Below, one piece after another: positions 1-64,000 of a stretch of DNA of 64,000 nt; within the stretch, counting starts at the first letter, position 1, and each line of letters begins with the position of its first letter. The DNA is from Selenomonas bovis DSM 23594 (GTDB lineage Bacteria > Bacillota > Negativicutes > Selenomonadales > Selenomonadaceae): contig NZ_KB908379.1 of the NCBI RefSeq assembly GCF_000381005.1, forward strand, positions 124,001 to 188,000, in the 5' to 3' direction. The notes beneath the pieces were generated by a model that was not told where the DNA came from, made no database searches, and saw only the letters and a program-made list of their open reading frames with translations. Both the position numbers and the translations under genes were made by a program.

Positions 1-563
1 TCGAGCTTATCGCGGAAGAAATCCTGTAACACCTTTCGGTAGACGGGGCGGCATTTCGGACAGCCGACGGAGTTGAGGCTCAGCGAAAGATCCTTGAGCC
101 CGAGGGAGCGCAGGAAATCCATCGCGACGAGGATGACCTCCGCGTCGACAGCCGGATTCTCCTCGCCGAGCGCCTCGATGCCAAACTGGTGAAACTCGCG
201 CATGCGGCCCGCCTGCGGACGGTCGTAGCGGAACATCGATCCGATGTAGAAAAGCTTCACGAGCGAGACATCGCCGTAGAGCTTGTTCTGCAGGTAGGCA
301 CGCACAGCAGATGCCGTGTTCTCCGGACGCAGCGTGATGCTCCGCCCGCCGCGATCCGTGAACGTGTACATCTCCTTGTCGACGACATCGGTTCCCTCGC
401 CGATGCCGCGGTGGAAAAGCTCCGTATGCTCGAACATCGGCGTGCGGATTTCCTCGTATCCGTACCGCGCGCAGAGGGAGCGAATCTTGCCCTCGACGTA
501 ATTCCAGGCACCAACCTTGTCAGGCAGAATGTCATTCGTGCCGCGAGGCGCATTTGTCAGCAT
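1..563 (-). CDS. hisS: Histidyl-tRNA synthetase, 3' end cut by window edge
   Basis: Class II aminoacyl-tRNA synthetase that charges tRNA-His in the cytoplasm. Only the first 187 or so residues are in the window. Visible are the N-terminal PRGTNDILP motif, LRPENT near residues 78-83, and motif 2 ([10 protein letters not shown], from residue 111) followed by REFHQFGIE. The start is the ATG at 563, with GGAGGA about 9 bases upstream. The gene lies 12 bases downstream of hemZ and is read in the same direction, so the two are probably cotranscribed. The family is well conserved and the identification is secure. Confidence 0.97.
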
Positions 564-575
564 AAAAACGTCCTC

Positions 576-2081
576 CTATTCCCCATACGCTTCCTCGAGC
601 AGAAGCGCACGTTTCTCTATATAATGGTCGATATCGCGCAGGTAGGTCGTGAGATCCTTCGCGTTAAACGCGGACTTCATGCGCTGCCTGCGGAAATCGA
701 CGACCTTTGTCGTCGCCGCGCCGCCGATGCCGAGGATGGTCTGATGCTCCTCCATGATCTGAATGTTGTACATCCCCTCCGCGCCGGGGCGGCAGCAGCC
801 GATGTTCTCGAGATCACCGCTCATATACCCCTGGCGATAGAGATAATACGGGCGCATGCCTGCCGCGCGCACATAGCGCAGCGCTGTCTCCGACATGCGC
901 CGCGTCTCCGCGTCATCCGGCAGTTCCACATGCTGCTCCTCCATCATGAGCTTCAGGCGCGAGCCGCGCTTGAGCGCGAGCGCGTGCAGCGTGATGTCAT
1001 CGGGCGCGAGCGCCACGACCTGCCGCATGGTGTCCTCAACATCCGCAGCCGTCTCGCCCGGCAACCCGAGGATGAGGTCCATGTTGATGTGCGGGATGCC
1101 CGCTGCCCGCAGGGCGCGGAACATCTCGACGACCTGAGCCGGCGTATGGCGGCGGCCGATGCGCACGAGCGTCTTTTCCTGCATGGACTGCGGATTGACG
1201 CTCACGCGCGTGACGCCGAGCGCACGCATCGTCTCGATCTTGGCCGCGGACATGCTGTCGGGCCGTCCTGCTTCCACCGTGAATTCCCCGCAGGCAGGAC
1301 CATAGAATGCATTATATACCAAATGCAGCATTTCGGCAAAAAATTTGTCCGGCAGGCTTGTCGGCGTGCCGCCGCCGACATAGATGTTCTGTACGGCAAA
1401 GCCGTAGCGGCGCACAGCCTCCCGCGCCGCAGCAAGATCCTTGCGGAAGACCGCCATGAAGACGCGCAGCTGTTCCTCGCCTGGCAGAATATTCGCGGGA
1501 AACGAACAGTAGAGACAACGCGTGAGGCAGAAAGGGATGCCGACGTAGATGCTCACGGTCTTCTCCGACGACGTCCGCAGGAAAGGCAGCTGGCGGAACG
1601 CCATGGGCACGATGAGCTCCGCCTTTTCCCGGCTGCACGCGTAATCCCGCTGCAGCCGCTCGATGATGGCCGCCTCGTCAAGGCCGCCCGCAATCCAGCG
1701 ATGGACGATCTTCGTCGGACGCACGCCATGCAATATGCCCCAGGGAGCCTGGGGCATACCGAAATGACGCCGAAAGATATGGTAAAGGCCGAGCTTGAGG
1801 ATCCGGTGAAACGCCGCCATCTCGCGCTCATCGGCAGCGCCGCCGCCCTCCTCCTCATAGATCTCCTGCGTGCCGTCCCTGCGGAACGCGTAGAGACACA
1901 CGCTCGCGCGCACGCGTCCGGCCACGTCGTCCGGCAGGCGGCGATAGACGACGGAAAGCTGTGCGTAGTCCGCGAGGGCTCTGCCGCCCACGATCTCGAC
2001 CTTGAAGAGATTCAGCACCTCTTTCGTGATCTTCGTCAGGACTTCCTGCACGGGATAAATGGTGAGTGTCTGAATCTTCAC
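576..2081 (-). CDS. hemZ: HemZ-type coproporphyrinogen III dehydrogenase-like radical SAM protein
   Basis: Radical SAM protein of the HemZ/HemN-like family, linked to oxygen-independent haem synthesis. The CxxxCxxC cluster motif is at Cys185, Cys189 and Cys192 (PFCLTRCLYC). It is followed by the GGGTPTSL glycine motif that helps bind SAM. I chose the GTG at 2081, which overlaps the stop codon of the upstream regulator gene (GTGA). This gives 501 aa, the usual HemZ length. The longer in-frame extension runs through the regulator gene and is unlikely to be used. Many HemZ-like proteins have not been tested biochemically, so the exact reaction is less certain than the family. Confidence 0.88.
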   Translation of the reverse strand: MKIQTLTIYPVQEVLTKITKEVLNLFKVEIVGGRALADYAQLSVVYRRLPDDVAGRVRASVCLYAFRRDGTQEIYEEEGGGAADEREMAAFHRILKLGLYHIFRRHFGMPQAPWGILHGVRPTKIVHRWIAGGLDEAAIIERLQRDYACSREKAELIVPMAFRQLPFLRTSSEKTVSIYVGIPFCLTRCLYCSFPANILPGEEQLRVFMAVFRKDLAAAREAVRRYGFAVQNIYVGGGTPTSLPDKFFAEMLHLVYNAFYGPACGEFTVEAGRPDSMSAAKIETMRALGVTRVSVNPQSMQEKTLVRIGRRHTPAQVVEMFRALRAAGIPHINMDLILGLPGETAADVEDTMRQVVALAPDDITLHALALKRGSRLKLMMEEQHVELPDDAETRRMSETALRYVRAAGMRPYYLYRQGYMSGDLENIGCCRPGAEGMYNIQIMEEHQTILGIGGAATTKVVDFRRQRMKSAFNAKDLTTYLRDIDHYIEKRALLLEEAYGE

Positions 2082-2530
2082 TGCTTTGCCTGACACTCCT
2101 TGCAAACGCCGAAGAATTTCACCTGATGATCGACGACCCGGAATCCCGTCTTCTTCGAGATATCCTGTTCGAGATTCTCGAGCAGGTCGTCGTCGAATTC
2201 CTCCACTTTGCCGCACTGTGTGCAGATGAGGTGGTGGTGATGATGGCGCGTCGGATCGATGGTGTTGACCTCATAGCGGCTGCAGCCGTCGCCGAACTCC
2301 ATCTTCTGCAGGATGCCGAGCTCAGAAAGCAACTCGAGGCTGCGGTAGACCGTCGCGAGTCCGATGTCCACCTTCCGCTCGCGGAGGATATCATGCACAT
2401 CCTCCGCCGAGAGATGCTTGCCCGGGTGATCGAGGAAAATCTGCAGAACCGTCTGCCGCTGCGGCGTCATCTTATGCTGGCGTTCCTGCAGCTTCCTGCG
2501 CAGGTCATCCATCGTAAATGTCTGTCCCAT
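2078..2530 (-). CDS. Fur-family metalloregulator (PerR/Fur type)
   Basis: A 150 aa transcription regulator. An N-terminal winged helix has its recognition helix around ATVYRSLELL (residues 59-68). The C-terminal dimerisation domain has a run of five histidines (96-100) and two CxxC pairs (Cys103/106 and Cys143/146) that should hold a structural zinc. Fur-family proteins sense iron, peroxide or zinc and repress target genes. I cannot separate PerR from Fur by sequence here. It overlaps the start of hemZ by 4 bases, so a metal or peroxide sensor is translationally coupled to a haem-pathway gene. Start ATG 2530 has a GGGAGA site upstream. Confidence 0.9.
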   Translation of the reverse strand: MGQTFTMDDLRRKLQERQHKMTPQRQTVLQIFLDHPGKHLSAEDVHDILRERKVDIGLATVYRSLELLSELGILQKMEFGDGCSRYEVNTIDPTRHHHHHLICTQCGKVEEFDDDLLENLEQDISKKTGFRVVDHQVKFFGVCKECQAKQ

Positions 2531-2575
2531 ATCATAATCTCCCTTTATAAGGATTCATTGGTTTCAAATAGGATT

Positions 2576-2605
2576 ATTATAGCAAACTTTATGTGCGGCT
2601 GTCCA
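2576..2605 (-). promoter_or_regulatory. Sigma70-type promoter of the Fur-family regulator gene
   Basis: On the minus strand, -35 TGGACA (2600-2605) and -10 TATAAT (2576-2581) are separated by 18 bases, about 45 bases upstream of the start codon. The AT-rich stretch just downstream could hold a Fur/PerR operator, but no clear inverted repeat was found. Confidence 0.65.
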
Positions 2606-2644
2606 CTTGTGAATATTATGCTTCCAGCGGGGGACGCGTGTTGC

Positions 2645-4867
2645 TCAGTTCGTCGACTTTCCCATCGCGCGCGTGACGCTGTACACATCCTTGAGGCGCC
2701 GCAGCTTCGTCATGATCTGCTGCACCTGCTGCGCGTTCTGCACGGAAAGCCCCATGCGCACCGTCGAGGTCTTGTTGCTGCGATTGGGGTTCGCATTGAC
2801 CGAGGACATATTGATCTTCATCTCAGAGGGAACGGCGAGCAGTTCCGTGAGCACGCCGGTCTTGTCGTTGCAGATGATCTCAAGCTCGACAGTATAATCC
2901 TTGTCGAGGCCGACATCCCAGTTCACCTCGATCATGCGCGAGAGATCCGTATCCTTGAGGATATTCGGACAGTCAGAGCGGTGAACGGAAACGCCGCGGC
3001 CGCGCGTGATATAGCCCGTGATGGGATCGCCCGGGATGGGGTTGCAGCACTTCGCGAGGCGCACGAGCAGACCGCTCTCTCCCTCGACGAGGATGCCGTG
3101 GCTCGATTTCTGCTTCTTGCTGCCTTTTCCTGCCGGCTGCTTGAGCTTTGAGAGGATGGCCGACATATCGGGCGGCGTATGTTCCTGCAGGTCTTTCTTG
3201 TGCAGCTCGATGAGCTTCGTGAGCACGCCGTGCAGCGTCGTGCCGCCGAAACCGACGGCTGCGAGCAGATCGTCGGCCGTGAGCACGTTGAGCTTCTCCG
3301 CGACCGCCTGCAAACGACCTTCCTTGAGCAGATCATGCGGATCGTAGCCGAGATGCTTCGCCTCTTCCTTGATGAGCTCGAGGCCGCGCGCGATGTTCTC
3401 CTCCCGCTTCTCCTTCTTGAACCAGGAGCGGATCTTCGTGCGCGTCTCGCTCGAGGCGACGATATTGAGCCAGTCGCGGCTCGGCCCGTTGTTTGCTTTG
3501 TTCGTGATGATGGAGACGATGTCGCCGTTCTTGAGCTTGTACTCGAGCGGTACGAGTTTGCCGTTGACCTTCGCACCCACGCAGTGATGGCCGATCTCCG
3601 TATGGATGCGGTAGGCGAAATCGATCGGGATCGAGCCTTTCGGCAGGTCGACGACGTCGCCGTTCGGCGTGAAGACAAAGACCTCGTCAGAGAAGATATC
3701 GACCTTGAGCGCCTCGAAATACTCGCGCGGGTCGCTGAACTCCTGCTGCAGGTTGACCATCTGGCGCAGCCAGCTCATCTTCTGGTCAACGGCGCTGCCC
3801 GCCGTCGCGCCGCGTCCCTGCTCCTTGTACTTCCAATGCGCCGCGACACCGTACTCGGAGACCTGATGCATCTTGAACGTGCGGATCTGGATCTCGAGCG
3901 GATAGCCCTTCGTCATGACCGTCGTGTGCAGCGACTGATAGCCGTTCGACTTCGGCATGGCGATGTAGTCTTTGAACCGGCCTGGGATGGGCTTCCACAT
4001 CGCGTGAATGACGCCGAGCACGCCGTAGCAGTCCTTGACCGTATCGACGAGCACACGCACGGCGGAGAGGTCATAGATCTCGCTGATGTCCTTGTTATCG
4101 CGTTTCATCTTTTTGTAGATGCTGTAAAAATGCTTCGCACGGCCGCTGATCTCCGCCTTGATGCCGGACTCCTTGAGCTTTGCCTTGATTTGCTCGATGG
4201 CATCATCGATGAACGCCTGGCGCTCCTGCCGCTTCTGCTTGACGCTCTCGACGAGGTCATAGTACTTCTCCGGCTCGAGGTAGCGCAGGCAGAGATCCTC
4301 CAGCTCCCACTTGATATTGGAGATGCCGAGACGGTTCGCGAGCGGCGCGTAAATCTCGATGGTCTCCTTCGCGATGCGCTTCTGCTTGTCCTCGCGCATG
4401 TACTTGAGCGTACGCATATTATGCAGGCGGTCGGCGAGCTTGATCATGATGACGCGGATGTCCTTCGCCATCGCGAGGAACATCTTGCGATAGTTCTCGA
4501 GCTGCTGCTCCTCCCGCGACTTGTATTTGATCCTGCCGAGCTTCGTCACACCGTCGACGAGCATCGCGACTTCCTTGCCGAACATCTGCTCGACCTGCTC
4601 GTTCGTATAGATGGTGTCCTCCACGACATCATGGAGGAGCGCCGCGCTGATGGTCACATCGTCGATGTGTAGCTCCGTCAGAATCTGCGCGACATGCAGG
4701 GGATGGATGATATATTCCTCGCCGGAAACACGCTTCTGCCCCTTATGCGCAGCGTTCGCAAGCTCGTACGCGCGCTGGATCAGGCGGATATTCGCCTTCG
4801 GCTGATAGCTCTTGACCGCCTCGATGATGGATTCGATGGTAACCGGTTCCTTATCAATGCTTTGCAT
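2645..4867 (-). CDS. relA: Bifunctional (p)ppGpp synthetase/hydrolase
   Basis: Rel/SpoT-homologue stringent-response enzyme of 740 aa, which makes and degrades (p)ppGpp. The N-terminal HD hydrolase domain has HKGQKR (41-46) and HDVVEDT (79-85). The synthetase domain follows (LHTTV, then EIQIRT), then a TGS domain around 400-465 and a C-terminal ACT domain ending at the terminus. The intact HD motif supports hydrolase as well as synthetase activity. Start ATG 4867 has a GAGGG site upstream. In many Firmicutes rel is followed by dtd. Here dtd lies 17 kb away, across the nitrogenase-like island. Confidence 0.96.
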   Translation of the reverse strand: MQSIDKEPVTIESIIEAVKSYQPKANIRLIQRAYELANAAHKGQKRVSGEEYIIHPLHVAQILTELHIDDVTISAALLHDVVEDTIYTNEQVEQMFGKEVAMLVDGVTKLGRIKYKSREEQQLENYRKMFLAMAKDIRVIMIKLADRLHNMRTLKYMREDKQKRIAKETIEIYAPLANRLGISNIKWELEDLCLRYLEPEKYYDLVESVKQKRQERQAFIDDAIEQIKAKLKESGIKAEISGRAKHFYSIYKKMKRDNKDISEIYDLSAVRVLVDTVKDCYGVLGVIHAMWKPIPGRFKDYIAMPKSNGYQSLHTTVMTKGYPLEIQIRTFKMHQVSEYGVAAHWKYKEQGRGATAGSAVDQKMSWLRQMVNLQQEFSDPREYFEALKVDIFSDEVFVFTPNGDVVDLPKGSIPIDFAYRIHTEIGHHCVGAKVNGKLVPLEYKLKNGDIVSIITNKANNGPSRDWLNIVASSETRTKIRSWFKKEKREENIARGLELIKEEAKHLGYDPHDLLKEGRLQAVAEKLNVLTADDLLAAVGFGGTTLHGVLTKLIELHKKDLQEHTPPDMSAILSKLKQPAGKGSKKQKSSHGILVEGESGLLVRLAKCCNPIPGDPITGYITRGRGVSVHRSDCPNILKDTDLSRMIEVNWDVGLDKDYTVELEIICNDKTGVLTELLAVPSEMKINMSSVNANPNRSNKTSTVRMGLSVQNAQQVQQIMTKLRRLKDVYSVTRAMGKSTN

Positions 4868-4948
4868 GGTCCCATCCCTCGCTTCCTCTAGTTTCCAACA
4901 TAGTATACCTTACCTGGTACAAGATTACAACTCAGCTCTGCCGGGTAT

Positions 4949-4977
4949 AGGAACCACTGATTAATTCAGCGGTTCCT
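4949..4977. repeat. Family A repeat, solo inverted termini (copy A1)
   Basis: A 29-base hairpin: AGGAACCACTGA, a 5-base loop, then TCAGCGGTTCCT. It consists of the two ends of the family A element with no interior. Its right arm overlaps the last codons and the TGA stop of recJ. Confidence 0.75.
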
Positions 4978-6945
4978 ATATTGACGATAACTCGGCGACG
5001 CCATGAGGTCGAGCTTCTGCTTGGGCGTACAGAGCTCATAAGCATCTTCCCGAAGCGTCGCGCGCAGGAGGCCGAGCTCTGTAAAGACCTTCAGCCCTTC
5101 CTTCAGCGTGAAAACGGAGAGCCTGTGCCCCATCGCCGCGGCAAATCCAGCCGCGAGCCGCTGCGGCTGGAGGGAAAATGATGCCTTCCCCACCGACAGA
5201 CGATAGAGATAACGGTAGAGATCCGCGAGCATATCGCGGTCAGGATGGACGCGCGCGCCCGCCGCCGGATTGACGCTGTCGACGATGGCCTGCACCCGTC
5301 GCTGGCCGCGCCACTCGTTGATGGAGGGGCGATACACGATGTCGAGCGGCTCCGCGTTCACTGTCTCCGCGAGTTCCCCCTGCCCCCAGTAAAGGCAGTC
5401 AACGGAGCGGCCTGTCCCATCGACGGAAAATTTCAGATGCTGCCCTTCGCTGCCGATGCGCCGCGCCCCGCTGCCGCGCAGATTCCGGCAGCCAAAGAGC
5501 GGCCGTGGGTTGCCCTCGCCATACGGCTCGAGGCGCGCGATCTCCTCCACGAGTTCTGTGGTCACGGAGAGCGGGTCCATCTCGAACTCGATGCGCGCAA
5601 CGGGCACGTAGTCCTCAGGGCTGAGCCTCTCGCGCGCCACCTTCAAGAACGCCTGCCGGAACGCAGGGATATCCGCCGTGCGCAGAGAGAGCCCCGCCGC
5701 CTGCGCGTGCCCGCCAAAGCCCGCAAGATACTGGCTGCACGCCTTGAGCGCCTCATAGATATGGAGCCCCTCGATGCTGCGGCAAGAGCCTTTCGCCATC
5801 TCCCCGTTCACGCTGAGGATGATGACCGGCTTATAGTATCGCTCGACGAGCCGCGAAGCGACGATGCCGATGACGCCCTGATGCCAGCCCTCGCCGGCGA
5901 GCACGATGGCCGGCAGCTCTGAGACATCCGCTCTTGCAAGCTCATCCTCCGCCGCGCGCAGGATGTCCTGCTCCGTCGCCTGCCGCTCGCGGTTGAGCAC
6001 ATCGAGATGCTGCGCGAGTTCCTGCGCTTCCGCCGCGTCCTGCGTGAGGAGCAGCCGTGCGCCGAGGGTCGCTCGCTCCATCCGCCCCGCGGCATTGAGA
6101 CGCGGCGCGAGCTGGAATCCGACCTTCTCCGCGCCGACCTGCCCTGCGTCGATGCCCGCAACCTCCATGAGCGCGCGCAGACCGACGCACGATGTTTCCG
6201 CCATGCGCGCGAGGCCGAGCCGCACGAACTTGCGGTTCTCCCCGACGAGCGGCACGATATCCGCCACCGTACCGAGCGCCACAAGCTCGAGCCCCTCGCC
6301 ATAGGCGCAACCCTTGATCGACTGATAGAGCGCCTCGCAGAGCTTATAGGCGACGCCGACACCGCAGAGATTCTTGTCAGGGTAGGCGCAGTCCGCGCGG
6401 TGCGGATTCACTACGGCGAGTGCGGGCGGCAGCTGCTCGCCCGGCAGATGGTGATCCGTGATGATGATGTCGAGCTTCCCCGCCATCGCCGCGACATCGT
6501 CGACAGAGGCGATGCCGCAGTCGACGGAGATGAGCAAAGTAGATACAGACGCGATCCGCTCGAGCGCCGCCCGATGGAAGCCATACCCCTCCGTAAACCT
6601 GTCGGGAATGTAGAAATCGACCGCCGCGCCCAAAGAACGCAGGCAGCCGTAGAGCAGCGCCGTCGATGTCATGCCATCCACATCGTAGTCGCCGTAAATC
6701 GTGACGTGCTCGCCGCCCTCTACGGCCCGCCGGATGCGCGCGACCGCGCGCTCCATATCGCGCATGCGCAATGGCTCGTAGAGCTCCTGCCGCGTCTCCG
6801 GCTCGAGGAACCGGCGCGCCGCCTCCTCCGTGCGGATCTCTCGGTTCCACAAGAGCCTCGCCAGCGTGTCAGAGACGCCGAGACTGCGCGCGAGCGCGCC
6901 CGCCTCCGCCGTCGCATCGGGGAACGTTTTCCATCGTTTCTGCAT
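4966..6945 (-). CDS. recJ: Single-stranded-DNA-specific exonuclease RecJ
   Basis: 5'-to-3' ssDNA exonuclease of the DHH phosphoesterase superfamily, used in recombination and mismatch repair. Metal-binding motifs are DYDVDG (86-91) and DHH (164-166), and a DHHA1 domain with GGHAQAAGL lies downstream. Length is 659 aa with an additional C-terminal domain, usual for Firmicutes RecJ. Start ATG 6945 has a weak GGAAG site. The last three residues (RNR) and the stop codon are encoded by the arm of a family A repeat, so the extreme C-terminus was probably changed by insertion of that element. Confidence 0.95.
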   Translation of the reverse strand: MQKRWKTFPDATAEAGALARSLGVSDTLARLLWNREIRTEEAARRFLEPETRQELYEPLRMRDMERAVARIRRAVEGGEHVTIYGDYDVDGMTSTALLYGCLRSLGAAVDFYIPDRFTEGYGFHRAALERIASVSTLLISVDCGIASVDDVAAMAGKLDIIITDHHLPGEQLPPALAVVNPHRADCAYPDKNLCGVGVAYKLCEALYQSIKGCAYGEGLELVALGTVADIVPLVGENRKFVRLGLARMAETSCVGLRALMEVAGIDAGQVGAEKVGFQLAPRLNAAGRMERATLGARLLLTQDAAEAQELAQHLDVLNRERQATEQDILRAAEDELARADVSELPAIVLAGEGWHQGVIGIVASRLVERYYKPVIILSVNGEMAKGSCRSIEGLHIYEALKACSQYLAGFGGHAQAAGLSLRTADIPAFRQAFLKVARERLSPEDYVPVARIEFEMDPLSVTTELVEEIARLEPYGEGNPRPLFGCRNLRGSGARRIGSEGQHLKFSVDGTGRSVDCLYWGQGELAETVNAEPLDIVYRPSINEWRGQRRVQAIVDSVNPAAGARVHPDRDMLADLYRYLYRLSVGKASFSLQPQRLAAGFAAAMGHRLSVFTLKEGLKVFTELGLLRATLREDAYELCTPKQKLDLMASPSYRQYRNR

Positions 6946-7113
6946 ATCTGCACTTCCAATCTAAATAAAGCAGCCATCTGTCTGCGGCAGACGCAGGCCA
7001 TGACCGCCATCCACTCATGATGAAACAGAGTTCTTGATGTTCGCCAATCGCCGTCTGGAACAAAGCCGAAGCCATCAGCGACCTATAAAATATAGCCGAT
7101 TTCATGTCTCAGG

Positions 7114-8784
7114 TCAACGCCGCAGTTCCCGCTCGATGACAGCGCCCGCACGCCGCGCGATATCCTGGGGACTGCGCAGGCAGAGGAACGCGGTGCCGAA
7201 AATCTCCCGCGCCGCCTCCTGCGTCGCCTCCTCGGGAAAGACGCTGTTGACGAGGCCGACGATGCGGACGCCCGCGCGGCGCAGGGCACGGCAGCCAGCC
7301 GCCGCGTCGCGCACAGCCGCCTTTCCCATATACGCCTGCGCGAGCGTCCGCCCCTCGGGCAAGAGGCCGAAGGCATCGCCGGGATGCGCGTCCGTGAGAC
7401 AGAGGACGAGCTGCCGCCTGCCTGCGGGCAGCAGCGGCCGCAGCGCACGCAGCGCGAGCCCGTCGCGGTTCCAGCCGCGCGCCTCGTAGGCAAAGATGCC
7501 ATCCGCCTGCCGCGCGCCGAACGCCTTGAGCACCGTCAGCGCCGTCACGCGTTCGACGCTCGCGAACGACCAGACCTGCACACGCAACCCCGCGCGCATG
7601 AGGCCCTCCGCGAGCGTATACGCCTGAGCGGCAATCAACGCCTGCTGTGACTCGCGGGAGGCGGACGCATCGAGCAGCAGCGTCACATCAAAGTCGCTGC
7701 GGGGCCGCTCCTCGCTGCTCGCGAACAGACGCCCGTCGAGTTCGCACGCCCCGCGCCACGCCCAAGCGCTCGTGAACCTTCCCGTCCGCGCGGGAACCAA
7801 GAGCGGCTGCCGCCATACAGCAAGCGTATTTCTGACCTGCGCCGCGAGCTTGCGCGCTGCTGTGCGGTAGACCGCGCGGTGCGCCTGATAAAACGACGTG
7901 TTCAGAGCGCGAGCCGCCTGCCCCGCGCCTGCCCGCGCGTAAAAAATATGCGTGCGCTGATGCGCTCCCACGCAGATCTCTTCCTCGAACCGCGCGCGCT
8001 GCCCCTCAGGGAAATACGGCGCGCCGAACGAGGCAAGCACGCGGCGCCAATCGCCGCCCGCGCGCAGGCGCAGCCCCCGCTGCCCCTCAGCCCCCGCCGT
8101 GCCCACATCCGTGCCGCTGCCGCCCGTGCGGCGCGGTGTGTCATCCTGCACGCGCCGCACGGGCAGCAGACGACGCAGCACGGCATGGAGCCACGCGGGC
8201 AATGCGATATGCATGGCCTGCCGCAGATGATTCGTCCAGCGGAAGACAAAATAATGGCGCAGCACCTCGTCCATCCGGCGGATCAGTAACGCCGTATCGC
8301 GCTCCGGCGGCAGAGAAAGCGCCGCGTAAAGCCGCCTGTCCCACGGATGGTAGAGACGCAGCGGCTCGCCGAGCACCTCACGGCAGCGCGCCGTCTTGAG
8401 CGTCTGCACGACGCCTGCCTGCAGCATGCGCTGCTGCAGGGAGACATCCACCGCCCGCAGATCGCACAGATACCGCCGCGCATGCGCCTCGCGCAGTTGC
8501 GGCAGCGCCGGCGAGCAGCGCACGGCCTGCGGATAGACGGCAGACTCCAGCGCGAGCCAGCAAAGGTCCGTAAACGTATCGACGAGCAACGAGCTGCCAA
8601 GCGACGCAAGATAATCACGCAGGGCCGCCGCGTCATAAAAGCGATGCGTAAAGCCGACAATGGCATTGAGATATGCATCCGGCGTCCCGTCCACATGGAA
8701 CGCAAGGAACGCGGGCGCAAAATCATAGGCCCCCGCCGCCGTCCACACCTGGTTCTCCGCCCGGCGCCGATTCCTGCTCCGCAT
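7114..8784 (-). CDS. VWA (CoxE/NorD-like) protein, partner of the upstream MoxR ATPase
   Basis: A 556 aa protein with a C-terminal von Willebrand A domain. A MIDAS motif DxSxS is visible as DASAS (372-376), with a later TDAHPGD. The N-terminal half (1-360) is not recognised and is rich in Arg and Ala. VWA proteins paired with MoxR ATPases (NorQ/NorD, CbbQ/CbbO) act as remodelling or metal-insertion machines for metalloenzymes. The gene lies 94 bases downstream of the MoxR gene, in the same direction. Start ATG 8784 has GGAGGG 7 bases upstream. The role in assembling the adjacent nitrogenase-like complex is inference from position. Confidence 0.8.
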   Translation of the reverse strand: MRSRNRRRAENQVWTAAGAYDFAPAFLAFHVDGTPDAYLNAIVGFTHRFYDAAALRDYLASLGSSLLVDTFTDLCWLALESAVYPQAVRCSPALPQLREAHARRYLCDLRAVDVSLQQRMLQAGVVQTLKTARCREVLGEPLRLYHPWDRRLYAALSLPPERDTALLIRRMDEVLRHYFVFRWTNHLRQAMHIALPAWLHAVLRRLLPVRRVQDDTPRRTGGSGTDVGTAGAEGQRGLRLRAGGDWRRVLASFGAPYFPEGQRARFEEEICVGAHQRTHIFYARAGAGQAARALNTSFYQAHRAVYRTAARKLAAQVRNTLAVWRQPLLVPARTGRFTSAWAWRGACELDGRLFASSEERPRSDFDVTLLLDASASRESQQALIAAQAYTLAEGLMRAGLRVQVWSFASVERVTALTVLKAFGARQADGIFAYEARGWNRDGLALRALRPLLPAGRRQLVLCLTDAHPGDAFGLLPEGRTLAQAYMGKAAVRDAAAGCRALRRAGVRIVGLVNSVFPEEATQEAAREIFGTAFLCLRSPQDIARRAGAVIERELRR

Positions 8785-8878
8785 CTTTCATCCCTCCTTG
8801 CACCACCGGCATCGCTCTACGAAAAATATGTCTGCGAGAAAAGGCAGCGAGCTATCATTCCCCGCCACGCATCAAACC

Positions 8879-9781
8879 CTACGCAAAAAACAGCTGCGCG
8901 GACGTCTCCTGCGTCACATACAGCGCCAGGACATCTCCCGCAAGCTCCCGTTCCTCTGCCTCGATGCACTTGTCGATGAGCCCCATCGTGAGCGCCCGCC
9001 ACGGCGCCACGCCGCGCGCGATGAGACGCACCGCGGCCAGGAGGCCGCGCAGATCCACCGCCCTGCTCGATATCTCGCCCGCACGGCTCTTCTCCGTAAG
9101 CGCGAGAAAAAGTGCGACGAGCACCTCCCTCCCCTCGTTGCTGAGCTGCGGCAGCGCATCACCAAGCAGTGCCGCGAGCCCCGTCTCATCGAACGGCGGC
9201 AGGCGCAGCACGAGGAAACGCGAGGCCAGCGCCTCGTTGAGTTCGCGCGTCCCCGCATATCCCTCGTTCATCGTTGCGAGGAACCGCGCGGCAGGATGTA
9301 CCGCGAGTTGCCCGCTGCCCGGTACCTCGAGCAATCGCCGGTGATCAAGCAGCGAATGGAGCACCGCGAGCGCCTCGTTGCGCGCCATGTTGATCTCGTC
9401 GAACACGCAGAACCCGCCGACTGCCGCGCTCTCATAGACAGGGCCGGGGCGGAACTGCACCTCGCCGGCACGGAAGGTATCCGTACCGATGAGATAGGCG
9501 GCGTCCGTATTGATGTGCAAGGAAACATTGAACATCGGGCGGCCGAACGCTGCCGCCAGATTCTCCGCAAGCACATTCTTCCCCGTCGCCTTCGGTCCGA
9601 CGAGCAGCAGATGCTCCCCCGCGAGCAGCGCCGCCACCGCGGCCTCGAAAATCTCCCTGCCATGATAGCGGTACACAGGACTCGGCAGTGCGCGCGTCCC
9701 TGTCCAGGGATACTCGTTGCGCCACGAGGCAAGATCGCGCCGCAGCTCCGCGCCAAGTGTAGCCTCCAGCCACTCTTCCAT
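8879..9781 (-). CDS. MoxR-family AAA+ ATPase (NorQ/CbbQ-like)
   Basis: A 300 aa AAA+ ATPase. The Walker A region is GPKATGKN (62-69) and Walker B is VFDEIN (126-131). A sensor-1-like ATMNEGY and an Arg-rich region follow. The Walker A ends in Asn, where Thr or Ser is usual; this is odd and may alter nucleotide handling. MoxR ATPases work with VWA proteins to mature or activate metal enzymes, and the VWA partner is the next gene. The gene is transcribed away from the NifH-like gene, with 238 bases between the two starts. Start ATG 9781 has GGAAGGAG just upstream. Confidence 0.82.
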   Translation of the reverse strand: MEEWLEATLGAELRRDLASWRNEYPWTGTRALPSPVYRYHGREIFEAAVAALLAGEHLLLVGPKATGKNVLAENLAAAFGRPMFNVSLHINTDAAYLIGTDTFRAGEVQFRPGPVYESAAVGGFCVFDEINMARNEALAVLHSLLDHRRLLEVPGSGQLAVHPAARFLATMNEGYAGTRELNEALASRFLVLRLPPFDETGLAALLGDALPQLSNEGREVLVALFLALTEKSRAGEISSRAVDLRGLLAAVRLIARGVAPWRALTMGLIDKCIEAEERELAGDVLALYVTQETSAQLFFA

Positions 9782-9958
9782 ACCATCGCTCCTTCCTCAT
9801 TGTCTCTTTCTCTTTTCGCGAAAACAACGCAAAATCCTTTTTTCGTTTCTTTCTTTTCTTCGTTCCGTGCCATACATCTCTAAAACCAAGGCACGTACAC
9901 CACAGACAACGTCATACATTGCCTCCTCGATATTGTACTTTTTTCTTATTCCCTGCGT

Positions 9959-9987
9959 TTGCTTTTTTTTCAGCGTCAACGTATAAT
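9959..9987 (+). promoter_or_regulatory. Candidate promoter of the nitrogenase-like/hyp gene cluster
   Basis: TATAAT at 9982-9987, with TTGCTT at 9959-9964 and a 17-base spacer. It lies 32 bases ahead of the NifH-like start codon, which has AAGGAG at about 10006. The -35 is weak, so an activator may be needed. The rest of the 9782-10019 divergent gap is T-rich on the plus strand, with no clear operator. Confidence 0.5.
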
Positions 9988-10019
9988 TAAGAAGAATATT
10001 TTGACAAGGAGTCATCACT

Positions 10020-10784
10020 ATGCAGAAAATCGCCATTTACGGCAAGGGCGGCATCGGCAAATCGACGCTCACGAGCCACCTTGCCGCTGCGTTCGCGCGG
10101 CTCGGCAAGCGCGTCATCCAGATCGGCTGCGATCCGAAGGCTGACTCGACCTCCAACCTGCTGGGCGGCCAGCCGCTCACCTCGGTCATGGGCTACCTGC
10201 GGGAACACGACGAGCCGCCGCAGGACCTCGCAGCGATCTCCCGCACGGGCTTCGGCGGCGTGCTCTGCATCGAGACGGGCGGGCCGACGCCGGGGCTCGG
10301 CTGCGCGGGCCGCGGCATCATCGCGACGTTCGACCTGCTCGAGGATCTCTCGCTCTTCGAGACATTCGCGCCGGACGTCGTACTCTACGACGTGCTCGGC
10401 GATGTCGTCTGCGGTGGCTTCGCCGCGCCGATACGCGAGGGCTACGCGGAGGATGTGCTCATCGTGACGTCAGGCGAAAAGATGGCGCTCTACGCGGCGG
10501 GAAATATCGCCGACGCAGTCGAGAACTTCCGCGACCGCGGCTACGCGCGCGTGCGCGGCATCCTCTTCAACCGCCGCAACGTTCCGGACGAGGAGGAGAA
10601 AGTCCGCGCGTTCGCCGCGGCGCGCTCGCTGCCCATCCTCGCGGATTTTCCGCGCAGCGACGCCATCAACCGCGCGGAGGAGGAAGGGCGCACCGTCATC
10701 GAGGCAGCGCCGCAGCTCCCCATCAGCGAGAAATTCCTCGCGCTCGCGCGGTCATTGCTCACCAGCGAGCCGCAGGAGGCATGA
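10020..10784 (+). CDS. NifH-like nitrogenase reductase (Fe protein homologue)
   Basis: A 254 aa P-loop ATPase of the NifH/BchL/CfbC family. These homodimers hold one [4Fe-4S] cluster and pass electrons to a NifDK-like partner with ATP hydrolysis. Visible are Walker A GKGGIGKS (8-15), CDPKADST (37-44), the cluster ligands Cys95 (GLGCAGRG) and Cys131 (VVCGGFA), and DVLGD (125-129). It is shorter than true NifH (about 275-295 aa). All residues for redox function appear intact. It is the first gene of the rightward cluster and is followed by a NifD/NifK-like pair. Which nitrogenase-like subgroup it belongs to needs a phylogeny. Confidence 0.92.
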
Positions 10785-10904
10785 TCCGAGGCAGCAGACA
10801 GCCGCACAGCGCCCGCTGCGCTTGGAAAAGAACAGACCGCCGCTGCCGACTGCCAGAAGGAGCTTCCCCACCGCCAGAACCGGCATCAGGAAAGGAGCCG
10901 CACC

Positions 10905-12227
10905 ATGATTGACACACGCGCAGGTGCAGAGCCTGCCGCCTTTTCTCGTACGGCGGCGGAGCTTGCCGCAGCGGGACCCGCGGGGATTCCCGCGGAGCTC
11001 ACGACGAGCGGCCACCTCATCTACAACTCTCCCGCCGCGCTCGATTTCAACTCGCCGGGCGCGCAGGGCTTCGGCGTCAAGCGCGCAGGGCTCAGCGTAC
11101 CCGGCTCCATCATGCTGCTCATCTCACCGCCGTGCTGCGGCCGCAATACAGCGGCGCTCTCCGGCCCCGGCCGCTACGGGGAACGCTTCGCGTTCTACGA
11201 GATGGACGAACGTGACATCGTGACGGGCCGCCACCTCGCGCGCATCCCAGAGGCCGCCACCGCATTCGTCGCGAGCCGCCGCGAGCCGCCGTCTGCCGTC
11301 ATGCTCTGCTGCACCTGCGCGGATGCACTGCTCGGCACCGATATGGAGCGCGTCGCCCGCAAGGCGGAGGCGCGCGTCCATCTGCCCGTGCGCCCTTGCT
11401 ATATGTACGCGCTCACACGCGAGAGCGTCCACCCGCCGATGGTACAAGTGCGCGAGGCCATCTACAGCCTGCTCGCCCCGCGCCCGAAGGTCGCGACGAG
11501 CGTGAACCTGCTCGGCAGCTTCGCACCCTGGGCGGAAACATCGGAGCTCTACGCGCTGCTGCGCGGCTCCGGCGTGAAACAGATCCGCGAGATCGGCCGC
11601 TGCCGCACATTCGCGGAGTTTTCCGCTATGGCGGAGGCGAATGTCAACCTCGTACTCGCGGAGGAGGCGCAGGCCGCGGCCGCGCTGCTCGCAAAAAAAC
11701 TCCGCATCCCCTTCGTCGGTCTGCGACGCTTCTACGCGCCCGGCCGCATCCATCACCAATATCAGGCGCTCTCCCGCGCGCTCGGCGTCACACTTGACGA
11801 TGCGCCGCTTTACGAGCGCGCCAAAAGCCGCCTCGCGGCACTCCGTGAGGCGCTCGCGGGGCGCCGCGTCCGCCTCGCCGTCGGCAGCCGACTGAACGCA
11901 GATCCCTTCGAGCTCGCGCTCGTGCTCAGCAGCGCGGGCTTTACCGTTACGAAAATCTTCTCCACCGTGCAGCCGCAGGATCTCTTCTTCCTGCGCGCGT
12001 TCGCCGATTGCTCGCCTCTGACGCGCATCTACTCGAATCTCTCGCCGACGATGGCCGCATTCCCGGATGATGAGGACGCACCCGATCTCGTGCTCGGCGC
12101 GGACGCACACTTCTACTATCCCTCGCTCCCCTGCATTGCCTGGAACAGCGAGGAACAGCCATTCGGCTATGACGCGCTGCTGCGCCTCACGGATGCGCTC
12201 CTCGAAAAGCTCGGAGGTGTCTCATGA
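10905..12227 (+). CDS. NifD/NifE-like nitrogenase component 1 subunit (first pair)
   Basis: A 440 aa protein that I place in the nitrogenase component 1 (NifD/E/K/N-like) superfamily. PPCCGRN (Cys77/78) lies where NifD has its P-cluster Cys88. CCTCADALLGTD (Cys135/136/138) resembles the STCxxxLIGDD region of NifD Cys154. The Cys62-equivalent of NifD is not apparent, and no clear FeMo-cofactor Cys/His ligand pair was found. This points to a different cluster arrangement. The AGGAAAGGAG site before ATG 10905 is strong. The stop overlaps the next ATG by 4 bases, so a stoichiometric pair is likely. Substrate unknown. Confidence 0.78.
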   Translation: MIDTRAGAEPAAFSRTAAELAAAGPAGIPAELTTSGHLIYNSPAALDFNSPGAQGFGVKRAGLSVPGSIMLLISPPCCGRNTAALSGPGRYGERFAFYEMDERDIVTGRHLARIPEAATAFVASRREPPSAVMLCCTCADALLGTDMERVARKAEARVHLPVRPCYMYALTRESVHPPMVQVREAIYSLLAPRPKVATSVNLLGSFAPWAETSELYALLRGSGVKQIREIGRCRTFAEFSAMAEANVNLVLAEEAQAAAALLAKKLRIPFVGLRRFYAPGRIHHQYQALSRALGVTLDDAPLYERAKSRLAALREALAGRRVRLAVGSRLNADPFELALVLSSAGFTVTKIFSTVQPQDLFFLRAFADCSPLTRIYSNLSPTMAAFPDDEDAPDLVLGADAHFYYPSLPCIAWNSEEQPFGYDALLRLTDALLEKLGGVS

Positions 12228-13324
12228 AAGGTCTGCGTCTCTTCCTGCCGCCCTTCGCTCCGGATGACGCGGGAGCGGCCTCGGTCCTCTTCCCGCTCGG
12301 CGGGCTCGTCGTCATCGTGGACGCCGGCGGCTGCGCGGGAAATATCTGCGGCTTCGATGAGCCGCGCGCACGCGACGATGGGCCACGCAGCGTCGTCGTG
12401 AGCGCCGCTCTGCGCGACATGGACGCGATTCTCGGCCGCGACGACCAGCTCGTCGCGAAAATCGCCCGCGCTGTGCAGTCGTTCCGCACGAGCGGACGAT
12501 CCTTTCCTTTTATCGCGCTCATCGGCACACCGGTGCCCGCCATCATCGGCACGGACTACCGCGCGCTCTGCCGCCTCACGGAGCAGGCGACGGGTGTGCC
12601 GACCATCGCCGTAGCGACGGACGGCACGCATCTCTATGATGTTGGCGCTTCCGCTGCCTATCTCGCGCTGCTGCAACGATTCGCAAACCTGCCTGCCACC
12701 GCGTCCCGTATCGCGCGCGGCACACTCGGCGTGCTCGGCGCAACGCCCATGGATCTTGCGGACACGACGGCGGTGCGGCTGCGCGCGCGCCTCAAGGCGC
12801 AGGGCTGGCAACACCTCCGCTGCTACGGACTCGACCACCGCCTCTCGCAGTACGCCGCGGCCGCGGAAAATGAGGAAAATCTCGTCATCGCCCCCGCCGG
12901 TCTCGCGGCCGCGCAGTGGCTCGAAAAAACGTTTGGCACGCCATACCGCATCGGTTTTCCTCTCATCGATGAGGACCTCGCTGCCAGCCTTGCGGACAGC
13001 GCGCTGCCCGCGCAGGCGCAGCGCATCCTCATCGTGCACCAGCAGTGCAAAGCGAACGCGCTGCGCAGATCGCTCGCGCGGCGTTATCCACATGCCGCCA
13101 TCACCTGCGCGACGTATTTTACGCGCTGTGGCGCTTACAGCCTGCCGCAGGACATCCAGCTGCGCGAGGAGGACGACCTCCCCCGCTGCGCCATAGAGGG
13201 CCATTACGATCTCATCATCGCCGACGCGATCTACCGGCGGGCGCTGCCCGCGTACCGCGGCGCCTTTTTCGACTTGCCGCACTTCGCGGCGAGCGGCCGC
13301 CTCGCGCCCGCGGACGCTCAGTAG
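12224..13324 (+). CDS. NifK/NifN-like nitrogenase component 1 subunit (first pair)
   Basis: A 366 aa partner of the preceding gene, with which it overlaps by ATGA. The N-terminal stretch with FPLGGLVVIVD, GGCAGNIC (Cys37, Cys42), FDEPR and DAILGRDD (68-74) is shared with the NifK-like protein at 19609, so the two are paralogues. The position matching the third P-cluster Cys of NifK carries Thr in IGTPVPAIIGTD (100-111). The subunit is much shorter than NifK (about 520 aa). Few cysteines remain, so any bridging cluster must be ligated differently or held mostly by the D-like partner. Function is unknown. Confidence 0.75.
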   Translation: MKGLRLFLPPFAPDDAGAASVLFPLGGLVVIVDAGGCAGNICGFDEPRARDDGPRSVVVSAALRDMDAILGRDDQLVAKIARAVQSFRTSGRSFPFIALIGTPVPAIIGTDYRALCRLTEQATGVPTIAVATDGTHLYDVGASAAYLALLQRFANLPATASRIARGTLGVLGATPMDLADTTAVRLRARLKAQGWQHLRCYGLDHRLSQYAAAAENEENLVIAPAGLAAAQWLEKTFGTPYRIGFPLIDEDLAASLADSALPAQAQRILIVHQQCKANALRRSLARRYPHAAITCATYFTRCGAYSLPQDIQLREEDDLPRCAIEGHYDLIIADAIYRRALPAYRGAFFDLPHFAASGRLAPADAQ

Positions 13325-13362
13325 TTTCTTAATCGCGTCGCTTTTCAGAAAGAGGTGCTCCC

Positions 13363-15723
13363 GTGTCCCTTTACCACAGCAAGATTTACGGCATCGTGCA
13401 GGGTGTCGGCTTCCGCCCGTTCGTCAGCCGCCTCGCCGCAAAGTTCGGCATCCGCGGCAGCGTCGCGAACAAAGGCCCCTATGTCGAGATTTTCGCGCAG
13501 GGGAGCGACGTCGCCTGCCAGAAGTTCCTGCATGCCATCGAAAACGAGCCGCCGGAGCGCGCCGTCATCCTGCGTGTGGAGACGCAGGTACTCGCCGCCT
13601 GCGCTGCGGGCATGGCATTTTCCTCATTCTCCATCATCGAAAGCGCGAAGGAGCGCGGCGATATCTTTGTATCGCCGGACATCGCGACGTGTGAAAAGTG
13701 CCGCGCGGAACTCTACGATCCGACGAACCGGCGCTACCTGCACCCTTTCATCAACTGCACGGCCTGCGGTCCGCGCCTCACCATCCTCGAGGCCATGCCC
13801 TACGACCGCGAGCGCACGAGCATGCGGGAATTCCCCATGTGCGGCGCCTGCGCCGCCGAGTACCACTCGCCCGCTTCGCGGCGCTACGACGCGCAGCCTG
13901 TCTGCTGCAATGACTGCGGCCCTGAGGTCTACCTGTTGGACGCGCAGGAGATACGCGGCGGCGCAGCCATCACGCGGGCACGCGAAGTGCTCGCGCGCGG
14001 CGGCTGCATCGCCGTCAAAGGCATCGGCGGCTTCCACCTCGCCTGCGACGCGACGAACGAAGCGGCGGTCGCGGCGCTGCGCAAGGCCAAGCACCGCCCG
14101 CGCAAACCGTTCGCCGTCATGGCACGCGACCTCACCGCCGTCCGCCGCGCCTGCCGCATCGAGGACGCGGCGCAGGAGGCGATGCTCACAGGGCACCAGA
14201 AGCCCATCCTGCTGCTGCCGCGCCGTGAGGAGGCGCAGCTCGCGCCCTCCGTCGCGCCGGGCAATCCGCGCGTCGGCATGGTGCTCCCCTACGCGCCGCT
14301 CCAGATGCTGCTCTTTTCCTATCCCGACGGGCTCGACAGCGCGATGCCTGCGTACCTCGTGATGACGAGCGGCAACCCGTCAGGCGCGCCGATCTGCCAT
14401 ACGGACGAGGAAGCGCGCGCGGCCCTCACGCCCATGACGGATCTCATCCTCACGCACAACCGGCGCATCCGCCTGCGCGCGGACGACAGCGTCATGGACT
14501 GGCACGCGGGCCATCCCTACCTCATCCGCCGCAGCCGCGGGCTCGCGCCGCTGCCCTTCTTCGTCTCCGCCGCAACTGGCGGAAAGCGCAGACAGGTGCT
14601 CGCCATCGGCGGCGAGCTCAAGAACAGCTTTACGCTCGGCACGGGGGAGCTTTTCTACCCCTCGCCCTATATCGGCGACATGAGCGATCTGCGCACGGTG
14701 CTCGCACTCAAAGACAGCGTGCACCTCCTCGCCTCCCTGCTCGAGATCACGCCGGAGGTCGTCGCCTGCGACCTCCATCCGCGCTACAATACGACTGCAA
14801 TTGCCCATGAGCTCGGCCTGCCCGTCTTCCCCGTCCAGCACCACTACGCGCATATCCTCTCCTGCCTTGCCGAGCACGATGTGTGCGGCCCCGTGCTCGG
14901 CGTAGCGCTTGACGGCACGGGCTACGGCACGGACGGCACTGTCTGGGGCGGCGAGATCCTGCGCGCGGACTACGCGGGATTTACGCGGCTCGGCTCCATC
15001 GAGCCGTTCACGCAGGCGGGCGGCGACAAGGCCCCGCGCGAGGGCTGGCGCATTGCGGCCGCACTGCTGCAGCCGGCCTTTCCCGACAGCGACGGAGGAG
15101 AAACCGATTGGCAGACCCTCGCCGACTGCGCCGTCCACGAGCTGCGGCTTTGCACGGAGCAGGAATTCGCCGCACAGGCGTTCCTGCTCCGCCGCCAGCT
15201 CAACTGCGTGACATCGACGAGCGCAGGACGCCTCTTCGATGCTGTGAGCGCGCTGCTCGGCCTTTGCACGCACTCAACCTTCGAGGGCGAGGCGGCAATG
15301 GCACTCGAGTTCGCGGCAGAGCGCTTCGAGGCAAAGGGAGGGACGGCCGCGCCGCTCTGTCCCCCGCTGCGCGATGCGGCGGACGGACGGTTCCTGCTGC
15401 CGACGCAAGCGCTCTTCCTCACGCTCCTCGCGCGCAGACGAGAGGGCGTGCCATCCGCGCACCTCGCCTATCTCTTCCACGCGAGTCTCGCCGCGCTCAT
15501 CTGCGCGGGCTGCGAGGAAGGGCGGCGGCGCACGAGGCTTTCCACCGTCGCCCTCTCAGGCGGCGTCTTCCAGAACATCCTGCTGCTGCGCCTCACGGAG
15601 CAGGCACTGCGCGCGGCAGGCTTCGACGTCCTCACGCACAGCCTCGTGCCGCCCAATGACGGCGGCATCAGTCTCGGTCAGGCCATCGCCGCCATGTACG
15701 CGCTCGGAGAGGAAAACGCCTAG
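13363..15723 (+). CDS. hypF: Carbamoyltransferase HypF
   Basis: A 786 aa enzyme that transfers carbamoyl phosphate to the C-terminal Cys of HypE, the first step in making the cyanide ligands of the [NiFe]-hydrogenase Fe(CN)2CO group. Domains in order: acylphosphatase with VQGVGFRPF (12-20); zinc fingers at Cys110/113/132/135 and Cys160/163/182/185; a YrdC-like domain; and a C-terminal Kae1-like domain with HHYAHILSC. Start is GTG 13363, with an AGAGG site. It follows the NifK-like gene by 38 bases, so it looks cotranscribed with it. All domains appear complete. Confidence 0.95.
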   Translation: MSLYHSKIYGIVQGVGFRPFVSRLAAKFGIRGSVANKGPYVEIFAQGSDVACQKFLHAIENEPPERAVILRVETQVLAACAAGMAFSSFSIIESAKERGDIFVSPDIATCEKCRAELYDPTNRRYLHPFINCTACGPRLTILEAMPYDRERTSMREFPMCGACAAEYHSPASRRYDAQPVCCNDCGPEVYLLDAQEIRGGAAITRAREVLARGGCIAVKGIGGFHLACDATNEAAVAALRKAKHRPRKPFAVMARDLTAVRRACRIEDAAQEAMLTGHQKPILLLPRREEAQLAPSVAPGNPRVGMVLPYAPLQMLLFSYPDGLDSAMPAYLVMTSGNPSGAPICHTDEEARAALTPMTDLILTHNRRIRLRADDSVMDWHAGHPYLIRRSRGLAPLPFFVSAATGGKRRQVLAIGGELKNSFTLGTGELFYPSPYIGDMSDLRTVLALKDSVHLLASLLEITPEVVACDLHPRYNTTAIAHELGLPVFPVQHHYAHILSCLAEHDVCGPVLGVALDGTGYGTDGTVWGGEILRADYAGFTRLGSIEPFTQAGGDKAPREGWRIAAALLQPAFPDSDGGETDWQTLADCAVHELRLCTEQEFAAQAFLLRRQLNCVTSTSAGRLFDAVSALLGLCTHSTFEGEAAMALEFAAERFEAKGGTAAPLCPPLRDAADGRFLLPTQALFLTLLARRREGVPSAHLAYLFHASLAALICAGCEEGRRRTRLSTVALSGGVFQNILLLRLTEQALRAAGFDVLTHSLVPPNDGGISLGQAIAAMYALGEENA

Positions 15724-15792
15724 GCCGCCCACTCCACGCGCCGGTGCTGTCATGGTTATCTGTGTAATAATTTAAGAAAGAAGTGTGATTTC

Positions 15793-16020
15793 ATGTGTGT
15801 CGGAATCCCAGCAAAGGTCGTCAGCGTCGCGCACGGAACGGCGATCGTCGATGCCTCTGGCGCGCGCCGCGAGGTGTCCGCGGAACTGCTCGCTGCGCTC
15901 GATCCCGGTGATTATGTGATGGTGCACGCGGGGCTTGCCATCGCGAAGATTACCTCGGACGATGAGGCGGAATCCGCGGCCCTCCTCGCAGACACCGCCT
16001 CCGACGGAGGCCAGCGATGA
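15793..16020 (+). CDS. hypC: Hydrogenase maturation chaperone HypC/HybG family
   Basis: A 75 aa OB-fold chaperone. The N-terminal MCVGIP places the essential Cys at position 2, which coordinates the Fe(CN)2CO moiety together with HypD. DPGDYVMVHAGLAIAKI is the usual conserved core. In hydrogenase systems HypC hands the iron group to the large-subunit precursor. No such subunit is encoded nearby, so the client here may be a nitrogenase-like protein. Its stop overlaps hypD by 4 bases. Confidence 0.95.
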   Translation: MCVGIPAKVVSVAHGTAIVDASGARREVSAELLAALDPGDYVMVHAGLAIAKITSDDEAESAALLADTASDGGQR

Positions 16021-17114
16021 GCGCGGCCGCACAGGCGCGCCGCGCGCGAGATGCCGCGCGCGAGATCGTCACCTCCTACCGCGGGCCGCGTCTGCGCATC
16101 ATGGAAGTCTGCGGCACGCATACGCATGAGATTTTCCGCCTCGGCCTGCGCGCGCTCCTGCCGCCCGGCATCGAGCTCATCTCCGGTCCCGGCTGCCCCG
16201 TCTGCGTGACGCCTGTCTCCTTCATCGACGAGGCCTGCTATCTCGCGCGGGAATGCGGCGTCACGCTCTGTACTTTCGGCGACCTCCTGCGCGTCCCTGG
16301 CACGGCAGGGAGCCTCGCCGACGCGCGCAGCCAGGGCGCGCGCGTCGAGATTGTCTACACGCCGCTCGACGCCGTCGCCTATGCCGCGGCCCATCCTGCG
16401 GAGGAGGTCGTCTTCCTCTCCGTGGGCTTCGAGACGACGACGCCAGCAAGCGCCCTCGCCATCAAAAAAGCCGCCGCGCAAACGCTGACGAATTTCTCCC
16501 TGCTCGCTGCCAACAAGACCATGGACGCCGCCTATCTCGCGATGCGTGATAGCTGCGATGCCTATCTCTACCCTGGTCACGTCTGCGCCATCACGGGGGC
16601 GCGCGTGCCGCGCGCGCTCACGTCACGCGGCATCAGCGGCGTCGTCGCGGGCTTTACGGCGAGCGAGCTGCTCACGGCGCTCGCCGTCATCCTCCGCCGG
16701 AGCAGCGCGGCGCCCTTTTTCGTCAACTGTTATCCGCGTGTCGTGACAGAGGAGGGCAGCCCGGCCGCACGCCAGCTGCTCGAGACATATTTCACGCCCG
16801 TCGACGCCGAGTGGCGCGGCCTCGGTGTCCTGCCGCAGAGCGGCCTCGTGCCCGCGCCGGCCTACGCGGAGTTCGACGCGCGCAGGCGCTATACCATCCC
16901 GCCGCAGGAGGGCCGCACCAACCCTGCCTGCCGCTGCGGCGACATCCTGCGCGGCGCCTGCACGCCCGCCGACTGTCCGCTCTACGGCAAAACCTGCACG
17001 CCGGAGCACCCGGTCGGCGCCTGCATGGTCTCGCGCGAAGGCACCTGCGCCGCCTGGTACCAGTACCGCGGCACAAGTGCCGCATCCTCAGGAAAGGAAG
17101 ACCTCCATGGATAA
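16017..17114 (+). CDS. hypD: Hydrogenase maturation protein HypD
   Basis: A 365 aa iron-sulfur protein that, with HypC, is the scaffold on which Fe(CN)2CO is built. Cys32 in CGTHTHEI and Cys60/Cys63 in GPGCPVC are the conserved redox and iron-binding residues. A C-terminal Cys-rich region (CRCGDIL, CTPADCPLYGKTC) holds the [4Fe-4S] cluster. It is full length. It overlaps hypC by 4 bases and hypE by 8, so the three are translationally coupled. Confidence 0.96.
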   Translation: MSAAAQARRARDAAREIVTSYRGPRLRIMEVCGTHTHEIFRLGLRALLPPGIELISGPGCPVCVTPVSFIDEACYLARECGVTLCTFGDLLRVPGTAGSLADARSQGARVEIVYTPLDAVAYAAAHPAEEVVFLSVGFETTTPASALAIKKAAAQTLTNFSLLAANKTMDAAYLAMRDSCDAYLYPGHVCAITGARVPRALTSRGISGVVAGFTASELLTALAVILRRSSAAPFFVNCYPRVVTEEGSPAARQLLETYFTPVDAEWRGLGVLPQSGLVPAPAYAEFDARRRYTIPPQEGRTNPACRCGDILRGACTPADCPLYGKTCTPEHPVGACMVSREGTCAAWYQYRGTSAASSGKEDLHG

Positions 17115-18123
17115 CGAACGCATCACGCTCGCGCATGGCGCCGGCGGTCAGCAGACCGCCGCGCTCATCGAGCGCCTCTTTGCCCGCCATTTCAAGAATC
17201 CCGACCTCACGGCGGACGACGCCGCCATCCTCTCGCTCGACGGCACACGCATCGCCATGACGACGGACGGCTTCATCGTCTCGCCATGGCAGTTCCCCGG
17301 CGGCAACATCGGCAAGCTCTCCATCTGCGGCACGGTCAACGATCTCTCCTGCATGGGCGCGCGGCCGCGCTATCTCACCTGCGCCTTCCAGATCGAGGAG
17401 GGCTTCTCCCTGCACGACCTCGATGTCATCGCCGCCTCGATGGCGGAAACAGCGAAAGCAGCAGGCGTCACCATCGTCGCAGGCGACACGAAGGTCGCCG
17501 GTCGCGGCCAAGTGGACGGTCTCTTCATCACGACGACGGGCGTCGGCGAGCTCCTGCCGGGCGTCAGGACGGGCGGTGCGCTCGCGCGGCCCGGCGATGA
17601 CATCATCGTGACGGGCGACGTCGGCCGCCACGGCAGCGCCATCCTGCTCGCGCGCGGCAGCTACGGCATCGACGCCGCGATCACGAGCGACTGCGCGCCG
17701 CTCTGGCCGATGGTTGAGGCACTCTTCGCCGCGCTGCCGCAGAAGGACGCCGTCCACACCATCCGCGATGCCACGCGCGGCGGCGTCGGCACCGTGCTCT
17801 ACGAAATCGCGCGGGAGAGCAGCGTCGGCATCGAACTCGCGGAGACGGACATTCCCTGCGCGCCCGCCGTGCGCGGCCTCACGGGACTGCTCGGCCTCAA
17901 TCCGCTCTACCTCGCCTGCGAGGGCCGTCTCGTGCTCTTTTGCACGCCTGAGGCAACCGCGAGCGTCCTGGATGCTCTGCACCAGACCGCGGACGGCGCG
18001 AGCGCCGCGCGTATCGGCCGGGTTGCCGCCGCGCCTGCCTGCCGGGTCACCCTCACCACCGAGCTCGGCACGACCGTTCTCCTGCCGCCGCCGAGCGGCG
18101 AGCTCCTGCCCCGCATCTGCTGA
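17107..18123 (+). CDS. hypE: Carbamoyl dehydratase HypE
   Basis: A 338 aa PurM/AIR-synthetase-like enzyme that dehydrates the S-carbamoyl group from HypF to a thiocyanate, which is then passed to HypC-HypD. The chain ends in PRIC, the conserved terminal Cys that carries the carbamoyl group. ATP-site features include DDAAIL near the N-terminus and DATRGGVGT. Start ATG 17107 has GGAAAGGAAG upstream and overlaps hypD. The last residues are intact, so the pathway for cyanide synthesis appears functional. Confidence 0.95.
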   Translation: MDNERITLAHGAGGQQTAALIERLFARHFKNPDLTADDAAILSLDGTRIAMTTDGFIVSPWQFPGGNIGKLSICGTVNDLSCMGARPRYLTCAFQIEEGFSLHDLDVIAASMAETAKAAGVTIVAGDTKVAGRGQVDGLFITTTGVGELLPGVRTGGALARPGDDIIVTGDVGRHGSAILLARGSYGIDAAITSDCAPLWPMVEALFAALPQKDAVHTIRDATRGGVGTVLYEIARESSVGIELAETDIPCAPAVRGLTGLLGLNPLYLACEGRLVLFCTPEATASVLDALHQTADGASAARIGRVAAAPACRVTLTTELGTTVLLPPPSGELLPRIC

Positions 18124-18198
18124 CGCACGTTGCGCGCGCAAGCGTCACAGCGTGCGACCTGCACTCCCCCCTGCCATACAGCCGCCGCAATTCTCACT

Positions 18199-18247
18199 GC
18201 CGATTCTGCGCGTCGTTCTCTCCAAGAGACAGCCGCGCAGAATCGGC
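18199..18247 (+). other. Perfect 14-bp inverted repeat between hypE and the second NifD-like gene
   Basis: Arms GCCGATTCTGCGCG (18199-18212) and its exact complement (18234-18247) enclose a 21-base loop that itself can pair (TCTC/GAGA). No T-run follows, so it is not a classical terminator. It may be an mRNA processing or stability element inside the operon. Confidence 0.6.
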
Positions 18248-18277
18248 GCTGTCTTCACCTGTCAAGAGGATGATTCC

Positions 18278-19621
18278 ATGCTCCAACGCATCCAGCCAGC
18301 AAAGAAGCTGCCTGCCCTCCCCATCGCGGAGGCCGCCTATCCCGCGCCGTTCGCGCCGGGACTCGAATACTCCCCCGCCGCGCGCGGCACCTGGAACATC
18401 GTCCACACGGGCATGCTCCTGCCGGAGTCTCATCAGATCTACATCTGCGCGGCCGGCTGCCTGCGCGGCGTCGTGCTGACCGCGGCGGAGATGGGAGACG
18501 CCTATCGCCGCCGCTTCTCTGCGCTCGAGCTCCGCGAGGACGACCTCTACCGCACGGACCATGAGACGTTTCTCATCGAGGGCATCACGGACATCCTCCG
18601 CCGCCTGCCGCGTCTGCCGCGCGCCGTCCTCGTCTTCACGGCCTGCGTGCACCATTTCCTCGGCTGCAACCTCCGCTACGTCTACCAGACGCTGCGCGAG
18701 CGCTTTCCCAGCGTCGCCTTTGCCGAATGCGTCATGGATCCCATCCGCCAGACGAAAAGCCTCACGCCGGAGGAACGCGAGCGACGCGAAATCTACCGCC
18801 TGCTCCCCTCCGACAGGGAAAAGAACCGCCATCTCGTCAACCTCATCGGCAGCAACCTCGCCCTCACGGCCAAGAGCGATATCAAGGAGCTCGCACACGC
18901 CTGCGGCCGCGAGCTCCTCGACCTCACCGAGTGCCATAGTTACGACGATTTCCTGCGCATGGGCGAAGCCAGCGAGAACCTCTATACAAACCCCTTCACG
19001 CACGTCGCGGCCCGCGACTTGTTGCGGCGCCTCGGGCAGGATGCGCTCTTCCTGCCGCAGGTCTGGCGCTACGAGGAGATCTGCGACGCGCTCACGCAGC
19101 TCGCCGCTTTCCTCGGCGGCAGCTGCCCGGATCTGCGCCCGCGCATCGCCACCTGCGAGCTCGCGCTCAACGCGCTCCACGGCCAGATCGGCGCGCAGCC
19201 CATCGCCATTGATTTCACCTTCACCTTCCTGCCCATGAGCCTCGCGCGCCTGCTCATCTCCCACGGCTTCCATGTCACGGAGATCTACGCCGATGCCATC
19301 GCCAGGGAGGACGAGGCGAACTTCCGCTGGCTCCAACACCACGCACCGGACATCCTGCTCTATCCGACGAAGCATCCCGCCATGCGCCGCAAGCCGCGCG
19401 CGCAGGCGGACGGCGCGCCGCCCCTGCTCGCGCTCGGGCAGAAGGCTGCCTATTTCACCGGTACGCGCTATTTCCTGCCCGCCGTCGAGGGCGGCGGCCA
19501 CTACGGACTCGAGGCCATCTCCTGGCTCGCCGCCGCCATGAGCCGCGCTGCCCTGCTGCCGCAGGACACTGAGCAGATCATCCGCCGCAAGGGATGGGGA
19601 GGTCCGTCATGTCTCTCATGA
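18278..19621 (+). CDS. NifD/NifE-like nitrogenase component 1 subunit (second pair)
   Basis: A 447 aa member of the nitrogenase component 1 superfamily. Candidate cluster ligands are Cys57 and Cys61 (YICAAGCLRG) and Cys123/Cys130 (TACVHHFLGC), positions that resemble the NifD/NifE P-cluster-type cysteines. HTGMLLPESHQ and FTFTFLPMS are other conserved-looking patches. It differs clearly from the first NifD-like protein, so the two pairs probably have different jobs, for example catalysis and cofactor scaffold, as NifDK and NifEN do. I chose ATG 18278, with AAGAGGA 8 bases upstream. A longer in-frame reading runs back into hypE and is rejected. Confidence 0.75.
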   Translation: MLQRIQPAKKLPALPIAEAAYPAPFAPGLEYSPAARGTWNIVHTGMLLPESHQIYICAAGCLRGVVLTAAEMGDAYRRRFSALELREDDLYRTDHETFLIEGITDILRRLPRLPRAVLVFTACVHHFLGCNLRYVYQTLRERFPSVAFAECVMDPIRQTKSLTPEERERREIYRLLPSDREKNRHLVNLIGSNLALTAKSDIKELAHACGRELLDLTECHSYDDFLRMGEASENLYTNPFTHVAARDLLRRLGQDALFLPQVWRYEEICDALTQLAAFLGGSCPDLRPRIATCELALNALHGQIGAQPIAIDFTFTFLPMSLARLLISHGFHVTEIYADAIAREDEANFRWLQHHAPDILLYPTKHPAMRRKPRAQADGAPPLLALGQKAAYFTGTRYFLPAVEGGGHYGLEAISWLAAAMSRAALLPQDTEQIIRRKGWGGPSCLS

Positions 19622-21006
19622 AAAAAAGCGCGCAAAAAGCGCGCGCCCAGGCCTGCTGCCTGCTGCCAACCTACTCCGCGGACACGTTCGGCGTCTGCTC
19701 CGCACTCTTCGAGCTCGGCGGCATGGTCGTCATCCACGACCCGTCCGGATGCAACTCCACCTACACCACGCATGACGAGCCGCGCTGGTATGATACGGAC
19801 AGCCTCATCTTCATCTCCGCGATGAACGAATACGACGCCATCCTCGGACGCGATGACCGCCTCCTGCAGAACCTCATCGATACCGTGCGTGCGGAACGCC
19901 CCCGCTTCCTCTGCCTCATCCCCTCGCAGATCGCCTACCTCATCGCGACCGACCTCCAGGCCATCGCGCGCGCGGTCGAGCGTACGACCGGCGTACCGAG
20001 CTTCACTCTGCCGACGAACTCCATGCACGATGCCGAGCGCGGCATCTACCTCGCGCTGGAGGAAATCGCGCGGCGGATTCCACTAAGCTCCGCACGCACA
20101 GGGGGCAGTCGTCTGCGCGTCAACGTGCTCGGCGCCACGCCGCTCGACTTCCCCCTCGCGGGAACGCGTCAGTCTCTCGCCGACTTCCTCGTGCAAGCAG
20201 ACGCTACGCTCCAATCCTGCTGGGCCATGGACTGCACCTATGAGGAACTCTGCACGGCAGCAGCAGCCGACGTGAGCCTCGTCATATCCTACGGCGGCCT
20301 CGGCGCCGCGCGCGTACTCCAAGAGCGCTTCGGCATCCCCTACGTCATCGGCGCGCCCATCGGCCCACTGAAAGCGCCACTAGCCGATGCCTTGCACGAG
20401 GCAGCCCATCACGCCGTGCGTCGCGCATCCTTCCGCCGCTCAGGTTCAGACACCCCCGCGCATCTCTCCATGACTACCACGATTACCACGCCGCCAAACG
20501 TACAGCAGATCCTCAACACAAAGAAGTATCCCGCCGACAAGCCTGCAGCGTCTGAAAAGGAATACACCTGGCCGCAGTCCCTCCTTCCCCTCATGCATGC
20601 AGGTGGCAGTAGCGCCCCAAACGCTCCCGCCACCAGCATCATCGGCGAAGGCATCTTCGCAGCCTCCCTCGCTGCCGCGCTCCACGCAGCAGACGGCAGG
20701 AACGCGCGCCTCATCGTGCCCACCGCCCATGCCCCCCAGCTCCTGCCGCCAGGGACGATCACCTGTCCCAGCGAGACAGCCCTCATCGCAATGCTCGCCG
20801 ATACAGCAGTGCTGCTGGCAGATCCGCTCTATCAGGCCCTCTGCCCGCCAGATCTGCCGTTCCTCCCGCTGCCGCACACCGCCTGCTCCGGCAGGCTCTA
20901 CGAAGCGCAGCAGCGCAACCTCCTCGACGACGCCGCGTTCTCCGCGCTTCTCAAGGAACTCCGGTACAAAGCCCCGTTACAAAACTACGGAAAGGAATCT
21001 CCATGA
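19609..21006 (+). CDS. NifK/NifN-like nitrogenase component 1 subunit (second pair)
   Basis: A 465 aa partner of the preceding subunit, overlapping it by 13 bases. ELGGMVVIHD, GCNSTYTTHDEPRW (Cys48) and DAILGRDD (76-83) match the first NifK-like protein. Extra cysteines are Cys16/17 and Cys30. After about residue 285 comes a Thr/Pro/Ser-rich stretch of about 60 residues with lower GC than its neighbours, then a final domain with TACSGRLYEAQ. This makes it about 100 residues longer than the first K-like protein. Start ATG 19609 fits GGGGAGG 6 bases upstream better than ATG 19618. Confidence 0.74.
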   Translation: MSLMKKSAQKARAQACCLLPTYSADTFGVCSALFELGGMVVIHDPSGCNSTYTTHDEPRWYDTDSLIFISAMNEYDAILGRDDRLLQNLIDTVRAERPRFLCLIPSQIAYLIATDLQAIARAVERTTGVPSFTLPTNSMHDAERGIYLALEEIARRIPLSSARTGGSRLRVNVLGATPLDFPLAGTRQSLADFLVQADATLQSCWAMDCTYEELCTAAAADVSLVISYGGLGAARVLQERFGIPYVIGAPIGPLKAPLADALHEAAHHAVRRASFRRSGSDTPAHLSMTTTITTPPNVQQILNTKKYPADKPAASEKEYTWPQSLLPLMHAGGSSAPNAPATSIIGEGIFAASLAAALHAADGRNARLIVPTAHAPQLLPPGTITCPSETALIAMLADTAVLLADPLYQALCPPDLPFLPLPHTACSGRLYEAQQRNLLDDAAFSALLKELRYKAPLQNYGKESP

Positions 21007-21305
21007 TCTTCACCATCGCCCAGACATTCTTCTATGCACTCTGGCAGGCCTTCGGCTACAGCATGTCCACGCTCGGCCTGCACCGCGCAGGTCTGCTGCG
21101 CCGCCAGCGTCGCCTGCGCGCCTTCCTCTGGCTCCTCGCCATCAACCTCTGCGGCACCCTCACCTTCGGTGCCGCCGCCTGGCAAAGCGCCTCCCAGCCC
21201 GCCGCCATCCTCCTCATCTGCGTCGGCATCCTCATCTTCTGCGTCTGTCATCTGTGGCTGCTCTGGAAACACATGCGGCAAAGCGAGCATGAAAAGAGCC
21301 GCTGA
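21003..21305 (+). CDS. Small membrane protein at the end of the nitrogenase-like cluster
   Basis: A 100 aa protein with two clear hydrophobic segments (about 40-60 and 66-88) and a possible weaker one at 3-22. A basic loop (LLRRQRRLR) precedes the first clear segment, and the tail is charged. It overlaps the NifK-like gene by ATGA, so it belongs to the same transcript. I recognise no family. It could anchor the soluble complex to the membrane or serve an electron donor; both are guesses. Confidence 0.65.
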   Translation: MIFTIAQTFFYALWQAFGYSMSTLGLHRAGLLRRQRRLRAFLWLLAINLCGTLTFGAAAWQSASQPAAILLICVGILIFCVCHLWLLWKHMRQSEHEKSR

Positions 21306-21362
21306 TTACAGTGTCCATCAGGATACAAACTTATCACACATCAAAAATCTCCGGAGGCTTCT

Positions 21363-22178
21363 ATGAAAATCAACATCCCCCAGCAATATTTCTCTAAACT
21401 CATGCGCGCCGTCGTCGAGTTCGAGATGATCGAGGACGGCGATCATATCCTCATCGGCGTCTCAGGCGGAAAGGACAGTATCTTCCTCTGCTACGCGCTC
21501 GCCATCCTGCGCGAGCGGCTGAGGAAGGACTTCCGCCTGTCTGCGCTGACCATCAATCCAATGTTCCCGGATACGCCGTTCGATACGGCGCGGATCCGCA
21601 CGTTCCTCGCGGGACTTGAGATTCCCTATGATGTCATCGATGTCGATATCGCGGGGGCGATTGAGGCGCAGGGCGGCAAGACGCCTTGCTATACCTGCGC
21701 CTTTTTCCGCCGCGGCGCGATGAACCGCTACGCGAAGGAACACGGCATGAACAAGATTGCCTACGCGCATCACAACGACGACGCCGTGGAAACCTTCCTC
21801 ATGAGCCTGCTCTATTCCGGGCAGCTCACGACATTCACGCCTGTGACGTATCTCGACCGCACGGATCTCAAGGTCATCCGCCCGCTGATCTATTTCCGCG
21901 AGAGCGAGACACGGGCAGCGGTGCGCTATCACGGGTTCGCACCGGTGCCCTCGCCCTGCCCGCACGATGGGCACACGATCCGCCAGGAGGTCAAAGAGCT
22001 CATCGCGCGGCTCTCGCCGGAGATTCCCGACCTCTACGAGCACCTCGCCTCCGGCATGCGCGAGGGCGCGCTCGGCGAGCTCTGGCCCGCGACCAAGACG
22101 CGCGATGAGATGAAGGAAACGTATCTGCGCTATATGGGAAAGAGCGCTGCTGCACACGCAGACAGCCGCAAAAAGTGA
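21363..22178 (+). CDS. TtcA-like PP-loop ATPase
   Basis: A 271 aa ATP-pyrophosphatase-loop protein of the TtcA family, whose best-known members thiolate C32 of tRNA. SGGKDS (34-39) is the PP-loop. Cys109/Cys112 (CYTC) form the CxxC pair, and a third Cys199 (SPCPHDG) fits the Fe-S ligand pattern of TtcA. It starts 57 bases after the membrane-protein gene, with CGGAGG before ATG 21363 and no promoter visible, so it may share the operon. It may simply be a tRNA enzyme next door, or a sulfur-handling enzyme for the nitrogenase-like complex. Confidence 0.82.
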   Translation: MKINIPQQYFSKLMRAVVEFEMIEDGDHILIGVSGGKDSIFLCYALAILRERLRKDFRLSALTINPMFPDTPFDTARIRTFLAGLEIPYDVIDVDIAGAIEAQGGKTPCYTCAFFRRGAMNRYAKEHGMNKIAYAHHNDDAVETFLMSLLYSGQLTTFTPVTYLDRTDLKVIRPLIYFRESETRAAVRYHGFAPVPSPCPHDGHTIRQEVKELIARLSPEIPDLYEHLASGMREGALGELWPATKTRDEMKETYLRYMGKSAAAHADSRKK

Positions 22179-22319
22179 CCGCCTCCCTTCCCCATCGTAC
22201 ACAGAAACCTTGATGTAGACGGTGCATTCTATCATAGTGTGCATCACGTGCCAGAAACCATCGCCGTAAGGATTGCAGCGTTCCCATAGAAGTGATCGCA
22301 TGCAGACAATATGCAGACA

Positions 22320-22365
22320 AAAAGAGACCTCATACCACTAAATTTTATGGCATGAGGTCTTTTTA
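22320..22365. terminator. Bidirectional terminator between the island and dtd
   Basis: A 12-bp stem (22325-22336 with 22349-22360, AGACCTCATACC against GGCATGAGGTCT, one mismatch) has T-runs on the right and A-runs on the left. It lies between converging genes. Confidence 0.82.
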
Positions 22366-22374
22366 TCTACTGCG

Positions 22375-22809
22375 TCACATCTCGAGGAGCAAGGTCACCG
22401 GGCCGTCGTTGACGGAGGCGACTTGCATGTCGGCACCGAAGCTGCCATGCTCCGGCGGAAAGCCGAGATCGCTGAGACAGGCGAGGAAGTATTCGTAGAG
22501 CGGCTCGGCACGTTCTGGCGGAGCGGCGTGAGAAAATCCAGGCCGACGGCTCCTGAGATCGGCGTAGAGCGTGAACTGCGAGACGACGAGGATACTGCCG
22601 CCAACAGCGCTGATGTCTCGGTTCATACGTCCCGCCTCGTCTTCGAAAACGCGCAGGCGGACGATTTTCTCCGCGAGTTTTTCCGCGGTCTCCCGCGTAT
22701 CCTCCGGGCCGATGCCGAGCAGGACGAGGTACCCCTGGCCGATGGCGCCCATCTGCACACCCTCGATGGTGACGGATGCCTGCTTGACGCGCGTGAGGAC
22801 AGCTCTCAT
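22375..22809 (-). CDS. dtd: D-aminoacyl-tRNA deacylase
   Basis: A 144 aa enzyme that removes D-amino acids from mischarged tRNAs. The catalytic SQFTLYAD motif and the C-terminal NDGPVT motif (GP cross-subunit loop) are both present. Length is normal. Its ATG shares one base with the leuA stop (TAATG), so it is coupled to leuA. In many relatives dtd directly follows rel; here the island lies between them. Confidence 0.96.
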   Translation of the reverse strand: MRAVLTRVKQASVTIEGVQMGAIGQGYLVLLGIGPEDTRETAEKLAEKIVRLRVFEDEAGRMNRDISAVGGSILVVSQFTLYADLRSRRPGFSHAAPPERAEPLYEYFLACLSDLGFPPEHGSFGADMQVASVNDGPVTLLLEM

Positions 22810-24479
22810 TATTTCCCTGCCTTCATGCGGTTGACGGCGCTGAAGAGCGCCTGCAGCGAGGCCGTGATGATATCCGTGTCCATGCCGGCGCCCCAGGTGA
22901 TCTTGCCATCGGTGCCCGTGATGCCGATATAGGCCATCGCGCGGCTCGACTGGCCGATTTCGAGGGCGTGCTCGCTGTAGGTGAGGTCTTTATACGTCAC
23001 GCCGAGGTTCTTCTGAATGGCGTTCGAGACGGCATCGAGACGGCCGTTGCCGCGCGCGAGGAACGTCTCCTTCTTGCCGTTGACCGTGACGTCGACCGTG
23101 CCGGAACGCGTGCCGTCCGGCTCCTTCTTGAGCAGGAAGTCGATGAGCTCATAGGGCGTATCGACATTGACGTACTCGTTCTGGAAAATCTGGTAGAGTT
23201 CATCCGGCATGAGTTCCTTGTGCTTGTGATCCGAGACGCCCTTGACACAGTAGCCGAAGTCCTCGCGCATCTTCTTCGGCATGTCGATGCCGTATTTCTG
23301 CTCCATGATGAAGCCGACGCCGCCCTTGCCGGACTGGCTGTTGATGCGGATGACATCGCCATCGTACTCACGGCCGACATCCTTCGGGTCGATGTAGAGG
23401 TACGGCAGCGTCCACTTGTCCGGGTTCTTCTCCTCTTTCCACTTCATGCCCTTGGCGATGGCATCCTGGTGCGAGCCGGAGAACGCGGCAAAGACGAGCT
23501 TGCCTGCATACGGCTGGCGCGGGCTGACCTCCATGCCCGTGAGGCGCTCGTACGTCTCGACGAGCTCCGGCATATTGGAGAAATCGAGCTGCGGGTCGAT
23601 GCCGAGCGCGAACATATTCATGCCGACGGTCACGATGTCGACGTTGCCCGTGCGCTCGCCGTTACCGAAGAGCGTGCCCTCGACGCGGTCCGCGCCCGCG
23701 AGCAGGCCCATCTCCGTATCAGCGACGCCGCAGCCGCGGTCGTTGTGCGGATGTAGCGAGAGCACGACGCCGTCGCGGTACTTGAGGTTCTTGTTCATGT
23801 AGGCGACCTGCATGCCGAACACATGCGGCATGCTCATCTCGACCGTCGCGGGCAGGTTGATGATGGCTTTGTGGTCAGGCGTCGGCTGCCAGACGTCGAG
23901 CACGGCGTTGCAGACCTCGAGCGCATACTCAGGCTCCGTGCCCGTGAAGCTCTCCGGCGAATACTCGAACCGGTAGTTCGCGCCCGCCTCCTCCGTGAGC
24001 TCCTTGAGGAGCTTCGCGCCGTCGACGGCCATCTGCTTGATCTCGTCCTTTGACTTGCGGAAGACCTGCTGGCGCTGGGCGACCGACGTGGAATTGTAGA
24101 CATGGACGATGGCGTTCTTGACGCCCTTGAGCGCGTCGAAGGTCTTGCGGATGATGTGCTCGCGCGCCTGCGTGAGCACCTGGACAGTTACGTCGTCAGG
24201 GATGAGATCGTCCTCGACGAGGCGGCGCAGGAACTCATACTCCGTATCGGAAGCCGCGGGGAAGCCGACCTCGATTTCCTTGAAGCCGACTCTGAGGAGC
24301 ATCTTGTAGAACTCGAGCTTCTGATCGAGGCTCATCGGGATCACGAGCGCCTGGTTGCCGTCACGCATATCGACACTGCACCAGATGGGGGCATGATCCG
24401 GTGCGTCCTTCTTGAGCCAATCAATGTCCACCGTCGGCGGCAGAAAATAGCCCTTGCTGTATTTCTGATAGTTCTTCAT
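22809..24479 (-). CDS. leuA: 2-isopropylmalate synthase (long LeuA form)
   Basis: First committed enzyme of leucine synthesis, condensing acetyl-CoA with 2-oxoisovalerate. It is 556 aa. The HMGL-like TIM barrel has DMRDGNQAL near residue 40 and HPHNDRGCG. The C-terminal LeuA dimer/regulatory domain is present (about 430-556). The form resembles the long LeuA type rather than the E. coli type. I prefer ATG 24479 with GGAAGGAG upstream; an in-frame TTG one codon earlier is possible. A leucine T-box leader precedes it. Confidence 0.95.
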   Translation of the reverse strand: MKNYQKYSKGYFLPPTVDIDWLKKDAPDHAPIWCSVDMRDGNQALVIPMSLDQKLEFYKMLLRVGFKEIEVGFPAASDTEYEFLRRLVEDDLIPDDVTVQVLTQAREHIIRKTFDALKGVKNAIVHVYNSTSVAQRQQVFRKSKDEIKQMAVDGAKLLKELTEEAGANYRFEYSPESFTGTEPEYALEVCNAVLDVWQPTPDHKAIINLPATVEMSMPHVFGMQVAYMNKNLKYRDGVVLSLHPHNDRGCGVADTEMGLLAGADRVEGTLFGNGERTGNVDIVTVGMNMFALGIDPQLDFSNMPELVETYERLTGMEVSPRQPYAGKLVFAAFSGSHQDAIAKGMKWKEEKNPDKWTLPYLYIDPKDVGREYDGDVIRINSQSGKGGVGFIMEQKYGIDMPKKMREDFGYCVKGVSDHKHKELMPDELYQIFQNEYVNVDTPYELIDFLLKKEPDGTRSGTVDVTVNGKKETFLARGNGRLDAVSNAIQKNLGVTYKDLTYSEHALEIGQSSRAMAYIGITGTDGKITWGAGMDTDIITASLQALFSAVNRMKAGK

Positions 24480-24500
24480 CAAACATCTCTCCTTCCAAAT

Positions 24501-24757
24501 GAAAAAGCCCTCTCATCTCAAAGAGACGAAAGGGCGTGCCTTCGTGTTACCACTCAATTTCCTGCCAAACTGGCAGGCACTCTGCGGATACCAACATATC
24601 CTGTCCTTCGCTAACGGGGGACGCTCCGGCGCCGCCTACCAGACATGCCTTCAGCGGGCTGCTTCGAGGTGAGTTCCGACGCGTCTCGCTACAGCCTTCC
24701 ACCAGCCGACTGCTCTCTCTCCGCTCCGCGCGTCCTACTATTCCTCTGCAACGCATT
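24501..24757 (-). promoter_or_regulatory. T-box leader controlling leuA
   Basis: Reading the minus strand, the leader has a long structured 5' part, then the T-box-like stretch TGGTAACACGAA (complement 24541-24552), then a terminator hairpin GCCCTTTCG...GAGGGC and a T-run (24503-24535). A CTC (Leu) triplet in GAACTCAC (24671-24673) is a candidate specifier codon. Uncharged tRNA-Leu would favour the antiterminator and read-through into leuA-dtd. The specifier assignment is tentative. Confidence 0.82.
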
Positions 24758-24786
24758 TACTGTGTAAACTTGTTTCATTGGTTGAT

Positions 24787-24815
24787 AGAATATCACATCT
24801 TTTGCACTTTGACAA
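24787..24815 (-). promoter_or_regulatory. Promoter of the leuA T-box leader
   Basis: Minus-strand -35 TTGTCA (24810-24815) and -10 TATTCT (24787-24792) with a 17-base spacer, just upstream of the leader. Confidence 0.65.
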
Positions 24816-24876
24816 GGGCCTGGACGAAAATTTTGCAGTGCGGCTGTCACAGCGGCGCTGTACTCCCGCGCGCATG

Positions 24877-25440
24877 TCATTTTTTCTGCAGTTCCACGAC
24901 CTTGGCGCCGTGCGCCGCCTCTGCGTCCACAGGTTCGCGCAGCGTCTTCTTCGCGAGATCACGCGCCTTCTGTGCCTCGCGTTCCCGCTTCTTGAGCTGC
25001 TTGTGGTGCTCATAGCGCTGGCGGCCTGCCTCGAACGCCTCCCGCGCCTCATCCGTATCGAGGATGAGCGGCGGTACTGCCTTTGGGCGGGAGTTCCGAT
25101 CGAGCGCCACCATCGTGAAATAAGCGGAGAGCGCTTTCTGGGGCTTGCCCTCATGATCGAGATCCTCGACCTCCACATTGACGGCAATCTCCATCGAGCT
25201 GTGGCCGACAAAGACGATATCCGCCGTGCAGGTCACGAGATCGCCGATGAGGATGGGCTGATGGAACTCGAGCTCATCGACGCGTGCCGTCACGACGTTG
25301 GAGCGCGCGTATTTCCTTGCGGCCGCATAGGCCGTCGAATCCATCATCTTCATGATCTCGCCGCCATGAACGTTGCCGTTCGGGTTCGCCTGACTCGGCA
25401 TCATGACCTGGCTGATGACGATGCGGTTATTCTCACTCAT
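24877..25440 (-). CDS. Hotdog-fold acyl-CoA thioesterase (YkhA/YciA-like)
   Basis: A 187 aa hotdog-fold enzyme that probably hydrolyses acyl-CoA thioesters. NPNGNVHGGEIMKMMD (about 20-35) is the conserved active-site helix region of the YkhA/YciA group. The last 50 residues form a Lys/Arg/Glu-rich, probably coiled-coil tail. Start ATG 25440 has AAGGGGG upstream. Substrate cannot be deduced. Confidence 0.9.
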   Translation of the reverse strand: MSENNRIVISQVMMPSQANPNGNVHGGEIMKMMDSTAYAAARKYARSNVVTARVDELEFHQPILIGDLVTCTADIVFVGHSSMEIAVNVEVEDLDHEGKPQKALSAYFTMVALDRNSRPKAVPPLILDTDEAREAFEAGRQRYEHHKQLKKREREAQKARDLAKKTLREPVDAEAAHGAKVVELQKK

Positions 25441-25497
25441 TAGGTATGCCCCCTTATTCCTGTATCATCACGCGCAGAGAGCGCGGCCCCGCAGGGC

Positions 25498-26049
25498 TTA
25501 TTCCGCCGCAAAGAGCGGCAACGGCGCGAGATAGAGGATATCCGTACGCTTCGCGGCATCTCCCTCCGCGAGCGCCGCCGCCTCACCGATGACCTCGCCG
25601 CCCGCCTTCTCGCAGAGCTCGCGCAACGCCTTCATCGAGCCGCCCGTACTGATGACATCGTCGAGCAGCAGCACCTTGCGGCCGCGGAGACGTTCGATGT
25701 CCGGCCCATCGAGACAGAGCGTCTGCTCGCCAGCCGTCGTGATAGAGACGTCCTTGACCCAGAGCGGATGCTCCATATAAGCCTTGACAGACTTACGCGC
25801 GACGACGTAGCGCCGCTGCCCGAGCTCGCGCGCGAGCTCAGCGGCAAAGGGGATGCCCTTCGTCTCCGCCGTGAGGATGACCTCTGTCTCCTCTGGCACC
25901 TTCTTTGCCATTTCCTGTGCGCAGCGCGTGACAAGCTCGACGTCACCGAGCATGACGAAACCAGCGATGGCGAGCGTCTCCGTCACGTTGAGAATCGGCA
26001 GCTGCCGCGTCACACCGGCGACGGTCAGCTCATAGTATCGTTTTGCCAT
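25498..26049 (-). CDS. Phosphoribosyltransferase family protein (APRT-like)
   Basis: A 183 aa type I phosphoribosyltransferase. VLLLDDVISTGGS is the PRPP-binding motif, and an upstream TAETKGIPFA fits the PPi loop. It resembles adenine/xanthine PRTases, but the N-terminus is not typical of Apt and the base specificity is unclear. I start at ATG 26049 (MAKRYYEL), with AAAGGAA upstream. A 52-residue in-frame extension has no good ribosome site. Confidence 0.85.
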   Translation of the reverse strand: MAKRYYELTVAGVTRQLPILNVTETLAIAGFVMLGDVELVTRCAQEMAKKVPEETEVILTAETKGIPFAAELARELGQRRYVVARKSVKAYMEHPLWVKDVSITTAGEQTLCLDGPDIERLRGRKVLLLDDVISTGGSMKALRELCEKAGGEVIGEAAALAEGDAAKRTDILYLAPLPLFAAE

Positions 26050-26170
26050 ATTACATTCATTCCTTTGGGCTGTGATACGCATCATTATATCATCTTTTCC
26101 CGGAAAACGGTAGGCGAGAAGCAGCAATTCCAGACAGCAGCCAGGCAATGCCATTTCCTGCGTTGACGCG

Positions 26171-26197
26171 AAAAGGCGGCCCTTGCCGGACCGCCTC
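26171..26197 (-). terminator. Terminator downstream of the acidic protein gene
   Basis: On the minus strand, AGGCGGTCC pairs with GGGCCGCCT (9 bp, one G-U) and is followed by TTTTCG. Confidence 0.65.
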
Positions 26198-26274
26198 GAG
26201 AGCATCGTCGATGCCCTGCGTTCTCTTATACACCTGACGGCAGGAAACGCGCGCAGAAAGACAGCCGCTGCGCC

Positions 26275-27153
26275 TCAAAAATCAAATCCGTCACCGCCGC
26301 CGTCATCATAGCCGCCGTCATAGCTGTCTCCGCCGCCATCATAATCACCGCCGTAATCATCGCCGTCATAACCATCATAGCCGCTGTCATACGCATCGCT
26401 GCTGTCGCCATAGCCGCTGCCATCATCGTCGTCGTAGCCGTCATCGTAGCTATCATCCTCTGCGTCGTAGCCACTATCCTCCTCGTCGCCGCCATAGTCG
26501 TTCACGTCGTAGTCAGCATCACCGTCGTCATCATAGCCGTCATCATCATAGTCACTGCTATCATAAACATCGGCATCATAACTGCCATCACCGATGCCAT
26601 CATCATAGTCGGCACCGTCCGCCGCAGCGCCGCCGTCATCCATATCATAGCTGCTATCCATCTGTTGCCGATCGAGCATCTCCTGCTGCCGCGCGGCAAT
26701 CTCCTGACGGACGAGATCCTGCTGCGCCGCGGCATCATGGTGATGCATGAGCGCCGCGCCGCCGATCGCGCCGGCGACGGCAGCGGCCGCCATCATGCGG
26801 CTGTCGTGCGCGCGCTCCTGCGCCTGCGCGCGGCGGGCGGCAGCGAGCGCCTGCCGGTCGTAACGCGCATCCTGCGGCTCTCGTACGCGCGCAGCTGCTG
26901 CCGGGTGCGCTGCCTCCTCCGGACGCGCGTGCAGCAGCGAAGCGGCACGCGGCGGCGCAGCGCGTCTGACCGCCTGTGTTGCAGGAAACGGCGCCGCTTC
27001 CTGCCCGCTGCTCTTTGCCTCGGCCATTCCTTCGCCCGCAGCCGACGGCCGCAGTTCTTCCTGCGGCGGCTGCTCATGAAGGCTCTGGATGAATTTCCGC
27101 AATAAAACCATAAACACGACGGCTGCCGCCGCCAATACCAAAGCTCGTACCAT
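26275..27153 (-). CDS. Membrane-anchored protein with a long Asp/Tyr/Gly-rich acidic tail
   Basis: A 292 aa protein I do not recognise. Residues 1-20 form a hydrophobic anchor followed by basic residues. The middle is Ala/Arg-rich with a His triplet (HHH) near 140, and a second hydrophobic stretch lies at about 120-135. From about residue 165 to the end nearly every residue is Asp, Tyr, Gly or Ser, in degenerate YDDG, SYD and YGGD units with no basic residues. That tail could bind divalent metal or stay disordered outside the membrane. Three ATGs stand in a row; the third (27153) is best spaced from GGGGAGG. It lies between pnp and the phosphoribosyltransferase gene. Confidence 0.75.
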   Translation of the reverse strand: MVRALVLAAAAVVFMVLLRKFIQSLHEQPPQEELRPSAAGEGMAEAKSSGQEAAPFPATQAVRRAAPPRAASLLHARPEEAAHPAAAARVREPQDARYDRQALAAARRAQAQERAHDSRMMAAAAVAGAIGGAALMHHHDAAAQQDLVRQEIAARQQEMLDRQQMDSSYDMDDGGAAADGADYDDGIGDGSYDADVYDSSDYDDDGYDDDGDADYDVNDYGGDEEDSGYDAEDDSYDDGYDDDDGSGYGDSSDAYDSGYDGYDGDDYGGDYDGGGDSYDGGYDDGGGDGFDF

Positions 27154-27205
27154 CATCATAACCTCCCCCGCTCTCCGTTCTCACCGGCGCTCTCCTGCCA
27201 GAGAC

Positions 27206-29275
27206 TCAGAGCGTCGCCTTATGGCTCAGGTTGATGCGCCCCTTTTCGTCGATTTCCACGACCTTCACCGTCAGCTGATCGCCCACCTGCACGACGTCCT
27301 CCACGCGTTCCACGCGGTGGTTCGCGAGCTGCGAGATATGGCAGAGACCCTCCTTGTTCGGCAGGATCTGCACGAACGCGCCGAACTTCAGCAAGCGCGT
27401 GACCGTCCCCGTGTAGACCTCGCCGACCTCGACCTCGCGCACGATGTCCTCGATCATCTGTTTCGCCCGCGCCATGGCCGCGGCGTCCGGTGACGTGAGG
27501 AAGATATGGCCATCCTCATGGATATCGACATCGACGCCCGTCTCGTCGACGATGCCGCGCACGACCTTGCCGCCCGTGCCGATGACGTCGCGAATCTTGT
27601 CCACCTTGATGGTGATGGTCTCAACGCGCGGTGCATACGGGGAGAGCTCGGCCGCGGGCGCGGGGATGCAGGCGAGCATCTTGTCGAGGATGAACGCCCG
27701 CCCGCGCTTCGCCTGCGCGAGCGCCGCCTGGAGGATATCGCGGCTCAGGCCGTCCACCTTGATGTCCATCTGCAGTGCCGTGATGCCCTCAGACGTCCCC
27801 GCCACCTTGAAGTCCATATCGCCGAGCGCGTCCTCCATGCCTTGGATATCCGTGAGGATGGTGTACGCGTCGCCCTCTTTCACGAGGCCCATCGCGACGC
27901 CGGATACGGGCCGCTTGATGGGAACACCCGCGTGCATGAGCGAGAGCGTGCTGCCGCAGACAGAGGCCATCGAGCTCGAGCCGTTCGACTCGAGCACCTC
28001 CGAGACGACGCGGATCGTATAGGGGAACGACTCGATGGACGGCACGACAGGCAGCAGCGCGCGCTCCGCGAGCGCGCCGTGACCGATCTCGCGCCGTCCC
28101 GGGCTGCGCATCGGCCGCGCCTCGCCGACGCTGTATCCTGGAAAATTGTATTGGTGGAGGTAATGCTTCGTCGTCTCGGGCCCGAGACCGTCGATGACCT
28201 GCTCATCGCTGAGCGCGCCGAGCGTCGTCACGGAGAGCACCTGCGTCTGACCGCGCGTGAAAAGCGCCGAGCCGTGCGGACGCGGCAGCAGCCCGACCTC
28301 GCAGGAGACGGGGCGCACCTCCTCGAGCCCGCGCCCATCGGGACGGATCTTCTCCCGCGTAATCATGCGGCGCACGACGGACTTCTCGAGGTCGTGGAAC
28401 GCCATCGCGATCTCCTTCTCCATCTCCGGATACTCCGGCAGGAACTTCTCCATCATATCGGCGGCGATGGCCGCGATATGCGCGTCGCGATCGAGCTTGT
28501 CAGGGTTCCGCACCGCCTCGTCGAGGAGCGGCCGCGCGGCGGTGTCGAGCGCCTCTGCGAGCGCCTCAGGCACCTTGAAGAGCCGCGCCTCGCTTTTCAG
28601 CTTGCCGCAGGCCGCCTGGATCTCCTGCTCGAACGCCACGATGCGCTGGATCTCCTTGTGTCCGAACAGGATGGCATCGAGCACGACCTCCTCGGGCAGC
28701 TCAGACGCCCCGGCCTCGACCATCATAACCGCGTCGGCCGAGCCTGCCACCGTGAGATTGAGCGTTGAGACCTCGCGCTGCGCCGCCGTCGGATTGATGA
28801 CGAACGCCCCGTCGACGCGTCCCACGCGCACGCCCGCAATCGGTCCGTCAAAGGGAATATCCGACACCGAGAGCGCGCAGCTCGCGCCGATCATGCCCGC
28901 GAGCTCCGGCGCGTTGTCCGGCTCGACGGAGAGCACCGTTGCGACGATCTGCACATCGTTGCGGTACCCCTTCGGGAACAGCGGACGGATGGGCCGGTCG
29001 ATGAGACGCGCGCAAAGCGTCGCATCGTTCGACGGACGCCCCTCACGCTTGATGAAACCGCCCGGAATCTTCCCCGCCGCGTACATCTTCTCCTCATAGT
29101 CCACTGTGAGCGGGAAGAAATCGACGCCCTCGCGCGGCTCCTTCGACGCCGTCGCCGTCACGAGCACGACGGTGTCACCATAGCGCACGAGCACCGCGCC
29201 ATTCGCCTGCTTCGCCATTTTCCCCTGCTCTATCGTCAGTGTGCGTCCGCCCACTTCCATCGAAAAGGTCTCCAT
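27206..29275 (-). CDS. pnp: Polynucleotide phosphorylase
   Basis: A 689 aa 3'-to-5' phosphorolytic exoribonuclease of the degradosome. It has two RNase PH domains, the second with FTRGQTQVL and the active-site region [17 protein letters not shown]. These are followed by a KH domain ([12 protein letters not shown]) and an S1 domain ending INLSHKA. Start ATG 29275 (METFSMEV) lies 7 bases after GGAGG; an upstream in-frame ATG has no such site. rpsO, a frequent upstream neighbour, is absent. Confidence 0.96.
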
Positions 29276-29470
29276 CCTGATGCCTCCATATCTCATACAT
29301 TATCATTTGTTCTCACTCATTTCTTTTCGACGAAATCGCGGGAAATCCTTTTCCGCCTTATGAAAAATGTCCTGTCTCCTATGATCCCTGCTTCCAGGGC
29401 GGCCACGCCGCATACTGCGGCCAAGATTCATTATTGACGCTCCATCAGCCAATCGGTATAATGAAAAAAT

Positions 29471-29549
29471 AAGGAAGCGCTGACCAAATGAAGTGCCCTG
29501 AATTTATCGTCGACGAGAGGACAGGGTTCTGAATGATCAACGATTCCAT
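29471..29549. repeat. Family A repeat, internally deleted copy (A2)
   Basis: Begins AAGGAAGCGCTGACCAAATG, continues with AGTGCCCTGAATTT, then jumps to GACGAGAGGACAGGG and ends near GATTCC. The central hairpin part of full copies is missing. It occupies the otherwise empty 29276-29654 gap between pnp and the FlhB-like gene. Confidence 0.7.
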
Positions 29550-29654
29550 AAGGAAATATTACCGAGCCGCTCCCAGTTTCCACAGCGATCAATGGCAGAT
29601 GGTGCGGGCGAGAAGCGGCAGCCCCCCAAAACAGCACCGAGGCAGGTGAAAGCG

Positions 29655-29984
29655 ATGGAACGATACAAAAAGCCAATGGAAGAGCCGGAGACAGACCCGC
29701 AAGCGAAAAAGAAGGCCGTCGCACTCCAGTACGACCAGGCGCGCGACCGTGCGCCGCGCGTAACGGCAAAGGGACGCGGCTATGTGGCGGAGAACATCCT
29801 CGCCGCGGCGCAGCGCAGCACGGTTCCCGTCTATCAGAACAAGACGCTCGTCAACATGCTCATGGCACTCGAGCTCGACCGGGAAATCCCACCGGAGCTC
29901 TACCACTCCATCGCCGAGGTCATGGCCTACATCTACCGCATGGACCGCGCGCGCGGCGAGCGCCAGCAGGAGAAAAAAGCATGA
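29655..29984 (+). CDS. FlhB-like cytoplasmic-domain protein (EscU/YscU/FlhB C-terminal family)
   Basis: A 109 aa protein that matches only the C-terminal cytoplasmic domain of the flagellar export switch FlhB. AVALQYDQARDRAPRV and AKGRGYVAENI are the family signature, followed by VPVYQN and LELDREIPPELY. The FlhB membrane domain and the NPTH autocleavage site are absent. Such stand-alone proteins are common next to yraN in Firmicutes; their function is unknown. ATG 29655 has a GGCAGGTGA site. The stop overlaps yraN by ATGA. Confidence 0.85.
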   Translation: MERYKKPMEEPETDPQAKKKAVALQYDQARDRAPRVTAKGRGYVAENILAAAQRSTVPVYQNKTLVNMLMALELDREIPPELYHSIAEVMAYIYRMDRARGERQQEKKA

Positions 29985-30343
29985 GCCGTCAGGAACTGGG
30001 ACAGCGCGGCGAGGAGTGTGCGGTGGCTTTCCTCGAACGCAAGGGGTACCGCATCGCCGCGCGCAACTACCGCGCCAAGGTGGGCGAAATCGACATCATC
30101 GCCTGGCAGGACAGGGAGACGCTCGTCTTCGTCGAGGTCAAGACGCGGCAGGGCTGTCTCTTCGGCGCGCCTGCGCAGGCCGTCGACGCACACAAGAAGA
30201 AAAAGATCATCCTGACCGCTACGCAGTATCTGCGGCAGAAACGTCTTGGCGACTGTTTCTGCCGCTTCGATGTCATAGAAGTCTACGCTATACCCACTGC
30301 GCCTTGGCGCATCCGCCACTACGAGGGCGCGTTCGAGATGTGA
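29981..30343 (+). CDS. yraN: YraN family (UPF0102) endonuclease-like protein
   Basis: A 120 aa protein with the Holliday-junction-resolvase-like fold. The motif GEIDIIAWQD followed by LVFVEVKTR is the restriction-endonuclease-type catalytic pattern (E/D...ExK). It usually sits upstream of comM, as here. Biochemical role unclear. Confidence 0.92.
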   Translation: MSRQELGQRGEECAVAFLERKGYRIAARNYRAKVGEIDIIAWQDRETLVFVEVKTRQGCLFGAPAQAVDAHKKKKIILTATQYLRQKRLGDCFCRFDVIEVYAIPTAPWRIRHYEGAFEM

Positions 30344-30354
30344 GGAGGAGACCT

Positions 30355-31887
30355 ATGTTCGCAAAGTCTTACGGAGCGACGACGCTCGGCGTCGACGGCC
30401 TCATCATCGACGTGGAGGTCGACGCGGGGTTCGGGTTCCCCGCGTTCGACATCGTCGGCCTGCCGGACACCGCAGTGCGCGAGAGCAAGGAGCGCGTGCG
30501 CACCGCCATCAAGAATTCCGGCATCAAGCTCAAGCAGGAAAAGGTCACCATCAACCTCGCACCGGCGGATATCCGCAAGGACAGCTCGGGACTCGACCTG
30601 CCGATCGCCGTCGGCCTGCTCGCGGCGCACGCCGTGCTGCCTGTGGAAACCCTCGCAGGCAATCTTTTCGCGGCGGAGCTTTCCCTCGAAGGAGAATGCC
30701 GCCCCGTGCAGGGCGTCCTCTCCATGGTTGTCGAGGCGAAACGGCGGGGCTTTGCCGCTGCTTACGTCGCTAAGGCCAACGTGAACGAGGCGCTGCTCGT
30801 GCAGGGCATCGCGGTCTACGGCGTCGGCACGCTCGCCGAGCTCGTGGCACACCTTCGCGGCGAGCAGCCGCTCACAGCGACCGTTCCCGCACCGCCTGCG
30901 GAGGAAAGCGCCGGCTGGACAGATGATTTCGCCGATGTGCAGGGACAATACGCGGCCAAGCGCGCGCTCGAGATCGCCGCGGCGGGCGGGCACAATGTCC
31001 TGATGGTCGGCGTGCCCGGCTCAGGAAAGACCATGCTCGCGCGCCGCGTGAGCTCCATCCTACCCGCGCTCACACCGGAGGAAGCGCTCGAGGTCACGAA
31101 GATCTACAGCATCGCCGGGCTCCTGCCGCGCGGCGGCGGCCTTGTCACGGAGCGCCCGTTCCGCGCGCCCCATCACACGACGAGCATGACGGCGATGATC
31201 GGCGGCGGCAGCATCCCGCGCCCCGGCGAAGTCACGCTCGCGCATGACGGCGTACTCTTCCTCGACGAGCTGCCGGAGTTCCAGAAAGCGACGCTCGAGG
31301 TACTCCGGCAGCCGCTCGAAGACAGGGAGATCCTCGTCTCCCGCGTGCATGCCTCGCTCAAGTTCCCCTCCTCCTTCATGCTGATCGCGGCGATGAACCC
31401 TTGCCCATGCGGCTACCAGGGCGACGAGAGCGGCGGACGTGTCTGCGAGTGCACGCCGGGGGAGATCAAGCGCTACACGCGCAAGATTTCCGGGCCGCTG
31501 CTCGACCGCATCGACATCCATATCCGCGTGCCGCGCGTCGCGTACAAGGAGCTCTCCTCGCACAAGAAAGCCGAGCCATCCGCCGCCATCCGCGCGCGCG
31601 TCGAGGCCGCGCGGCGCATCCAGGGCGAGCGGCTCAAGGAGTACGGGCTTTTCTGCAACGCACAGATGAACCACGCGCTGCTCCAGCGCCTCTGCCCGCT
31701 CGAGCCGCAGGCGCAGCAGCTCCTCGCGGCCGCCTTCGAGAAAATGCATCTCTCCGCGCGCTCCTACGACCGCATCATCAAGGTCGCGCGCACCGTCGCG
31801 GATCTCACCGGTCATGAACGCATCGGCCCCGCCGAAATCGGCGAGGCCATCCAGCTGCGCAATGATGTCGGCTTGCAGCTGGAGTGA
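30355..31887 (+). CDS. comM: ComM/YifB-family Mg-chelatase-like AAA+ ATPase
   Basis: A 510 aa helicase-type AAA+ protein that in naturally competent bacteria promotes branch migration during integration of incoming DNA. It has an N-terminal Lon-S5-like domain, Walker A GVPGSGKT (219-226), Walker B GVLFLDELPEF, and a C-terminal Cys-bearing Mg-chelatase-like region (CPCGY, CECTPGEI). Start ATG 30355 has GAGGAGGAG upstream. It forms an operon with yraN and the FlhB-like gene. Confidence 0.94.
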   Translation: MFAKSYGATTLGVDGLIIDVEVDAGFGFPAFDIVGLPDTAVRESKERVRTAIKNSGIKLKQEKVTINLAPADIRKDSSGLDLPIAVGLLAAHAVLPVETLAGNLFAAELSLEGECRPVQGVLSMVVEAKRRGFAAAYVAKANVNEALLVQGIAVYGVGTLAELVAHLRGEQPLTATVPAPPAEESAGWTDDFADVQGQYAAKRALEIAAAGGHNVLMVGVPGSGKTMLARRVSSILPALTPEEALEVTKIYSIAGLLPRGGGLVTERPFRAPHHTTSMTAMIGGGSIPRPGEVTLAHDGVLFLDELPEFQKATLEVLRQPLEDREILVSRVHASLKFPSSFMLIAAMNPCPCGYQGDESGGRVCECTPGEIKRYTRKISGPLLDRIDIHIRVPRVAYKELSSHKKAEPSAAIRARVEAARRIQGERLKEYGLFCNAQMNHALLQRLCPLEPQAQQLLAAAFEKMHLSARSYDRIIKVARTVADLTGHERIGPAEIGEAIQLRNDVGLQLE

Positions 31888-31994
31888 AACGACGCACTGC
31901 CGCCTGCGCAGCTATGAGGCCAGAGGAACCGCTGGGGAAACGAGTCGCTCCCGATTCTTCCGGCGATATATCAGGTTTTGAGGAACCGCTGATT

Positions 31995-32159
31995 AAGGAA
32001 CCGCTGATTAAATGAGGTGCTCCGGATTTACGTGGATGCGCTGTATCTCTCTAGGAGACAAACCGCAGGCGTAGCCGAAGCTACGCTGAGGATTTGTTGA
32101 CGACGAGAGGACAGTGCAGACGCGTGAAGACGGAGTGCCGAATTAATCAGTGGTTCCTT
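31995..32159. repeat. Family A repeat, full-length copy (A3)
   Basis: A 165 bp element with ends AAGGAACCGCTGATTAA and AATTAATCAGTGGTTCCTT. The interior includes an imperfect hairpin around GGCGTAGC/GCTACGC and GACGAGAGGACAGTGCAGAC. A second terminus (GAGGAACCGCTGATT, 31980-31994) precedes it, as if one element had inserted into another. It fills the comM-priA gap together with the hairpin below. Confidence 0.8.
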
Positions 32160-32160
32160 G

Positions 32161-32202
32161 AGGAAATCAGCCAGACAGCCGCCGCTCGATGGCTGATTTC
32201 CT
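32161..32202 (+). other. Hairpin in the priA 5' leader
   Basis: AGGAAATCAGCC (32161-32172) pairs perfectly with GGCTGATTTCCT (32191-32202). TTGCATTTT follows, then the priA ribosome site at 32211. It may terminate the upstream transcript or control priA. Confidence 0.6.
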
Positions 32203-32224
32203 TGCATTTTAGGAGGAACCTTCC

Positions 32225-34708
32225 TTGGAGAACACCATCCTGACCGCCCAGGTCTTTGTCAATTTGCCGGTCAAGAGCATCGCGAAGCCCTACACCTACC
32301 GCATACCACCGGAACTCGCGCAGGTCGGCCCCGGCTGGCGCGTGCTCGTCCCGTTCGGCGGGCGCAAGGTCGAGGGCTTCATCCTCGCGACGCAGCGGCA
32401 GCCTGTGGAGGCGCTCGCGGGACTGAAGCTCAAGGACATCAGCGCGACCGTCGACGAGGAGGCCTGGTTCCAGCCCGTCATGCTCGAGGAAGCGCGCTGG
32501 ATGGCCTCGTTCTATCTCTGCTCGCTCGCGGAGACGATGCGCCTCTTCATGCCGGGAAAGAGCGGCCTCAAGATCACGGTCGCCTATACGGCGGAGGCTG
32601 CCGCACACGACCACGTCCTGCTCGGCCAAAGCACCTACCGCGCGCTCTACGACTACATCGCCGCACACGGCCCCGTGCGGCGGCCGCAGCTTGCCAAGGC
32701 CTTCCCCGCGCCCTATGACCTCACAACATGTCTCGACAAGCTCTGCGCCTATCATATCCTCCGCAAAGAATACGAGGCGAAAGGGCGCGACGCGGCGCGC
32801 TACGAGCGCATCGCCGTGCTGCAGGAGCCGCTGACAGCAGCGCGGCGGCAGGAGTTCTCCCGCCGCAAAGCGCAACTCGCCCTCTGGGAATATCTCGAGG
32901 CGCACGGCGGCAGCGTTTCCTTCCAGGCGCTCAAGGACGCAGGAAAGACGACGGCGACCGTGCAGAAACTCGCAGCGGCCGGCATCATCTCTGTGCAGCA
33001 GCGCCGCGTGCTGCGCGACAGCTACGCCGCGATTGACAGCACGCAGGAGGCGCGCACGCTCACGGAGGAGCAGGCGGCGGCCGTCCGCGCCGTCGCGCCC
33101 TGCATCGAGCAGCGCAAATACCAGGGGTTCCTGCTCTACGGCGTCACGGGCAGCGGCAAGACGCAGGTCTACATCGAGCTCGCGCGTCTCGTGCGCCGCG
33201 CGGGGCGGCAGGTCATCGTGCTCGTGCCGGAAATCGCGCTGACGGGACAGCTCGTGCTCGCGTTCAAGGCGTATTTCCGCCAGGACATCATCGTCATGCA
33301 CAGCCGCTTGACGCTCGCGGAGCGCAACGATGCCGTGCACCGCGTGCGCCGCGGCGAGGCAGGCGTCATCATCGGCGCGCGCTCCGCACTCTTCACGCCA
33401 GCGGAGCAGGTCGGCCTCATCATCCTAGACGAGGAGCAGGACATGAGCTACAAGCAGGACGAGTCGCCGCGCTACCACGCGCGCGTCGTCGCCGAGGCCT
33501 TCGCGCGCTTCCAGCGGGCGGTGCTCGTCCTCGGCAGCGCGACGCCCTCGCTCGAGACGTACCACCGCGCGCGCACGGGGGAGCTCACGCTGCTCGCCAT
33601 GCCGCACCGCGTCGGTGCGGTCCCGCTGCCGGAGGTCGCCTGCGTCGACATGCGTCAGGAGCTCCGCCTGGGGAACCGCCACATCATCTCGCGGCCGCTC
33701 GAGGCGCTCATCCGCCAGACACTCGCCGCTCACGAGCAGATCATCATCATGCTGAACCGGCGCGGGTACTCGACATTCGTCATGTGCCGCTCCTGCGGCG
33801 AGGTCATCAAGTGCCCCGACTGCGGCCTGCCGCTCGTCTATCACCAGCGGCGCGCCCCGCAGGGCGGCGTGCCGCGCGGCCTCCTCCTCTGCCATCACTG
33901 CGACATCCGCCAGAGCATCCCCGACACCTGTCCCAAGTGCGGCAGCCGCTACATCAAATATTTCGGCTCAGGCACGGAGAAACTGGAGCAGGAGCTGCGC
34001 GCACTCGTCCCTAAGGCGCGCGTCATCCGCATGGATCGCGATACGACAGGCACGAAATTCGCGCATCAGGACATCCTGCGCCGCTTCCGCGCGGGAGAAT
34101 ACGATATCCTGCTCGGCACGCAGATGGTCGCCAAAGGGCATGACATCCCGGGTGTCACCGCCGTCGGCATCATCAGCGCCGACGCCAGTCTCAACATGCC
34201 GGACTTCCGCGCGGCGGAACGCTGCTTCATGCTCATCACGCAGACGGCGGGCCGCGCTGGGCGGCGCGTCCGCGGTGCGCGCCGCGGCAAGGTCCTCGTG
34301 CAGACCTACAACACCGAGCACTACGCCGTCCAATGCGGCATCCGCCAAGACTACGCGGGCTTCTACGCGCAGGAGATCCAGCTGCGCCGCGCCCTCGGTT
34401 ATCCCCCGTTCACGCGCCTCATCAAGCTCCTCTTCCAAGCGGAGAGTGAGGCCGCCGCGCGTGAGCAGGCCGCCACTTTCGTCACTGCCTGCCGGCAGGA
34501 ATTCGGCGCACCTGCCAACGTCACGCAGCCGCGCGCGGAGGTCATCGGCCCCGCCCCCGCACTCGTTGCGAAATTCCGCGGCACCTACCGCTTCGTCGTG
34601 CTCATCAAGGCCCGCGATCTCGCGGCCGTGCAAGCCTATCTGCGCAGCTGCCGGCTACACTTGCGCACCGACGTCGCCATCGACATCGATCCGATCACCA
34701 TGATGTGA
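32225..34708 (+). CDS. priA: Primosomal protein N' (replication restart helicase PriA)
   Basis: An 827 aa superfamily 2 helicase that reloads the replisome at stalled forks. N-terminal DNA-binding domain; Walker A GVTGSGKT (306-313); Walker B DEEQ at 402-405 where DEEH is usual; four zinc-binding CxxC pairs around 515-560 (CRSCG, CPDCG, CHHC, CPKCG). The His-to-Gln change in the DEEH box is notable, but the rest of the helicase core is intact. Start is TTG 32225, with AGGAGG 8 bases upstream. Confidence 0.95.
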   Translation: MENTILTAQVFVNLPVKSIAKPYTYRIPPELAQVGPGWRVLVPFGGRKVEGFILATQRQPVEALAGLKLKDISATVDEEAWFQPVMLEEARWMASFYLCSLAETMRLFMPGKSGLKITVAYTAEAAAHDHVLLGQSTYRALYDYIAAHGPVRRPQLAKAFPAPYDLTTCLDKLCAYHILRKEYEAKGRDAARYERIAVLQEPLTAARRQEFSRRKAQLALWEYLEAHGGSVSFQALKDAGKTTATVQKLAAAGIISVQQRRVLRDSYAAIDSTQEARTLTEEQAAAVRAVAPCIEQRKYQGFLLYGVTGSGKTQVYIELARLVRRAGRQVIVLVPEIALTGQLVLAFKAYFRQDIIVMHSRLTLAERNDAVHRVRRGEAGVIIGARSALFTPAEQVGLIILDEEQDMSYKQDESPRYHARVVAEAFARFQRAVLVLGSATPSLETYHRARTGELTLLAMPHRVGAVPLPEVACVDMRQELRLGNRHIISRPLEALIRQTLAAHEQIIIMLNRRGYSTFVMCRSCGEVIKCPDCGLPLVYHQRRAPQGGVPRGLLLCHHCDIRQSIPDTCPKCGSRYIKYFGSGTEKLEQELRALVPKARVIRMDRDTTGTKFAHQDILRRFRAGEYDILLGTQMVAKGHDIPGVTAVGIISADASLNMPDFRAAERCFMLITQTAGRAGRRVRGARRGKVLVQTYNTEHYAVQCGIRQDYAGFYAQEIQLRRALGYPPFTRLIKLLFQAESEAAAREQAATFVTACRQEFGAPANVTQPRAEVIGPAPALVAKFRGTYRFVVLIKARDLAAVQAYLRSCRLHLRTDVAIDIDPITMM

Positions 34709-34749
34709 AGACGAATCGCTAGCCTGGCCCATACTTTTTAAAATTTTTC

Positions 34750-34778
34750 TTGACAGAACAAAAAAGATTGACTATAAT
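34750..34778 (+). promoter_or_regulatory. Consensus sigma70 promoter of tRNA-Pro
   Basis: Perfect TTGACA (34750-34755) and TATAAT (34773-34778) with a 17-base spacer, 14 bases ahead of the mature tRNA. Confidence 0.88.
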
Positions 34779-34792
34779 ATCTCTTGTGTTCG

Positions 34793-34869
<77 letters not shown>

Positions 34870-34878
34870 GGAAATCAT

Positions 34879-34919
34879 AGAGGCATGTCTGGCTCGCAGG
34901 AGTCGGCGGCCTCTTTTTT
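34879..34919 (+). terminator. Probable terminator of tRNA-Pro
   Basis: AGAGGC pairs with GCCTCT across a 24-base loop, followed directly by a T6 run. Confidence 0.55.
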
Positions 34920-35000
34920 GTTGCACACGGAAGACCGCCGCCGTACCTGCTGCGGTCTACGCCCTCCTGCAAAAGGGGCGCAGCCGCATACAGCATTTCT

Positions 35001-35060
35001 AAAATAGAGCATCCCCCGGTAAGCAGCTTTCCAGTTGCTTACCGGGGGATGCTCTATTTT
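35001..35060. terminator. Strong bidirectional terminator downstream of ftsK
   Basis: Two perfectly complementary 25-base arms (35001-35025 and 35036-35060) with a 10-base loop, A-rich outside on the left and T-rich on the right. It separates tRNA-Pro from the converging ftsK gene. Confidence 0.88.
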
Positions 35061-35084
35061 CTGGGTTTTTACGCAGAACTTCCG

Positions 35085-37748
35085 CTACGCGTTTGCCGCG
35101 ACGGCCTGTTCTACGGCCTGGCGTGCCTCGTCGGCACTCATGAGAATGTCGCGCGGCTTGCTGCCCTGGCTCGGGCCGACGATGCCGAGTTCCGCCATCG
35201 TGTCGATGAGGCGCGCCGCGCGCGTGTAGCCGATGCTGAACCGGCGCTGGATGCCGCTTGAGGAGGCAATGCCCGTCGACATGACGCAGTTCACGGCTTC
35301 ACCGAGGAGCTCGTCGATTTTCGGTTTCTTATGGCCGCCGCTCTTTCCTTCCTCCTCTTCCCGCATTGCGTTCTCCGTAAAGGCGACGATCTCCTCGTTC
35401 GTCTCCGCCTCCTGTCCCTGCGAACGAATGAAGTCGAGGAGTTTCTCCACCTCTTCGTCGCTGATGAAAGCGCCCTGTACGCGGCGCGGCTTCGCCGCGC
35501 CGACGGGATAAAAGAGCATGTCGCCCTTGCCGAGGAGCTTCTCCGCGCCGCTCGCGTCGAGAATCGTGCGCGAGTCGATCTGGCTTGAGACGGCGAACGA
35601 GATGCGTGATGGGATGTTCGCCTTGATGATGCCCGTGATGACGTCGACGGACGGGCGCTGCGTCGCGAGCACCATGTGGATGCCAGCCGCGCGCGCTTTC
35701 TGCGCGAGGCGGCAGATGGCGTCCTCGACATCGTGCGGCGCTACCATCATGAGGTCGGCGAGCTCGTCGATGATGATGACGATGGCCGGCATCGTCTCCT
35801 CGGGGAAATGCGCGTTGTAGGTCTGCATGTTGCGCACATTGTGCTCCGCGAACTTCGCGTAGCGCTTCTCCATCTCCTGCACGGCCCAGTTAAGGACCGA
35901 GGCTGCCTTTTTCGCCTCGGTCACGACGGGCACCATGAGATGCGGGATGCCGTTGTAGTTCGAGAGCTCGACCATCTTCGGATCGATGAGGATGAACTTC
36001 ACCTCGTCAGGCTTCGCCTTGAAGAGGATACTCGTGATGAGCGTGTTGATGCAGACGGACTTGCCAGAGCCCGTCGCGCCGGCGACGAGCAGATGCGGCA
36101 TCTTCGCGAGATCGGCGAAGATGGCCTGCCCGCCGATGTCCATGCCGAGGCCGACCGTGAGCTTCGATTTCGCCTTGGCGAATTTCTCGTTCTCGAGCAC
36201 CTCGCGCAGCCGGACGCCCTCGAGCTCCTTGTTCGGCACCTCGATGCCGATGGCCGCCTTGCCGGGGATCGGCTCGATGCGCACGGAAAAGGCCGCGAGC
36301 GAAAGCGCGAGATCCTCTGAGAGGTTCGTGATCTTGCTGACCTTGACGCCGGGGGCCGGCTCGAGCTCGTAGCGCGTGACGGCTGGACCGTGGCAGGCGT
36401 TGATGATCTTCGCGTCGACATGGAAGTCATGGAGCGTCTTCGCGAGCGTGCGCGCGTTGTCCTCGATCTCCATCTCGAGCGCCACGCTCTTCTTCTTCAC
36501 GTTCTTCGTGAGGATGTCTGTGACCTTCGGCAGGACGTATGGCTTCGGCGGCGGTGCGGCGGGCGCTGCCGGCGGATGTTCCGGTGCGTCCTCGCCGGGG
36601 AAATGCGCGGTCATGCTGTCAGACCGCGCGAGCGTGCTGTACTCCGGCGCCTTGGCGAGATGCGTAGCGGAGGCAGCGGCAGCACTGCCTGTGCCAGCGG
36701 CGGTCGGCACGGCGGCTGCCGCCTCTGCGGCTCCCGCAACACCGGCCGCGGCGAGTGCCGCGAGGCCAGCGCGCGCCGCCGCTTCTTCGTCCGCCTCGTC
36801 CTCCTCTGCCGCCATATCCTCCGGCGTCAGCGCAGGCTCCTCTGCGCCGCGCGCGCCGTAGTCGATGGTGAACCGCGGCGGCTCCGGAGCCGTTACTGCA
36901 GGCGACTCAGCAGACGCTTCGCGCTCCGGCTCACTTTCCCATGCCGCCATGTGCGAGGCCGGGGGATCCTGCGGCGCAGCAGCAGCCGCAGTCTCCCCCT
37001 CATCTGCCGTCTGCTCCGCGACCGGCGGCTCGGAGAACCTGTGGTCCGCAGCCTGGTTGTAGAACGACTGCGCCTTGGCGCGAACCTTTTCCACGACCTG
37101 CCCGCCGGCACGTTCCCCGACCTCCGCTACCCTGTCACAGGTGACAGCGACGGCTTTGCCTGCAGCCTGCGCGCCCCGTTTCGCCGTTTCCTCTGTCTTC
37201 AGGAGGCCGGCGGCGAGCGACCAGGTCGTCGAGAGCAGCACCGCGCCGACAAGGCCGACGCCGATGACGATGATGGCGCCGTCGACGCCGAAGAACCGCC
37301 GGATGATGAGGAGCAGGCCGCCGCCGATGAGACCGCCGCCGCGCGGCAGGCTCTCCGGCAGGATCTCCGCACCCGGTACCGTGACGAAATGATGATATGC
37401 CGCGAGCGCGAGCGCGAAAAGCGCCGTGAGACCGAAGAAACGCAGCGAATAGCGGAGGCCGTGATGCTTCGTCATGTACTGCCAGCCGATGAGCAGGATG
37501 AGCAGCACGACGAGCGCGGCCCCCACGCCGAAGAGATAATGCAGGCATTTGGCAAACGTCAGTCCCACGAAACCGACATTGAGCCCCGCGAGCCCGCAGG
37601 CGGAAATCAGTCCCGCAGCGAAAAAGAGCAGTCCGATGAGCTCATAGCGGCGGCCGGGCGCGGCGGGCGCGGGCTTTCTGCGCGCCGCCTGCCGCTGCGC
37701 CTTCGTCGCGCGGGCCGCGGGTTTCTTCGCGGGTGTTTTCTTTTTCAA
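35085..37748 (-). CDS. ftsK: DNA translocase FtsK/SpoIIIE
   Basis: An 887 aa septal DNA pump. The N-terminus is very basic, followed by four membrane segments within about 30-175. A long Ala/Glu/Pro-rich linker extends to about 385. The motor domain has Walker A GATGSGKS and DELADLMM, and the C-terminal winged-helix gamma domain ([19 protein letters not shown]) recognises KOPS-type sites. Start is TTG 37748, with GAGGTGAT upstream. Confidence 0.95.
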
Positions 37749-37827
37749 GGGATCACCTCATAAGGGAAATTTCTCGAGCGGCACCTGCCGCCAGAATCCG
37801 CGGGCGCAATGCCTCCCGCGCTGCCGC

Positions 37828-39105
37828 TCACCGCGTCAGGCGCGCGGCACAGCGGCTCGCCTCGAAAAGGATTTTCTCCTCGTCGAGCGTCTGGAGCGCG
37901 CGATGGCGCATGAGGATCTTGCCATCACAGAGCACGGTATCGACATCCGCCGCACTGCCGGAGTAGACGAGCAACGAGACCTCATTGTGCCGCGGGCACC
38001 AGGCCGCGCCCTTCATGGAGACGAGCGTGATATCCGCCTTGGCACCGGCTTCCAGGCGGCCGACATCCTTGAGCCCGACGGCCTCGGCACCGTACTCTGT
38101 GCCCATCTTGAGCGCCTCAAGCGCGGGCACAGCGAGCGGATCGTAGCTCGTGACCTTGTGCAGCAGGGCCGCGAGCTGGATTTCCTGCAGCATGTCGAGG
38201 TTGTTGTTCGACGAGGCGCCGTCGGTGCCGAGCGCGACACAGATCCCCTCCTCGCGCAGGCGCGGCACGGGCGCCGTGCCGCTCGCGAGTTTCATGTTGC
38301 TGCCCGGATTATGCGCGACGCGGATATGGTGCTTCTTCATGATGGCGATCTCTTCGTCGTCGAGATGGACGCAGTGCGCGGCGAGCGTGCCGCTCTCGAA
38401 GAGCCCCGTTTCCTCCACATAGGCAAACGGACGCTTGCCGTACTGCTTCTCGATCTGCGCAATCTCCGCGCGCGTCTCGTTCATGTGGATATGCACTTCC
38501 GCGCCGAGCTGCTGCGCCGCGCGCGCGACCTTTTTCAGGAAGTCCGGCGGACAGGTGTAGGGCGCGTGCGGGCCGAACATGACGGTGATGCGGCCGGCCG
38601 CCGCGCCGTGATAGTCCTTGTAGAGCGTGACATTCTCCTCGATTTTCTTCTCGCCGTCAGGCGCTACGCCGATGATACCGCGCGAGAGGACGCCGCGCAT
38701 GCCCGACTGCGCGACGACATCCGCGACGCGCTCCATGAACGGCCCGTACATATCCGCGAAGGTCGTCGTGCCCGACTTGATCATCTCGACCGCGGCCAGC
38801 GCCGCGCCCCAGTAGATATCGTCAGAGACCATCTTCGCCTCGACCGGCCAGATATGGTTGTTGAGCCACTCCATGAGCTCCATATCATCCGCGTAGCTGC
38901 GCAGGAGCGTCATCGACGCGTGCGTATGGGCATTGACGAAGCCCGGCACCGCAAGCATATCTTTCCCATCTATGATCTCATCGGCTGCAAAGCCTTCGGG
39001 TACCGCGCCGACAGCCGCGATACGCGTGCCGTCGACGGCAATGGATGCCTGCGCGGTCGTCCCGTCCGGGCGGACGACCGCAGCGTCCTTGATGAGTGTC
39101 TTCAT
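37828..39105 (-). CDS. mtaD: 5'-methylthioadenosine/S-adenosylhomocysteine deaminase (amidohydrolase)
   Basis: A 425 aa TIM-barrel amidohydrolase. Metal ligands: NAHTH (His60, His62), a His in HIHMNET, HCVHLD, and the catalytic Asp in GTDGASSNN. This pattern matches MtaD-type SAH/MTA/adenosine deaminases. The adjacent ahcY supports a role in clearing S-adenosylhomocysteine, either by deamination or by hydrolysis. Start ATG 39105 (MKTLIKD) has AAGGGGGAAAGG directly upstream; a longer reading lacks a site. Confidence 0.88.
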   Translation of the reverse strand: MKTLIKDAAVVRPDGTTAQASIAVDGTRIAAVGAVPEGFAADEIIDGKDMLAVPGFVNAHTHASMTLLRSYADDMELMEWLNNHIWPVEAKMVSDDIYWGAALAAVEMIKSGTTTFADMYGPFMERVADVVAQSGMRGVLSRGIIGVAPDGEKKIEENVTLYKDYHGAAAGRITVMFGPHAPYTCPPDFLKKVARAAQQLGAEVHIHMNETRAEIAQIEKQYGKRPFAYVEETGLFESGTLAAHCVHLDDEEIAIMKKHHIRVAHNPGSNMKLASGTAPVPRLREEGICVALGTDGASSNNNLDMLQEIQLAALLHKVTSYDPLAVPALEALKMGTEYGAEAVGLKDVGRLEAGAKADITLVSMKGAAWCPRHNEVSLLVYSGSAADVDTVLCDGKILMRHRALQTLDEEKILFEASRCAARLTR

Positions 39106-39132
39106 ATCCTTTCCCCCTTGCTGCCATAGGCA

Positions 39133-39170
39133 AGAAAATGCCGCGGAGGAAGTTTCCCCGCAGCATTTCC
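39133..39170 (-). terminator. Possible terminator/attenuator between ahcY and mtaD
   Basis: On the minus strand an interrupted stem (AATGC-GCGG with CCGC-GCATT) is followed by TTTTCTTG. Confidence 0.5.
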
Positions 39171-39212
39171 TCATAGGCAAAGTCGTCAGAAACCGCGTTC
39201 TCAGTGATTCCC

Positions 39213-40454
39213 TTATTCCAGATTCAGATAGCGCCTCTGCTCCGGCGTGAGCTCGTCGATCTTGACGCCGAGCGCGGCGAGCTTGATGTTGGCGAGCTTT
39301 GTATTGATCTCCTCCGGCATCAGGTAGACTTCATTCTTGAGCTCCGCATGATGCTGGAGCAGATGCAGCGCTGAGAAGAACTGCACGCCGAACGAGAGAT
39401 CCATGATCTCCGCCGGATGGCCGTCGCCAGCCGCGAGGTTCACGAGGCGTCCTTCCGCGAGCAGATAGAGCTTGCGGCCATCCTCCTGCACGAATTCCTC
39501 GATGTTCGGTTTCACCGTGCGGCGCGAGACGGAGAGGCCCGCGAGCTCCGGGATATTGATCTCGCAGTCGAAATGGCCAGCGTTCGCCATCATCGCACCG
39601 TTCTTCATGCTCTTGAAGTGGCGCTCGCGAATGACATCCTTATCACCCGTGAGCGTGAGGAAGATGTCGCCGATCTTCGCGGCCTCATCCATCGGCATGA
39701 CGCGGAAACCGTCGAACACGGCCTCGATGGCTTTGATGGGATCGACCTCGGTGATGATGACGTTTGCGCCGAGCCCGCGCGCGCGCATCGCGCCGCCCTT
39801 GCCGCACCAGCCATAGCCCGCGATGACGACGTTCTTGCCCGCGATGACGAGATTCGTCGCACGCATGATGCCCTCCCACGTCGACTGGCCCGTGCCGTAA
39901 CGGTTGTCGAAGAGGTACTTGCAGTACGCGTCGTTCGCCGCAATCATCGGGAACGCGAGCTTGCCCTCCTTCGCGAGGCCGTGCAGGCGGTGCACGCCTG
40001 TCGTCGTCTCCTCCGAGCCGCCGTAGACACCAGGTAGGAGCTCGCGGCGCGACGTGTGCAGCGTGTGCACGAGGTCGCCGCCGTCATCGATGAGCAGCAT
40101 CGGCTTCGTATCGAGCGCGCGGTTGATGAAGGTGAAATACTCCTCCTCCGTGCAGCCGTGCCAGGCGAAGACCTTGATGCCGTCCTCGACGAGCGCCGCC
40201 GCCACGTCATCCTGCGTCGAAAGCGGGTTGCTGCCCGTGATGGCGACCTCTGCCCCCGCGTGCGCGAACACCTCCGCCATATAGGCTGTCTTCGCCTCGA
40301 GGTGCAGCGTGATGACCATGCGGATGCCCGCAAACGGCTTCGTCTTGGAGAACTCTTCATCAACGGCGCGCATCACCGGCATGAAGTTCTTCACCCACGC
40401 GATCTTATCATGCCCCGAGGGTGCCAATTTCATATCACGAATCATAGATTCCAT
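39213..40454 (-). CDS. ahcY: Adenosylhomocysteinase
   Basis: A 413 aa NAD-dependent enzyme that splits S-adenosylhomocysteine to homocysteine and adenosine. The Rossmann motif GYGWCGKG (213-220), TGTGQSTW-like substrate region (YGTGQSTWEG, 186-195) and the C-terminal end ELTPEQRRYL are present. It is the shorter type without the 40-residue insert of eukaryotic-like enzymes. Start ATG 40454 lies 9 bases after GAGGAGG. Confidence 0.95.
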   Translation of the reverse strand: MESMIRDMKLAPSGHDKIAWVKNFMPVMRAVDEEFSKTKPFAGIRMVITLHLEAKTAYMAEVFAHAGAEVAITGSNPLSTQDDVAAALVEDGIKVFAWHGCTEEEYFTFINRALDTKPMLLIDDGGDLVHTLHTSRRELLPGVYGGSEETTTGVHRLHGLAKEGKLAFPMIAANDAYCKYLFDNRYGTGQSTWEGIMRATNLVIAGKNVVIAGYGWCGKGGAMRARGLGANVIITEVDPIKAIEAVFDGFRVMPMDEAAKIGDIFLTLTGDKDVIRERHFKSMKNGAMMANAGHFDCEINIPELAGLSVSRRTVKPNIEEFVQEDGRKLYLLAEGRLVNLAAGDGHPAEIMDLSFGVQFFSALHLLQHHAELKNEVYLMPEEINTKLANIKLAALGVKIDELTPEQRRYLNLE

Positions 40455-40492
40455 GCAAACGAACCTCCTCAAATGCTGTCATGGCTTTATTC

Positions 40493-40642
40493 TACTAGTA
40501 AATCCCCAAGAGCGCAAGCCGCAGGCGCCGCGCGATTGGCTGGATTTACTGCAAGGGCGGGCGCACAATGTCCACGAAGTGGACGTTTGTGCGTTTAGCT
40601 TACTAGTAAATCCCCAAGAGCGCAAGCCGCAGGCGCCGCGCG
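40493..40642. repeat. Family B repeat: one full unit and one partial unit in tandem
   Basis: A 108 bp unit (40493-40600) starts TACTAGTAAATCCCCAAGAG, contains GCGCAAGCCGCAGGCGC, and ends with a strong hairpin (GTCCACGAAGTGGAC flanked by CGCACAA/TTTGTGCG). The next 42 bases (40601-40642) repeat its first part and stop exactly at the surE stop codon. Confidence 0.82.
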
Positions 40643-41401
40643 TCACTTTTTCAGTCCATCCTCGAGCGCGGCGTAGTCCGTGAGATCCGTATGCAGCGGC
40701 GTCACGGAGATACCGCCCTGCGCGACCGTATAGAGGTCGGTGTGCGGCCCGTCGTCAGAGTCCTTGATTTCTCCCGCGACGGTGTAGAAGATGCGGCCGT
40801 CCGGCTGCACCGTCTGCCGGAACGCATTCTCGTAGTCGCGGCGTCCGAGGCGGCTCACCTGGAAATCCGCCTGGCGGAGTCGCTGCGGGAAATTCACATT
40901 GAGGAAGAACGGCACGTCCGCCCGCTCCGCCATCCTCTGCTCGAGGAACGGCACAACGAGCTCCGCCGCCCGCTCATACGCGTAATCCGCCTCGATGTCG
41001 AGCGAGATGGCCGCCGCGGCTATCTCGTGCAGGAATCCCTCCATCGCCGCGCCGACTGTACCAGAGTAGAGCACATCCGTCGCGAGATTCGCTCCGCGGT
41101 TGATCCCCGAGAGCACGAGGTCGATGGGACGGTTCGCGTCCATCAGCGCCTCGAGATAGAGCTTCACGCAGTCCGTCGGCGTGCCCGCAATGCGCCAGGC
41201 CGCCACCGCGCCGAGCTCGAGCGCGACGCCCGGCATCTCCTCCACCTCGATGGGACGATGCACATTGAGCGCATGCGCCATGCCGCTCTGCTCATGCCAC
41301 GGCGCCGCGATATAGACCTCGTGGCGCGCAGCGCAGGCAGCGGCGAGCGCCCGCAGCCCCTCGGACGCGATGCCGTCGTCATTTGCTATCAGGATGCGCA
41401 T
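40643..41401 (-). CDS. surE: 5'/3'-nucleotidase SurE
   Basis: A 252 aa metal-dependent phosphatase acting on nucleoside monophosphates. NDDG (7-10), SGINRGAN and the substrate-loop region are intact. Start ATG 41401 has AAAGGAG upstream and lies 4 bases after the DUF2156 gene. The 3' end directly abuts a family B repeat, so the final residues may have been altered when the repeat arrived. Confidence 0.94.
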   Translation of the reverse strand: MRILIANDDGIASEGLRALAAACAARHEVYIAAPWHEQSGMAHALNVHRPIEVEEMPGVALELGAVAAWRIAGTPTDCVKLYLEALMDANRPIDLVLSGINRGANLATDVLYSGTVGAAMEGFLHEIAAAAISLDIEADYAYERAAELVVPFLEQRMAERADVPFFLNVNFPQRLRQADFQVSRLGRRDYENAFRQTVQPDGRIFYTVAGEIKDSDDGPHTDLYTVAQGGISVTPLHTDLTDYAALEDGLKK

Positions 41402-41405
41402 AGGC

Positions 41406-42359
41406 TCATTTTTCTCCTTTGTATACCGCATTGAACTTTTCGATCATCTTGACCGGCTTGTAGGACTCCTTTGCCTTGCGCAGGCCCGGCAGCCCCATGT
41501 CCTCCTCGCGGTTGATATACGTCATATCCGACCACGCGTGCGAGACGAATCCCTGGTTGATGGCGGGATAGGCGCCGCGCACGTTGGGATCCGCTTTTTC
41601 CACATGGATGACGGCCGTGTCACGGTTGAGCTGCTCGCCGAAGGTGAACGCGACGACGCGCCCGTCGATGCGGATGACGCCGCCCTTGAGCGCGAAATCC
41701 TCGTAATTGTCGAAAATCTCGTGGATGGCGGCGCGCTCATAGCCGATGAAGGGATCCGCGTCAAGCTCCGCCGCGCGCAGCTGGTACCAACTCTCGAGCT
41801 CCTTGCGGCAGGCCGGGATGAGCTCCCGCGTGATGGGCAGATACTCCGCCTGCGGGTAGAGCTTATGGAACGCATTGAGATGGTTCTTCTTCGAGTGGAG
41901 TTTCCGCCCCGCGAGCGTGATGAGCTTCTCCGTGAGGTAGACATAGTCCGCGTTATCGCGGTCGTCCGTCACAGCGAACGACGCGCTCTCATACGACGCG
42001 AGGAACTGCGCAAAATCCTTCTCAAGTCCCATGAAGGAAAGCGTTTGTCCCTGCGCGCGGAAGTAGGCGAGGAACTTCTCTACGCCCTCGCGCCACTTTT
42101 CCTCCGGGCCGAACGGCTGCAGCGCCGAGAGCTTTCCCTCCCATTCGTTCACCATGTAGAGCACGTCGTCCTCCACCGCCCAGCGGATATGGTACGGCGT
42201 GCGCCACATGAAGAGATTCGTGAAATTCAGATGACTGTTTTCGTAATATCTGGCACGGAAGAACCGGTCGAGCACCGGCTTATCCTCTTTGCCAAGTTCC
42301 TTGAATTCGATGATATGTCGCCCCCTGTTCCCGGCATCCAGAAATGACGCCGACGTCAT
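41406..42359 (-). CDS. DUF2156 (phosphatidylglycerol lysyltransferase C-terminal-like) protein
   Basis: A GNAT-like protein of about 317 aa in the DUF2156 family. Conserved-looking patches are NLFMWRTPY, GRKLHSKKNHLNAF and INREEDMGLPGLRKAKESYKP near the C-terminus. Related domains transfer amino acids from tRNA to lipids; soluble stand-alone members are uncharacterised. The start is uncertain. ATG 42359 has a poor ribosome site, whereas an AGGGGG further downstream sits before ATC codons at the point where homologues often begin. Confidence 0.75.
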   Translation of the reverse strand: MTSASFLDAGNRGRHIIEFKELGKEDKPVLDRFFRARYYENSHLNFTNLFMWRTPYHIRWAVEDDVLYMVNEWEGKLSALQPFGPEEKWREGVEKFLAYFRAQGQTLSFMGLEKDFAQFLASYESASFAVTDDRDNADYVYLTEKLITLAGRKLHSKKNHLNAFHKLYPQAEYLPITRELIPACRKELESWYQLRAAELDADPFIGYERAAIHEIFDNYEDFALKGGVIRIDGRVVAFTFGEQLNRDTAVIHVEKADPNVRGAYPAINQGFVSHAWSDMTYINREEDMGLPGLRKAKESYKPVKMIEKFNAVYKGEK

Positions 42360-42421
42360 GCCGCTTCCACGCACGAGACGCAAACGCGACGGCGTATCAA
42401 GCCAAGGCATGACGTTATATT

Positions 42422-42447
42422 AGGAAGCGCTGACCCCCAGCGCTTCC
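42422..42447. repeat. Family A-like solo hairpin (A6)
   Basis: AGGAAGCGCTG and CAGCGCTTCC face each other around five bases, matching the termini of family A elements. It lies in the leader of the DUF2156 gene. Confidence 0.6.
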
Positions 42448-42460
42448 CTTATTGTTTTCC

Positions 42461-42469
42461 ATTATAGCA
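42461..42469 (-). promoter_or_regulatory. Extended -10 promoter of the DUF2156-surE genes
   Basis: Minus-strand TGCTATAAT. No good -35 at the usual distance. Confidence 0.45.
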
Positions 42470-42498
42470 AGCGTGTCAACGCGCCCTCCGTAACGCAC

Positions 42499-42969
42499 TC
42501 ACGCAGGAGGCTGCGCATCGCCCCGCTGCGCGGCCGCGACGCCCTGCGCAAGATTGCGCAGCACCTCCGGCGTCACGCTGCCGCGGCCCGCCCGCTTCAA
42601 AAGCTGCGCCTCGTGCAAAATCTGCTCGATGCGCCCGATGTATTCCTGTTCCGCCTGCTCCATCACGCGCAGCATCGGATGTTCCAGACCGCGCGAAAAG
42701 AGCGCCGCTGCCTCCGACTTCAGATCGCGCAGCGTCTTTTTCTGCGTGAGGAGCTGGCCGATATTCTCCCGTGTGACCTGCGCGAGCGCCGCGTCAATTT
42801 TGTCGTGCAGCGCCTGCAGCCGCTGCGCGCCCGCCTTCATCTCCTCGAGCGTCCGCCTCTGCCGCGCGAGGCGGTGCCATTCCTCCGCCGTATGCGGAGC
42901 GTGCGCATGTCCGCAGCCGCAGCCGTCTGCCATTTCCCCGTGTGCCTGCCGCTGCCCATCCATTTCCAT
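42499..42969 (-). CDS. Uncharacterised helical protein with a Cys/His-rich N-terminus
   Basis: A 156 aa protein I do not recognise. Residues about 16-26 (GCGCGHAHAPH) could bind a metal ion. The remainder is predicted to be helical and coiled-coil-like, with heptad-type Leu spacing. Start ATG 42969 overlaps the stop of def (TGATGG), so it is cotranscribed with the deformylase gene. The ending is Ala/Gln/Pro-rich. Confidence 0.7.
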   Translation of the reverse strand: MEMDGQRQAHGEMADGCGCGHAHAPHTAEEWHRLARQRRTLEEMKAGAQRLQALHDKIDAALAQVTRENIGQLLTQKKTLRDLKSEAAALFSRGLEHPMLRVMEQAEQEYIGRIEQILHEAQLLKRAGRGSVTPEVLRNLAQGVAAAQRGDAQPPA

Positions 42970-43382
42970 CAAATCAAAATTCCCTCCAGATGATCCATCT
43001 CATGCTGTACGATCTGCGCCGCAAGGCCGGTAAACCGCTGCTGCTTCCGCTTGAACTTCCGATCGCAATACGTCACCTCGATCCACGCATGTCGCCTGAC
43101 AGGGCGCACGCCATCGAGGGACAGGCAGCCCTCTTCCGCCAGATACGTCTCCGGCGAGCGCGCCGTGATGACAGGATTCAACAACAGCAAATAAGCCTGC
43201 CCCGTCCGCACCGCGACGATGCGCTTCGTGATGCCGATCATGTTGGCCGCCATGCCGACGCAGTCCGCCGCGTGGGCCTTGAGCGTAGCGAGCAGGTCAT
43301 CCGCCGCCTTCCCGTCTTTGCGCGTCGCGGGCAGCGACGGCTGCCGCAGCAGCGCCGTATCCCTCACGATTTCCCGTACCAT
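42969..43382 (-). CDS. def: Peptide deformylase
   Basis: A 137 aa Fe2+/Zn2+ enzyme that removes the formyl group from nascent proteins. Motif 1 is GMAANMIG (43-50), motif 2 EGCLS (84-88) and motif 3 HEMDH (127-131). The usual Gln of motif 1 (GxGxAAxQ) is Met here, as in a set of short Firmicute deformylases, so activity may differ from the canonical enzyme. I use ATG 43382, with GGGGAGG 13 bases upstream; a longer reading enters the M48 gene. Confidence 0.85.
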   Translation of the reverse strand: MVREIVRDTALLRQPSLPATRKDGKAADDLLATLKAHAADCVGMAANMIGITKRIVAVRTGQAYLLLLNPVITARSPETYLAEEGCLSLDGVRPVRRHAWIEVTYCDRKFKRKQQRFTGLAAQIVQHEMDHLEGILI

Positions 43383-43461
43383 AGCCTCGGTCAGTCCTCC
43401 CCGATTTTTATCATTTTGCAGCGGGACGCGGCTGAGGCAGCCGCGTCTCTCAGGACGGAGC

Positions 43462-44565
43462 TCATTTGATCTTGTTGAGCCGCTCAGCCAAAACCTCCGG
43501 TGACTCATCACCATCGACACAGGTCATGATGGGCTGCGCGCCGAGCTTGACCGTCTGCCCCTCCACGGTCGCAGCCTCCTTGTTATGTCCATTATGATAT
43601 GCCGCCGCGAGGTTTCCCATGACGAAATACGCGCGCTCCTTCGCCGACATGTCCCCCGCAGCCGCCGGCTTCACGAACTCCTGCTTGTTGACCTTTACAA
43701 CGCCCTCATCCTTGTCGATGGAGACATGTTTCCCGCTGTACGCCTCGAGCTTTTCCGCGGCTGTATCGCGGCGGGAGGTATCCGATGGATGGTCGCTGCC
43801 GCCATACGCCCAATAAAAAATCTCTGGTGTCTTCGAGCCGTTGCTCTTGTCAATGACGCGCTGCCAGATGGCTGCCGTCGCGCCGGGATTATAGTTGGAA
43901 TGCGTGATGTACTCGAACGCAAGTGCATCCGCCTCCTTTTCCTGCGGCTTCGTGATGCCCTGGTTGTTCCAAGCGTTCGCCGCGAGATTGCCGAGAATCG
44001 AGCCGCCCGTCGCTGCCGCGAGCACTGCTGGGCCGATGGAGCGCTTCGCGCCGACGGCTGGATGATCCTTCTGCCCGTGCCCCATCTCGTGACCGAGTAC
44101 GACAGCGATCTCATCGTCGTTCGTGAGCACATCGAAGAGTCCCGTATTCACGCTCATATCGTGTCCGAGCGTGCAGAACGCGTTGAAGGACTTTTCATTG
44201 TTGATGAAATAAAGATACGGCTTGTCGTAGATGGTAGGGTCGACAGAAGCAATCGCGCTTGTGAGGTTCGACATGATGCCATCGAGACGCGCGTTGAGCG
44301 CATAGTCTTCATTGACGCCGTACTGATCCTTGATCTGCTGCAGAAGTTCCTGCCGACCTTCCTCCGTGTTATTGTAATACTTGATCTGCTTGTTGAGCTG
44401 CGCCGAGTAGGCCGCGCCGCCGAGCAGCGCACCGACTACATCGCCCGTGCTAAACAGCCCCGCGTTCGCCACCGGCATAGGCGCGTACGCAAACGAGCCG
44501 GCAAACAGCACGGCGCAGGCGGACAGTGCCGCCGCGATCTGTTGTTTTCTTTTCTTGAAAGACAT
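43462..44565 (-). CDS. M48 family metalloprotease, exported
   Basis: A 367 aa zinc peptidase. Residues 1-35 form a signal peptide (basic start, hydrophobic core, VANA before the likely cleavage point). HEMGH (159-163) binds zinc and EKEADALAFEY supplies the third ligand. It resembles periplasmic M48/BepA-like proteases involved in envelope quality control. Start ATG 44565 lies 7 bases after GGGAGGG. Confidence 0.9.
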   Translation of the reverse strand: MSFKKRKQQIAAALSACAVLFAGSFAYAPMPVANAGLFSTGDVVGALLGGAAYSAQLNKQIKYYNNTEEGRQELLQQIKDQYGVNEDYALNARLDGIMSNLTSAIASVDPTIYDKPYLYFINNEKSFNAFCTLGHDMSVNTGLFDVLTNDDEIAVVLGHEMGHGQKDHPAVGAKRSIGPAVLAAATGGSILGNLAANAWNNQGITKPQEKEADALAFEYITHSNYNPGATAAIWQRVIDKSNGSKTPEIFYWAYGGSDHPSDTSRRDTAAEKLEAYSGKHVSIDKDEGVVKVNKQEFVKPAAAGDMSAKERAYFVMGNLAAAYHNGHNKEAATVEGQTVKLGAQPIMTCVDGDESPEVLAERLNKIK

Positions 44566-44605
44566 ACCGGATCCCTCCCAGAAACTCATCCCATTCTTTT
44601 CTTCT

Positions 44606-44633
44606 ATTCTAAATCATTTTCTTTGATTTACAA
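44606..44633 (-). promoter_or_regulatory. Promoter of the M48 protease gene
   Basis: Minus-strand -35 TTGTAA (44628-44633) and -10 TAGAAT (44606-44611), 16-base spacer. Confidence 0.6.
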
Positions 44634-44730
44634 GGTCTCTCCTACGATTTTCCGAAATCTGCGCGCTGGAGAATCGCTGATGCATTCGGCATTGCTCCAG
44701 CTTCCTTCCATCTTCGGCCCAGCGCCTGCA

Positions 44731-44759
44731 TTGTCGGACAGCTGCTTTCGCGGTATAAT
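44731..44759 (+). promoter_or_regulatory. Promoter of the CBS-domain gene
   Basis: TTGTCG (44731-44736) and TATAAT (44754-44759) with a 17-base spacer, 30 bases before ATG 44790. Confidence 0.65.
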
Positions 44760-44789
44760 AGAGAAAGAAAAAACGTGGAGGTGTTTACC

Positions 44790-45236
44790 ATGCAAGTCCA
44801 GGAAATCATGACGAAGGATGTTTTGACCGTGCGGCCGCAGACGACGGTGCGCGAGGTGGCGGAGCTACTCGTGAGCCACAAGATTTCCGGTCTGCCAGTC
44901 GTCGATGACGCGGGGAAGCTCGTCGGCATCATCAGCGAGGGCGACCTCATGAGCAAGGAGATCCTGCCGGAGCCGCCGGCGGAGCTTTGCATCCTCGGCG
45001 CCGTCATCTATTACAGCGGCCTCAAGGAGTACCAGGAGGCCTTCGCGCGCATGGCCGCGAACACGGCCGAGCAGCTCATGACGAAGACGGTCGTGACCGC
45101 CAAGGCCTACGACGACGTAAGCGATGTGGCAAGGCTCATGCGCGACCGCCACATCAAGCGCGTGCCCGTGCTCGACGATGAAGGCCATCTCATCGGCATC
45201 GTCAGCCGCCAGGACATCGTGAAGATGCTGCTCTAA
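44790..45236 (+). CDS. Tandem CBS-domain protein
   Basis: A 148 aa protein made of two CBS motifs. The first (MTKDVLTVRP...VGIISEGDLM) and the second (MTKTVVTAKA...IGIVSRQDIV) form a Bateman module that binds adenine nucleotides. There is no attached catalytic domain, so it probably acts as a sensor or adaptor. ATG 44790 is preceded by GGAGG; a GTG five codons earlier overlaps that site and is less likely. Confidence 0.9.
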   Translation: MQVQEIMTKDVLTVRPQTTVREVAELLVSHKISGLPVVDDAGKLVGIISEGDLMSKEILPEPPAELCILGAVIYYSGLKEYQEAFARMAANTAEQLMTKTVVTAKAYDDVSDVARLMRDRHIKRVPVLDDEGHLIGIVSRQDIVKMLL

Positions 45237-45284
45237 CGCATCTTTGCCCCCAAAATCCACCTTTGCTTGAAATGAGGTTTTCCC

Positions 45285-46451
45285 TTGCACATTCTGCACA
45301 TACTGAGAGTCTTGACCGCCTGCCTGTTCTTTCTCGGGCAGGCTTTCCCATGCCTTCCCGCCACCGCTGCGGAAATCGATGACGCACCGACGATCTCTGC
45401 CTCTGCCGCCATCGTCATCGAGGCCTCGACGGGACGCGTGATCTACGAAAAAAACGCGGACGAGCGCCATTACCCCGCGAGCATGACGAAAATGATGACC
45501 TGCCTGCTCGCGCTCGCTACGCTCGGCCGCCACCAGGACATCGTCATCTCGCCGCGCGCCGCGCAGACGGAGGACGCGACGCTCGAGGAGACGGCGGGCG
45601 ATGTGTTCTCCGCGGACGAGCTCATCCGCGGCATGATGCTCGTCTCAGACAACGGAGCCGCCGTCGCCCTCGCTGAGGCCTCCGCTGGCTCCGTCGACCA
45701 TTTCGTCGCGCAGATGAATGATGAGGCCGCGCGCCTCGGCATGACGGATACGCATTTCGCCAACCCGAACGGCCTCACGCATCCCGACCACTACTCGACG
45801 GCGCGCGATATGGCGAAGCTCGCGCGCCACGCCATGACGGAGCGCGCATTTCGCGACATCGTCGATACGGCCAAGGCGCCTGTGCGCTGGACGCTGCCGG
45901 CGGGCAAAGTGCGCATGGTCGAGAATACGAACGAGCTGCTCGGCCACTATGACGGCATGAACGGCATCAAAACCGGCTGGACGAGCGCGGCAGGCGGCTG
46001 CCTCGCCGCCTCCGCGAAGCGAGGCGGCCTCGAGCTCATCGCCATCGTCATGCAGGCCGAGTCGCCCGAGGCGCGCTTTACGGACGCGCGCAAGCTGCTC
46101 GATTATGGCTTTGCCCAGACGAAGCTCCGGCGCGGCATCTCGCGTGACCGCCTGAAGAAGTCCGTCTGGGTGCGCGGCGGCAAGCAGGCGACCGTCGCCG
46201 TGCATCCCGTAGAGGATGTGAACTACCCGCTCATCGGCGGCGAGGAAGCCAGCCACTACACCATAACCTACGACCTGCCGAAGATCATCGCCGCCCCCAC
46301 AAAGGAAGGCCAGATCGTCGGCAGGCTCCTGCTAAACTACGACGGCCAGCCCGTCGGCTCCGTCGATCTCGCGGCGGAAAAGGTGGATGCGGGCATGAGC
46401 GTCGGCTCCCTTTTCGTGCGCGTCTTCGGCTGGCTGCTGCCGACACTCTGA
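45285..46451 (+). CDS. D-alanyl-D-alanine carboxypeptidase (PBP5/DacF-like)
   Basis: A 388 aa penicillin-binding protein of the S11 family that trims peptidoglycan stem peptides. It has an N-terminal signal peptide (about 1-29), SxxK as SMTK (66-69), SDN (121-123) and KTG (228-230), then a C-terminal PBP5-like beta domain and a final hydrophobic/amphipathic anchor (SLFVRVFGWLLPTL). Start is TTG 45285 with GAGG upstream. Confidence 0.94.
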   Translation: MHILHILRVLTACLFFLGQAFPCLPATAAEIDDAPTISASAAIVIEASTGRVIYEKNADERHYPASMTKMMTCLLALATLGRHQDIVISPRAAQTEDATLEETAGDVFSADELIRGMMLVSDNGAAVALAEASAGSVDHFVAQMNDEAARLGMTDTHFANPNGLTHPDHYSTARDMAKLARHAMTERAFRDIVDTAKAPVRWTLPAGKVRMVENTNELLGHYDGMNGIKTGWTSAAGGCLAASAKRGGLELIAIVMQAESPEARFTDARKLLDYGFAQTKLRRGISRDRLKKSVWVRGGKQATVAVHPVEDVNYPLIGGEEASHYTITYDLPKIIAAPTKEGQIVGRLLLNYDGQPVGSVDLAAEKVDAGMSVGSLFVRVFGWLLPTL

Positions 46452-46516
46452 CCGCCTCGCGCATCCTCGTGATACGCCGCCCACCGCCATCAACGCCGAC
46501 AGGTACGCGGCAGGAG

Positions 46517-46741
46517 TCAAAGCGAGCTCTCGCCGAGCCGCGGGTGCCGCGTTGGCTTCAGACTGCGAACGCGGATGAGGCGCAGCGCCTCGCCCATATC
46601 GACATCCTCTCGCCCTGCGTCCGTCTCATAGACACAGACAGGCGGCACGGCGCCAACCTCGCTCGCCGGCATATAGACATACTCTCCATTCGCGCGGTCG
46701 CCGTAGATGACGCCGCCGCGAAGCTCTGCTTCCACAATCAT
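46517..46741 (-). CDS. Small uncharacterised protein
   Basis: A 74 aa predicted protein not recognised. It begins MIVEAELRGGVIYGDR and has a beta-rich look with a charged C-terminus (RSLKPTRHPR). ATG 46741 is well placed after GGAGGG. It is divergent from the AI-2E-type permease gene. A longer upstream reading has no ribosome site. Confidence 0.55.
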   Translation of the reverse strand: MIVEAELRGGVIYGDRANGEYVYMPASEVGAVPPVCVYETDAGREDVDMGEALRLIRVRSLKPTRHPRLGESSL

Positions 46742-46959
46742 AGCATATTCCCTCCATCTGATGCACAGCCTGCCAGAAGAGACTGCCGCGGATGGCCGCA
46801 TCCTCTCCTGCGCCGCTTTTTCTCTATTCTGCAAGCAGGGGATATTTTCCTGCAAGGGGGCGGCTGCGGGGGCTGGACAGCGCAAATCCAGAGACCTCAG
46901 TTCACCACCTATGCTATCATATGGTCATATCTTGCAACGAAAGGAGCGTTCCATTCCTC

Positions 46960-48009
46960 ATGACACTACGACCTTACCGCACCTCCATCCTGCTCGCCAT
47001 CACCTTCACGGTACTCCTGTCGACCTTCTGGTACCTGCCGCAGCTCGCCTTCATCGTCTTCATCTCCCTCCTCCTGCAGCTGCTGCTCTCGCCGCTCGTC
47101 GAGCGCCTGGCCGCGCATCTGCCGCGCGGCATCGCCGCGAGCCTCTCTCTGCTCGTGCTCCTGCTCCTGCTCTTCGCACTCCTCACGCTCGTCTCGAGCT
47201 CCATCCTGCCGACCTTCACGCGCTTCGTGACGGACTTCCCTGAGATCTCGGAAAAAGTACAGGAACTGCCGCTCTTCAAAAACTCTCCCATCCTGCAGGA
47301 CGAGCTCGACAATCTCTGGCTCGGGCTCAAGGATGCAAGCGTCGATGCGCTCAAGGGCTCGCTTGCCGTCTTCATCTCCCTCTTCAGCAAGGCCATCGAT
47401 TTCGTCATCATCCTCTTCGTGACGTTCTATCTGCTCAAGGACGGCGAGACGATCAAGACGTACCTCGCCACGCGGTTCCCTCGGCGCGATTACAGCCGCG
47501 TGCTGCACCTCTTCAATGAGATTCTCAAGGCGCTGCGCGCCTACATCGTGAGCCAGCTCATCATCTGCTGCATCACGGCGACCATCGTCTTCCTCTACTT
47601 TACGATGCGCGGCCTGCCCTACGCCTCTGTCTTCGCCGTCGTCTCCGGCGTCTGCGAATTCATCCCCGTGCTCGGTCCGACCGTCGCCTCCGCGTTCGGC
47701 ACGATTCTCACGGCGACGGTCTCGCCGTTCCTCGCGCTGCAGACCATCGGCTTCTACCTCGTGCTCACGCAGGTGAACCACAATCTCGTCTATCCGACGC
47801 TCATCGGCAGGACGCTCAACCTCCATCCCATCGCCATCATCCTCGGCATCATCCTCGGCGGCGAGCTGCTCGGCCCCGCCGGCATGTTCCTCGCCGTACC
47901 GTTCATCGTCATCTGCAAGCTCGTCATCGAGGACATCTACCACGACCGCACCGTGCAGCGTGAGAAGCTCAAGCGCTCCCGCTGGCTGAACCTCCGCAAA
48001 AAAGAATAG
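46960..48009 (+). CDS. AI-2E transporter family (YdiK/TqsA-like) permease
   Basis: A 349 aa membrane protein with about seven to eight hydrophobic segments and the family pattern of two N-terminal helices, a soluble middle region (about 100-170) and a C-terminal helix bundle (PVLGPTVASAFGTI, GILGGELLGPAG-like). Members export varied solutes, including autoinducer-2 or Na+/H+ exchange; substrate unknown. ATG 46960 is 14 bases after AAGGAG, which is long, but no better start was found. Confidence 0.88.
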   Translation: MTLRPYRTSILLAITFTVLLSTFWYLPQLAFIVFISLLLQLLLSPLVERLAAHLPRGIAASLSLLVLLLLLFALLTLVSSSILPTFTRFVTDFPEISEKVQELPLFKNSPILQDELDNLWLGLKDASVDALKGSLAVFISLFSKAIDFVIILFVTFYLLKDGETIKTYLATRFPRRDYSRVLHLFNEILKALRAYIVSQLIICCITATIVFLYFTMRGLPYASVFAVVSGVCEFIPVLGPTVASAFGTILTATVSPFLALQTIGFYLVLTQVNHNLVYPTLIGRTLNLHPIAIILGIILGGELLGPAGMFLAVPFIVICKLVIEDIYHDRTVQREKLKRSRWLNLRKKE

Positions 48010-48017
48010 CGCACGCG

Positions 48018-48052
48018 AAAGGCGCGCCAGGCATACTGCCCGGCGCGCCTTT
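48018..48052. terminator. Bidirectional terminator between converging genes
   Basis: AAAGGCGCGCC (48018-48028) and GGCGCGCCTTT (48042-48052) form a GC-rich stem between the permease and the universal stress gene. Confidence 0.85.
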
Positions 48053-48067
48053 TACGTACGCGTCTTG

Positions 48068-48448
48068 TCACTTGATGACCATGACCGGAATCGGCGACTC
48101 CTCGACGACCTTCTGGCTCACGGAGCCGATCAGCGCTCCCTTGAACAGGCCGAGGCCGCGGCTGCCCATGATGATCATGTCGCTGTGCTCCTGCGCCGCG
48201 ACGCGCAGGATGGCCTTCGGGATGTTGCCCGTCTCGACATGCTTCGACGCCTTGAGATCATCCGGCAACTTCTCCCAGATACGGTCAAAGACGATGTGGC
48301 TCGGGATATCCTTGTTGATGTTGCTCGCCACATAGACGAAATCGAGATCCGCCTTGCACTTCTCAGCAAAGAAGATTGCCTCATCCGTCGCCTTGCAGCC
48401 GTTCACCGATCCATCGACCGGAACGAGGATTTTATTGATTCTTCCCAT
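48068..48448 (-). CDS. Universal stress protein (UspA family)
   Basis: A 126 aa single-domain Usp. It begins INKILVPVDGS, and the ATP-binding GSRGLGLFKGALIGSVS motif lies near the C-terminus, ending IPVMVIK. Start ATG 48448 has GAGGAGG 8 bases upstream. The 5' leader of about 170 bases before thiC's 3' end contains no clear promoter. Confidence 0.93.
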   Translation of the reverse strand: MGRINKILVPVDGSVNGCKATDEAIFFAEKCKADLDFVYVASNINKDIPSHIVFDRIWEKLPDDLKASKHVETGNIPKAILRVAAQEHSDMIIMGSRGLGLFKGALIGSVSQKVVEESPIPVMVIK

Positions 48449-48619
48449 GATGCCAACCTCCTCACGATACCACTTATACAAACGTGCAAAACGAAGAAAC
48501 TCCGCCCGCACGTCCTTCTTTGTTCTTTCACTAAGAGTATTCGCGATAAAATCAGAAAATCCTCTCGCCACAGAAATTTTTTTCAGAAAACAAGCCGCTG
48601 AAAACAGGAACACGCTCTC

Positions 48620-49927
48620 TCAGTCATTGCAGGGGCATTCGCGCTTGTCGAAATACTTATGGATGATCTCGACCGCACAGTAGTCGCCACACATCGAGCA
48701 AGCGCCCTCGTCCTGCGGATTGCGCGCGCCGCGCTTCTCGCGCGCGAGCTCCGGATCGATGGCGAGGTCGATCTGCGCCTGCCAGTCGAGCTCCTTGCGC
48801 GCCTGCGCCATCTTGAGATCCCATTCCCGCGCGCCCGGCACGCCCTTGACAAGATCCGCCGCGTGCGCGGCGATGCGCGCCGTGATGACGCCCGTATGCA
48901 CATCGTCGATATCCGGCAGCGCGAGATGCTCCGCAGGCGTCACATAGCAGAGGAAATCCGCGCCCGAGACAGCGGCGAGCGTGCCGCCGATGGCCGACGT
49001 GATATGGTCATAGCCCGGCGCAATATCCGTCACGAGCGGGCCGAGCACATAGAAGGGCGCGTTGCGGCAGAGGCGCTTCTCAAGCTTCATATTCGCTGCG
49101 ATCTGGTCATACGGCACATGGCCCGGCCCCTCGACCATGACCTGCACGCCGCGCTTCCAGGCGCGGTCGACAAGATTCCCGAGCGTGATGAGCTCCGTGA
49201 GCTGCGCGCGGTCCGTCGCGTCCGCCGTGCAGCCGGGACGCATGCCGTCGCCGAGGCTGATGGTCACATCGTATTTCTCGCAGATATCGAGAATATCATC
49301 GTAGCGCTCATAGAGCGGATTCTCCTGCTCATTGTGGAGCATCCAGCCCGCGATGAACGAGCCGCCGCGGCTCACGATGTCCATGACGCGCCCCTGCGCG
49401 CGCATGTGCTCGATGGCCGCGCGCGTGACGCCGCAATGGAGCGTCATGAAATCCGCGCCATCCTTTGCCTGCGCCTCGATTGTCTCCAGGAGGTCATCAT
49501 CCGTCATCTCTACGACCGCGCCATGCTCCTTGATGGAACGCACCGTCGCTTGATAGAGCGGCACCGTGCCGACCATGATGGGCGAATGCTCGATGATGCG
49601 CTTGCGCGAAAGATCGATATTGTTCCCCGTCGAGAGATCCATGACAGCATCCGCGCCGCATCTCACCGCCTCATCGAGCTTCTTGAGCTCCGGCTCGATA
49701 TCGGGGAACGTGCTCGACGTGCCGATGTTTGCGTTCACCTTCGTCCGCAGTCCCTCGCCCACGCCGCGCGGCGTGAGATTCTCGTGATTGACATTCGCGC
49801 AGATGGCGATGCTGCCTCTCGCCACACGCTCCCGGATTGTCTCCGCCGGGATGCGCTCTTCCTCCGCCACGCGCTTCATCGCGTCCGTGACCTTGCCCTC
49901 GCGGGCCAGCTGCATTTGCGTTGCCAT
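48620..49927 (-). CDS. thiC: Phosphomethylpyrimidine synthase ThiC
   Basis: A 435 aa radical SAM enzyme that rearranges AIR to HMP-P in thiamine synthesis. NANIGTSST-like substrate motif, MVEGPGHVPYDQI, and C-terminal cluster cysteines 410, 413 and 417 (CSMCGDYC). Start ATG 49927 follows AGGAGG. Expression is controlled by the TPP riboswitch directly upstream. Confidence 0.97.
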   Translation of the reverse strand: MATQMQLAREGKVTDAMKRVAEEERIPAETIRERVARGSIAICANVNHENLTPRGVGEGLRTKVNANIGTSSTFPDIEPELKKLDEAVRCGADAVMDLSTGNNIDLSRKRIIEHSPIMVGTVPLYQATVRSIKEHGAVVEMTDDDLLETIEAQAKDGADFMTLHCGVTRAAIEHMRAQGRVMDIVSRGGSFIAGWMLHNEQENPLYERYDDILDICEKYDVTISLGDGMRPGCTADATDRAQLTELITLGNLVDRAWKRGVQVMVEGPGHVPYDQIAANMKLEKRLCRNAPFYVLGPLVTDIAPGYDHITSAIGGTLAAVSGADFLCYVTPAEHLALPDIDDVHTGVITARIAAHAADLVKGVPGAREWDLKMAQARKELDWQAQIDLAIDPELAREKRGARNPQDEGACSMCGDYCAVEIIHKYFDKRECPCND

Positions 49928-49942
49928 GGAAAGACCTCCTAA

Positions 49943-49979
49943 AAATAAAAATCGCCAGACGGTGGTAACCCCCGTCTGA
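49943..49979 (-). terminator. Expression-platform terminator of the thiC riboswitch
   Basis: Minus-strand CAGACGG/CCGTCTG stem (49956-49962 with 49972-49978), followed by GCGATTTTTATTTTT, between aptamer and thiC. Confidence 0.82.
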
Positions 49980-49996
49980 CGTCAAACGTGTGCCAC

Positions 49997-50161
49997 TTCC
50001 CTACGCAGGTATTACCCCGACAGGTTCCAAGGGTCGGCCCGCGGGCCTCTCAGCAAGCGCCGCGCACCATGCATGTCCATCGTGCGCGCGCCTCTACGGC
50101 ATCCAGCCAGCGCTGCGACTGCGTTCGCGCCAAAGCTCATGCCATAAAAAGCTCCCCTAGT
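49997..50161 (-). promoter_or_regulatory. TPP riboswitch (THI box) upstream of thiC
   Basis: Minus-strand conserved parts: CTAGGGGAGC at the 5' edge, GCTGAGAGG, ACCCTTGGAACCTG and GGGTAATACCTGCGTAGGGAA. The P3 region is extended by a long GC-rich arm of about 80 bases. Ligand binding should favour the adjacent terminator and lower thiC expression. Confidence 0.95.
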
Positions 50162-50279
50162 GGAATCGTATGCTGTTTTCTCCTCTAGTTTAGCAAAGCG
50201 ACCGCAAAAATGCAAGGAAGCATCAGCGAAAAGCACACAAATGTCCTCCCATCCGCCACTTCCTGCATCGTCCATCAAA

Positions 50280-50349
50280 AAACCACTGATACATACAGCA
50301 CTGGCATGCGCATTGCGCATGGACAGCATGCCACATGTATCAGTGGTTT
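50280..50349. repeat. Long imperfect palindrome
   Basis: Arms of 15 bases (AAACCACTGATACAT, 50280-50294; complement 50335-50349) enclose a second inverted pair (TGGCATGC/GCATGCCA). The outer arm resembles the termini of family A elements (ACCACTGAT). No gene lies inside. Confidence 0.65.
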
Positions 50350-50399
50350 CTAAAATCGTACGCATGCAGTACGTTTCAAAGAAAACCGCGGCCGCAAGC

Positions 50400-50488
50400 C
50401 CTCCATAGGGGCGAGCGCATCACAAATCTTATCGCCTTGGCGGCGAGGGTAGGACGGCGCCTCCATAGGGGCGAGCGCATCACAAATC
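50400..50488. repeat. Two 29-bp direct repeats, 60 bases apart
   Basis: CCTCCATAGGGGCGAGCGCA plus the following CACAAATC occurs at 50400-50428 and again at 50460-50488. The second copy contains the last codons and stop of the ASCH-like gene, so the first looks like a duplicated 3' end. Confidence 0.75.
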
Positions 50489-50833
50489 CTCGTGTACCTC
50501 GGAGAAATAGATGACCGTGACCGTATCTTCCTTGAGTATACGGCGCTTGTAAATCTTCTCGAAATCCTCCACGAGCTCATCGACAGAATTGATTTCCGGG
50601 TTCTGGTGGCCGAGATCTGCCGACGTGAGCGTTCCCATTGTCTTCACGCGCACTTTGTCGAGGAAAGCTGTGTAGAGCTTATGCTTCGGCTCCCCCTTCT
50701 TGCCCGTTGTGATCCAGACAATGGAGTTCTCTGGGAACTCCGCACTTACGTCACCAAGGCGCACCGTGCAGTTCTTCGTGCGCTCCATCAACATCTTCTT
50801 ATGCTTGGCCGCCTGAAAATTCAATGCCATCAT
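50480..50833 (-). CDS. ASCH/PUA-like small protein
   Basis: A 117 aa protein that resembles ASCH-domain (PUA-fold) proteins proposed to bind RNA. LNFQAAKHKKMLMERTKNCTVRLG at the start (residues about 4-27) and IVWITTGKKG fit the usual beta-barrel opening. VDELVEDFEKIYKR and TVTVIYFSEV close the fold. I start at ATG 50833, 9 bases after AGGGGGA; upstream in-frame codons lack a site. Function unknown. Confidence 0.72.
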   Translation of the reverse strand: MMALNFQAAKHKKMLMERTKNCTVRLGDVSAEFPENSIVWITTGKKGEPKHKLYTAFLDKVRVKTMGTLTSADLGHQNPEINSVDELVEDFEKIYKRRILKEDTVTVIYFSEVHEDL

Positions 50834-50868
50834 GATGAACATTCCCCCTATTGCGTTATTTATTATCA

Positions 50869-50897
50869 TCATATAATAGAAGTTCCGCGAGGTCAAG
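50869..50897 (-). promoter_or_regulatory. Promoter of the ASCH-like gene
   Basis: Minus-strand -35 TTGACC (50892-50897) and -10 TATGAT (50869-50874), 17-base spacer. Confidence 0.68.
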
Positions 50898-51091
50898 ACA
50901 AAGCATCCCTGCAAAAAGACTGCCCATACTGGGAAACTGCCTATATGGCAACTTTTGAGGCATTGATGAAAGGAAATCGCCGGGGCTTGCATGCTTTCCC
51001 ATGCATATAGATGCGTCGAGACGAATGATCGTAAAACGGTAAGAGAAACGAGCAGACCGCGAAAACGACATGAGGAACGCTCCCATACTTC

Positions 51092-51131
51092 TTCCTTAAC
51101 GGCACGGCGAAAAAATCGTGTCGTTAAGGAA
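51092..51131. repeat. Hairpin adjoining repeat copy A4
   Basis: TTCCTTAACGGCACG pairs with CGTGTCGTTAAGGAA (one mismatch) around a 10-base loop. The right arm overlaps the first bases of the family A element. Confidence 0.6.
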
Positions 51132-51289
51132 CCACTGATTCATTCAGTCCCCTGTCTTCACGCGTCTACGCTGTCCTCTCGTCGCCCTACAATCCTCAAC
51201 GTAGCTTTGCTACGCCTCCGGTTTGTCTCCTAAAGAGATACAGCGCATCCGCGCAAATCCAGGGCACTTCATTTAATCAGCGCTTCCTT
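51126..51289. repeat. Family A repeat, full-length copy (A4), inverted orientation
   Basis: 164 bp, from AAGGAACCACTGATTCATTC to AATCAGCGCTTCCTT, flanked on both sides by TTAA. Its reverse complement aligns along its whole length with copy A3. It lies in the gap between the ASCH-like gene and tRNA-Ala. Confidence 0.82.
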
Positions 51290-51301
51290 AAGAAATTTCC
51301 C

Positions 51302-51330
51302 TTGACAAACCCAGATGATTCTTCTATACT
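51302..51330 (+). promoter_or_regulatory. Promoter of tRNA-Ala
   Basis: TTGACA (51302-51307) and TATACT (51325-51330) with a 17-base spacer. Confidence 0.85.
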
Positions 51331-51354
51331 ATTTATTGTCGTTAGGACAACGAC

Positions 51355-51430
<76 letters not shown>

Positions 51431-51441
51431 TAGAGTATATT

Positions 51442-51470
51442 CGCACGGGTGTGGTTACCCGTGCGTTTTT
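51442..51470 (+). terminator. Terminator of tRNA-Ala
   Basis: CGCACGGGT/ACCCGTGCG stem with a 6-base loop, then T5. Confidence 0.85.
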
Positions 51471-51524
51471 ATGTTTTAAGGAAAGGTTCAGGAATCTGCC
51501 GAGAAAAGACATCTTCGCATAGCA

Positions 51525-52526
51525 TCAATCACTACCTGACGCCAGAGCACGATCATATGCCATCTTTGTGCGCTCATCAAATAACACCCAGAGAACTTCC
51601 TCGAAGGCATCTGGATACTCTCGTATCACATCCCTCACCGCCCGCACGGCAATCTCTGCCGCCTGGTGCACCGGATAGGCATAAACACCTGTGGAGATGG
51701 AGGGAAACGCGACACTACTGATGCCATGCGCCATGGCCAGTTCCAAGGCGTGCAGGTAGCATTCCCGCAGCAGATCTGCCTCACCATGCGATCCTCCTCG
51801 CCAAATGGGACCGACCGTATGAATCACGAAATCACAAGGCAGCCGGTAGGCCTTTGTCAGTTTTGCCTGCCCCGTTCTGCAGCCGTGCAGCGTCCGGCAC
51901 TCCGCCAAGAGCTCTGGACCTGCCGCCCGATGGATGGCGCCATCGACGCCGCCACCGCCCAACAGGCTTTCATTTGCCGCATTGACAATGGCATCCGCGT
52001 AATGCCGCTCTGTAATATCACCCAAAACACTCCTGATCAATGTCATAGCTTCATCCTCCTCACTTCGCCCAGTCGCTTCCACAATCAAACGCTGCAAGCC
52101 GATCCGGAAAGCTTCATCATTTTCCGGCGTTCGTTTGGCGGCACCCTTGGCGTGAAACCTCTTTTTATGGCAAACATCCTTTGCGTGCCGCATCTTCCTC
52201 CCCGCATGGCGCTTCATCAGCAGCTGCTGGATATTCCGATCGGTGTACTGCCAGCCATCCTGATGAATGGCATAGGCACCCTTCCCCAATGCCATTGCCG
52301 CAACACCGAAATCCTGCGTCACCACGATATCACCTGCACGGCAAAGGTTAATCAAGGCCACATCCACAGCCTCTGCCCCGACGCTGAGGGTGCGCACCGC
52401 GCTGTAATCAGAAACCAGCACATGGCTGGTATCGCACAGGAGCGTTACCGGCAGGAAATGCGCCTGCGCCACTTGTTCCACAATTCGCACGACAGGGCAG
52501 GCATCCGCATCAACATAGAGCCGCAT
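51525..52526 (-). CDS. UPF0178 (YaiI/YqxD)-macro domain fusion protein
   Basis: A 333 aa protein with two domains. Residues 1-150 are a DUF188/UPF0178 (PIN-like) domain: DADACPV (6-12), [11 protein letters not shown] and the Lys/Arg-rich [12 protein letters not shown] region. Residues about 155-333 are a macro domain: [26 protein letters not shown] (178-203) and [11 protein letters not shown]. These are the ADP-ribose-binding loops of O-acetyl-ADP-ribose or ADP-ribosyl-hydrolase types. Each domain is usually encoded separately. The joint product suggests a nuclease-like domain working on an ADP-ribose-related substrate. Start ATG 52526 has GAGGAGGGG upstream. Confidence 0.88.
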
Positions 52527-52571
52527 TCGCACCCCTCCTCGCCTGAAGATTTTCCTATACTCCCTTGATTG

Positions 52572-52631
52572 TACTTGTAAATCTCCAAGAACGCAAGCCA
52601 TAGACACAATGCACTTGCTTGAATGTACTAC
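52572..52631. repeat. Degenerate family B fragment (B4)
   Basis: ACTTGTAAATCTCCAAGAAC, then GCAAGCC, resembles the start of family B with several changes, followed by GAATGTACTA. Confidence 0.5.
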
Positions 52632-52634
52632 AAA

Positions 52635-52671
52635 TAAGGACTGAATGCAGATTTCACGCATCCAGTCCTTA
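52635..52671 (-). terminator. Probable terminator downstream of the MFS permease
   Basis: TAAGGACTG-ATGC pairs with GCAT-CAGTCCTTA (13 bp plus one mismatch). A TTT run follows on the minus strand. Confidence 0.6.
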
Positions 52672-52752
52672 TGTTCTGAAAGGATTCCCCATACAGACGA
52701 CATCAGTGACCTGTCCTTATGGAGAGGAATTCCCTTTGAGGGTATGATATTT

Positions 52753-53967
52753 TCAGACGCAGGCGCGCTCGCAGACATCTGCCGACTGGCGCTTTCCGTA
52801 AAGCTTGAGGGTCGTCGCAATCACGAGATTCAAGACAAAAAGCGTAGCGAAAACGAGCAGGATGGCCGTATAGCCCTGCGTGCGTTCGCGCAGCAGCGAG
52901 ACGAGCGTCGGACCGACGACACCTGCAACGCCCCAAGCCGTGAGCACGCGGCCGTGGATGGCAGAGAGCTCACGCGTGCCGAAGAGATCAGAAAGGTATG
53001 CGGGCATGCAGGAGAAGCCGCCGCCGTAGCAACTGATGATGAGCAGGACGAGCAGCTGGAAGACCAGCGCATCGTGCGTGCCGGAGAGCAGCGCAAACGC
53101 GCCGATCTCGAGCGCGAAAAACAGCATGTAGGTGAAGCCGCGCCCGAGATAATCAGAGAGCGTCGACCAGAGGATCCTGCCGCCGCCGTTCAAAAGACCG
53201 ATGATACCGACCATGGACGCCGCCTGTGCCGCATCCATGCCGACGACCTCCTGTGCCATCGGCGAGGCGACCGCGAGCAAACCGATGCCGCAGGTGATGT
53301 TGACGAAGAACACCCACCAGAGCGCACCGAACTGCCAGGTGCGCATCGCCTCAGCCGCCGTTGCGCCGCGCAGGCGCTTCGTCACAGTGCCTTTGCCCTC
53401 CGGTTGCTCCGGCGCCTTGAGATAGAGCGCCGACGCGCCGATGAGCACCATATAGCAGACGCCGAGGATGAGGAAATTCTCCACAAGACCGAACCGCGCC
53501 GTGAGATACTGCATCAGCGGCCCAGCGATGAGCGCCGCGAAGCCGAACCCCATGATGGCGAGCCCCGTCGCGAAGCCGCGGTGATTCGGAAAATACTTGA
53601 CGAGCGTCGAGACCGGCGTGATATAGCCGACGCCGAGCCCGATGCCGCCGATGACGCCGTAGAAGAGATAGAGCAACGGCAGGCTGCCGAGAGAAAGCGC
53701 GAGCGCCGTGCCAAGCATCCCCGCTCCGAAGAAACACATAGAGACGAGGCCACTCCGCCGCGGGCCGTATTTCTCGACATACTTGCCGAGGAATCCCGCC
53801 GAGAAGCCAAGGAACAGGATTGCCAGCGAGAACGCCCAAGTCGTCTCGGCGAGCGAGAAACCAAGCTGCGCCATGATGGGCCGCGTGAGCACACTCCAGG
53901 CGTAGACGCTGCCGATGGAAATATGGATCCCGACTGCCGCGAGGGCGATACACCAACGATTCCGCAT
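52753..53967 (-). CDS. MFS permease of the oxalate/formate antiporter-like family
   Basis: A 404 aa transporter with 12 predicted membrane helices. [14 protein letters not shown] in helix 1, the [13 protein letters not shown] loop 2-3 signature and [14 protein letters not shown] fit the OxlT/MFS group that moves monocarboxylates or dicarboxylates; the substrate is unknown. I choose ATG 53967 (MRNRWCIAL), 8 bases after AAAGGA, rather than an earlier ATG. It is preceded by a leader with a candidate riboswitch and a terminator. Confidence 0.87.
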
Positions 53968-54019
53968 GAAAACCATCCTTTCTGCTGAAAAAGCATACGA
54001 AAGAGAGGTTCCATCCAAA

Positions 54020-54113
54020 CAAAAACCGCCTGGACAAAATCTCTCTGCCCAGACGGTCGGCCGTTCCTGACACTATAGTGCACGTGGTAGTCTCCACATG
54101 ATTCCGTCAGCCC
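54020..54113 (-). promoter_or_regulatory. Attenuated leader of the MFS gene; candidate ZTP (pfl)-like riboswitch
   Basis: On the minus strand a structured region (GGGCTGACGG..., CATGTGG/CCACGTG stem, CTGAC/GTCAG closing pair) is followed by GGCCGACCGTCTGGGCAG, very like the conserved 3' domain of ZTP riboswitches. CCGTCTGG then pairs with CCAGGCGG to form a terminator with a T5 run. The 5' domain fits the ZTP consensus only loosely. An attenuator is clear; the ligand is not. Confidence 0.5.
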
Positions 54114-54138
54114 TATAATGCCTATTCAATTCGCTTTC

Positions 54139-54167
54139 AGTATAGCAGACGCACTCTGACGCGTCAA
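54139..54167 (-). promoter_or_regulatory. Promoter of the MFS leader
   Basis: Minus-strand -35 TTGACG (54162-54167) and -10 TATACT (54139-54144), 17-base spacer. Confidence 0.72.
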
Positions 54168-54239
54168 TCCCTCGCAGGAAACTTGCCATGTCTCGCCACG
54201 CCGATGCGCAGAAAACTCGCATGCCGCCACCTTCAAAGC

Positions 54240-56207
<1,968 letters not shown>

Positions 56208-56223
56208 AGAGGTTCCTTCTTTT

Positions 56224-57057
56224 TTATCCATTCACATAGAGTGCCTTGACAACGATATTGATTTCGTGGACGACCATGCCTGTCATGAACTCGACGGCAC
56301 GTCTCGCCTTTTCGCGCGCACCCTCGATGAGGCTCGGGATATGCCCGCCATAGGAGAGCGTGACCTCACAGGCGATGTCGAGGCCTTGGTCTTCCTCCCC
56401 CACGTAGCGGTGCTGCACGCGGATATGGCCGACCTTGCTCACCGACTCCTCACGACTGACCACAGCGCGCACGATGTTCTTGATGACAGAGTCATCGATG
56501 CTGAGCTTGCCGTAGTAGCTGAACACCGGCCGCACGATGGACTTTTCTCCCAAGCGGCGCCGCTTCGTACGGGAACGCTTGAAAAAGGTCTGGAGGGGAT
56601 CGACGAGATAGCCGGAAAAATGCGGCTTGAGCTCGATGGTCGGCACGGGAATGATGTGCTTGCCCTGCTTGAGGCGGTAGAAGCGCGCCTTTTCCATCTC
56701 AGCCTTTGTCGCGATGTCCTCGATGTGGATGATCTGCGCGATGGCGGGCAGGTGCAGCGCCTTAGTGATCTTGTGCACCATATTCTCCGAGGTGCCAAGC
56801 ACGAGGATGCGGTGCGGCTTCACGCGGTCGATGGCCGCGCGCACCTCCTCCGCATGGCCCGGCAACACGAAGATGGCGCGCCGCACCGCCATGATGCGGC
56901 TCTTTTCCTTTTTCGCCGAATGACCGCCGACGATCTTGCCATCCTTAATGAGGATGCCGTCGTCGATGATAGCGTCCGCCTGGTGCTTGTGAGCGACGAG
57001 CAGCGCGCGGTGGCTCTTGCCCGTACCGCTCGGCCCGACGAGTGCGATGACGTCCAT
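56224..57057 (-). CDS. P-loop ATPase domain fused to an Asp23/Gls24-like domain
   Basis: A 277 aa protein. GPSGTGKS (8-15) is a Walker A, with a basic region KRSRTKRRR in the middle (about 161-169). From about residue 180, KLSIDDSVIKNIVRAVV, then IACEVTLSYGGHIPSL and EFMTGMVVHEINIVVKALYV, closely resembles Asp23/Gls24 alkaline-shock domains. Asp23 proteins are tied to envelope stress, and an attached nucleotide-binding domain suggests ATP or GTP control. It sits directly upstream of ftsH, the membrane protease gene, in the same direction. Both halves are read from motifs only. Confidence 0.72.
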   Translation of the reverse strand: MDVIALVGPSGTGKSHRALLVAHKHQADAIIDDGILIKDGKIVGGHSAKKEKSRIMAVRRAIFVLPGHAEEVRAAIDRVKPHRILVLGTSENMVHKITKALHLPAIAQIIHIEDIATKAEMEKARFYRLKQGKHIIPVPTIELKPHFSGYLVDPLQTFFKRSRTKRRRLGEKSIVRPVFSYYGKLSIDDSVIKNIVRAVVSREESVSKVGHIRVQHRYVGEEDQGLDIACEVTLSYGGHIPSLIEGAREKARRAVEFMTGMVVHEINIVVKALYVNG

Positions 57058-57106
57058 AGGGATTTCTCTCCTTACTCACTGCGTCTGACGAGGGGGATAT
57101 CTCTCC

Positions 57107-57931
57107 TCACGTCTCCGGTTGGTAAAACGGCTCGGCATAGCGATCCTCGATGGTGAAAATGCCAAGCTCCGTCGGATAGCGCGTAGGGAAACCGTGGAAA
57201 TCAGACCCCCCTGACGGCAGCAGCTGGTATTTCTCCGCGAGCGCAAGATAATGCGCTGTATCCTCCGGATTGTGCTGTGGGTAGAAAACCTCGATGCCGT
57301 CGATGCCGCTACGGCAGATCTCCTCGACGAGCGCGTCATCCCAGATGAGCTTGGGGTGCGCAAGCACCGCCTTGCCGCCCGCCTGATGGATGAGGCTGAT
57401 GATATCCGCAACCTCCAAACGGTAATGCGGCACATAGGCGGGCTGCCCCTTCTGCAGGAGCTCGGAGAACGCGTCGCGCACCGTTTTGAAATACCCTTTG
57501 CTGACGAGCACGCGTCCGATATGCGAGCGGCTGATGGATTTGCTCGCACCGGCCACGGCGAGCACATCCTTCTCGCGGATATCGTAGCCGAGTTTTTGCA
57601 GCTTCGCGACCATCTCGCTGAACCGCGTCCAACGCGCCTCCGTCACATCGTTGAGCTTATCCGTAAGCTCACTATTATAAATATCTACATTGAAGCCGAG
57701 AACATGGATCTCCCGCGTTGGATGATGCGCCGAAAACTCGATACCGGGGATGACGCGAACGCCCTTCGTCGGATAAAAACCATTCTCATAGAGGTGCGCC
57801 ACGCCATCGACCGTATCATGGTCCGTAATGGCGAGATAGCTGAGCCCCGCCTGCCTGGCAGCGCTGATCAGTTCCTCCGGCGTGAGCTTGCCATCAGAAA
57901 ACGTTGTATGGGTATGCAGATCGCTTGGCAT
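57107..57931 (-). CDS. PHP-domain phosphoesterase (RNase AM/YciV-like)
   Basis: A 274 aa PHP-fold hydrolase. DLHTHTTFSDG (4-14) gives the first metal ligands; AITDHDTVDG, GIEFSAHH, AHPKLI and SGGSDFHG the others. The pattern matches the family that includes E. coli RNase AM and nucleoside 3',5'-bisphosphate phosphatases. Start ATG 57931 has GAGGAGG upstream; a 12-residue longer reading lacks a site. Confidence 0.88.
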   Translation of the reverse strand: MPSDLHTHTTFSDGKLTPEELISAARQAGLSYLAITDHDTVDGVAHLYENGFYPTKGVRVIPGIEFSAHHPTREIHVLGFNVDIYNSELTDKLNDVTEARWTRFSEMVAKLQKLGYDIREKDVLAVAGASKSISRSHIGRVLVSKGYFKTVRDAFSELLQKGQPAYVPHYRLEVADIISLIHQAGGKAVLAHPKLIWDDALVEEICRSGIDGIEVFYPQHNPEDTAHYLALAEKYQLLPSGGSDFHGFPTRYPTELGIFTIEDRYAEPFYQPET

Positions 57932-57953
57932 TCCAATTTCCTCCTCACGCTCG

Positions 57954-58214
57954 TCAGCGTGGCTCAACGATAAGTTTCATCGCTGTGCGCTGCACGCCGT
58001 CGATCTCGATATCAGTGAAGGCAGGGATACAGATCAGATCGATACCATGCGGCGCGACGAAGCCACGTGCAATTGCGACGGCCTTGACCGCCTGATTGAG
58101 CGCACCAGCGCCCACCGCTTGCATCTCAGCACTGCCGGACGCCCGCAGGACGCCTGCCAATGCGCCCGCAACGGAGTTGGGATTCGATTTTGATGACACC
58201 TTCAAGATATCCAT
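57954..58214 (-). CDS. spoVS: Stage V sporulation protein S homologue (SpoVS/Alba-like)
   Basis: An 86 aa protein. MDILKVSSKSNPNSVAGALAG at its start (residues 1-21) and AVAIARGFVAPHGIDL are hallmarks of SpoVS, a small Alba-like nucleic-acid-binding protein. It is widespread in Firmicutes, including species not known to form spores, so its presence does not prove sporulation. Start ATG 58214 has AGAGGA about 10 bases upstream. The gap upstream to 58396 holds nothing recognisable. Confidence 0.93.
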   Translation of the reverse strand: MDILKVSSKSNPNSVAGALAGVLRASGSAEMQAVGAGALNQAVKAVAIARGFVAPHGIDLICIPAFTDIEIDGVQRTAMKLIVEPR

Positions 58215-58396
58215 GAACGGTACATCCTCTCTTTCCATAGCGATTCTGTGGTTGCAGCAGCTGCACGCGTGTGCCGACAAATGCGCCTGCACGCCGTCGT
58301 GAAAAAACAGCGCGCTACCATTTCTACATAATTTCACATGCCATTATGCTATATTTTCTACAGAAAACCGAAAAATCCTTCCGTATCGAGAATTTA

Positions 58397-58533
58397 CTAT
58401 GTAAATCCCCAAGAGCGCAAGCCGCAGGCGCAGCGCGATTGGCAGGATTTACTGCAAGGACGGGCGCACAATGTCCACGAAGTGGACGTTTGTGCGTTGA
58501 GTTTACTAAGGAAGCGCTGATAAAATGATTCCC
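58397..58533. repeat. Family B full unit joined to a family A terminus
   Basis: 58397-58508 is a family B unit (GTAAATCCCCAAGAGCGCAA, then the GTCCACGAAGTGGAC hairpin, ending GTTTACTAAG). It runs straight into AAGGAAGCGCTGATAAAATG, one end of family A (58507-58533). It lies between spoVS and ymdB. Confidence 0.8.
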
Positions 58534-58550
58534 TATCAGACACTACCCGC

Positions 58551-59339
58551 TCAGGCGTCCCAGTCCTCCAGGATCTGGACACGCTCGATGCCGATCGTCC
58601 GGTTCGTCGCATCATCGATGGTCATGATAACCGCCTCATAAGCGGACGGCCCGTCCGCAACCTCGAAGCGCACCGGGCGGCAGGTCTGGAAGCGGTAGAG
58701 GATCTTCTCCGTCTCCACGCCAAGCACCGAGCAGCGCGGCCCCGTCATGCCGAGATCCGTGATATAGCCCGTCCCCTGCGGCAGCAGGCAAGCATCCGCC
58801 GTCTGCACATGCGTATGTGTTCCCACGACACCGTTAACGCGCCCGTCGAGGTACCAGCCCATGGCAATCTTCTCCGATGTCGTCTCCGCGTGAAAATCGA
58901 GAAAGATGAGATCGCATTCCCGCGCCATCTCGCGCAAGAGCTCCTCGACCTTCTGGAACGGGTCGTCGAGCGGCGGCATGAATGCGCGTCCAGAGAGATT
59001 CATCACGCCAATATTCTTCGCCTTGAACGGATAGCAGCACCACCCCTTGCCCGGCGCGTCGCCGGGATAATTCGCGGGGCGGATGAGGAACGGCTCCTGA
59101 TCGATGAACTCCAGCACATCCTTCTTGTCCCAGACGTGATTGCCCGAGGTCACGATGTCCGCGCCTCCCTGGTAGAGCTCATCGAGCGACTTGCGCGTAA
59201 AGCCCTTGCCTGCAGCGGAATTCTCGCCGTTCACGACGACGACATCGATGCCCTTCTCCTCGCGCAGCTGCGGTGTGTATTTACGGAACGCTCTGCGGCC
59301 GTTTCGGCCGACAACGTCACCGACGAACATGATTTTCAT
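58551..59339 (-). CDS. ymdB: YmdB-type metallophosphoesterase (2',3'-cNMP phosphodiesterase family)
   Basis: A 262 aa calcineurin-like phosphoesterase. Metal ligands: GDVVGRNGR (7-15), NGENSAAGKG, TSGNHVWDK, FLDFHAETTSEK and VVGTHTHVQT. Homologues hydrolyse 2',3'-cyclic nucleotides and influence RNase Y targets; rny is two genes upstream. Starts at ATG 59339. Confidence 0.94.
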   Translation of the reverse strand: MKIMFVGDVVGRNGRRAFRKYTPQLREEKGIDVVVVNGENSAAGKGFTRKSLDELYQGGADIVTSGNHVWDKKDVLEFIDQEPFLIRPANYPGDAPGKGWCCYPFKAKNIGVMNLSGRAFMPPLDDPFQKVEELLREMARECDLIFLDFHAETTSEKIAMGWYLDGRVNGVVGTHTHVQTADACLLPQGTGYITDLGMTGPRCSVLGVETEKILYRFQTCRPVRFEVADGPSAYEAVIMTIDDATNRTIGIERVQILEDWDA

Positions 59340-59356
59340 GAAAAAGTCCCCTAGAA

Positions 59357-59887
59357 TTATTGATTGTAGACGACGACGCGGTCGCCCTCGCGGATGCCGA
59401 GCAGTTTCTCGTGCAGCCTCTGCTGCCGCATTGTGCCGAGCATGTGGTCGAGCAGATTCTCCTGCTCGACCTCGAAATTCGGATCGAGCGGGTCACGCTC
59501 ATCGAGCAACAGCGTCTGCGGGAACGCGTCGTAAAGGATATCCGCCACGAGGGAGAGCTCATCGCGCGTGAGCGTCGCCACATCGCGCACCAGATGCAGG
59601 AAGGAAACCTTCGGCGTGGACTCCATCTCCAGGTTCACGACGCGCGCGCGCAGACCATTGAGCCCCAGATAGGCGGCAATGCTCTCCGCGAGCAGTTTGC
59701 CGATTTCCTGGAAGCGCTCCTTCGTGAGCGCCTCCTCAATGGAGAATGTCAGGCGGATTGTCGCGTCCTCCGGCTCATAGCTCACTTTGGTGATTTCCTC
59801 ATAACAGACGAGGATGGACGCGAGAAGGCTCACGCCTTCTTTGCTTGGTTTCTGCCGCTTCTTCCTGCGGAATGGAAAGGGAAACAT
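59357..59887 (-). CDS. Uncharacterised protein between rny and ymdB
   Basis: A 176 aa soluble protein I do not recognise. It opens with a basic patch (FPFRRKKRQKPSKEG), then ILVCYEEITKVSYEPEDATIRLTF and a long mixed helix/strand region, ending VVVYNQ. ATG 59887 follows AAGGAGG by about 7 bases. The tight placement suggests a role with RNase Y or YmdB, but this is only positional. Confidence 0.7.
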   Translation of the reverse strand: MFPFPFRRKKRQKPSKEGVSLLASILVCYEEITKVSYEPEDATIRLTFSIEEALTKERFQEIGKLLAESIAAYLGLNGLRARVVNLEMESTPKVSFLHLVRDVATLTRDELSLVADILYDAFPQTLLLDERDPLDPNFEVEQENLLDHMLGTMRQQRLHEKLLGIREGDRVVVYNQ

Positions 59888-59949
59888 ACCTCCCGCCTCC
59901 TTTCGATAGCGAAGGGGACGCCACATATCGCAGCATCCCCTGGACTTCT

Positions 59950-61494
59950 TTATTTTGCGTAGTCAACCACGCGCGTCTCGCGGATGACCGTCGCCTTGAT
60001 CTGGCCCGGATATTCGAGCTCTTCTTCGATTTTCTTGACAATGTCATGCGCCAGTGCTGCTGCGCCTGCGTCATCGACCTTGTCCGGCTTGACCATCACG
60101 CGGATCTCGCGGCCCGCCTGGATGGCGAAGCAGCGCTCGACGCCGTCGAACGATTCGGCAATCTCCTCAAGACGCTTGAGCCGCTTGAGGTACGATTCGA
60201 GACTCTCGCGGCGCGCCCCAGGGCGTGCTGCCGACACAGCATCCGCCGCAGCGACGAGGACAGCCTCGACGCACGATGCCTCGCAATCACCATGATGGGA
60301 AGCGATGCAGTTGATGACATCCTTCGACTCGCGGAACTTGCGTGCGAGATCCGCGCCGATGCTCGTATGGGAGCCCTCGACCTCATGGTCGATGGCCTTG
60401 CCGATATCGTGCAGCAGACCACCGCGCTTCGCGAGCATCACGTCGCAGCCGAGCTCCGCCGCCATCGTGCCCGCGAGATGCGAGACCTCGATGGAGTGGT
60501 CGAGCACATTCTGCCCGTAGCTCGTGCGATAGCGTAGGCGCCCGAGGAGCTTCACGAGCTCCGGATGCAGGCCATGGACGCCTGTATCGAACGTTGCCTG
60601 CTCGCCTGCTTCCTTGATGCGTATATCGACCTCGCGCTTTGCCTTTTCCACCATTTCCTCGATGCGGGCCGGATGGATGCGCCCATCCTGGATGAGCTTC
60701 TCGAGTGCGATGCGAGCCACTTCGCGGCGCACAGGATCGAAGCCTGAGAGAATGACCGCCTCCGGCGTATCATCGATGATGAGGTCGATGCCCGTCAGCG
60801 TCTCGAGCGTGCGGATATTGCGTCCCTCGCGCCCGATGATGCGGCCTTTCATCTCATCGTTCGGCAGCGCCACGACAGAGACCGTCGTCTCAGCCACATG
60901 ATCGGCGGCGCAACGCTGGATGGCAATGGAAAGGATATCGCGGGCTTTCTTGTCCGCCTCATCTTTCGTCTGCTGCTCGTACTCCTTGATTTTCACAGCC
61001 TTCTCATGCTTGAGCTCTTCCTCTGTCTCAGCCATGAGGATGGTCTTCGCCTCGTCGGACGTGAGACCGGAGATGCGCTCAAGCTCAGTCTTCTGCTTGG
61101 CATGCATCTCGTCGACGGCCTGCTGCGTCTTGTCGATGCGAGACTCCTTGCGCGCGAGCTGCTCCTCCTTCTTCTCGACGGACTCGAGCTTGCGGTCAAG
61201 GTTCTCCTCCTTCTGCACGACGCGGCGCTCCTGGCGTGAGATCTCATTCCGGCGCTCTTTCGTATCGCGGTCGAGCTCCTGGCGCAGACGGTGGATATCC
61301 TCCTTCGCCTCGAGCATGAGCTCTTTCTTGCGGGCCTCGCCCTTCGCCTCGGCATCCGAGACGATTTTGAGGGCCTCCTGCTCCGCCGAGCCGATCTGCG
61401 CCTCCGCGGAACGTTTTCTCGCCATATAGCCGACGGCACCGCCGACGATTACTGCAATGATTACCGCTAAGATTGTTACGATAATAGTGTTCAC
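59950..61494 (-). CDS. rny: Ribonuclease Y
   Basis: A 514 aa membrane-anchored endoribonuclease that starts mRNA decay. One N-terminal membrane helix, a long charged coiled coil (about 25-200), a KH domain ([11 protein letters not shown]) and an HD domain ([10 protein letters not shown]). The annotated GTG 61494 lies inside the Shine-Dalgarno (GGGGGTGA), so real initiation may be at an ATT or ATC codon about three codons in. No ATG, GTG or TTG fits better nearby. Confidence 0.95.
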
Positions 61495-61565
61495 CCCCTG
61501 GTAGGATTTTTGCTTGGATGCAATTTATTTTTGTAGTAGTTTTTGTGGCGTAACTATACCTTTTT

Positions 61566-61594
61566 ATTTTATCAGCCAATCCACCTTGCGTCAA
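61566..61594 (-). promoter_or_regulatory. Promoter of rny
   Basis: Minus-strand -35 TTGACG (61589-61594) and -10 TAAAAT (61566-61571), 17-base spacer. Confidence 0.65.
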
Positions 61595-61609
61595 TGCGTC
61601 AATAAAAAG

Positions 61610-62518
61610 TCAGTCCATGAGCTCGTGCACGCGCGCGCTGAAGAAATCCAGCCACTCGCCATGGAACCCCACCTCGGAGAAAAGCTCTGCAAGCGATGCC
61701 ACACGAGGCTGCTCGAGAAACATAGAGAGGCGCTGCTTCTCGATACGGCGCGGGAAATAGAACTCCTCACGCGGCGCATCCGCAGCGGCAAACGCCACCG
61801 TATACTCATGATACACCTTATCGGACATCGACTCCGGCGCATGTGTCGAGCGCGCGACACTGGCCGTGAACACCTCAGGCAGCAGGGCGAGCAGCTGCGC
61901 ACAATTCTCCTGTGCGTGACGCACGACGGCGCGATAGTCCGCGAGCGCCTGCTCCGCTCCCGCCGTATCATCGAGCATGACGGCGCAGATGAGGTCACGT
62001 GTCTTCTCAAGCGTCGAGACATCGAATCGCCGCAGCGTCTCTGCGTCGGCCGCGGCAAGCCAGCGGCGCAGCGCCCCCTCCATCGCAAGACGCGCCGCCG
62101 TGACCACCAGCGCGTCAGCACGGTGCAGCTGCTGCGCGAGGTTCACCACGCGCTGTGCGGGATCTTCCGACGCGCCGAGACGCTCCTTCGCGCAGGCAGC
62201 GCAGTAGCCAACCGCCTCATTGACAAACGGCTCTCCTGCTGCGATGCGCCCCATCGTAGGGAAATCCAGCCCCAACTTGTCGTACGTGCGTCGCTCCGCC
62301 GCGAGCTTCCCCTTGGAAAAATACGTATCGCCATGATAGCGGTACGGGACGCGCGTCACCTTGCCGCACGCCGGGCAGCGATACTCCTTCGCCCGCAGAT
62401 TTACGGCGATGTCGCGCGCGGGATTCGGCTTAAAAAACGCATAGGGCACCGTCTCCACAAAACAATACTCATAAACACTTTCAAGTTGCTCCTTGATTTT
62501 TCCTGGCTCATTCACCAT
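61610..62518 (-). CDS. Uncharacterised zinc-ribbon-type protein
   Basis: A 302 aa protein without a family I recognise. CPAC (near residue 48) and a second CAAC (near 106) may bind zinc. The rest is Ala/Leu-rich and likely helical. GDTYFSKGKLAAERRTYDKLGLDFP follows the first Cys pair. ATG 62518 has GGGAG 8 bases upstream. It lies between the tRNA cluster and rny. Confidence 0.7.
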   Translation of the reverse strand: MVNEPGKIKEQLESVYEYCFVETVPYAFFKPNPARDIAVNLRAKEYRCPACGKVTRVPYRYHGDTYFSKGKLAAERRTYDKLGLDFPTMGRIAAGEPFVNEAVGYCAACAKERLGASEDPAQRVVNLAQQLHRADALVVTAARLAMEGALRRWLAAADAETLRRFDVSTLEKTRDLICAVMLDDTAGAEQALADYRAVVRHAQENCAQLLALLPEVFTASVARSTHAPESMSDKVYHEYTVAFAAADAPREEFYFPRRIEKQRLSMFLEQPRVASLAELFSEVGFHGEWLDFFSARVHELMD

Positions 62519-62544
62519 ACCAGGCACTCCCTTCCGAAAACAAC

Positions 62545-62571
62545 AAAAACCCGGAAGCATTTGCTTCCGGG
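62545..62571 (-). terminator. Terminator of the tRNA cluster
   Basis: CCCGGAAGCA/TGCTTCCGGG stem with a 2-base loop, then TTTTTG on the minus strand. Confidence 0.88.
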
Positions 62572-62583
62572 CGGACCTTCGTT

Positions 62584-62657
<74 letters not shown>

Positions 62658-62737
62658 AGCAACCAGATGCAACGCTGCATCCCGATATGGACAGTCCCCG
62701 CAGCCTGCGCCGCAAACGGGACTTCATGGCAAAAAAA

Positions 62738-62812
62738 TGGAGCGGAAAACGAGACTCGAACTCGCGACCCCCACCTTGGCAAGGTGGTGCTCTACCACTG
62801 AGCTATTTCCGC
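62738..62812 (-). tRNA. tRNA-Gly (GCC), distal copy
   Basis: 75 nt including CCA. Acceptor GCGGAAA pairs with TTTCCGC; anticodon arm CCACC-TTGCCAA-GGTGG gives GCC. Confidence 0.94.
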
Positions 62813-62815
62813 ATC

Positions 62816-62889
<74 letters not shown>

Positions 62890-62895
62890 ATAATA

Positions 62896-62970
62896 TGGAG
62901 CGGAAAACGAGACTCGAACTCGCGACCCCCACCTTGGCAAGGTGGTGCTCTACCACTGAGCTATTTCCGC
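62896..62970 (-). tRNA. tRNA-Gly (GCC), proximal copy
   Basis: Same mature sequence as the copy at 62738. Part of a Gly-Cys tandem duplication. Confidence 0.94.
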
Positions 62971-62972
62971 AT

Positions 62973-63049
62973 TGGCGACCCGAATGGGACTTGAACCCAT
63001 GACCTCCGCCGTGACAGGGCGGCATTCTAACCAACTAAACTACCGGGCC
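62973..63049 (-). tRNA. tRNA-Asp (GTC)
   Basis: 77 nt including CCA. Acceptor GGCCCGG pairs with TCGGGTC-type 3' arm; anticodon arm CCGCC-CTGTCAC-GGCGG gives GTC. First gene of the cluster. Confidence 0.93.
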
Positions 63050-63078
63050 ATCGTCGCTCTGTTTCAGCGACATGAATT

Positions 63079-63107
63079 ATTATAACCGAGTCATTGGTGT
63101 ATGTCAA
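63079..63107 (-). promoter_or_regulatory. Consensus promoter of the Asp-Gly-Cys-Gly-Cys tRNA cluster
   Basis: Minus-strand TTGACA (63102-63107) and TATAAT (63079-63084) with a 17-base spacer, a perfect consensus. Confidence 0.88.
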
Positions 63108-63120
63108 GGGAATTTTTTCA

Positions 63121-63282
63121 AAAACTGATGGATGAAATGAGGTCCAGGGATTTGCGCGGATGCGCTTTATCTTCCTAGGAGACAAACCGGAGGCGTAACA
63201 GAGCTACGCTGAGGTTTGTAGGGCGACGAGAGGACAGTGCAGATACGCAAAGGCAGGGTGCCGAATGAAACAGTGGTTCCTT
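63121..63282. repeat. Family A repeat, copy A5 with a decayed left end
   Basis: The interior (GATTTGCGCGGATGCGCT, AGGAGACAAACCGGAGGCGT, GGGCGACGAGAGGACAGTGC) and right end (ACAGTGGTTCCTT, then AA) match A3 and A4. The left terminus is degenerate (AACTGATGG). Confidence 0.78.
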
Positions 63283-63435
63283 AACACATGTTTAACAAAA
63301 ATTTCCCTATCTCGCTCTCCCACCATGATACGATAGATAAAGAAAATATTCGTCAACTGGATGTGGCGCACTGCGGGCACTGCCCAGCAAGGCTGTATCG
63401 CTCGGATCGCCGCAAATATGGAAGGGATGGTTCCC

Positions 63436-63732
63436 ATGAAAACAAGCGCGCGCAAAGAGAAACGCCTGATGGCAGAGCATGAGCGATTCGGCTGGTTCGG
63501 GCTCGTGCGGCTCCGCGATGTCTATGAATTTGAGTGTTATCTCATGCAGCGGGGCTGGAAGCCCTGCGTGACGCTTGGACGCAGTCTCATGCGTGTGATG
63601 CGCGATGGACGCGTCATCGAGGTAGTCTGGGATTCCGAGAAGCGCCAGACATTGACTTCTCGGTACGGCATGGTGCTCTGGTACGATTTCCAGATTTTCG
63701 AGAAAGACAAATGGTTCGAGCATCCGCTTTGA
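63436..63732 (+). CDS. Uncharacterised small basic/aromatic protein
   Basis: A 98 aa protein not recognised. MKTSARKEKRLMAEHERFGWFGL at the start is basic. It continues with VRLRDVYEFECYLMQRGWKPC and ends FEKDKWFEHPL. ATG 63436 lies 9 bases after GGAAGGG. Terminator follows. The high Trp/Phe content and lack of a signal peptide suggest a small cytosolic domain. Confidence 0.65.
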   Translation: MKTSARKEKRLMAEHERFGWFGLVRLRDVYEFECYLMQRGWKPCVTLGRSLMRVMRDGRVIEVVWDSEKRQTLTSRYGMVLWYDFQIFEKDKWFEHPL

Positions 63733-63770
63733 AATGACATCCCCACCGTCCTCCTAGCTTGAGATGCGAA

Positions 63771-63825
63771 AAAGCCGGTGACTGTACGAGCGCATGCAAC
63801 GCTCGCGCAGCCACCGGCTTGTGTT
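63771..63825. terminator. Terminator after the 98 aa gene
   Basis: AAGCCGGTG (63772-63780) pairs with CACCGGCTT (63812-63820), with an inner CGAGCG/CGCTCG stem, then GTGTTTTT. Confidence 0.8.
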
Positions 63826-63848
63826 TTTGCCGATGAAGCGTCCCCCCA

Positions 63849-63878
63849 GAAACCGCTGAATGAACCAGCGCTTCCTTA
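63849..63878. repeat. Family A solo hairpin (A8)
   Basis: AGAAACCGCTGAATGAACCA then GCGCTTCCTTAA. The terminal TTAA supplies the stop codon of the gene that enters from the right edge. Confidence 0.6.
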
Positions 63879-64000
63879 ACTCTGCTGGAGGATGGCGTAG
63901 TTTTCCGGATGGATGCCGGGACGGACGACGACCTTGATATCGGTGCCGTATTCGGCCGCGAGGTTCATCATGAGCTGACTCTGACGCAATTCCTCCGCGA
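63876..64000 (-). CDS. C-terminal end of an unidentified protein (window edge)
   Basis: The last 41 codons of a minus-strand gene. The visible end reads ELRQSQLMMNLAAEYGTDIK, then VVVRPGIHPENYAILQQS and TAA. I do not recognise the family from this fragment. The stop codon is formed by the end of a family A hairpin. Confidence 0.6.
   Translation of the reverse strand, partial: AEELRQSQLMMNLAAEYGTDIKVVVRPGIHPENYAILQQS

Follow-up and report, generated by a model that had tools for sequence, protein, structure and literature searches.

The window, i.e., the whole stretch of 64,000 nucleotides of Selenomonas bovis DSM 23594 that was analysed, carries a NifH gene, two NifD/NifK-like pairs and hypF-C-D-E on a single strand (+) at 10020-21305. 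These genes and their neighbours are as follows:

7114-8784, - strand: VWA-like gene, neighbour (label from a preliminary description and position)
8879-9781, - strand: MoxR/AAA_5, neighbour (AAA_5, 92.8 bits)
10020-10784, + strand: NifH-like reductase, NifH1 (PF00142, 285.9 bits; P-loop and both cluster cysteines)
10905-12227, + strand: D1, NifD/NifE-like subunit (PF00148, 94.6 bits)
12224-13324, + strand: K1, NifK/NifN-like subunit (PF00148, 59.6 bits)
13363-15723, + strand: HypF carbamoyltransferase (five HypF Pfam families)
15793-16020, + strand: HypC (TIGR00074, 64.8 bits, cut-off 48)
16017-17114, + strand: HypD, island-type clade (PF01924, 420 bits)
17107-18123, + strand: HypE, ending in PRIC (AIRS domains)
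18278-19621, + strand: D2, second NifD/NifE-like subunit, with a C-terminal cysteine (PF00148, 33.8 bits)
19594-21006, + strand: K2, second NifK/NifN-like subunit (PF00148, 84.8 bits; alternative start at 19618 possible)
21003-21305, + strand: small predicted membrane protein (membrane label from the preliminary description)
21363-22178, + strand: TtcA-like PP-loop ATPase, neighbour (PF01171, 62.1 bits)

Overlaps are present at D1/K1, HypC/HypD, HypD/HypE, D2/K2 and K2/small protein, and the HypD of the island is the second HypD copy in the S. bovis genome. The gene content, order and overlaps claimed in the preliminary description all agree with the coordinates and family matches, and its NifH-like reductase with all redox residues is likewise borne out by the P-loop and both [4Fe-4S] cysteines. 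It had also counted the MoxR/VWA pair and the TtcA-like ATPase among the island members, which could not be upheld: the three proteins are local neighbours, since tblastn at E 1e-6 matched none of them in 80 related loci, and at E 1e-4 none in the stretches from 12 further carriers. The VWA label rests on the two sources listed above because the protein has no Pfam or NCBIfam match, and the TtcA-like protein scores 159.6 against the NCBIfam TtcA model (cut-off 272). The small protein was matched by tblastn in three of the 12 other carrier stretches, in some Selenomonadaceae only, with no family above cut-off in profile searches.

Conservation and phylogeny of the island proteins

The island is carried by Selenomonadaceae, Megasphaera, Lachnospiraceae, Coriobacteria, Lentisphaeria, one spirochaete and Clostridium ljungdahlii. 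The order D1-K1-HypF-C-D-E is kept in 60 of the 63 loci with enough DNA, and therefore the arrangement is not due to chance; a separation of hyp from D/K genes in close relatives, which the preliminary description had named as speaking against it, did not appear. Among relatives, NifH1 keeps the P-loop (76/76) and the two cluster cysteines (76/76 and 75/76), HypF its acylphosphatase motif (68/70), HypC the MC start (67/67 intact proteins), HypD the GPGCPVC motif (65/65) and HypE the PRIC tail (63/65). Some variation is present: the D1 frame exceeds 650 aa in 13 of 78 relatives, which we read as a D1-K1 fusion; two NifH genes occur in 41 of 65 D2-containing loci, with NifH immediately before D2 in 35, while the D2/K2 pair of the window, unlike many relatives, has no NifH of its own; and in one genome (G008) the island HypD/HypE are missing, as is a NifH1 next to D1.

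Each D/K pair has three conserved cysteines, of which D contributes two and K one. Cys78 and Cys138 of D1 are kept in 78/78 relatives, Cys37 of K1, together with Asp14, in 73/73, Cys61 and Cys123 of D2 in 63/63, and one cysteine and one Asp of K2 in 44/44. Cys275 and His442 are the FeMo-co ligands of nitrogenase, and neither these nor Cys62 of NifD have equivalents in aligned D1 or D2. The AF2 model of D1 (pLDDT 81.0) gave BchB as its best VIA match (3aet_B, Z 23.0, rmsd 4.1, 376 aligned), tied with many others, and the closest PDB sequence to D1 is NifE (E 3.2e-14). For D2 (pLDDT 86.2) the best VIA match was a NifEN chain (9i0f_B, Z 23.5, rmsd 4.4, 376 aligned), and the closest PDB sequences to K2 are NifE/NifEN and ChlB. 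A fold match to Mar (9fmg_A, Z 21.8, rmsd 4.0, 387 aligned) was also tied with many, and the tree contained no Mar sequences.

NifH1 scores below the cut-offs of the NCBIfam NifH equivalog (292.4, cut-off 394.35), CfbC (282.6, cut-off 402), BchL (195.4, cut-off 345.15) and BchX (196.5, cut-off 331.2), and the best equivalog score of any D/K protein was 44.3 (NifE, cut-off 505.1). In the tree, D1 with D2 and K1 with K2 form paralogous clades, and the D/K proteins fall outside all reference clades used, from which CfbD and Mar were absent; their placement inside a known clade, the other outcome raised against the preliminary description, thus did not appear.

Association with [FeFe]-hydrogenase maturation

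HydG is the standard enzyme in building the iron core of [FeFe] hydrogenase, and a hyd operon can hold TM1266 and aspA. Of the 80 loci, 44 have hydE, hydF or TM1266 next to the island, and 36 have none of these within the DNA examined; all members of these neighbour groups across the 80 loci matched their NCBIfam models (TM1266 25/25, HydF 21/21, HydE 20/20). In a Spirochaetaceae locus (L117) one strand carries TM1266-hydF-aspA-like-hydE-NifH2-D2-K2-NifH1-D1-K1-hypF-C-D-E, this being the single case of aspA-like linkage, and in locus L113 hydE sits between D1 and K1. In the window, the island has no recognised hyd gene, and the genome encodes its HydE and HydF on other contigs.

HydG was surveyed in 80 genomes, i.e., 40 non-carriers, at least 90% complete, and 40 of the 60 carriers, chosen by similarity to the window without a completeness filter. 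A HydG over the TIGR03955 cut-off was found in 0/40 carriers, compared with 26/40 non-carriers, while [FeFe] hydrogenase (PF02906) was present in 40/40 and 36/40, HydE in 38/40 and 34/40, and HydF in 38/40 and 34/40, respectively. The carriers with no HydE over cut-off (G017, G070) or no HydF (G017, G064) may be incomplete genomes. For HydG against the island in HydA-positive genomes, the Fisher test gave p = 1.7e-12, and within the family of the window HydG is present in 0/12 carriers vs. 12/18 non-carriers (p = 3e-4), both values being uncorrected for phylogeny. With the D1 profile, the best score in the 40 non-carriers was 61.7 bits, against scores between 611 and 767 for the seven carriers that were included. 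When H-cluster motifs were inspected in five frames, 3/3 were present in the one from the S. bovis genome (L173) and 2/3 in the other four. HydA, HydE and HydF without HydG or D1 occur in eight genomes (G001, G002, G003, G006, G015, G050, G055 and G057), four of them from the genus of the window, so that there must be a third route or a simple loss of HydG.

In its passages on C. ljungdahlii and C. ragsdalei, an independent survey (PMC9431212) describes HydE/HydF but no HydG, with no settled explanation, and HypCDEF but no HypA/B; for C. autoethanogenum it names a HydG candidate from cysteine motifs. Both C. ljungdahlii and C. ragsdalei carry the island (loci L129 and L131).

Weighing of the explanations

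The explanation we prefer, with a probability of roughly 0.75, is that the island is an alternative to HydG, in which a Hyp unit is remodelled by two nitrogenase-like complexes for HydE and HydF. Replacement of HydG is well supported by genomics, and the client is probably the H-cluster of [FeFe] hydrogenase, where HydG is missing. Speaking against this explanation are the eight genomes that lack both HydG and D1, the carriers short of HydE or HydF, the gaps in the island of G008, the islands with no hyd gene next to them (that of the window included) and the HydG candidate of C. autoethanogenum. The preliminary description proposed an enzyme that uses or builds an Fe-cyanide/carbonyl centre; building fits, while use does not agree with the probable client (HydG 0/40, HydA 40/40). 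Use is what would be expected of a nitrogenase-like enzyme that reduces some substrate with its own Fe-CN-CO cofactor, the absence of HydG being a lineage coincidence, which we consider unlikely. The Hyp genes inside the operon and the paralogous D1/D2 and K1/K2 clades speak for it, and the two D/K pairs could be scaffold and enzyme, as in NifEN and NifDK; however, it leaves unexplained the HydG and HydA counts, the hydE/hydF/TM1266 linkage and the hydE between D1 and K1, and after these genes the next recurring neighbour, an ABC-transporter ATPase, is found in only 10/80 loci, mostly away from the island. It is quite improbable that the island supplies only part of the HydG output (e.g., CO or a reduced iron unit) and a divergent radical-SAM protein the rest. 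Atypical HydG candidates were indeed proposed in these acetogens (passages of PMC9431212), but no HydG-model match in the 40 carriers exceeds 203 bits (cut-off 312), which lies within the range of second matches in HydG genomes (up to 220), and the listed match overlaps the HydE gene in several carriers (G062, G066, G092, G104 and G106).

It is hardly credible that the Hyp genes serve the maturation of a [NiFe] hydrogenase and that the D/K genes are chance neighbours. S. bovis does have one [NiFe] hydrogenase, and a large-subunit match was obtained in 12 of 13 first-set carriers (in G005 to a fragment of 54 residues where a contig ends); however, the S. bovis hydrogenase already has its own hypCDE at C4, the island HypD forms its own clade in the tree, apart from 11 hydrogenase-linked HypD, and 39 of 60 distinct carrier genomes have no match to the large subunit. 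A [NiFe] maturation role of the island Hyp set is largely refuted by the last two results, which, together with the kept gene order, sustain the earlier assignment of the hyp genes to a nitrogenase-like system.

Proposed route and comparison with known systems

In established Hyp chemistry, carbamoyl phosphate is the source from which HypF and HypE produce cyanide, and Fe(CN)2CO is put together by HypC-HypD. We infer the chemistry of the HydG-replacing route as follows: the island HypF and HypE would provide cyanide from carbamoyl phosphate, and HypC-HypD would then build the Fe(CN)2CO unit. Both cyanides of a [2Fe] site are present in one Fe(CN)2CO, so that CO would still have to be added and CN redistributed. 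Two paralogous complexes, in each of which an ATP-driven NifH reductase works with a D/K heterodimer that presumably carries one P-cluster-like [4Fe-4S] cluster, would accept the unit from HypC-HypD and remodel it. D1K1 may precede D2K2, in the manner of a NifEN-like scaffold, low-potential CO2-to-CO reduction at a nitrogenase-like site is a possible role, and the end product would be an Fe-CO-CN species usable by HydE and HydF. Tentatively, this might be a second, independently evolved H-cluster route from the Hyp Fe(CN)2CO, in which tandem scaffold-like and finishing nitrogenase-like enzymes use ATP-driven low-potential electrons for reworking CN and CO on iron (possibly by CO2-to-CO reduction) before HydE/HydF. 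A hydrogenase made in this way could carry a variant ligand set.

Should the replacement be true, the H-cluster is built by a non-textbook route in many bacteria of gut and rumen and in gas-fermenting clostridia, nitrogenase-like machines act on organometallic iron, and hydrogen production by bacteria without HydG would be explained; if the second-route reading is also true, an orphan nitrogenase-like clade gains a function. We know of no earlier enzymes that remodel an Fe-CN-CO unit, and these would be the first. Two unexplained observations from the literature would be joined: PMC9431212 has organisms that possess [FeFe] hydrogenase but in which no HydG is recognised, and PMC3464626 a nitrogenase-like clade near hydrogenase maturation genes to which no role is assigned.

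With NifH-NifDK/NifEN the island shares two D/K pairs that are paralogues, the D/K fold, the P-loop and cluster cysteines of NifH, and NifE as the closest PDB sequence to D1, but it has no equivalents of Cys62, Cys275 and His442, scores far below NCBIfam cut-offs and forms separate clades. In DPOR (BchL-BchN-BchB) the three cluster cysteines are on BchN; BchB tops the D1 fold matches, and the three cysteines and possible Asp of the island resemble the DPOR cluster site, although D holds two of the cysteines and K the third, and the island is below the BchL, BchN and BchB cut-offs. With HypCDEF of [NiFe] maturation the island shares all four proteins, motifs kept, and it differs in the separate HypD clade and in the 39/60 carriers without a [NiFe] large subunit.

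For a nitrogenase-like clade of Coprococcus catus and Dorea longicatena, Dos Santos et al. (2012, PMC3464626) described linked NifHEN-like genes in two copies, whose E-like subunit has two cysteines and whose N-like subunit has one. One sentence there associates the clade with hydrogenase maturation, and the passages concerned do not name HydG, the [FeFe] type or Hyp. On these described features (linked copies, 2+1 cysteines, hydrogenase maturation) the island very probably belongs to that family, and the statement of the preliminary description that no known nitrogenase-like system is built around Hyp genes needs amending, as a linked NifHEN-like clade was described in that 2012 paper. With the HydEFG system the island shares HydA (40/40 carriers), HydE and HydF (38/40 each), TM1266 (25/80 loci) and, in L117, an aspA-like gene, and differs from it in having nitrogenase-like and Hyp genes in place of HydG (0/40 carriers); judged from sequence, it seems to work like the HydG step, and it is not the HydEFG system itself.

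Layout and conservation of the island

The window, from a genome of 2.69 Mb in 75 contigs, carries nitrogenase-like and Hyp genes in one run, which confirms the gene content and order proposed in the preliminary description; D1 and D2 are NifD/NifE-like subunits, and K1 and K2 NifK/NifN-like ones.

The island and its neighbouring genes (window positions)
10020-21305, one strand: NifH1, D1, K1, HypF, HypC, HypD, HypE, D2, K2 and a small protein, neighbours overlapping or closely spaced
Upstream of the island, divergent orientation: VWA-like and MoxR genes
Downstream of the island: TtcA-like gene

When 60 genomes, 59 of them relatives and one that of the window, were searched, D1 was matched in 26. 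Thirteen of these are D1-type: the window's genome itself and 12 more at 48-80% identity. The remaining matches of this search are distant (about 22-36%). The same gene order is seen in the stretches of these 12 other carriers (genomes with a D1-type gene), three of which (G032, G026, G024) are split over contigs and one of which (G008) misses HypD/HypE and NifH1 beside D1. The HypD found on separate contigs in G032 and G024 is of the island type in the HypD tree.

GTDB species genomes were scanned with the D1 alignment, which yielded 483 relatives, and the best 80 of 483 were retained as loci, among which the nearest named one, a Selenomonas bovis MAG, has a D1 80% identical to that of the window. 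The order D1-K1-HypF-C-D-E is kept in 60 of the 63 of these loci with at least 7.8 kb past the D1 start (exceptions L066, L082 and L137), the hyp genes thus staying with D/K in those 60. Within the same best 80 of 483, D2 is present in 65 loci (upstream in 26, downstream in 39), K2 in 61, and two NifH genes in 41. Thirteen of the 78 intact D1 frames are longer than 650 aa and are interpreted as D1-K1 fusions. Judged by record title, carriers range over Selenomonads, Lachnospiraceae, clostridia, Coriobacteria, Lentisphaeria and one spirochaete. A sheep-omasum Eubacterium MAG has, between HypC and HypD, a protein resembling damage-control phosphatases (L138:14286-15131), with an ARMT1-like domain below the NCBIfam cut-off.

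The MoxR/VWA and TtcA-like genes, counted as island components in the preliminary description, were rejected as parts of the system, since the three queries gave zero matches across the best 80 of 483 related loci. A chelatase (tetrapyrrole) role for MoxR/VWA is unsupported. The VWA-like protein (7114-8784, minus strand) gave no match in Pfam and NCBIfam searches; with its MoxR neighbour it is a possible orphan MoxR-VWA pair.

HydG and the hyd genes in carriers

The comparison covered 80 genomes. Its 40 carriers comprise the whole first set of 13 plus 27 from a further 47; its 40 non-carriers are those, out of 47 in the first search, with a completeness of at least 90%. HydG (TIGR03955 over cut-off) is found in 0/40 carriers and 26/40 non-carriers, and [FeFe] hydrogenase in 40/40 and 36/40, respectively. 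HydE is present in 38/40 carriers (missing in G017 and G070) and HydF also in 38/40 (missing in G017 and G064), each with 34/40 in non-carriers; with both maturases in 95% of carriers, gaps in the assemblies are an unlikely reason for the absence of HydG. In the 40 non-carriers the D1 profile found nothing comparable, the best match reaching 61.7 bits, compared with scores between 611 and 767 for the seven carriers in the same search. Fisher tests, uncorrected for deeper kinship, gave p = 1.7e-12 (0/40 vs 26/36), p = 3e-4 inside the window's family (0/12 vs 12/18), and p = 7e-5 with one row per genus in that family and the non-carriers of the window's genus removed (0/10 vs 12/14). The window's genome itself has HydE on contig C6, HydF on contig C14 and four [FeFe]-hydrogenase matches, and the search with the HydG model gave none over cut-off; in C. 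ljungdahlii (G104) the sole HydG-model match overlaps the HydE gene. A dedicated HydE type in carriers was considered and dropped, because the HydE scores of carriers and non-carriers overlap.

Clustering of neighbour genes in the best 80 of 483 loci gave three widely recurring families, in 25, 21 and 20 loci (the next in 10), with at least one of the three in 44/80. Every member matches the corresponding model: TM1266 for the 25 in the largest family (E 1e-18 or better), HydF for the next 21, and HydE for the remaining 20 (E 1e-60 or better); within the flanking DNA examined, hydE, hydF and TM1266 are all unseen in 36/80. A Spirochaetaceae locus (L117) has on a single strand TM1266, HydF, an aspartate ammonia-lyase-like gene, HydE, NifH2, D2, K2, NifH1, D1, K1, HypF, HypC, HypD and HypE, with HydE and NifH2 overlapping, and in L113 D1 and K1 are separated by HydE. 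The lyase is named aspA-like since its score of 509 falls just under the subfamily cut-off, 510; aspartate ammonia-lyase is described in passages of PMC11736057 as a known hyd-operon partner and ammonium source for the bridging ligand.

Eight genomes (G001, G002, G003, G006, G015, G050, G055 and G057; four in the window's genus) have HydA, HydE and HydF without HydG or D1, and two more (G019, G042) have HydA without HydG or HydF. A genome can therefore be without HydG and also without the island, which requires another route or degenerate maturation; in the eight, this is possibly a third way to the H-cluster. No obvious HydG replacement was seen near hydE/hydF in the frames inspected by eye, one stretch each, in G001, G002, G006, G015 and G050.

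Hyp proteins, [NiFe] hydrogenase and the proposed role

That the island Hyp proteins serve [NiFe] hydrogenase was weighed and rejected. The window's genome has one [NiFe] large subunit, on contig C4, which also bears hypC and hypE, and two hypD copies, one adjoining this hydrogenase and the other in the island. In the HypD tree the island sequences group together (support 0.944), and the 11 hydrogenase-linked ones group separately (support 1.0). No large-subunit match was obtained in 39 of 60 distinct carriers, which combine the first set of 13 with a second set of 50, of no stated completeness, three genomes being common to both; of the 21 positive ones, four are matched N-terminally only, in a protein of about 358 residues, and the match of G005 is a 54-residue piece at a contig end. 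In G104 and G106 (C. ragsdalei) the large subunit is matched weakly, in three pieces. Passages of Di Leonardo et al. (2022, PMC9431212) report HydE, HydF and HypCDEF in C. ljungdahlii and C. ragsdalei, with HydG and HypA/B not found; together with the weak match, this means that [NiFe] hydrogenase there may lack normal maturation. In G008 (loci L044 and L082) the island is without HypD and HypE, and the genome's one HypD sits at the [NiFe] hydrogenase locus, which suggests that the Fe(CN)2CO module can be shared between the two systems.

The HypE PRIC tail (63/65 relatives), HypD GPGCPVC (65/65) and HypC MC start (67/67) are kept, so Fe(CN)2CO synthesis should, judging from these motifs, be intact; one HypF pattern matched 0/70 and is uninformative. 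According to passages of PMC11736057, HydG yields an Fe(CO)2(CN)(Cys) synthon, which passes to HydE and is completed by HydF, and the HypCDEF product is given in PMC9431212 as Fe(CN)2CO. Getting from one product to the other takes a CN/CO exchange and a redox step, and nitrogenase-like complexes are natural candidates to bridge them through ATP-gated low-potential electrons. Nitrogenase has CO2-to-CO activity, and CO2 may be the source of CO here.

Mutual exclusion of island and HydG, joint operons and separation from [NiFe] hydrogenase, which are new here, therefore argue for a specific role of the island. We consider it probable (roughly three chances in four) that the island takes the place of HydG, and any particular chemistry less so. 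The preliminary description had proposed a D/K enzyme using or building an Fe-cyanide/carbonyl centre; its observation stands, its interpretation is partly supported, and the role is redirected to H-cluster assembly, with HydG in 0/40 and [FeFe] hydrogenase in 40/40 carriers. For the absence of HydG, passages of PMC9431212 put forward an atypical HydG or free diatomic ligands and name a motif-based HydG candidate in C. autoethanogenum. The main-text passages of the C. autoethanogenum Tn-seq essentiality study (PMC9004356) name no island genes, and those consulted of PMC6873888 hold nothing on them; in the literature searched, outside which lay most subscription papers and all bioRxiv preprints, no paper ties HydG absence to nitrogenase-like genes or states this role for the island.

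Nitrogenase-like subunits and their relatives

AlphaFold models of D1 (pLDDT 81.0) and D2 (pLDDT 86.2) have the D/K fold, with best matches to BchB 3aet_B (VIA Z 23.0, rmsd 4.1, 376 aligned) and NifEN 9i0f_B (VIA Z 23.5, rmsd 4.4, 376 aligned), respectively, tied with many family members. In an alignment with Sinorhizobium NifD, Pseudanabaena NifD and one BchN, D1 Cys78 and Cys138 coincide with NifD Cys88 and Cys154, as do D2 Cys61 and Cys123, and NifD Cys62, Cys275 and His442 have no counterpart in either. The cysteine pairs are kept in 78/78 D1 and 63/63 D2; K1 and K2 each have one cysteine at NifK Cys95 and an Asp next to the Cys70 position, both kept in 73/73 and 44/44. These alignment counts were preferred to strict motif patterns (K1 68/73, K2 33/44, D2 10/63). 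They suggest a [4Fe-4S] cluster with three cysteines, perhaps plus Asp, and no FeMo-co site. A cysteine is present within the last six residues of D2 (window about 19600-19621) in 59/63 relatives, resembling a tail on which a metal unit or ligand could be held.

A FastTree of 75 sequences places D1 as sister to D2 (0.996) and K1 as sister to K2 (0.901), apart from NifDK, BchNB and Sporomusa-type nitrogenase-like references, and the two D/K pairs therefore look like a duplicated scaffold/finishing arrangement; the L100 gene labelled NifH2 by position groups with NifH1. The Sporomusa-type set is a different NifH-D-K (L181:7907-16038, a Sporomusa termitida plasmid, and L054-L057), which immediately follows an iron ABC transporter and precedes an alpha/beta hydrolase, without hyp genes in these stretches and with a NifH 53% identical to NifH1; its role may be reductive release of iron or of siderophores. 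Passages of PMC3464626 had already noted ABC transporters next to genes of this kind.

The Asp of K1 and K2 would resemble that of DPOR in ligating the cluster. DPOR has an Asp among its cluster ligands. For a Coprococcus catus and Dorea longicatena clade, passages of Dos Santos et al. (2012, PMC3464626) describe two linked NifHEN-like copies with the same 2+1 cysteine pattern, note a link to hydrogenase maturation proteins and suggest an Asp ligand as in DPOR.
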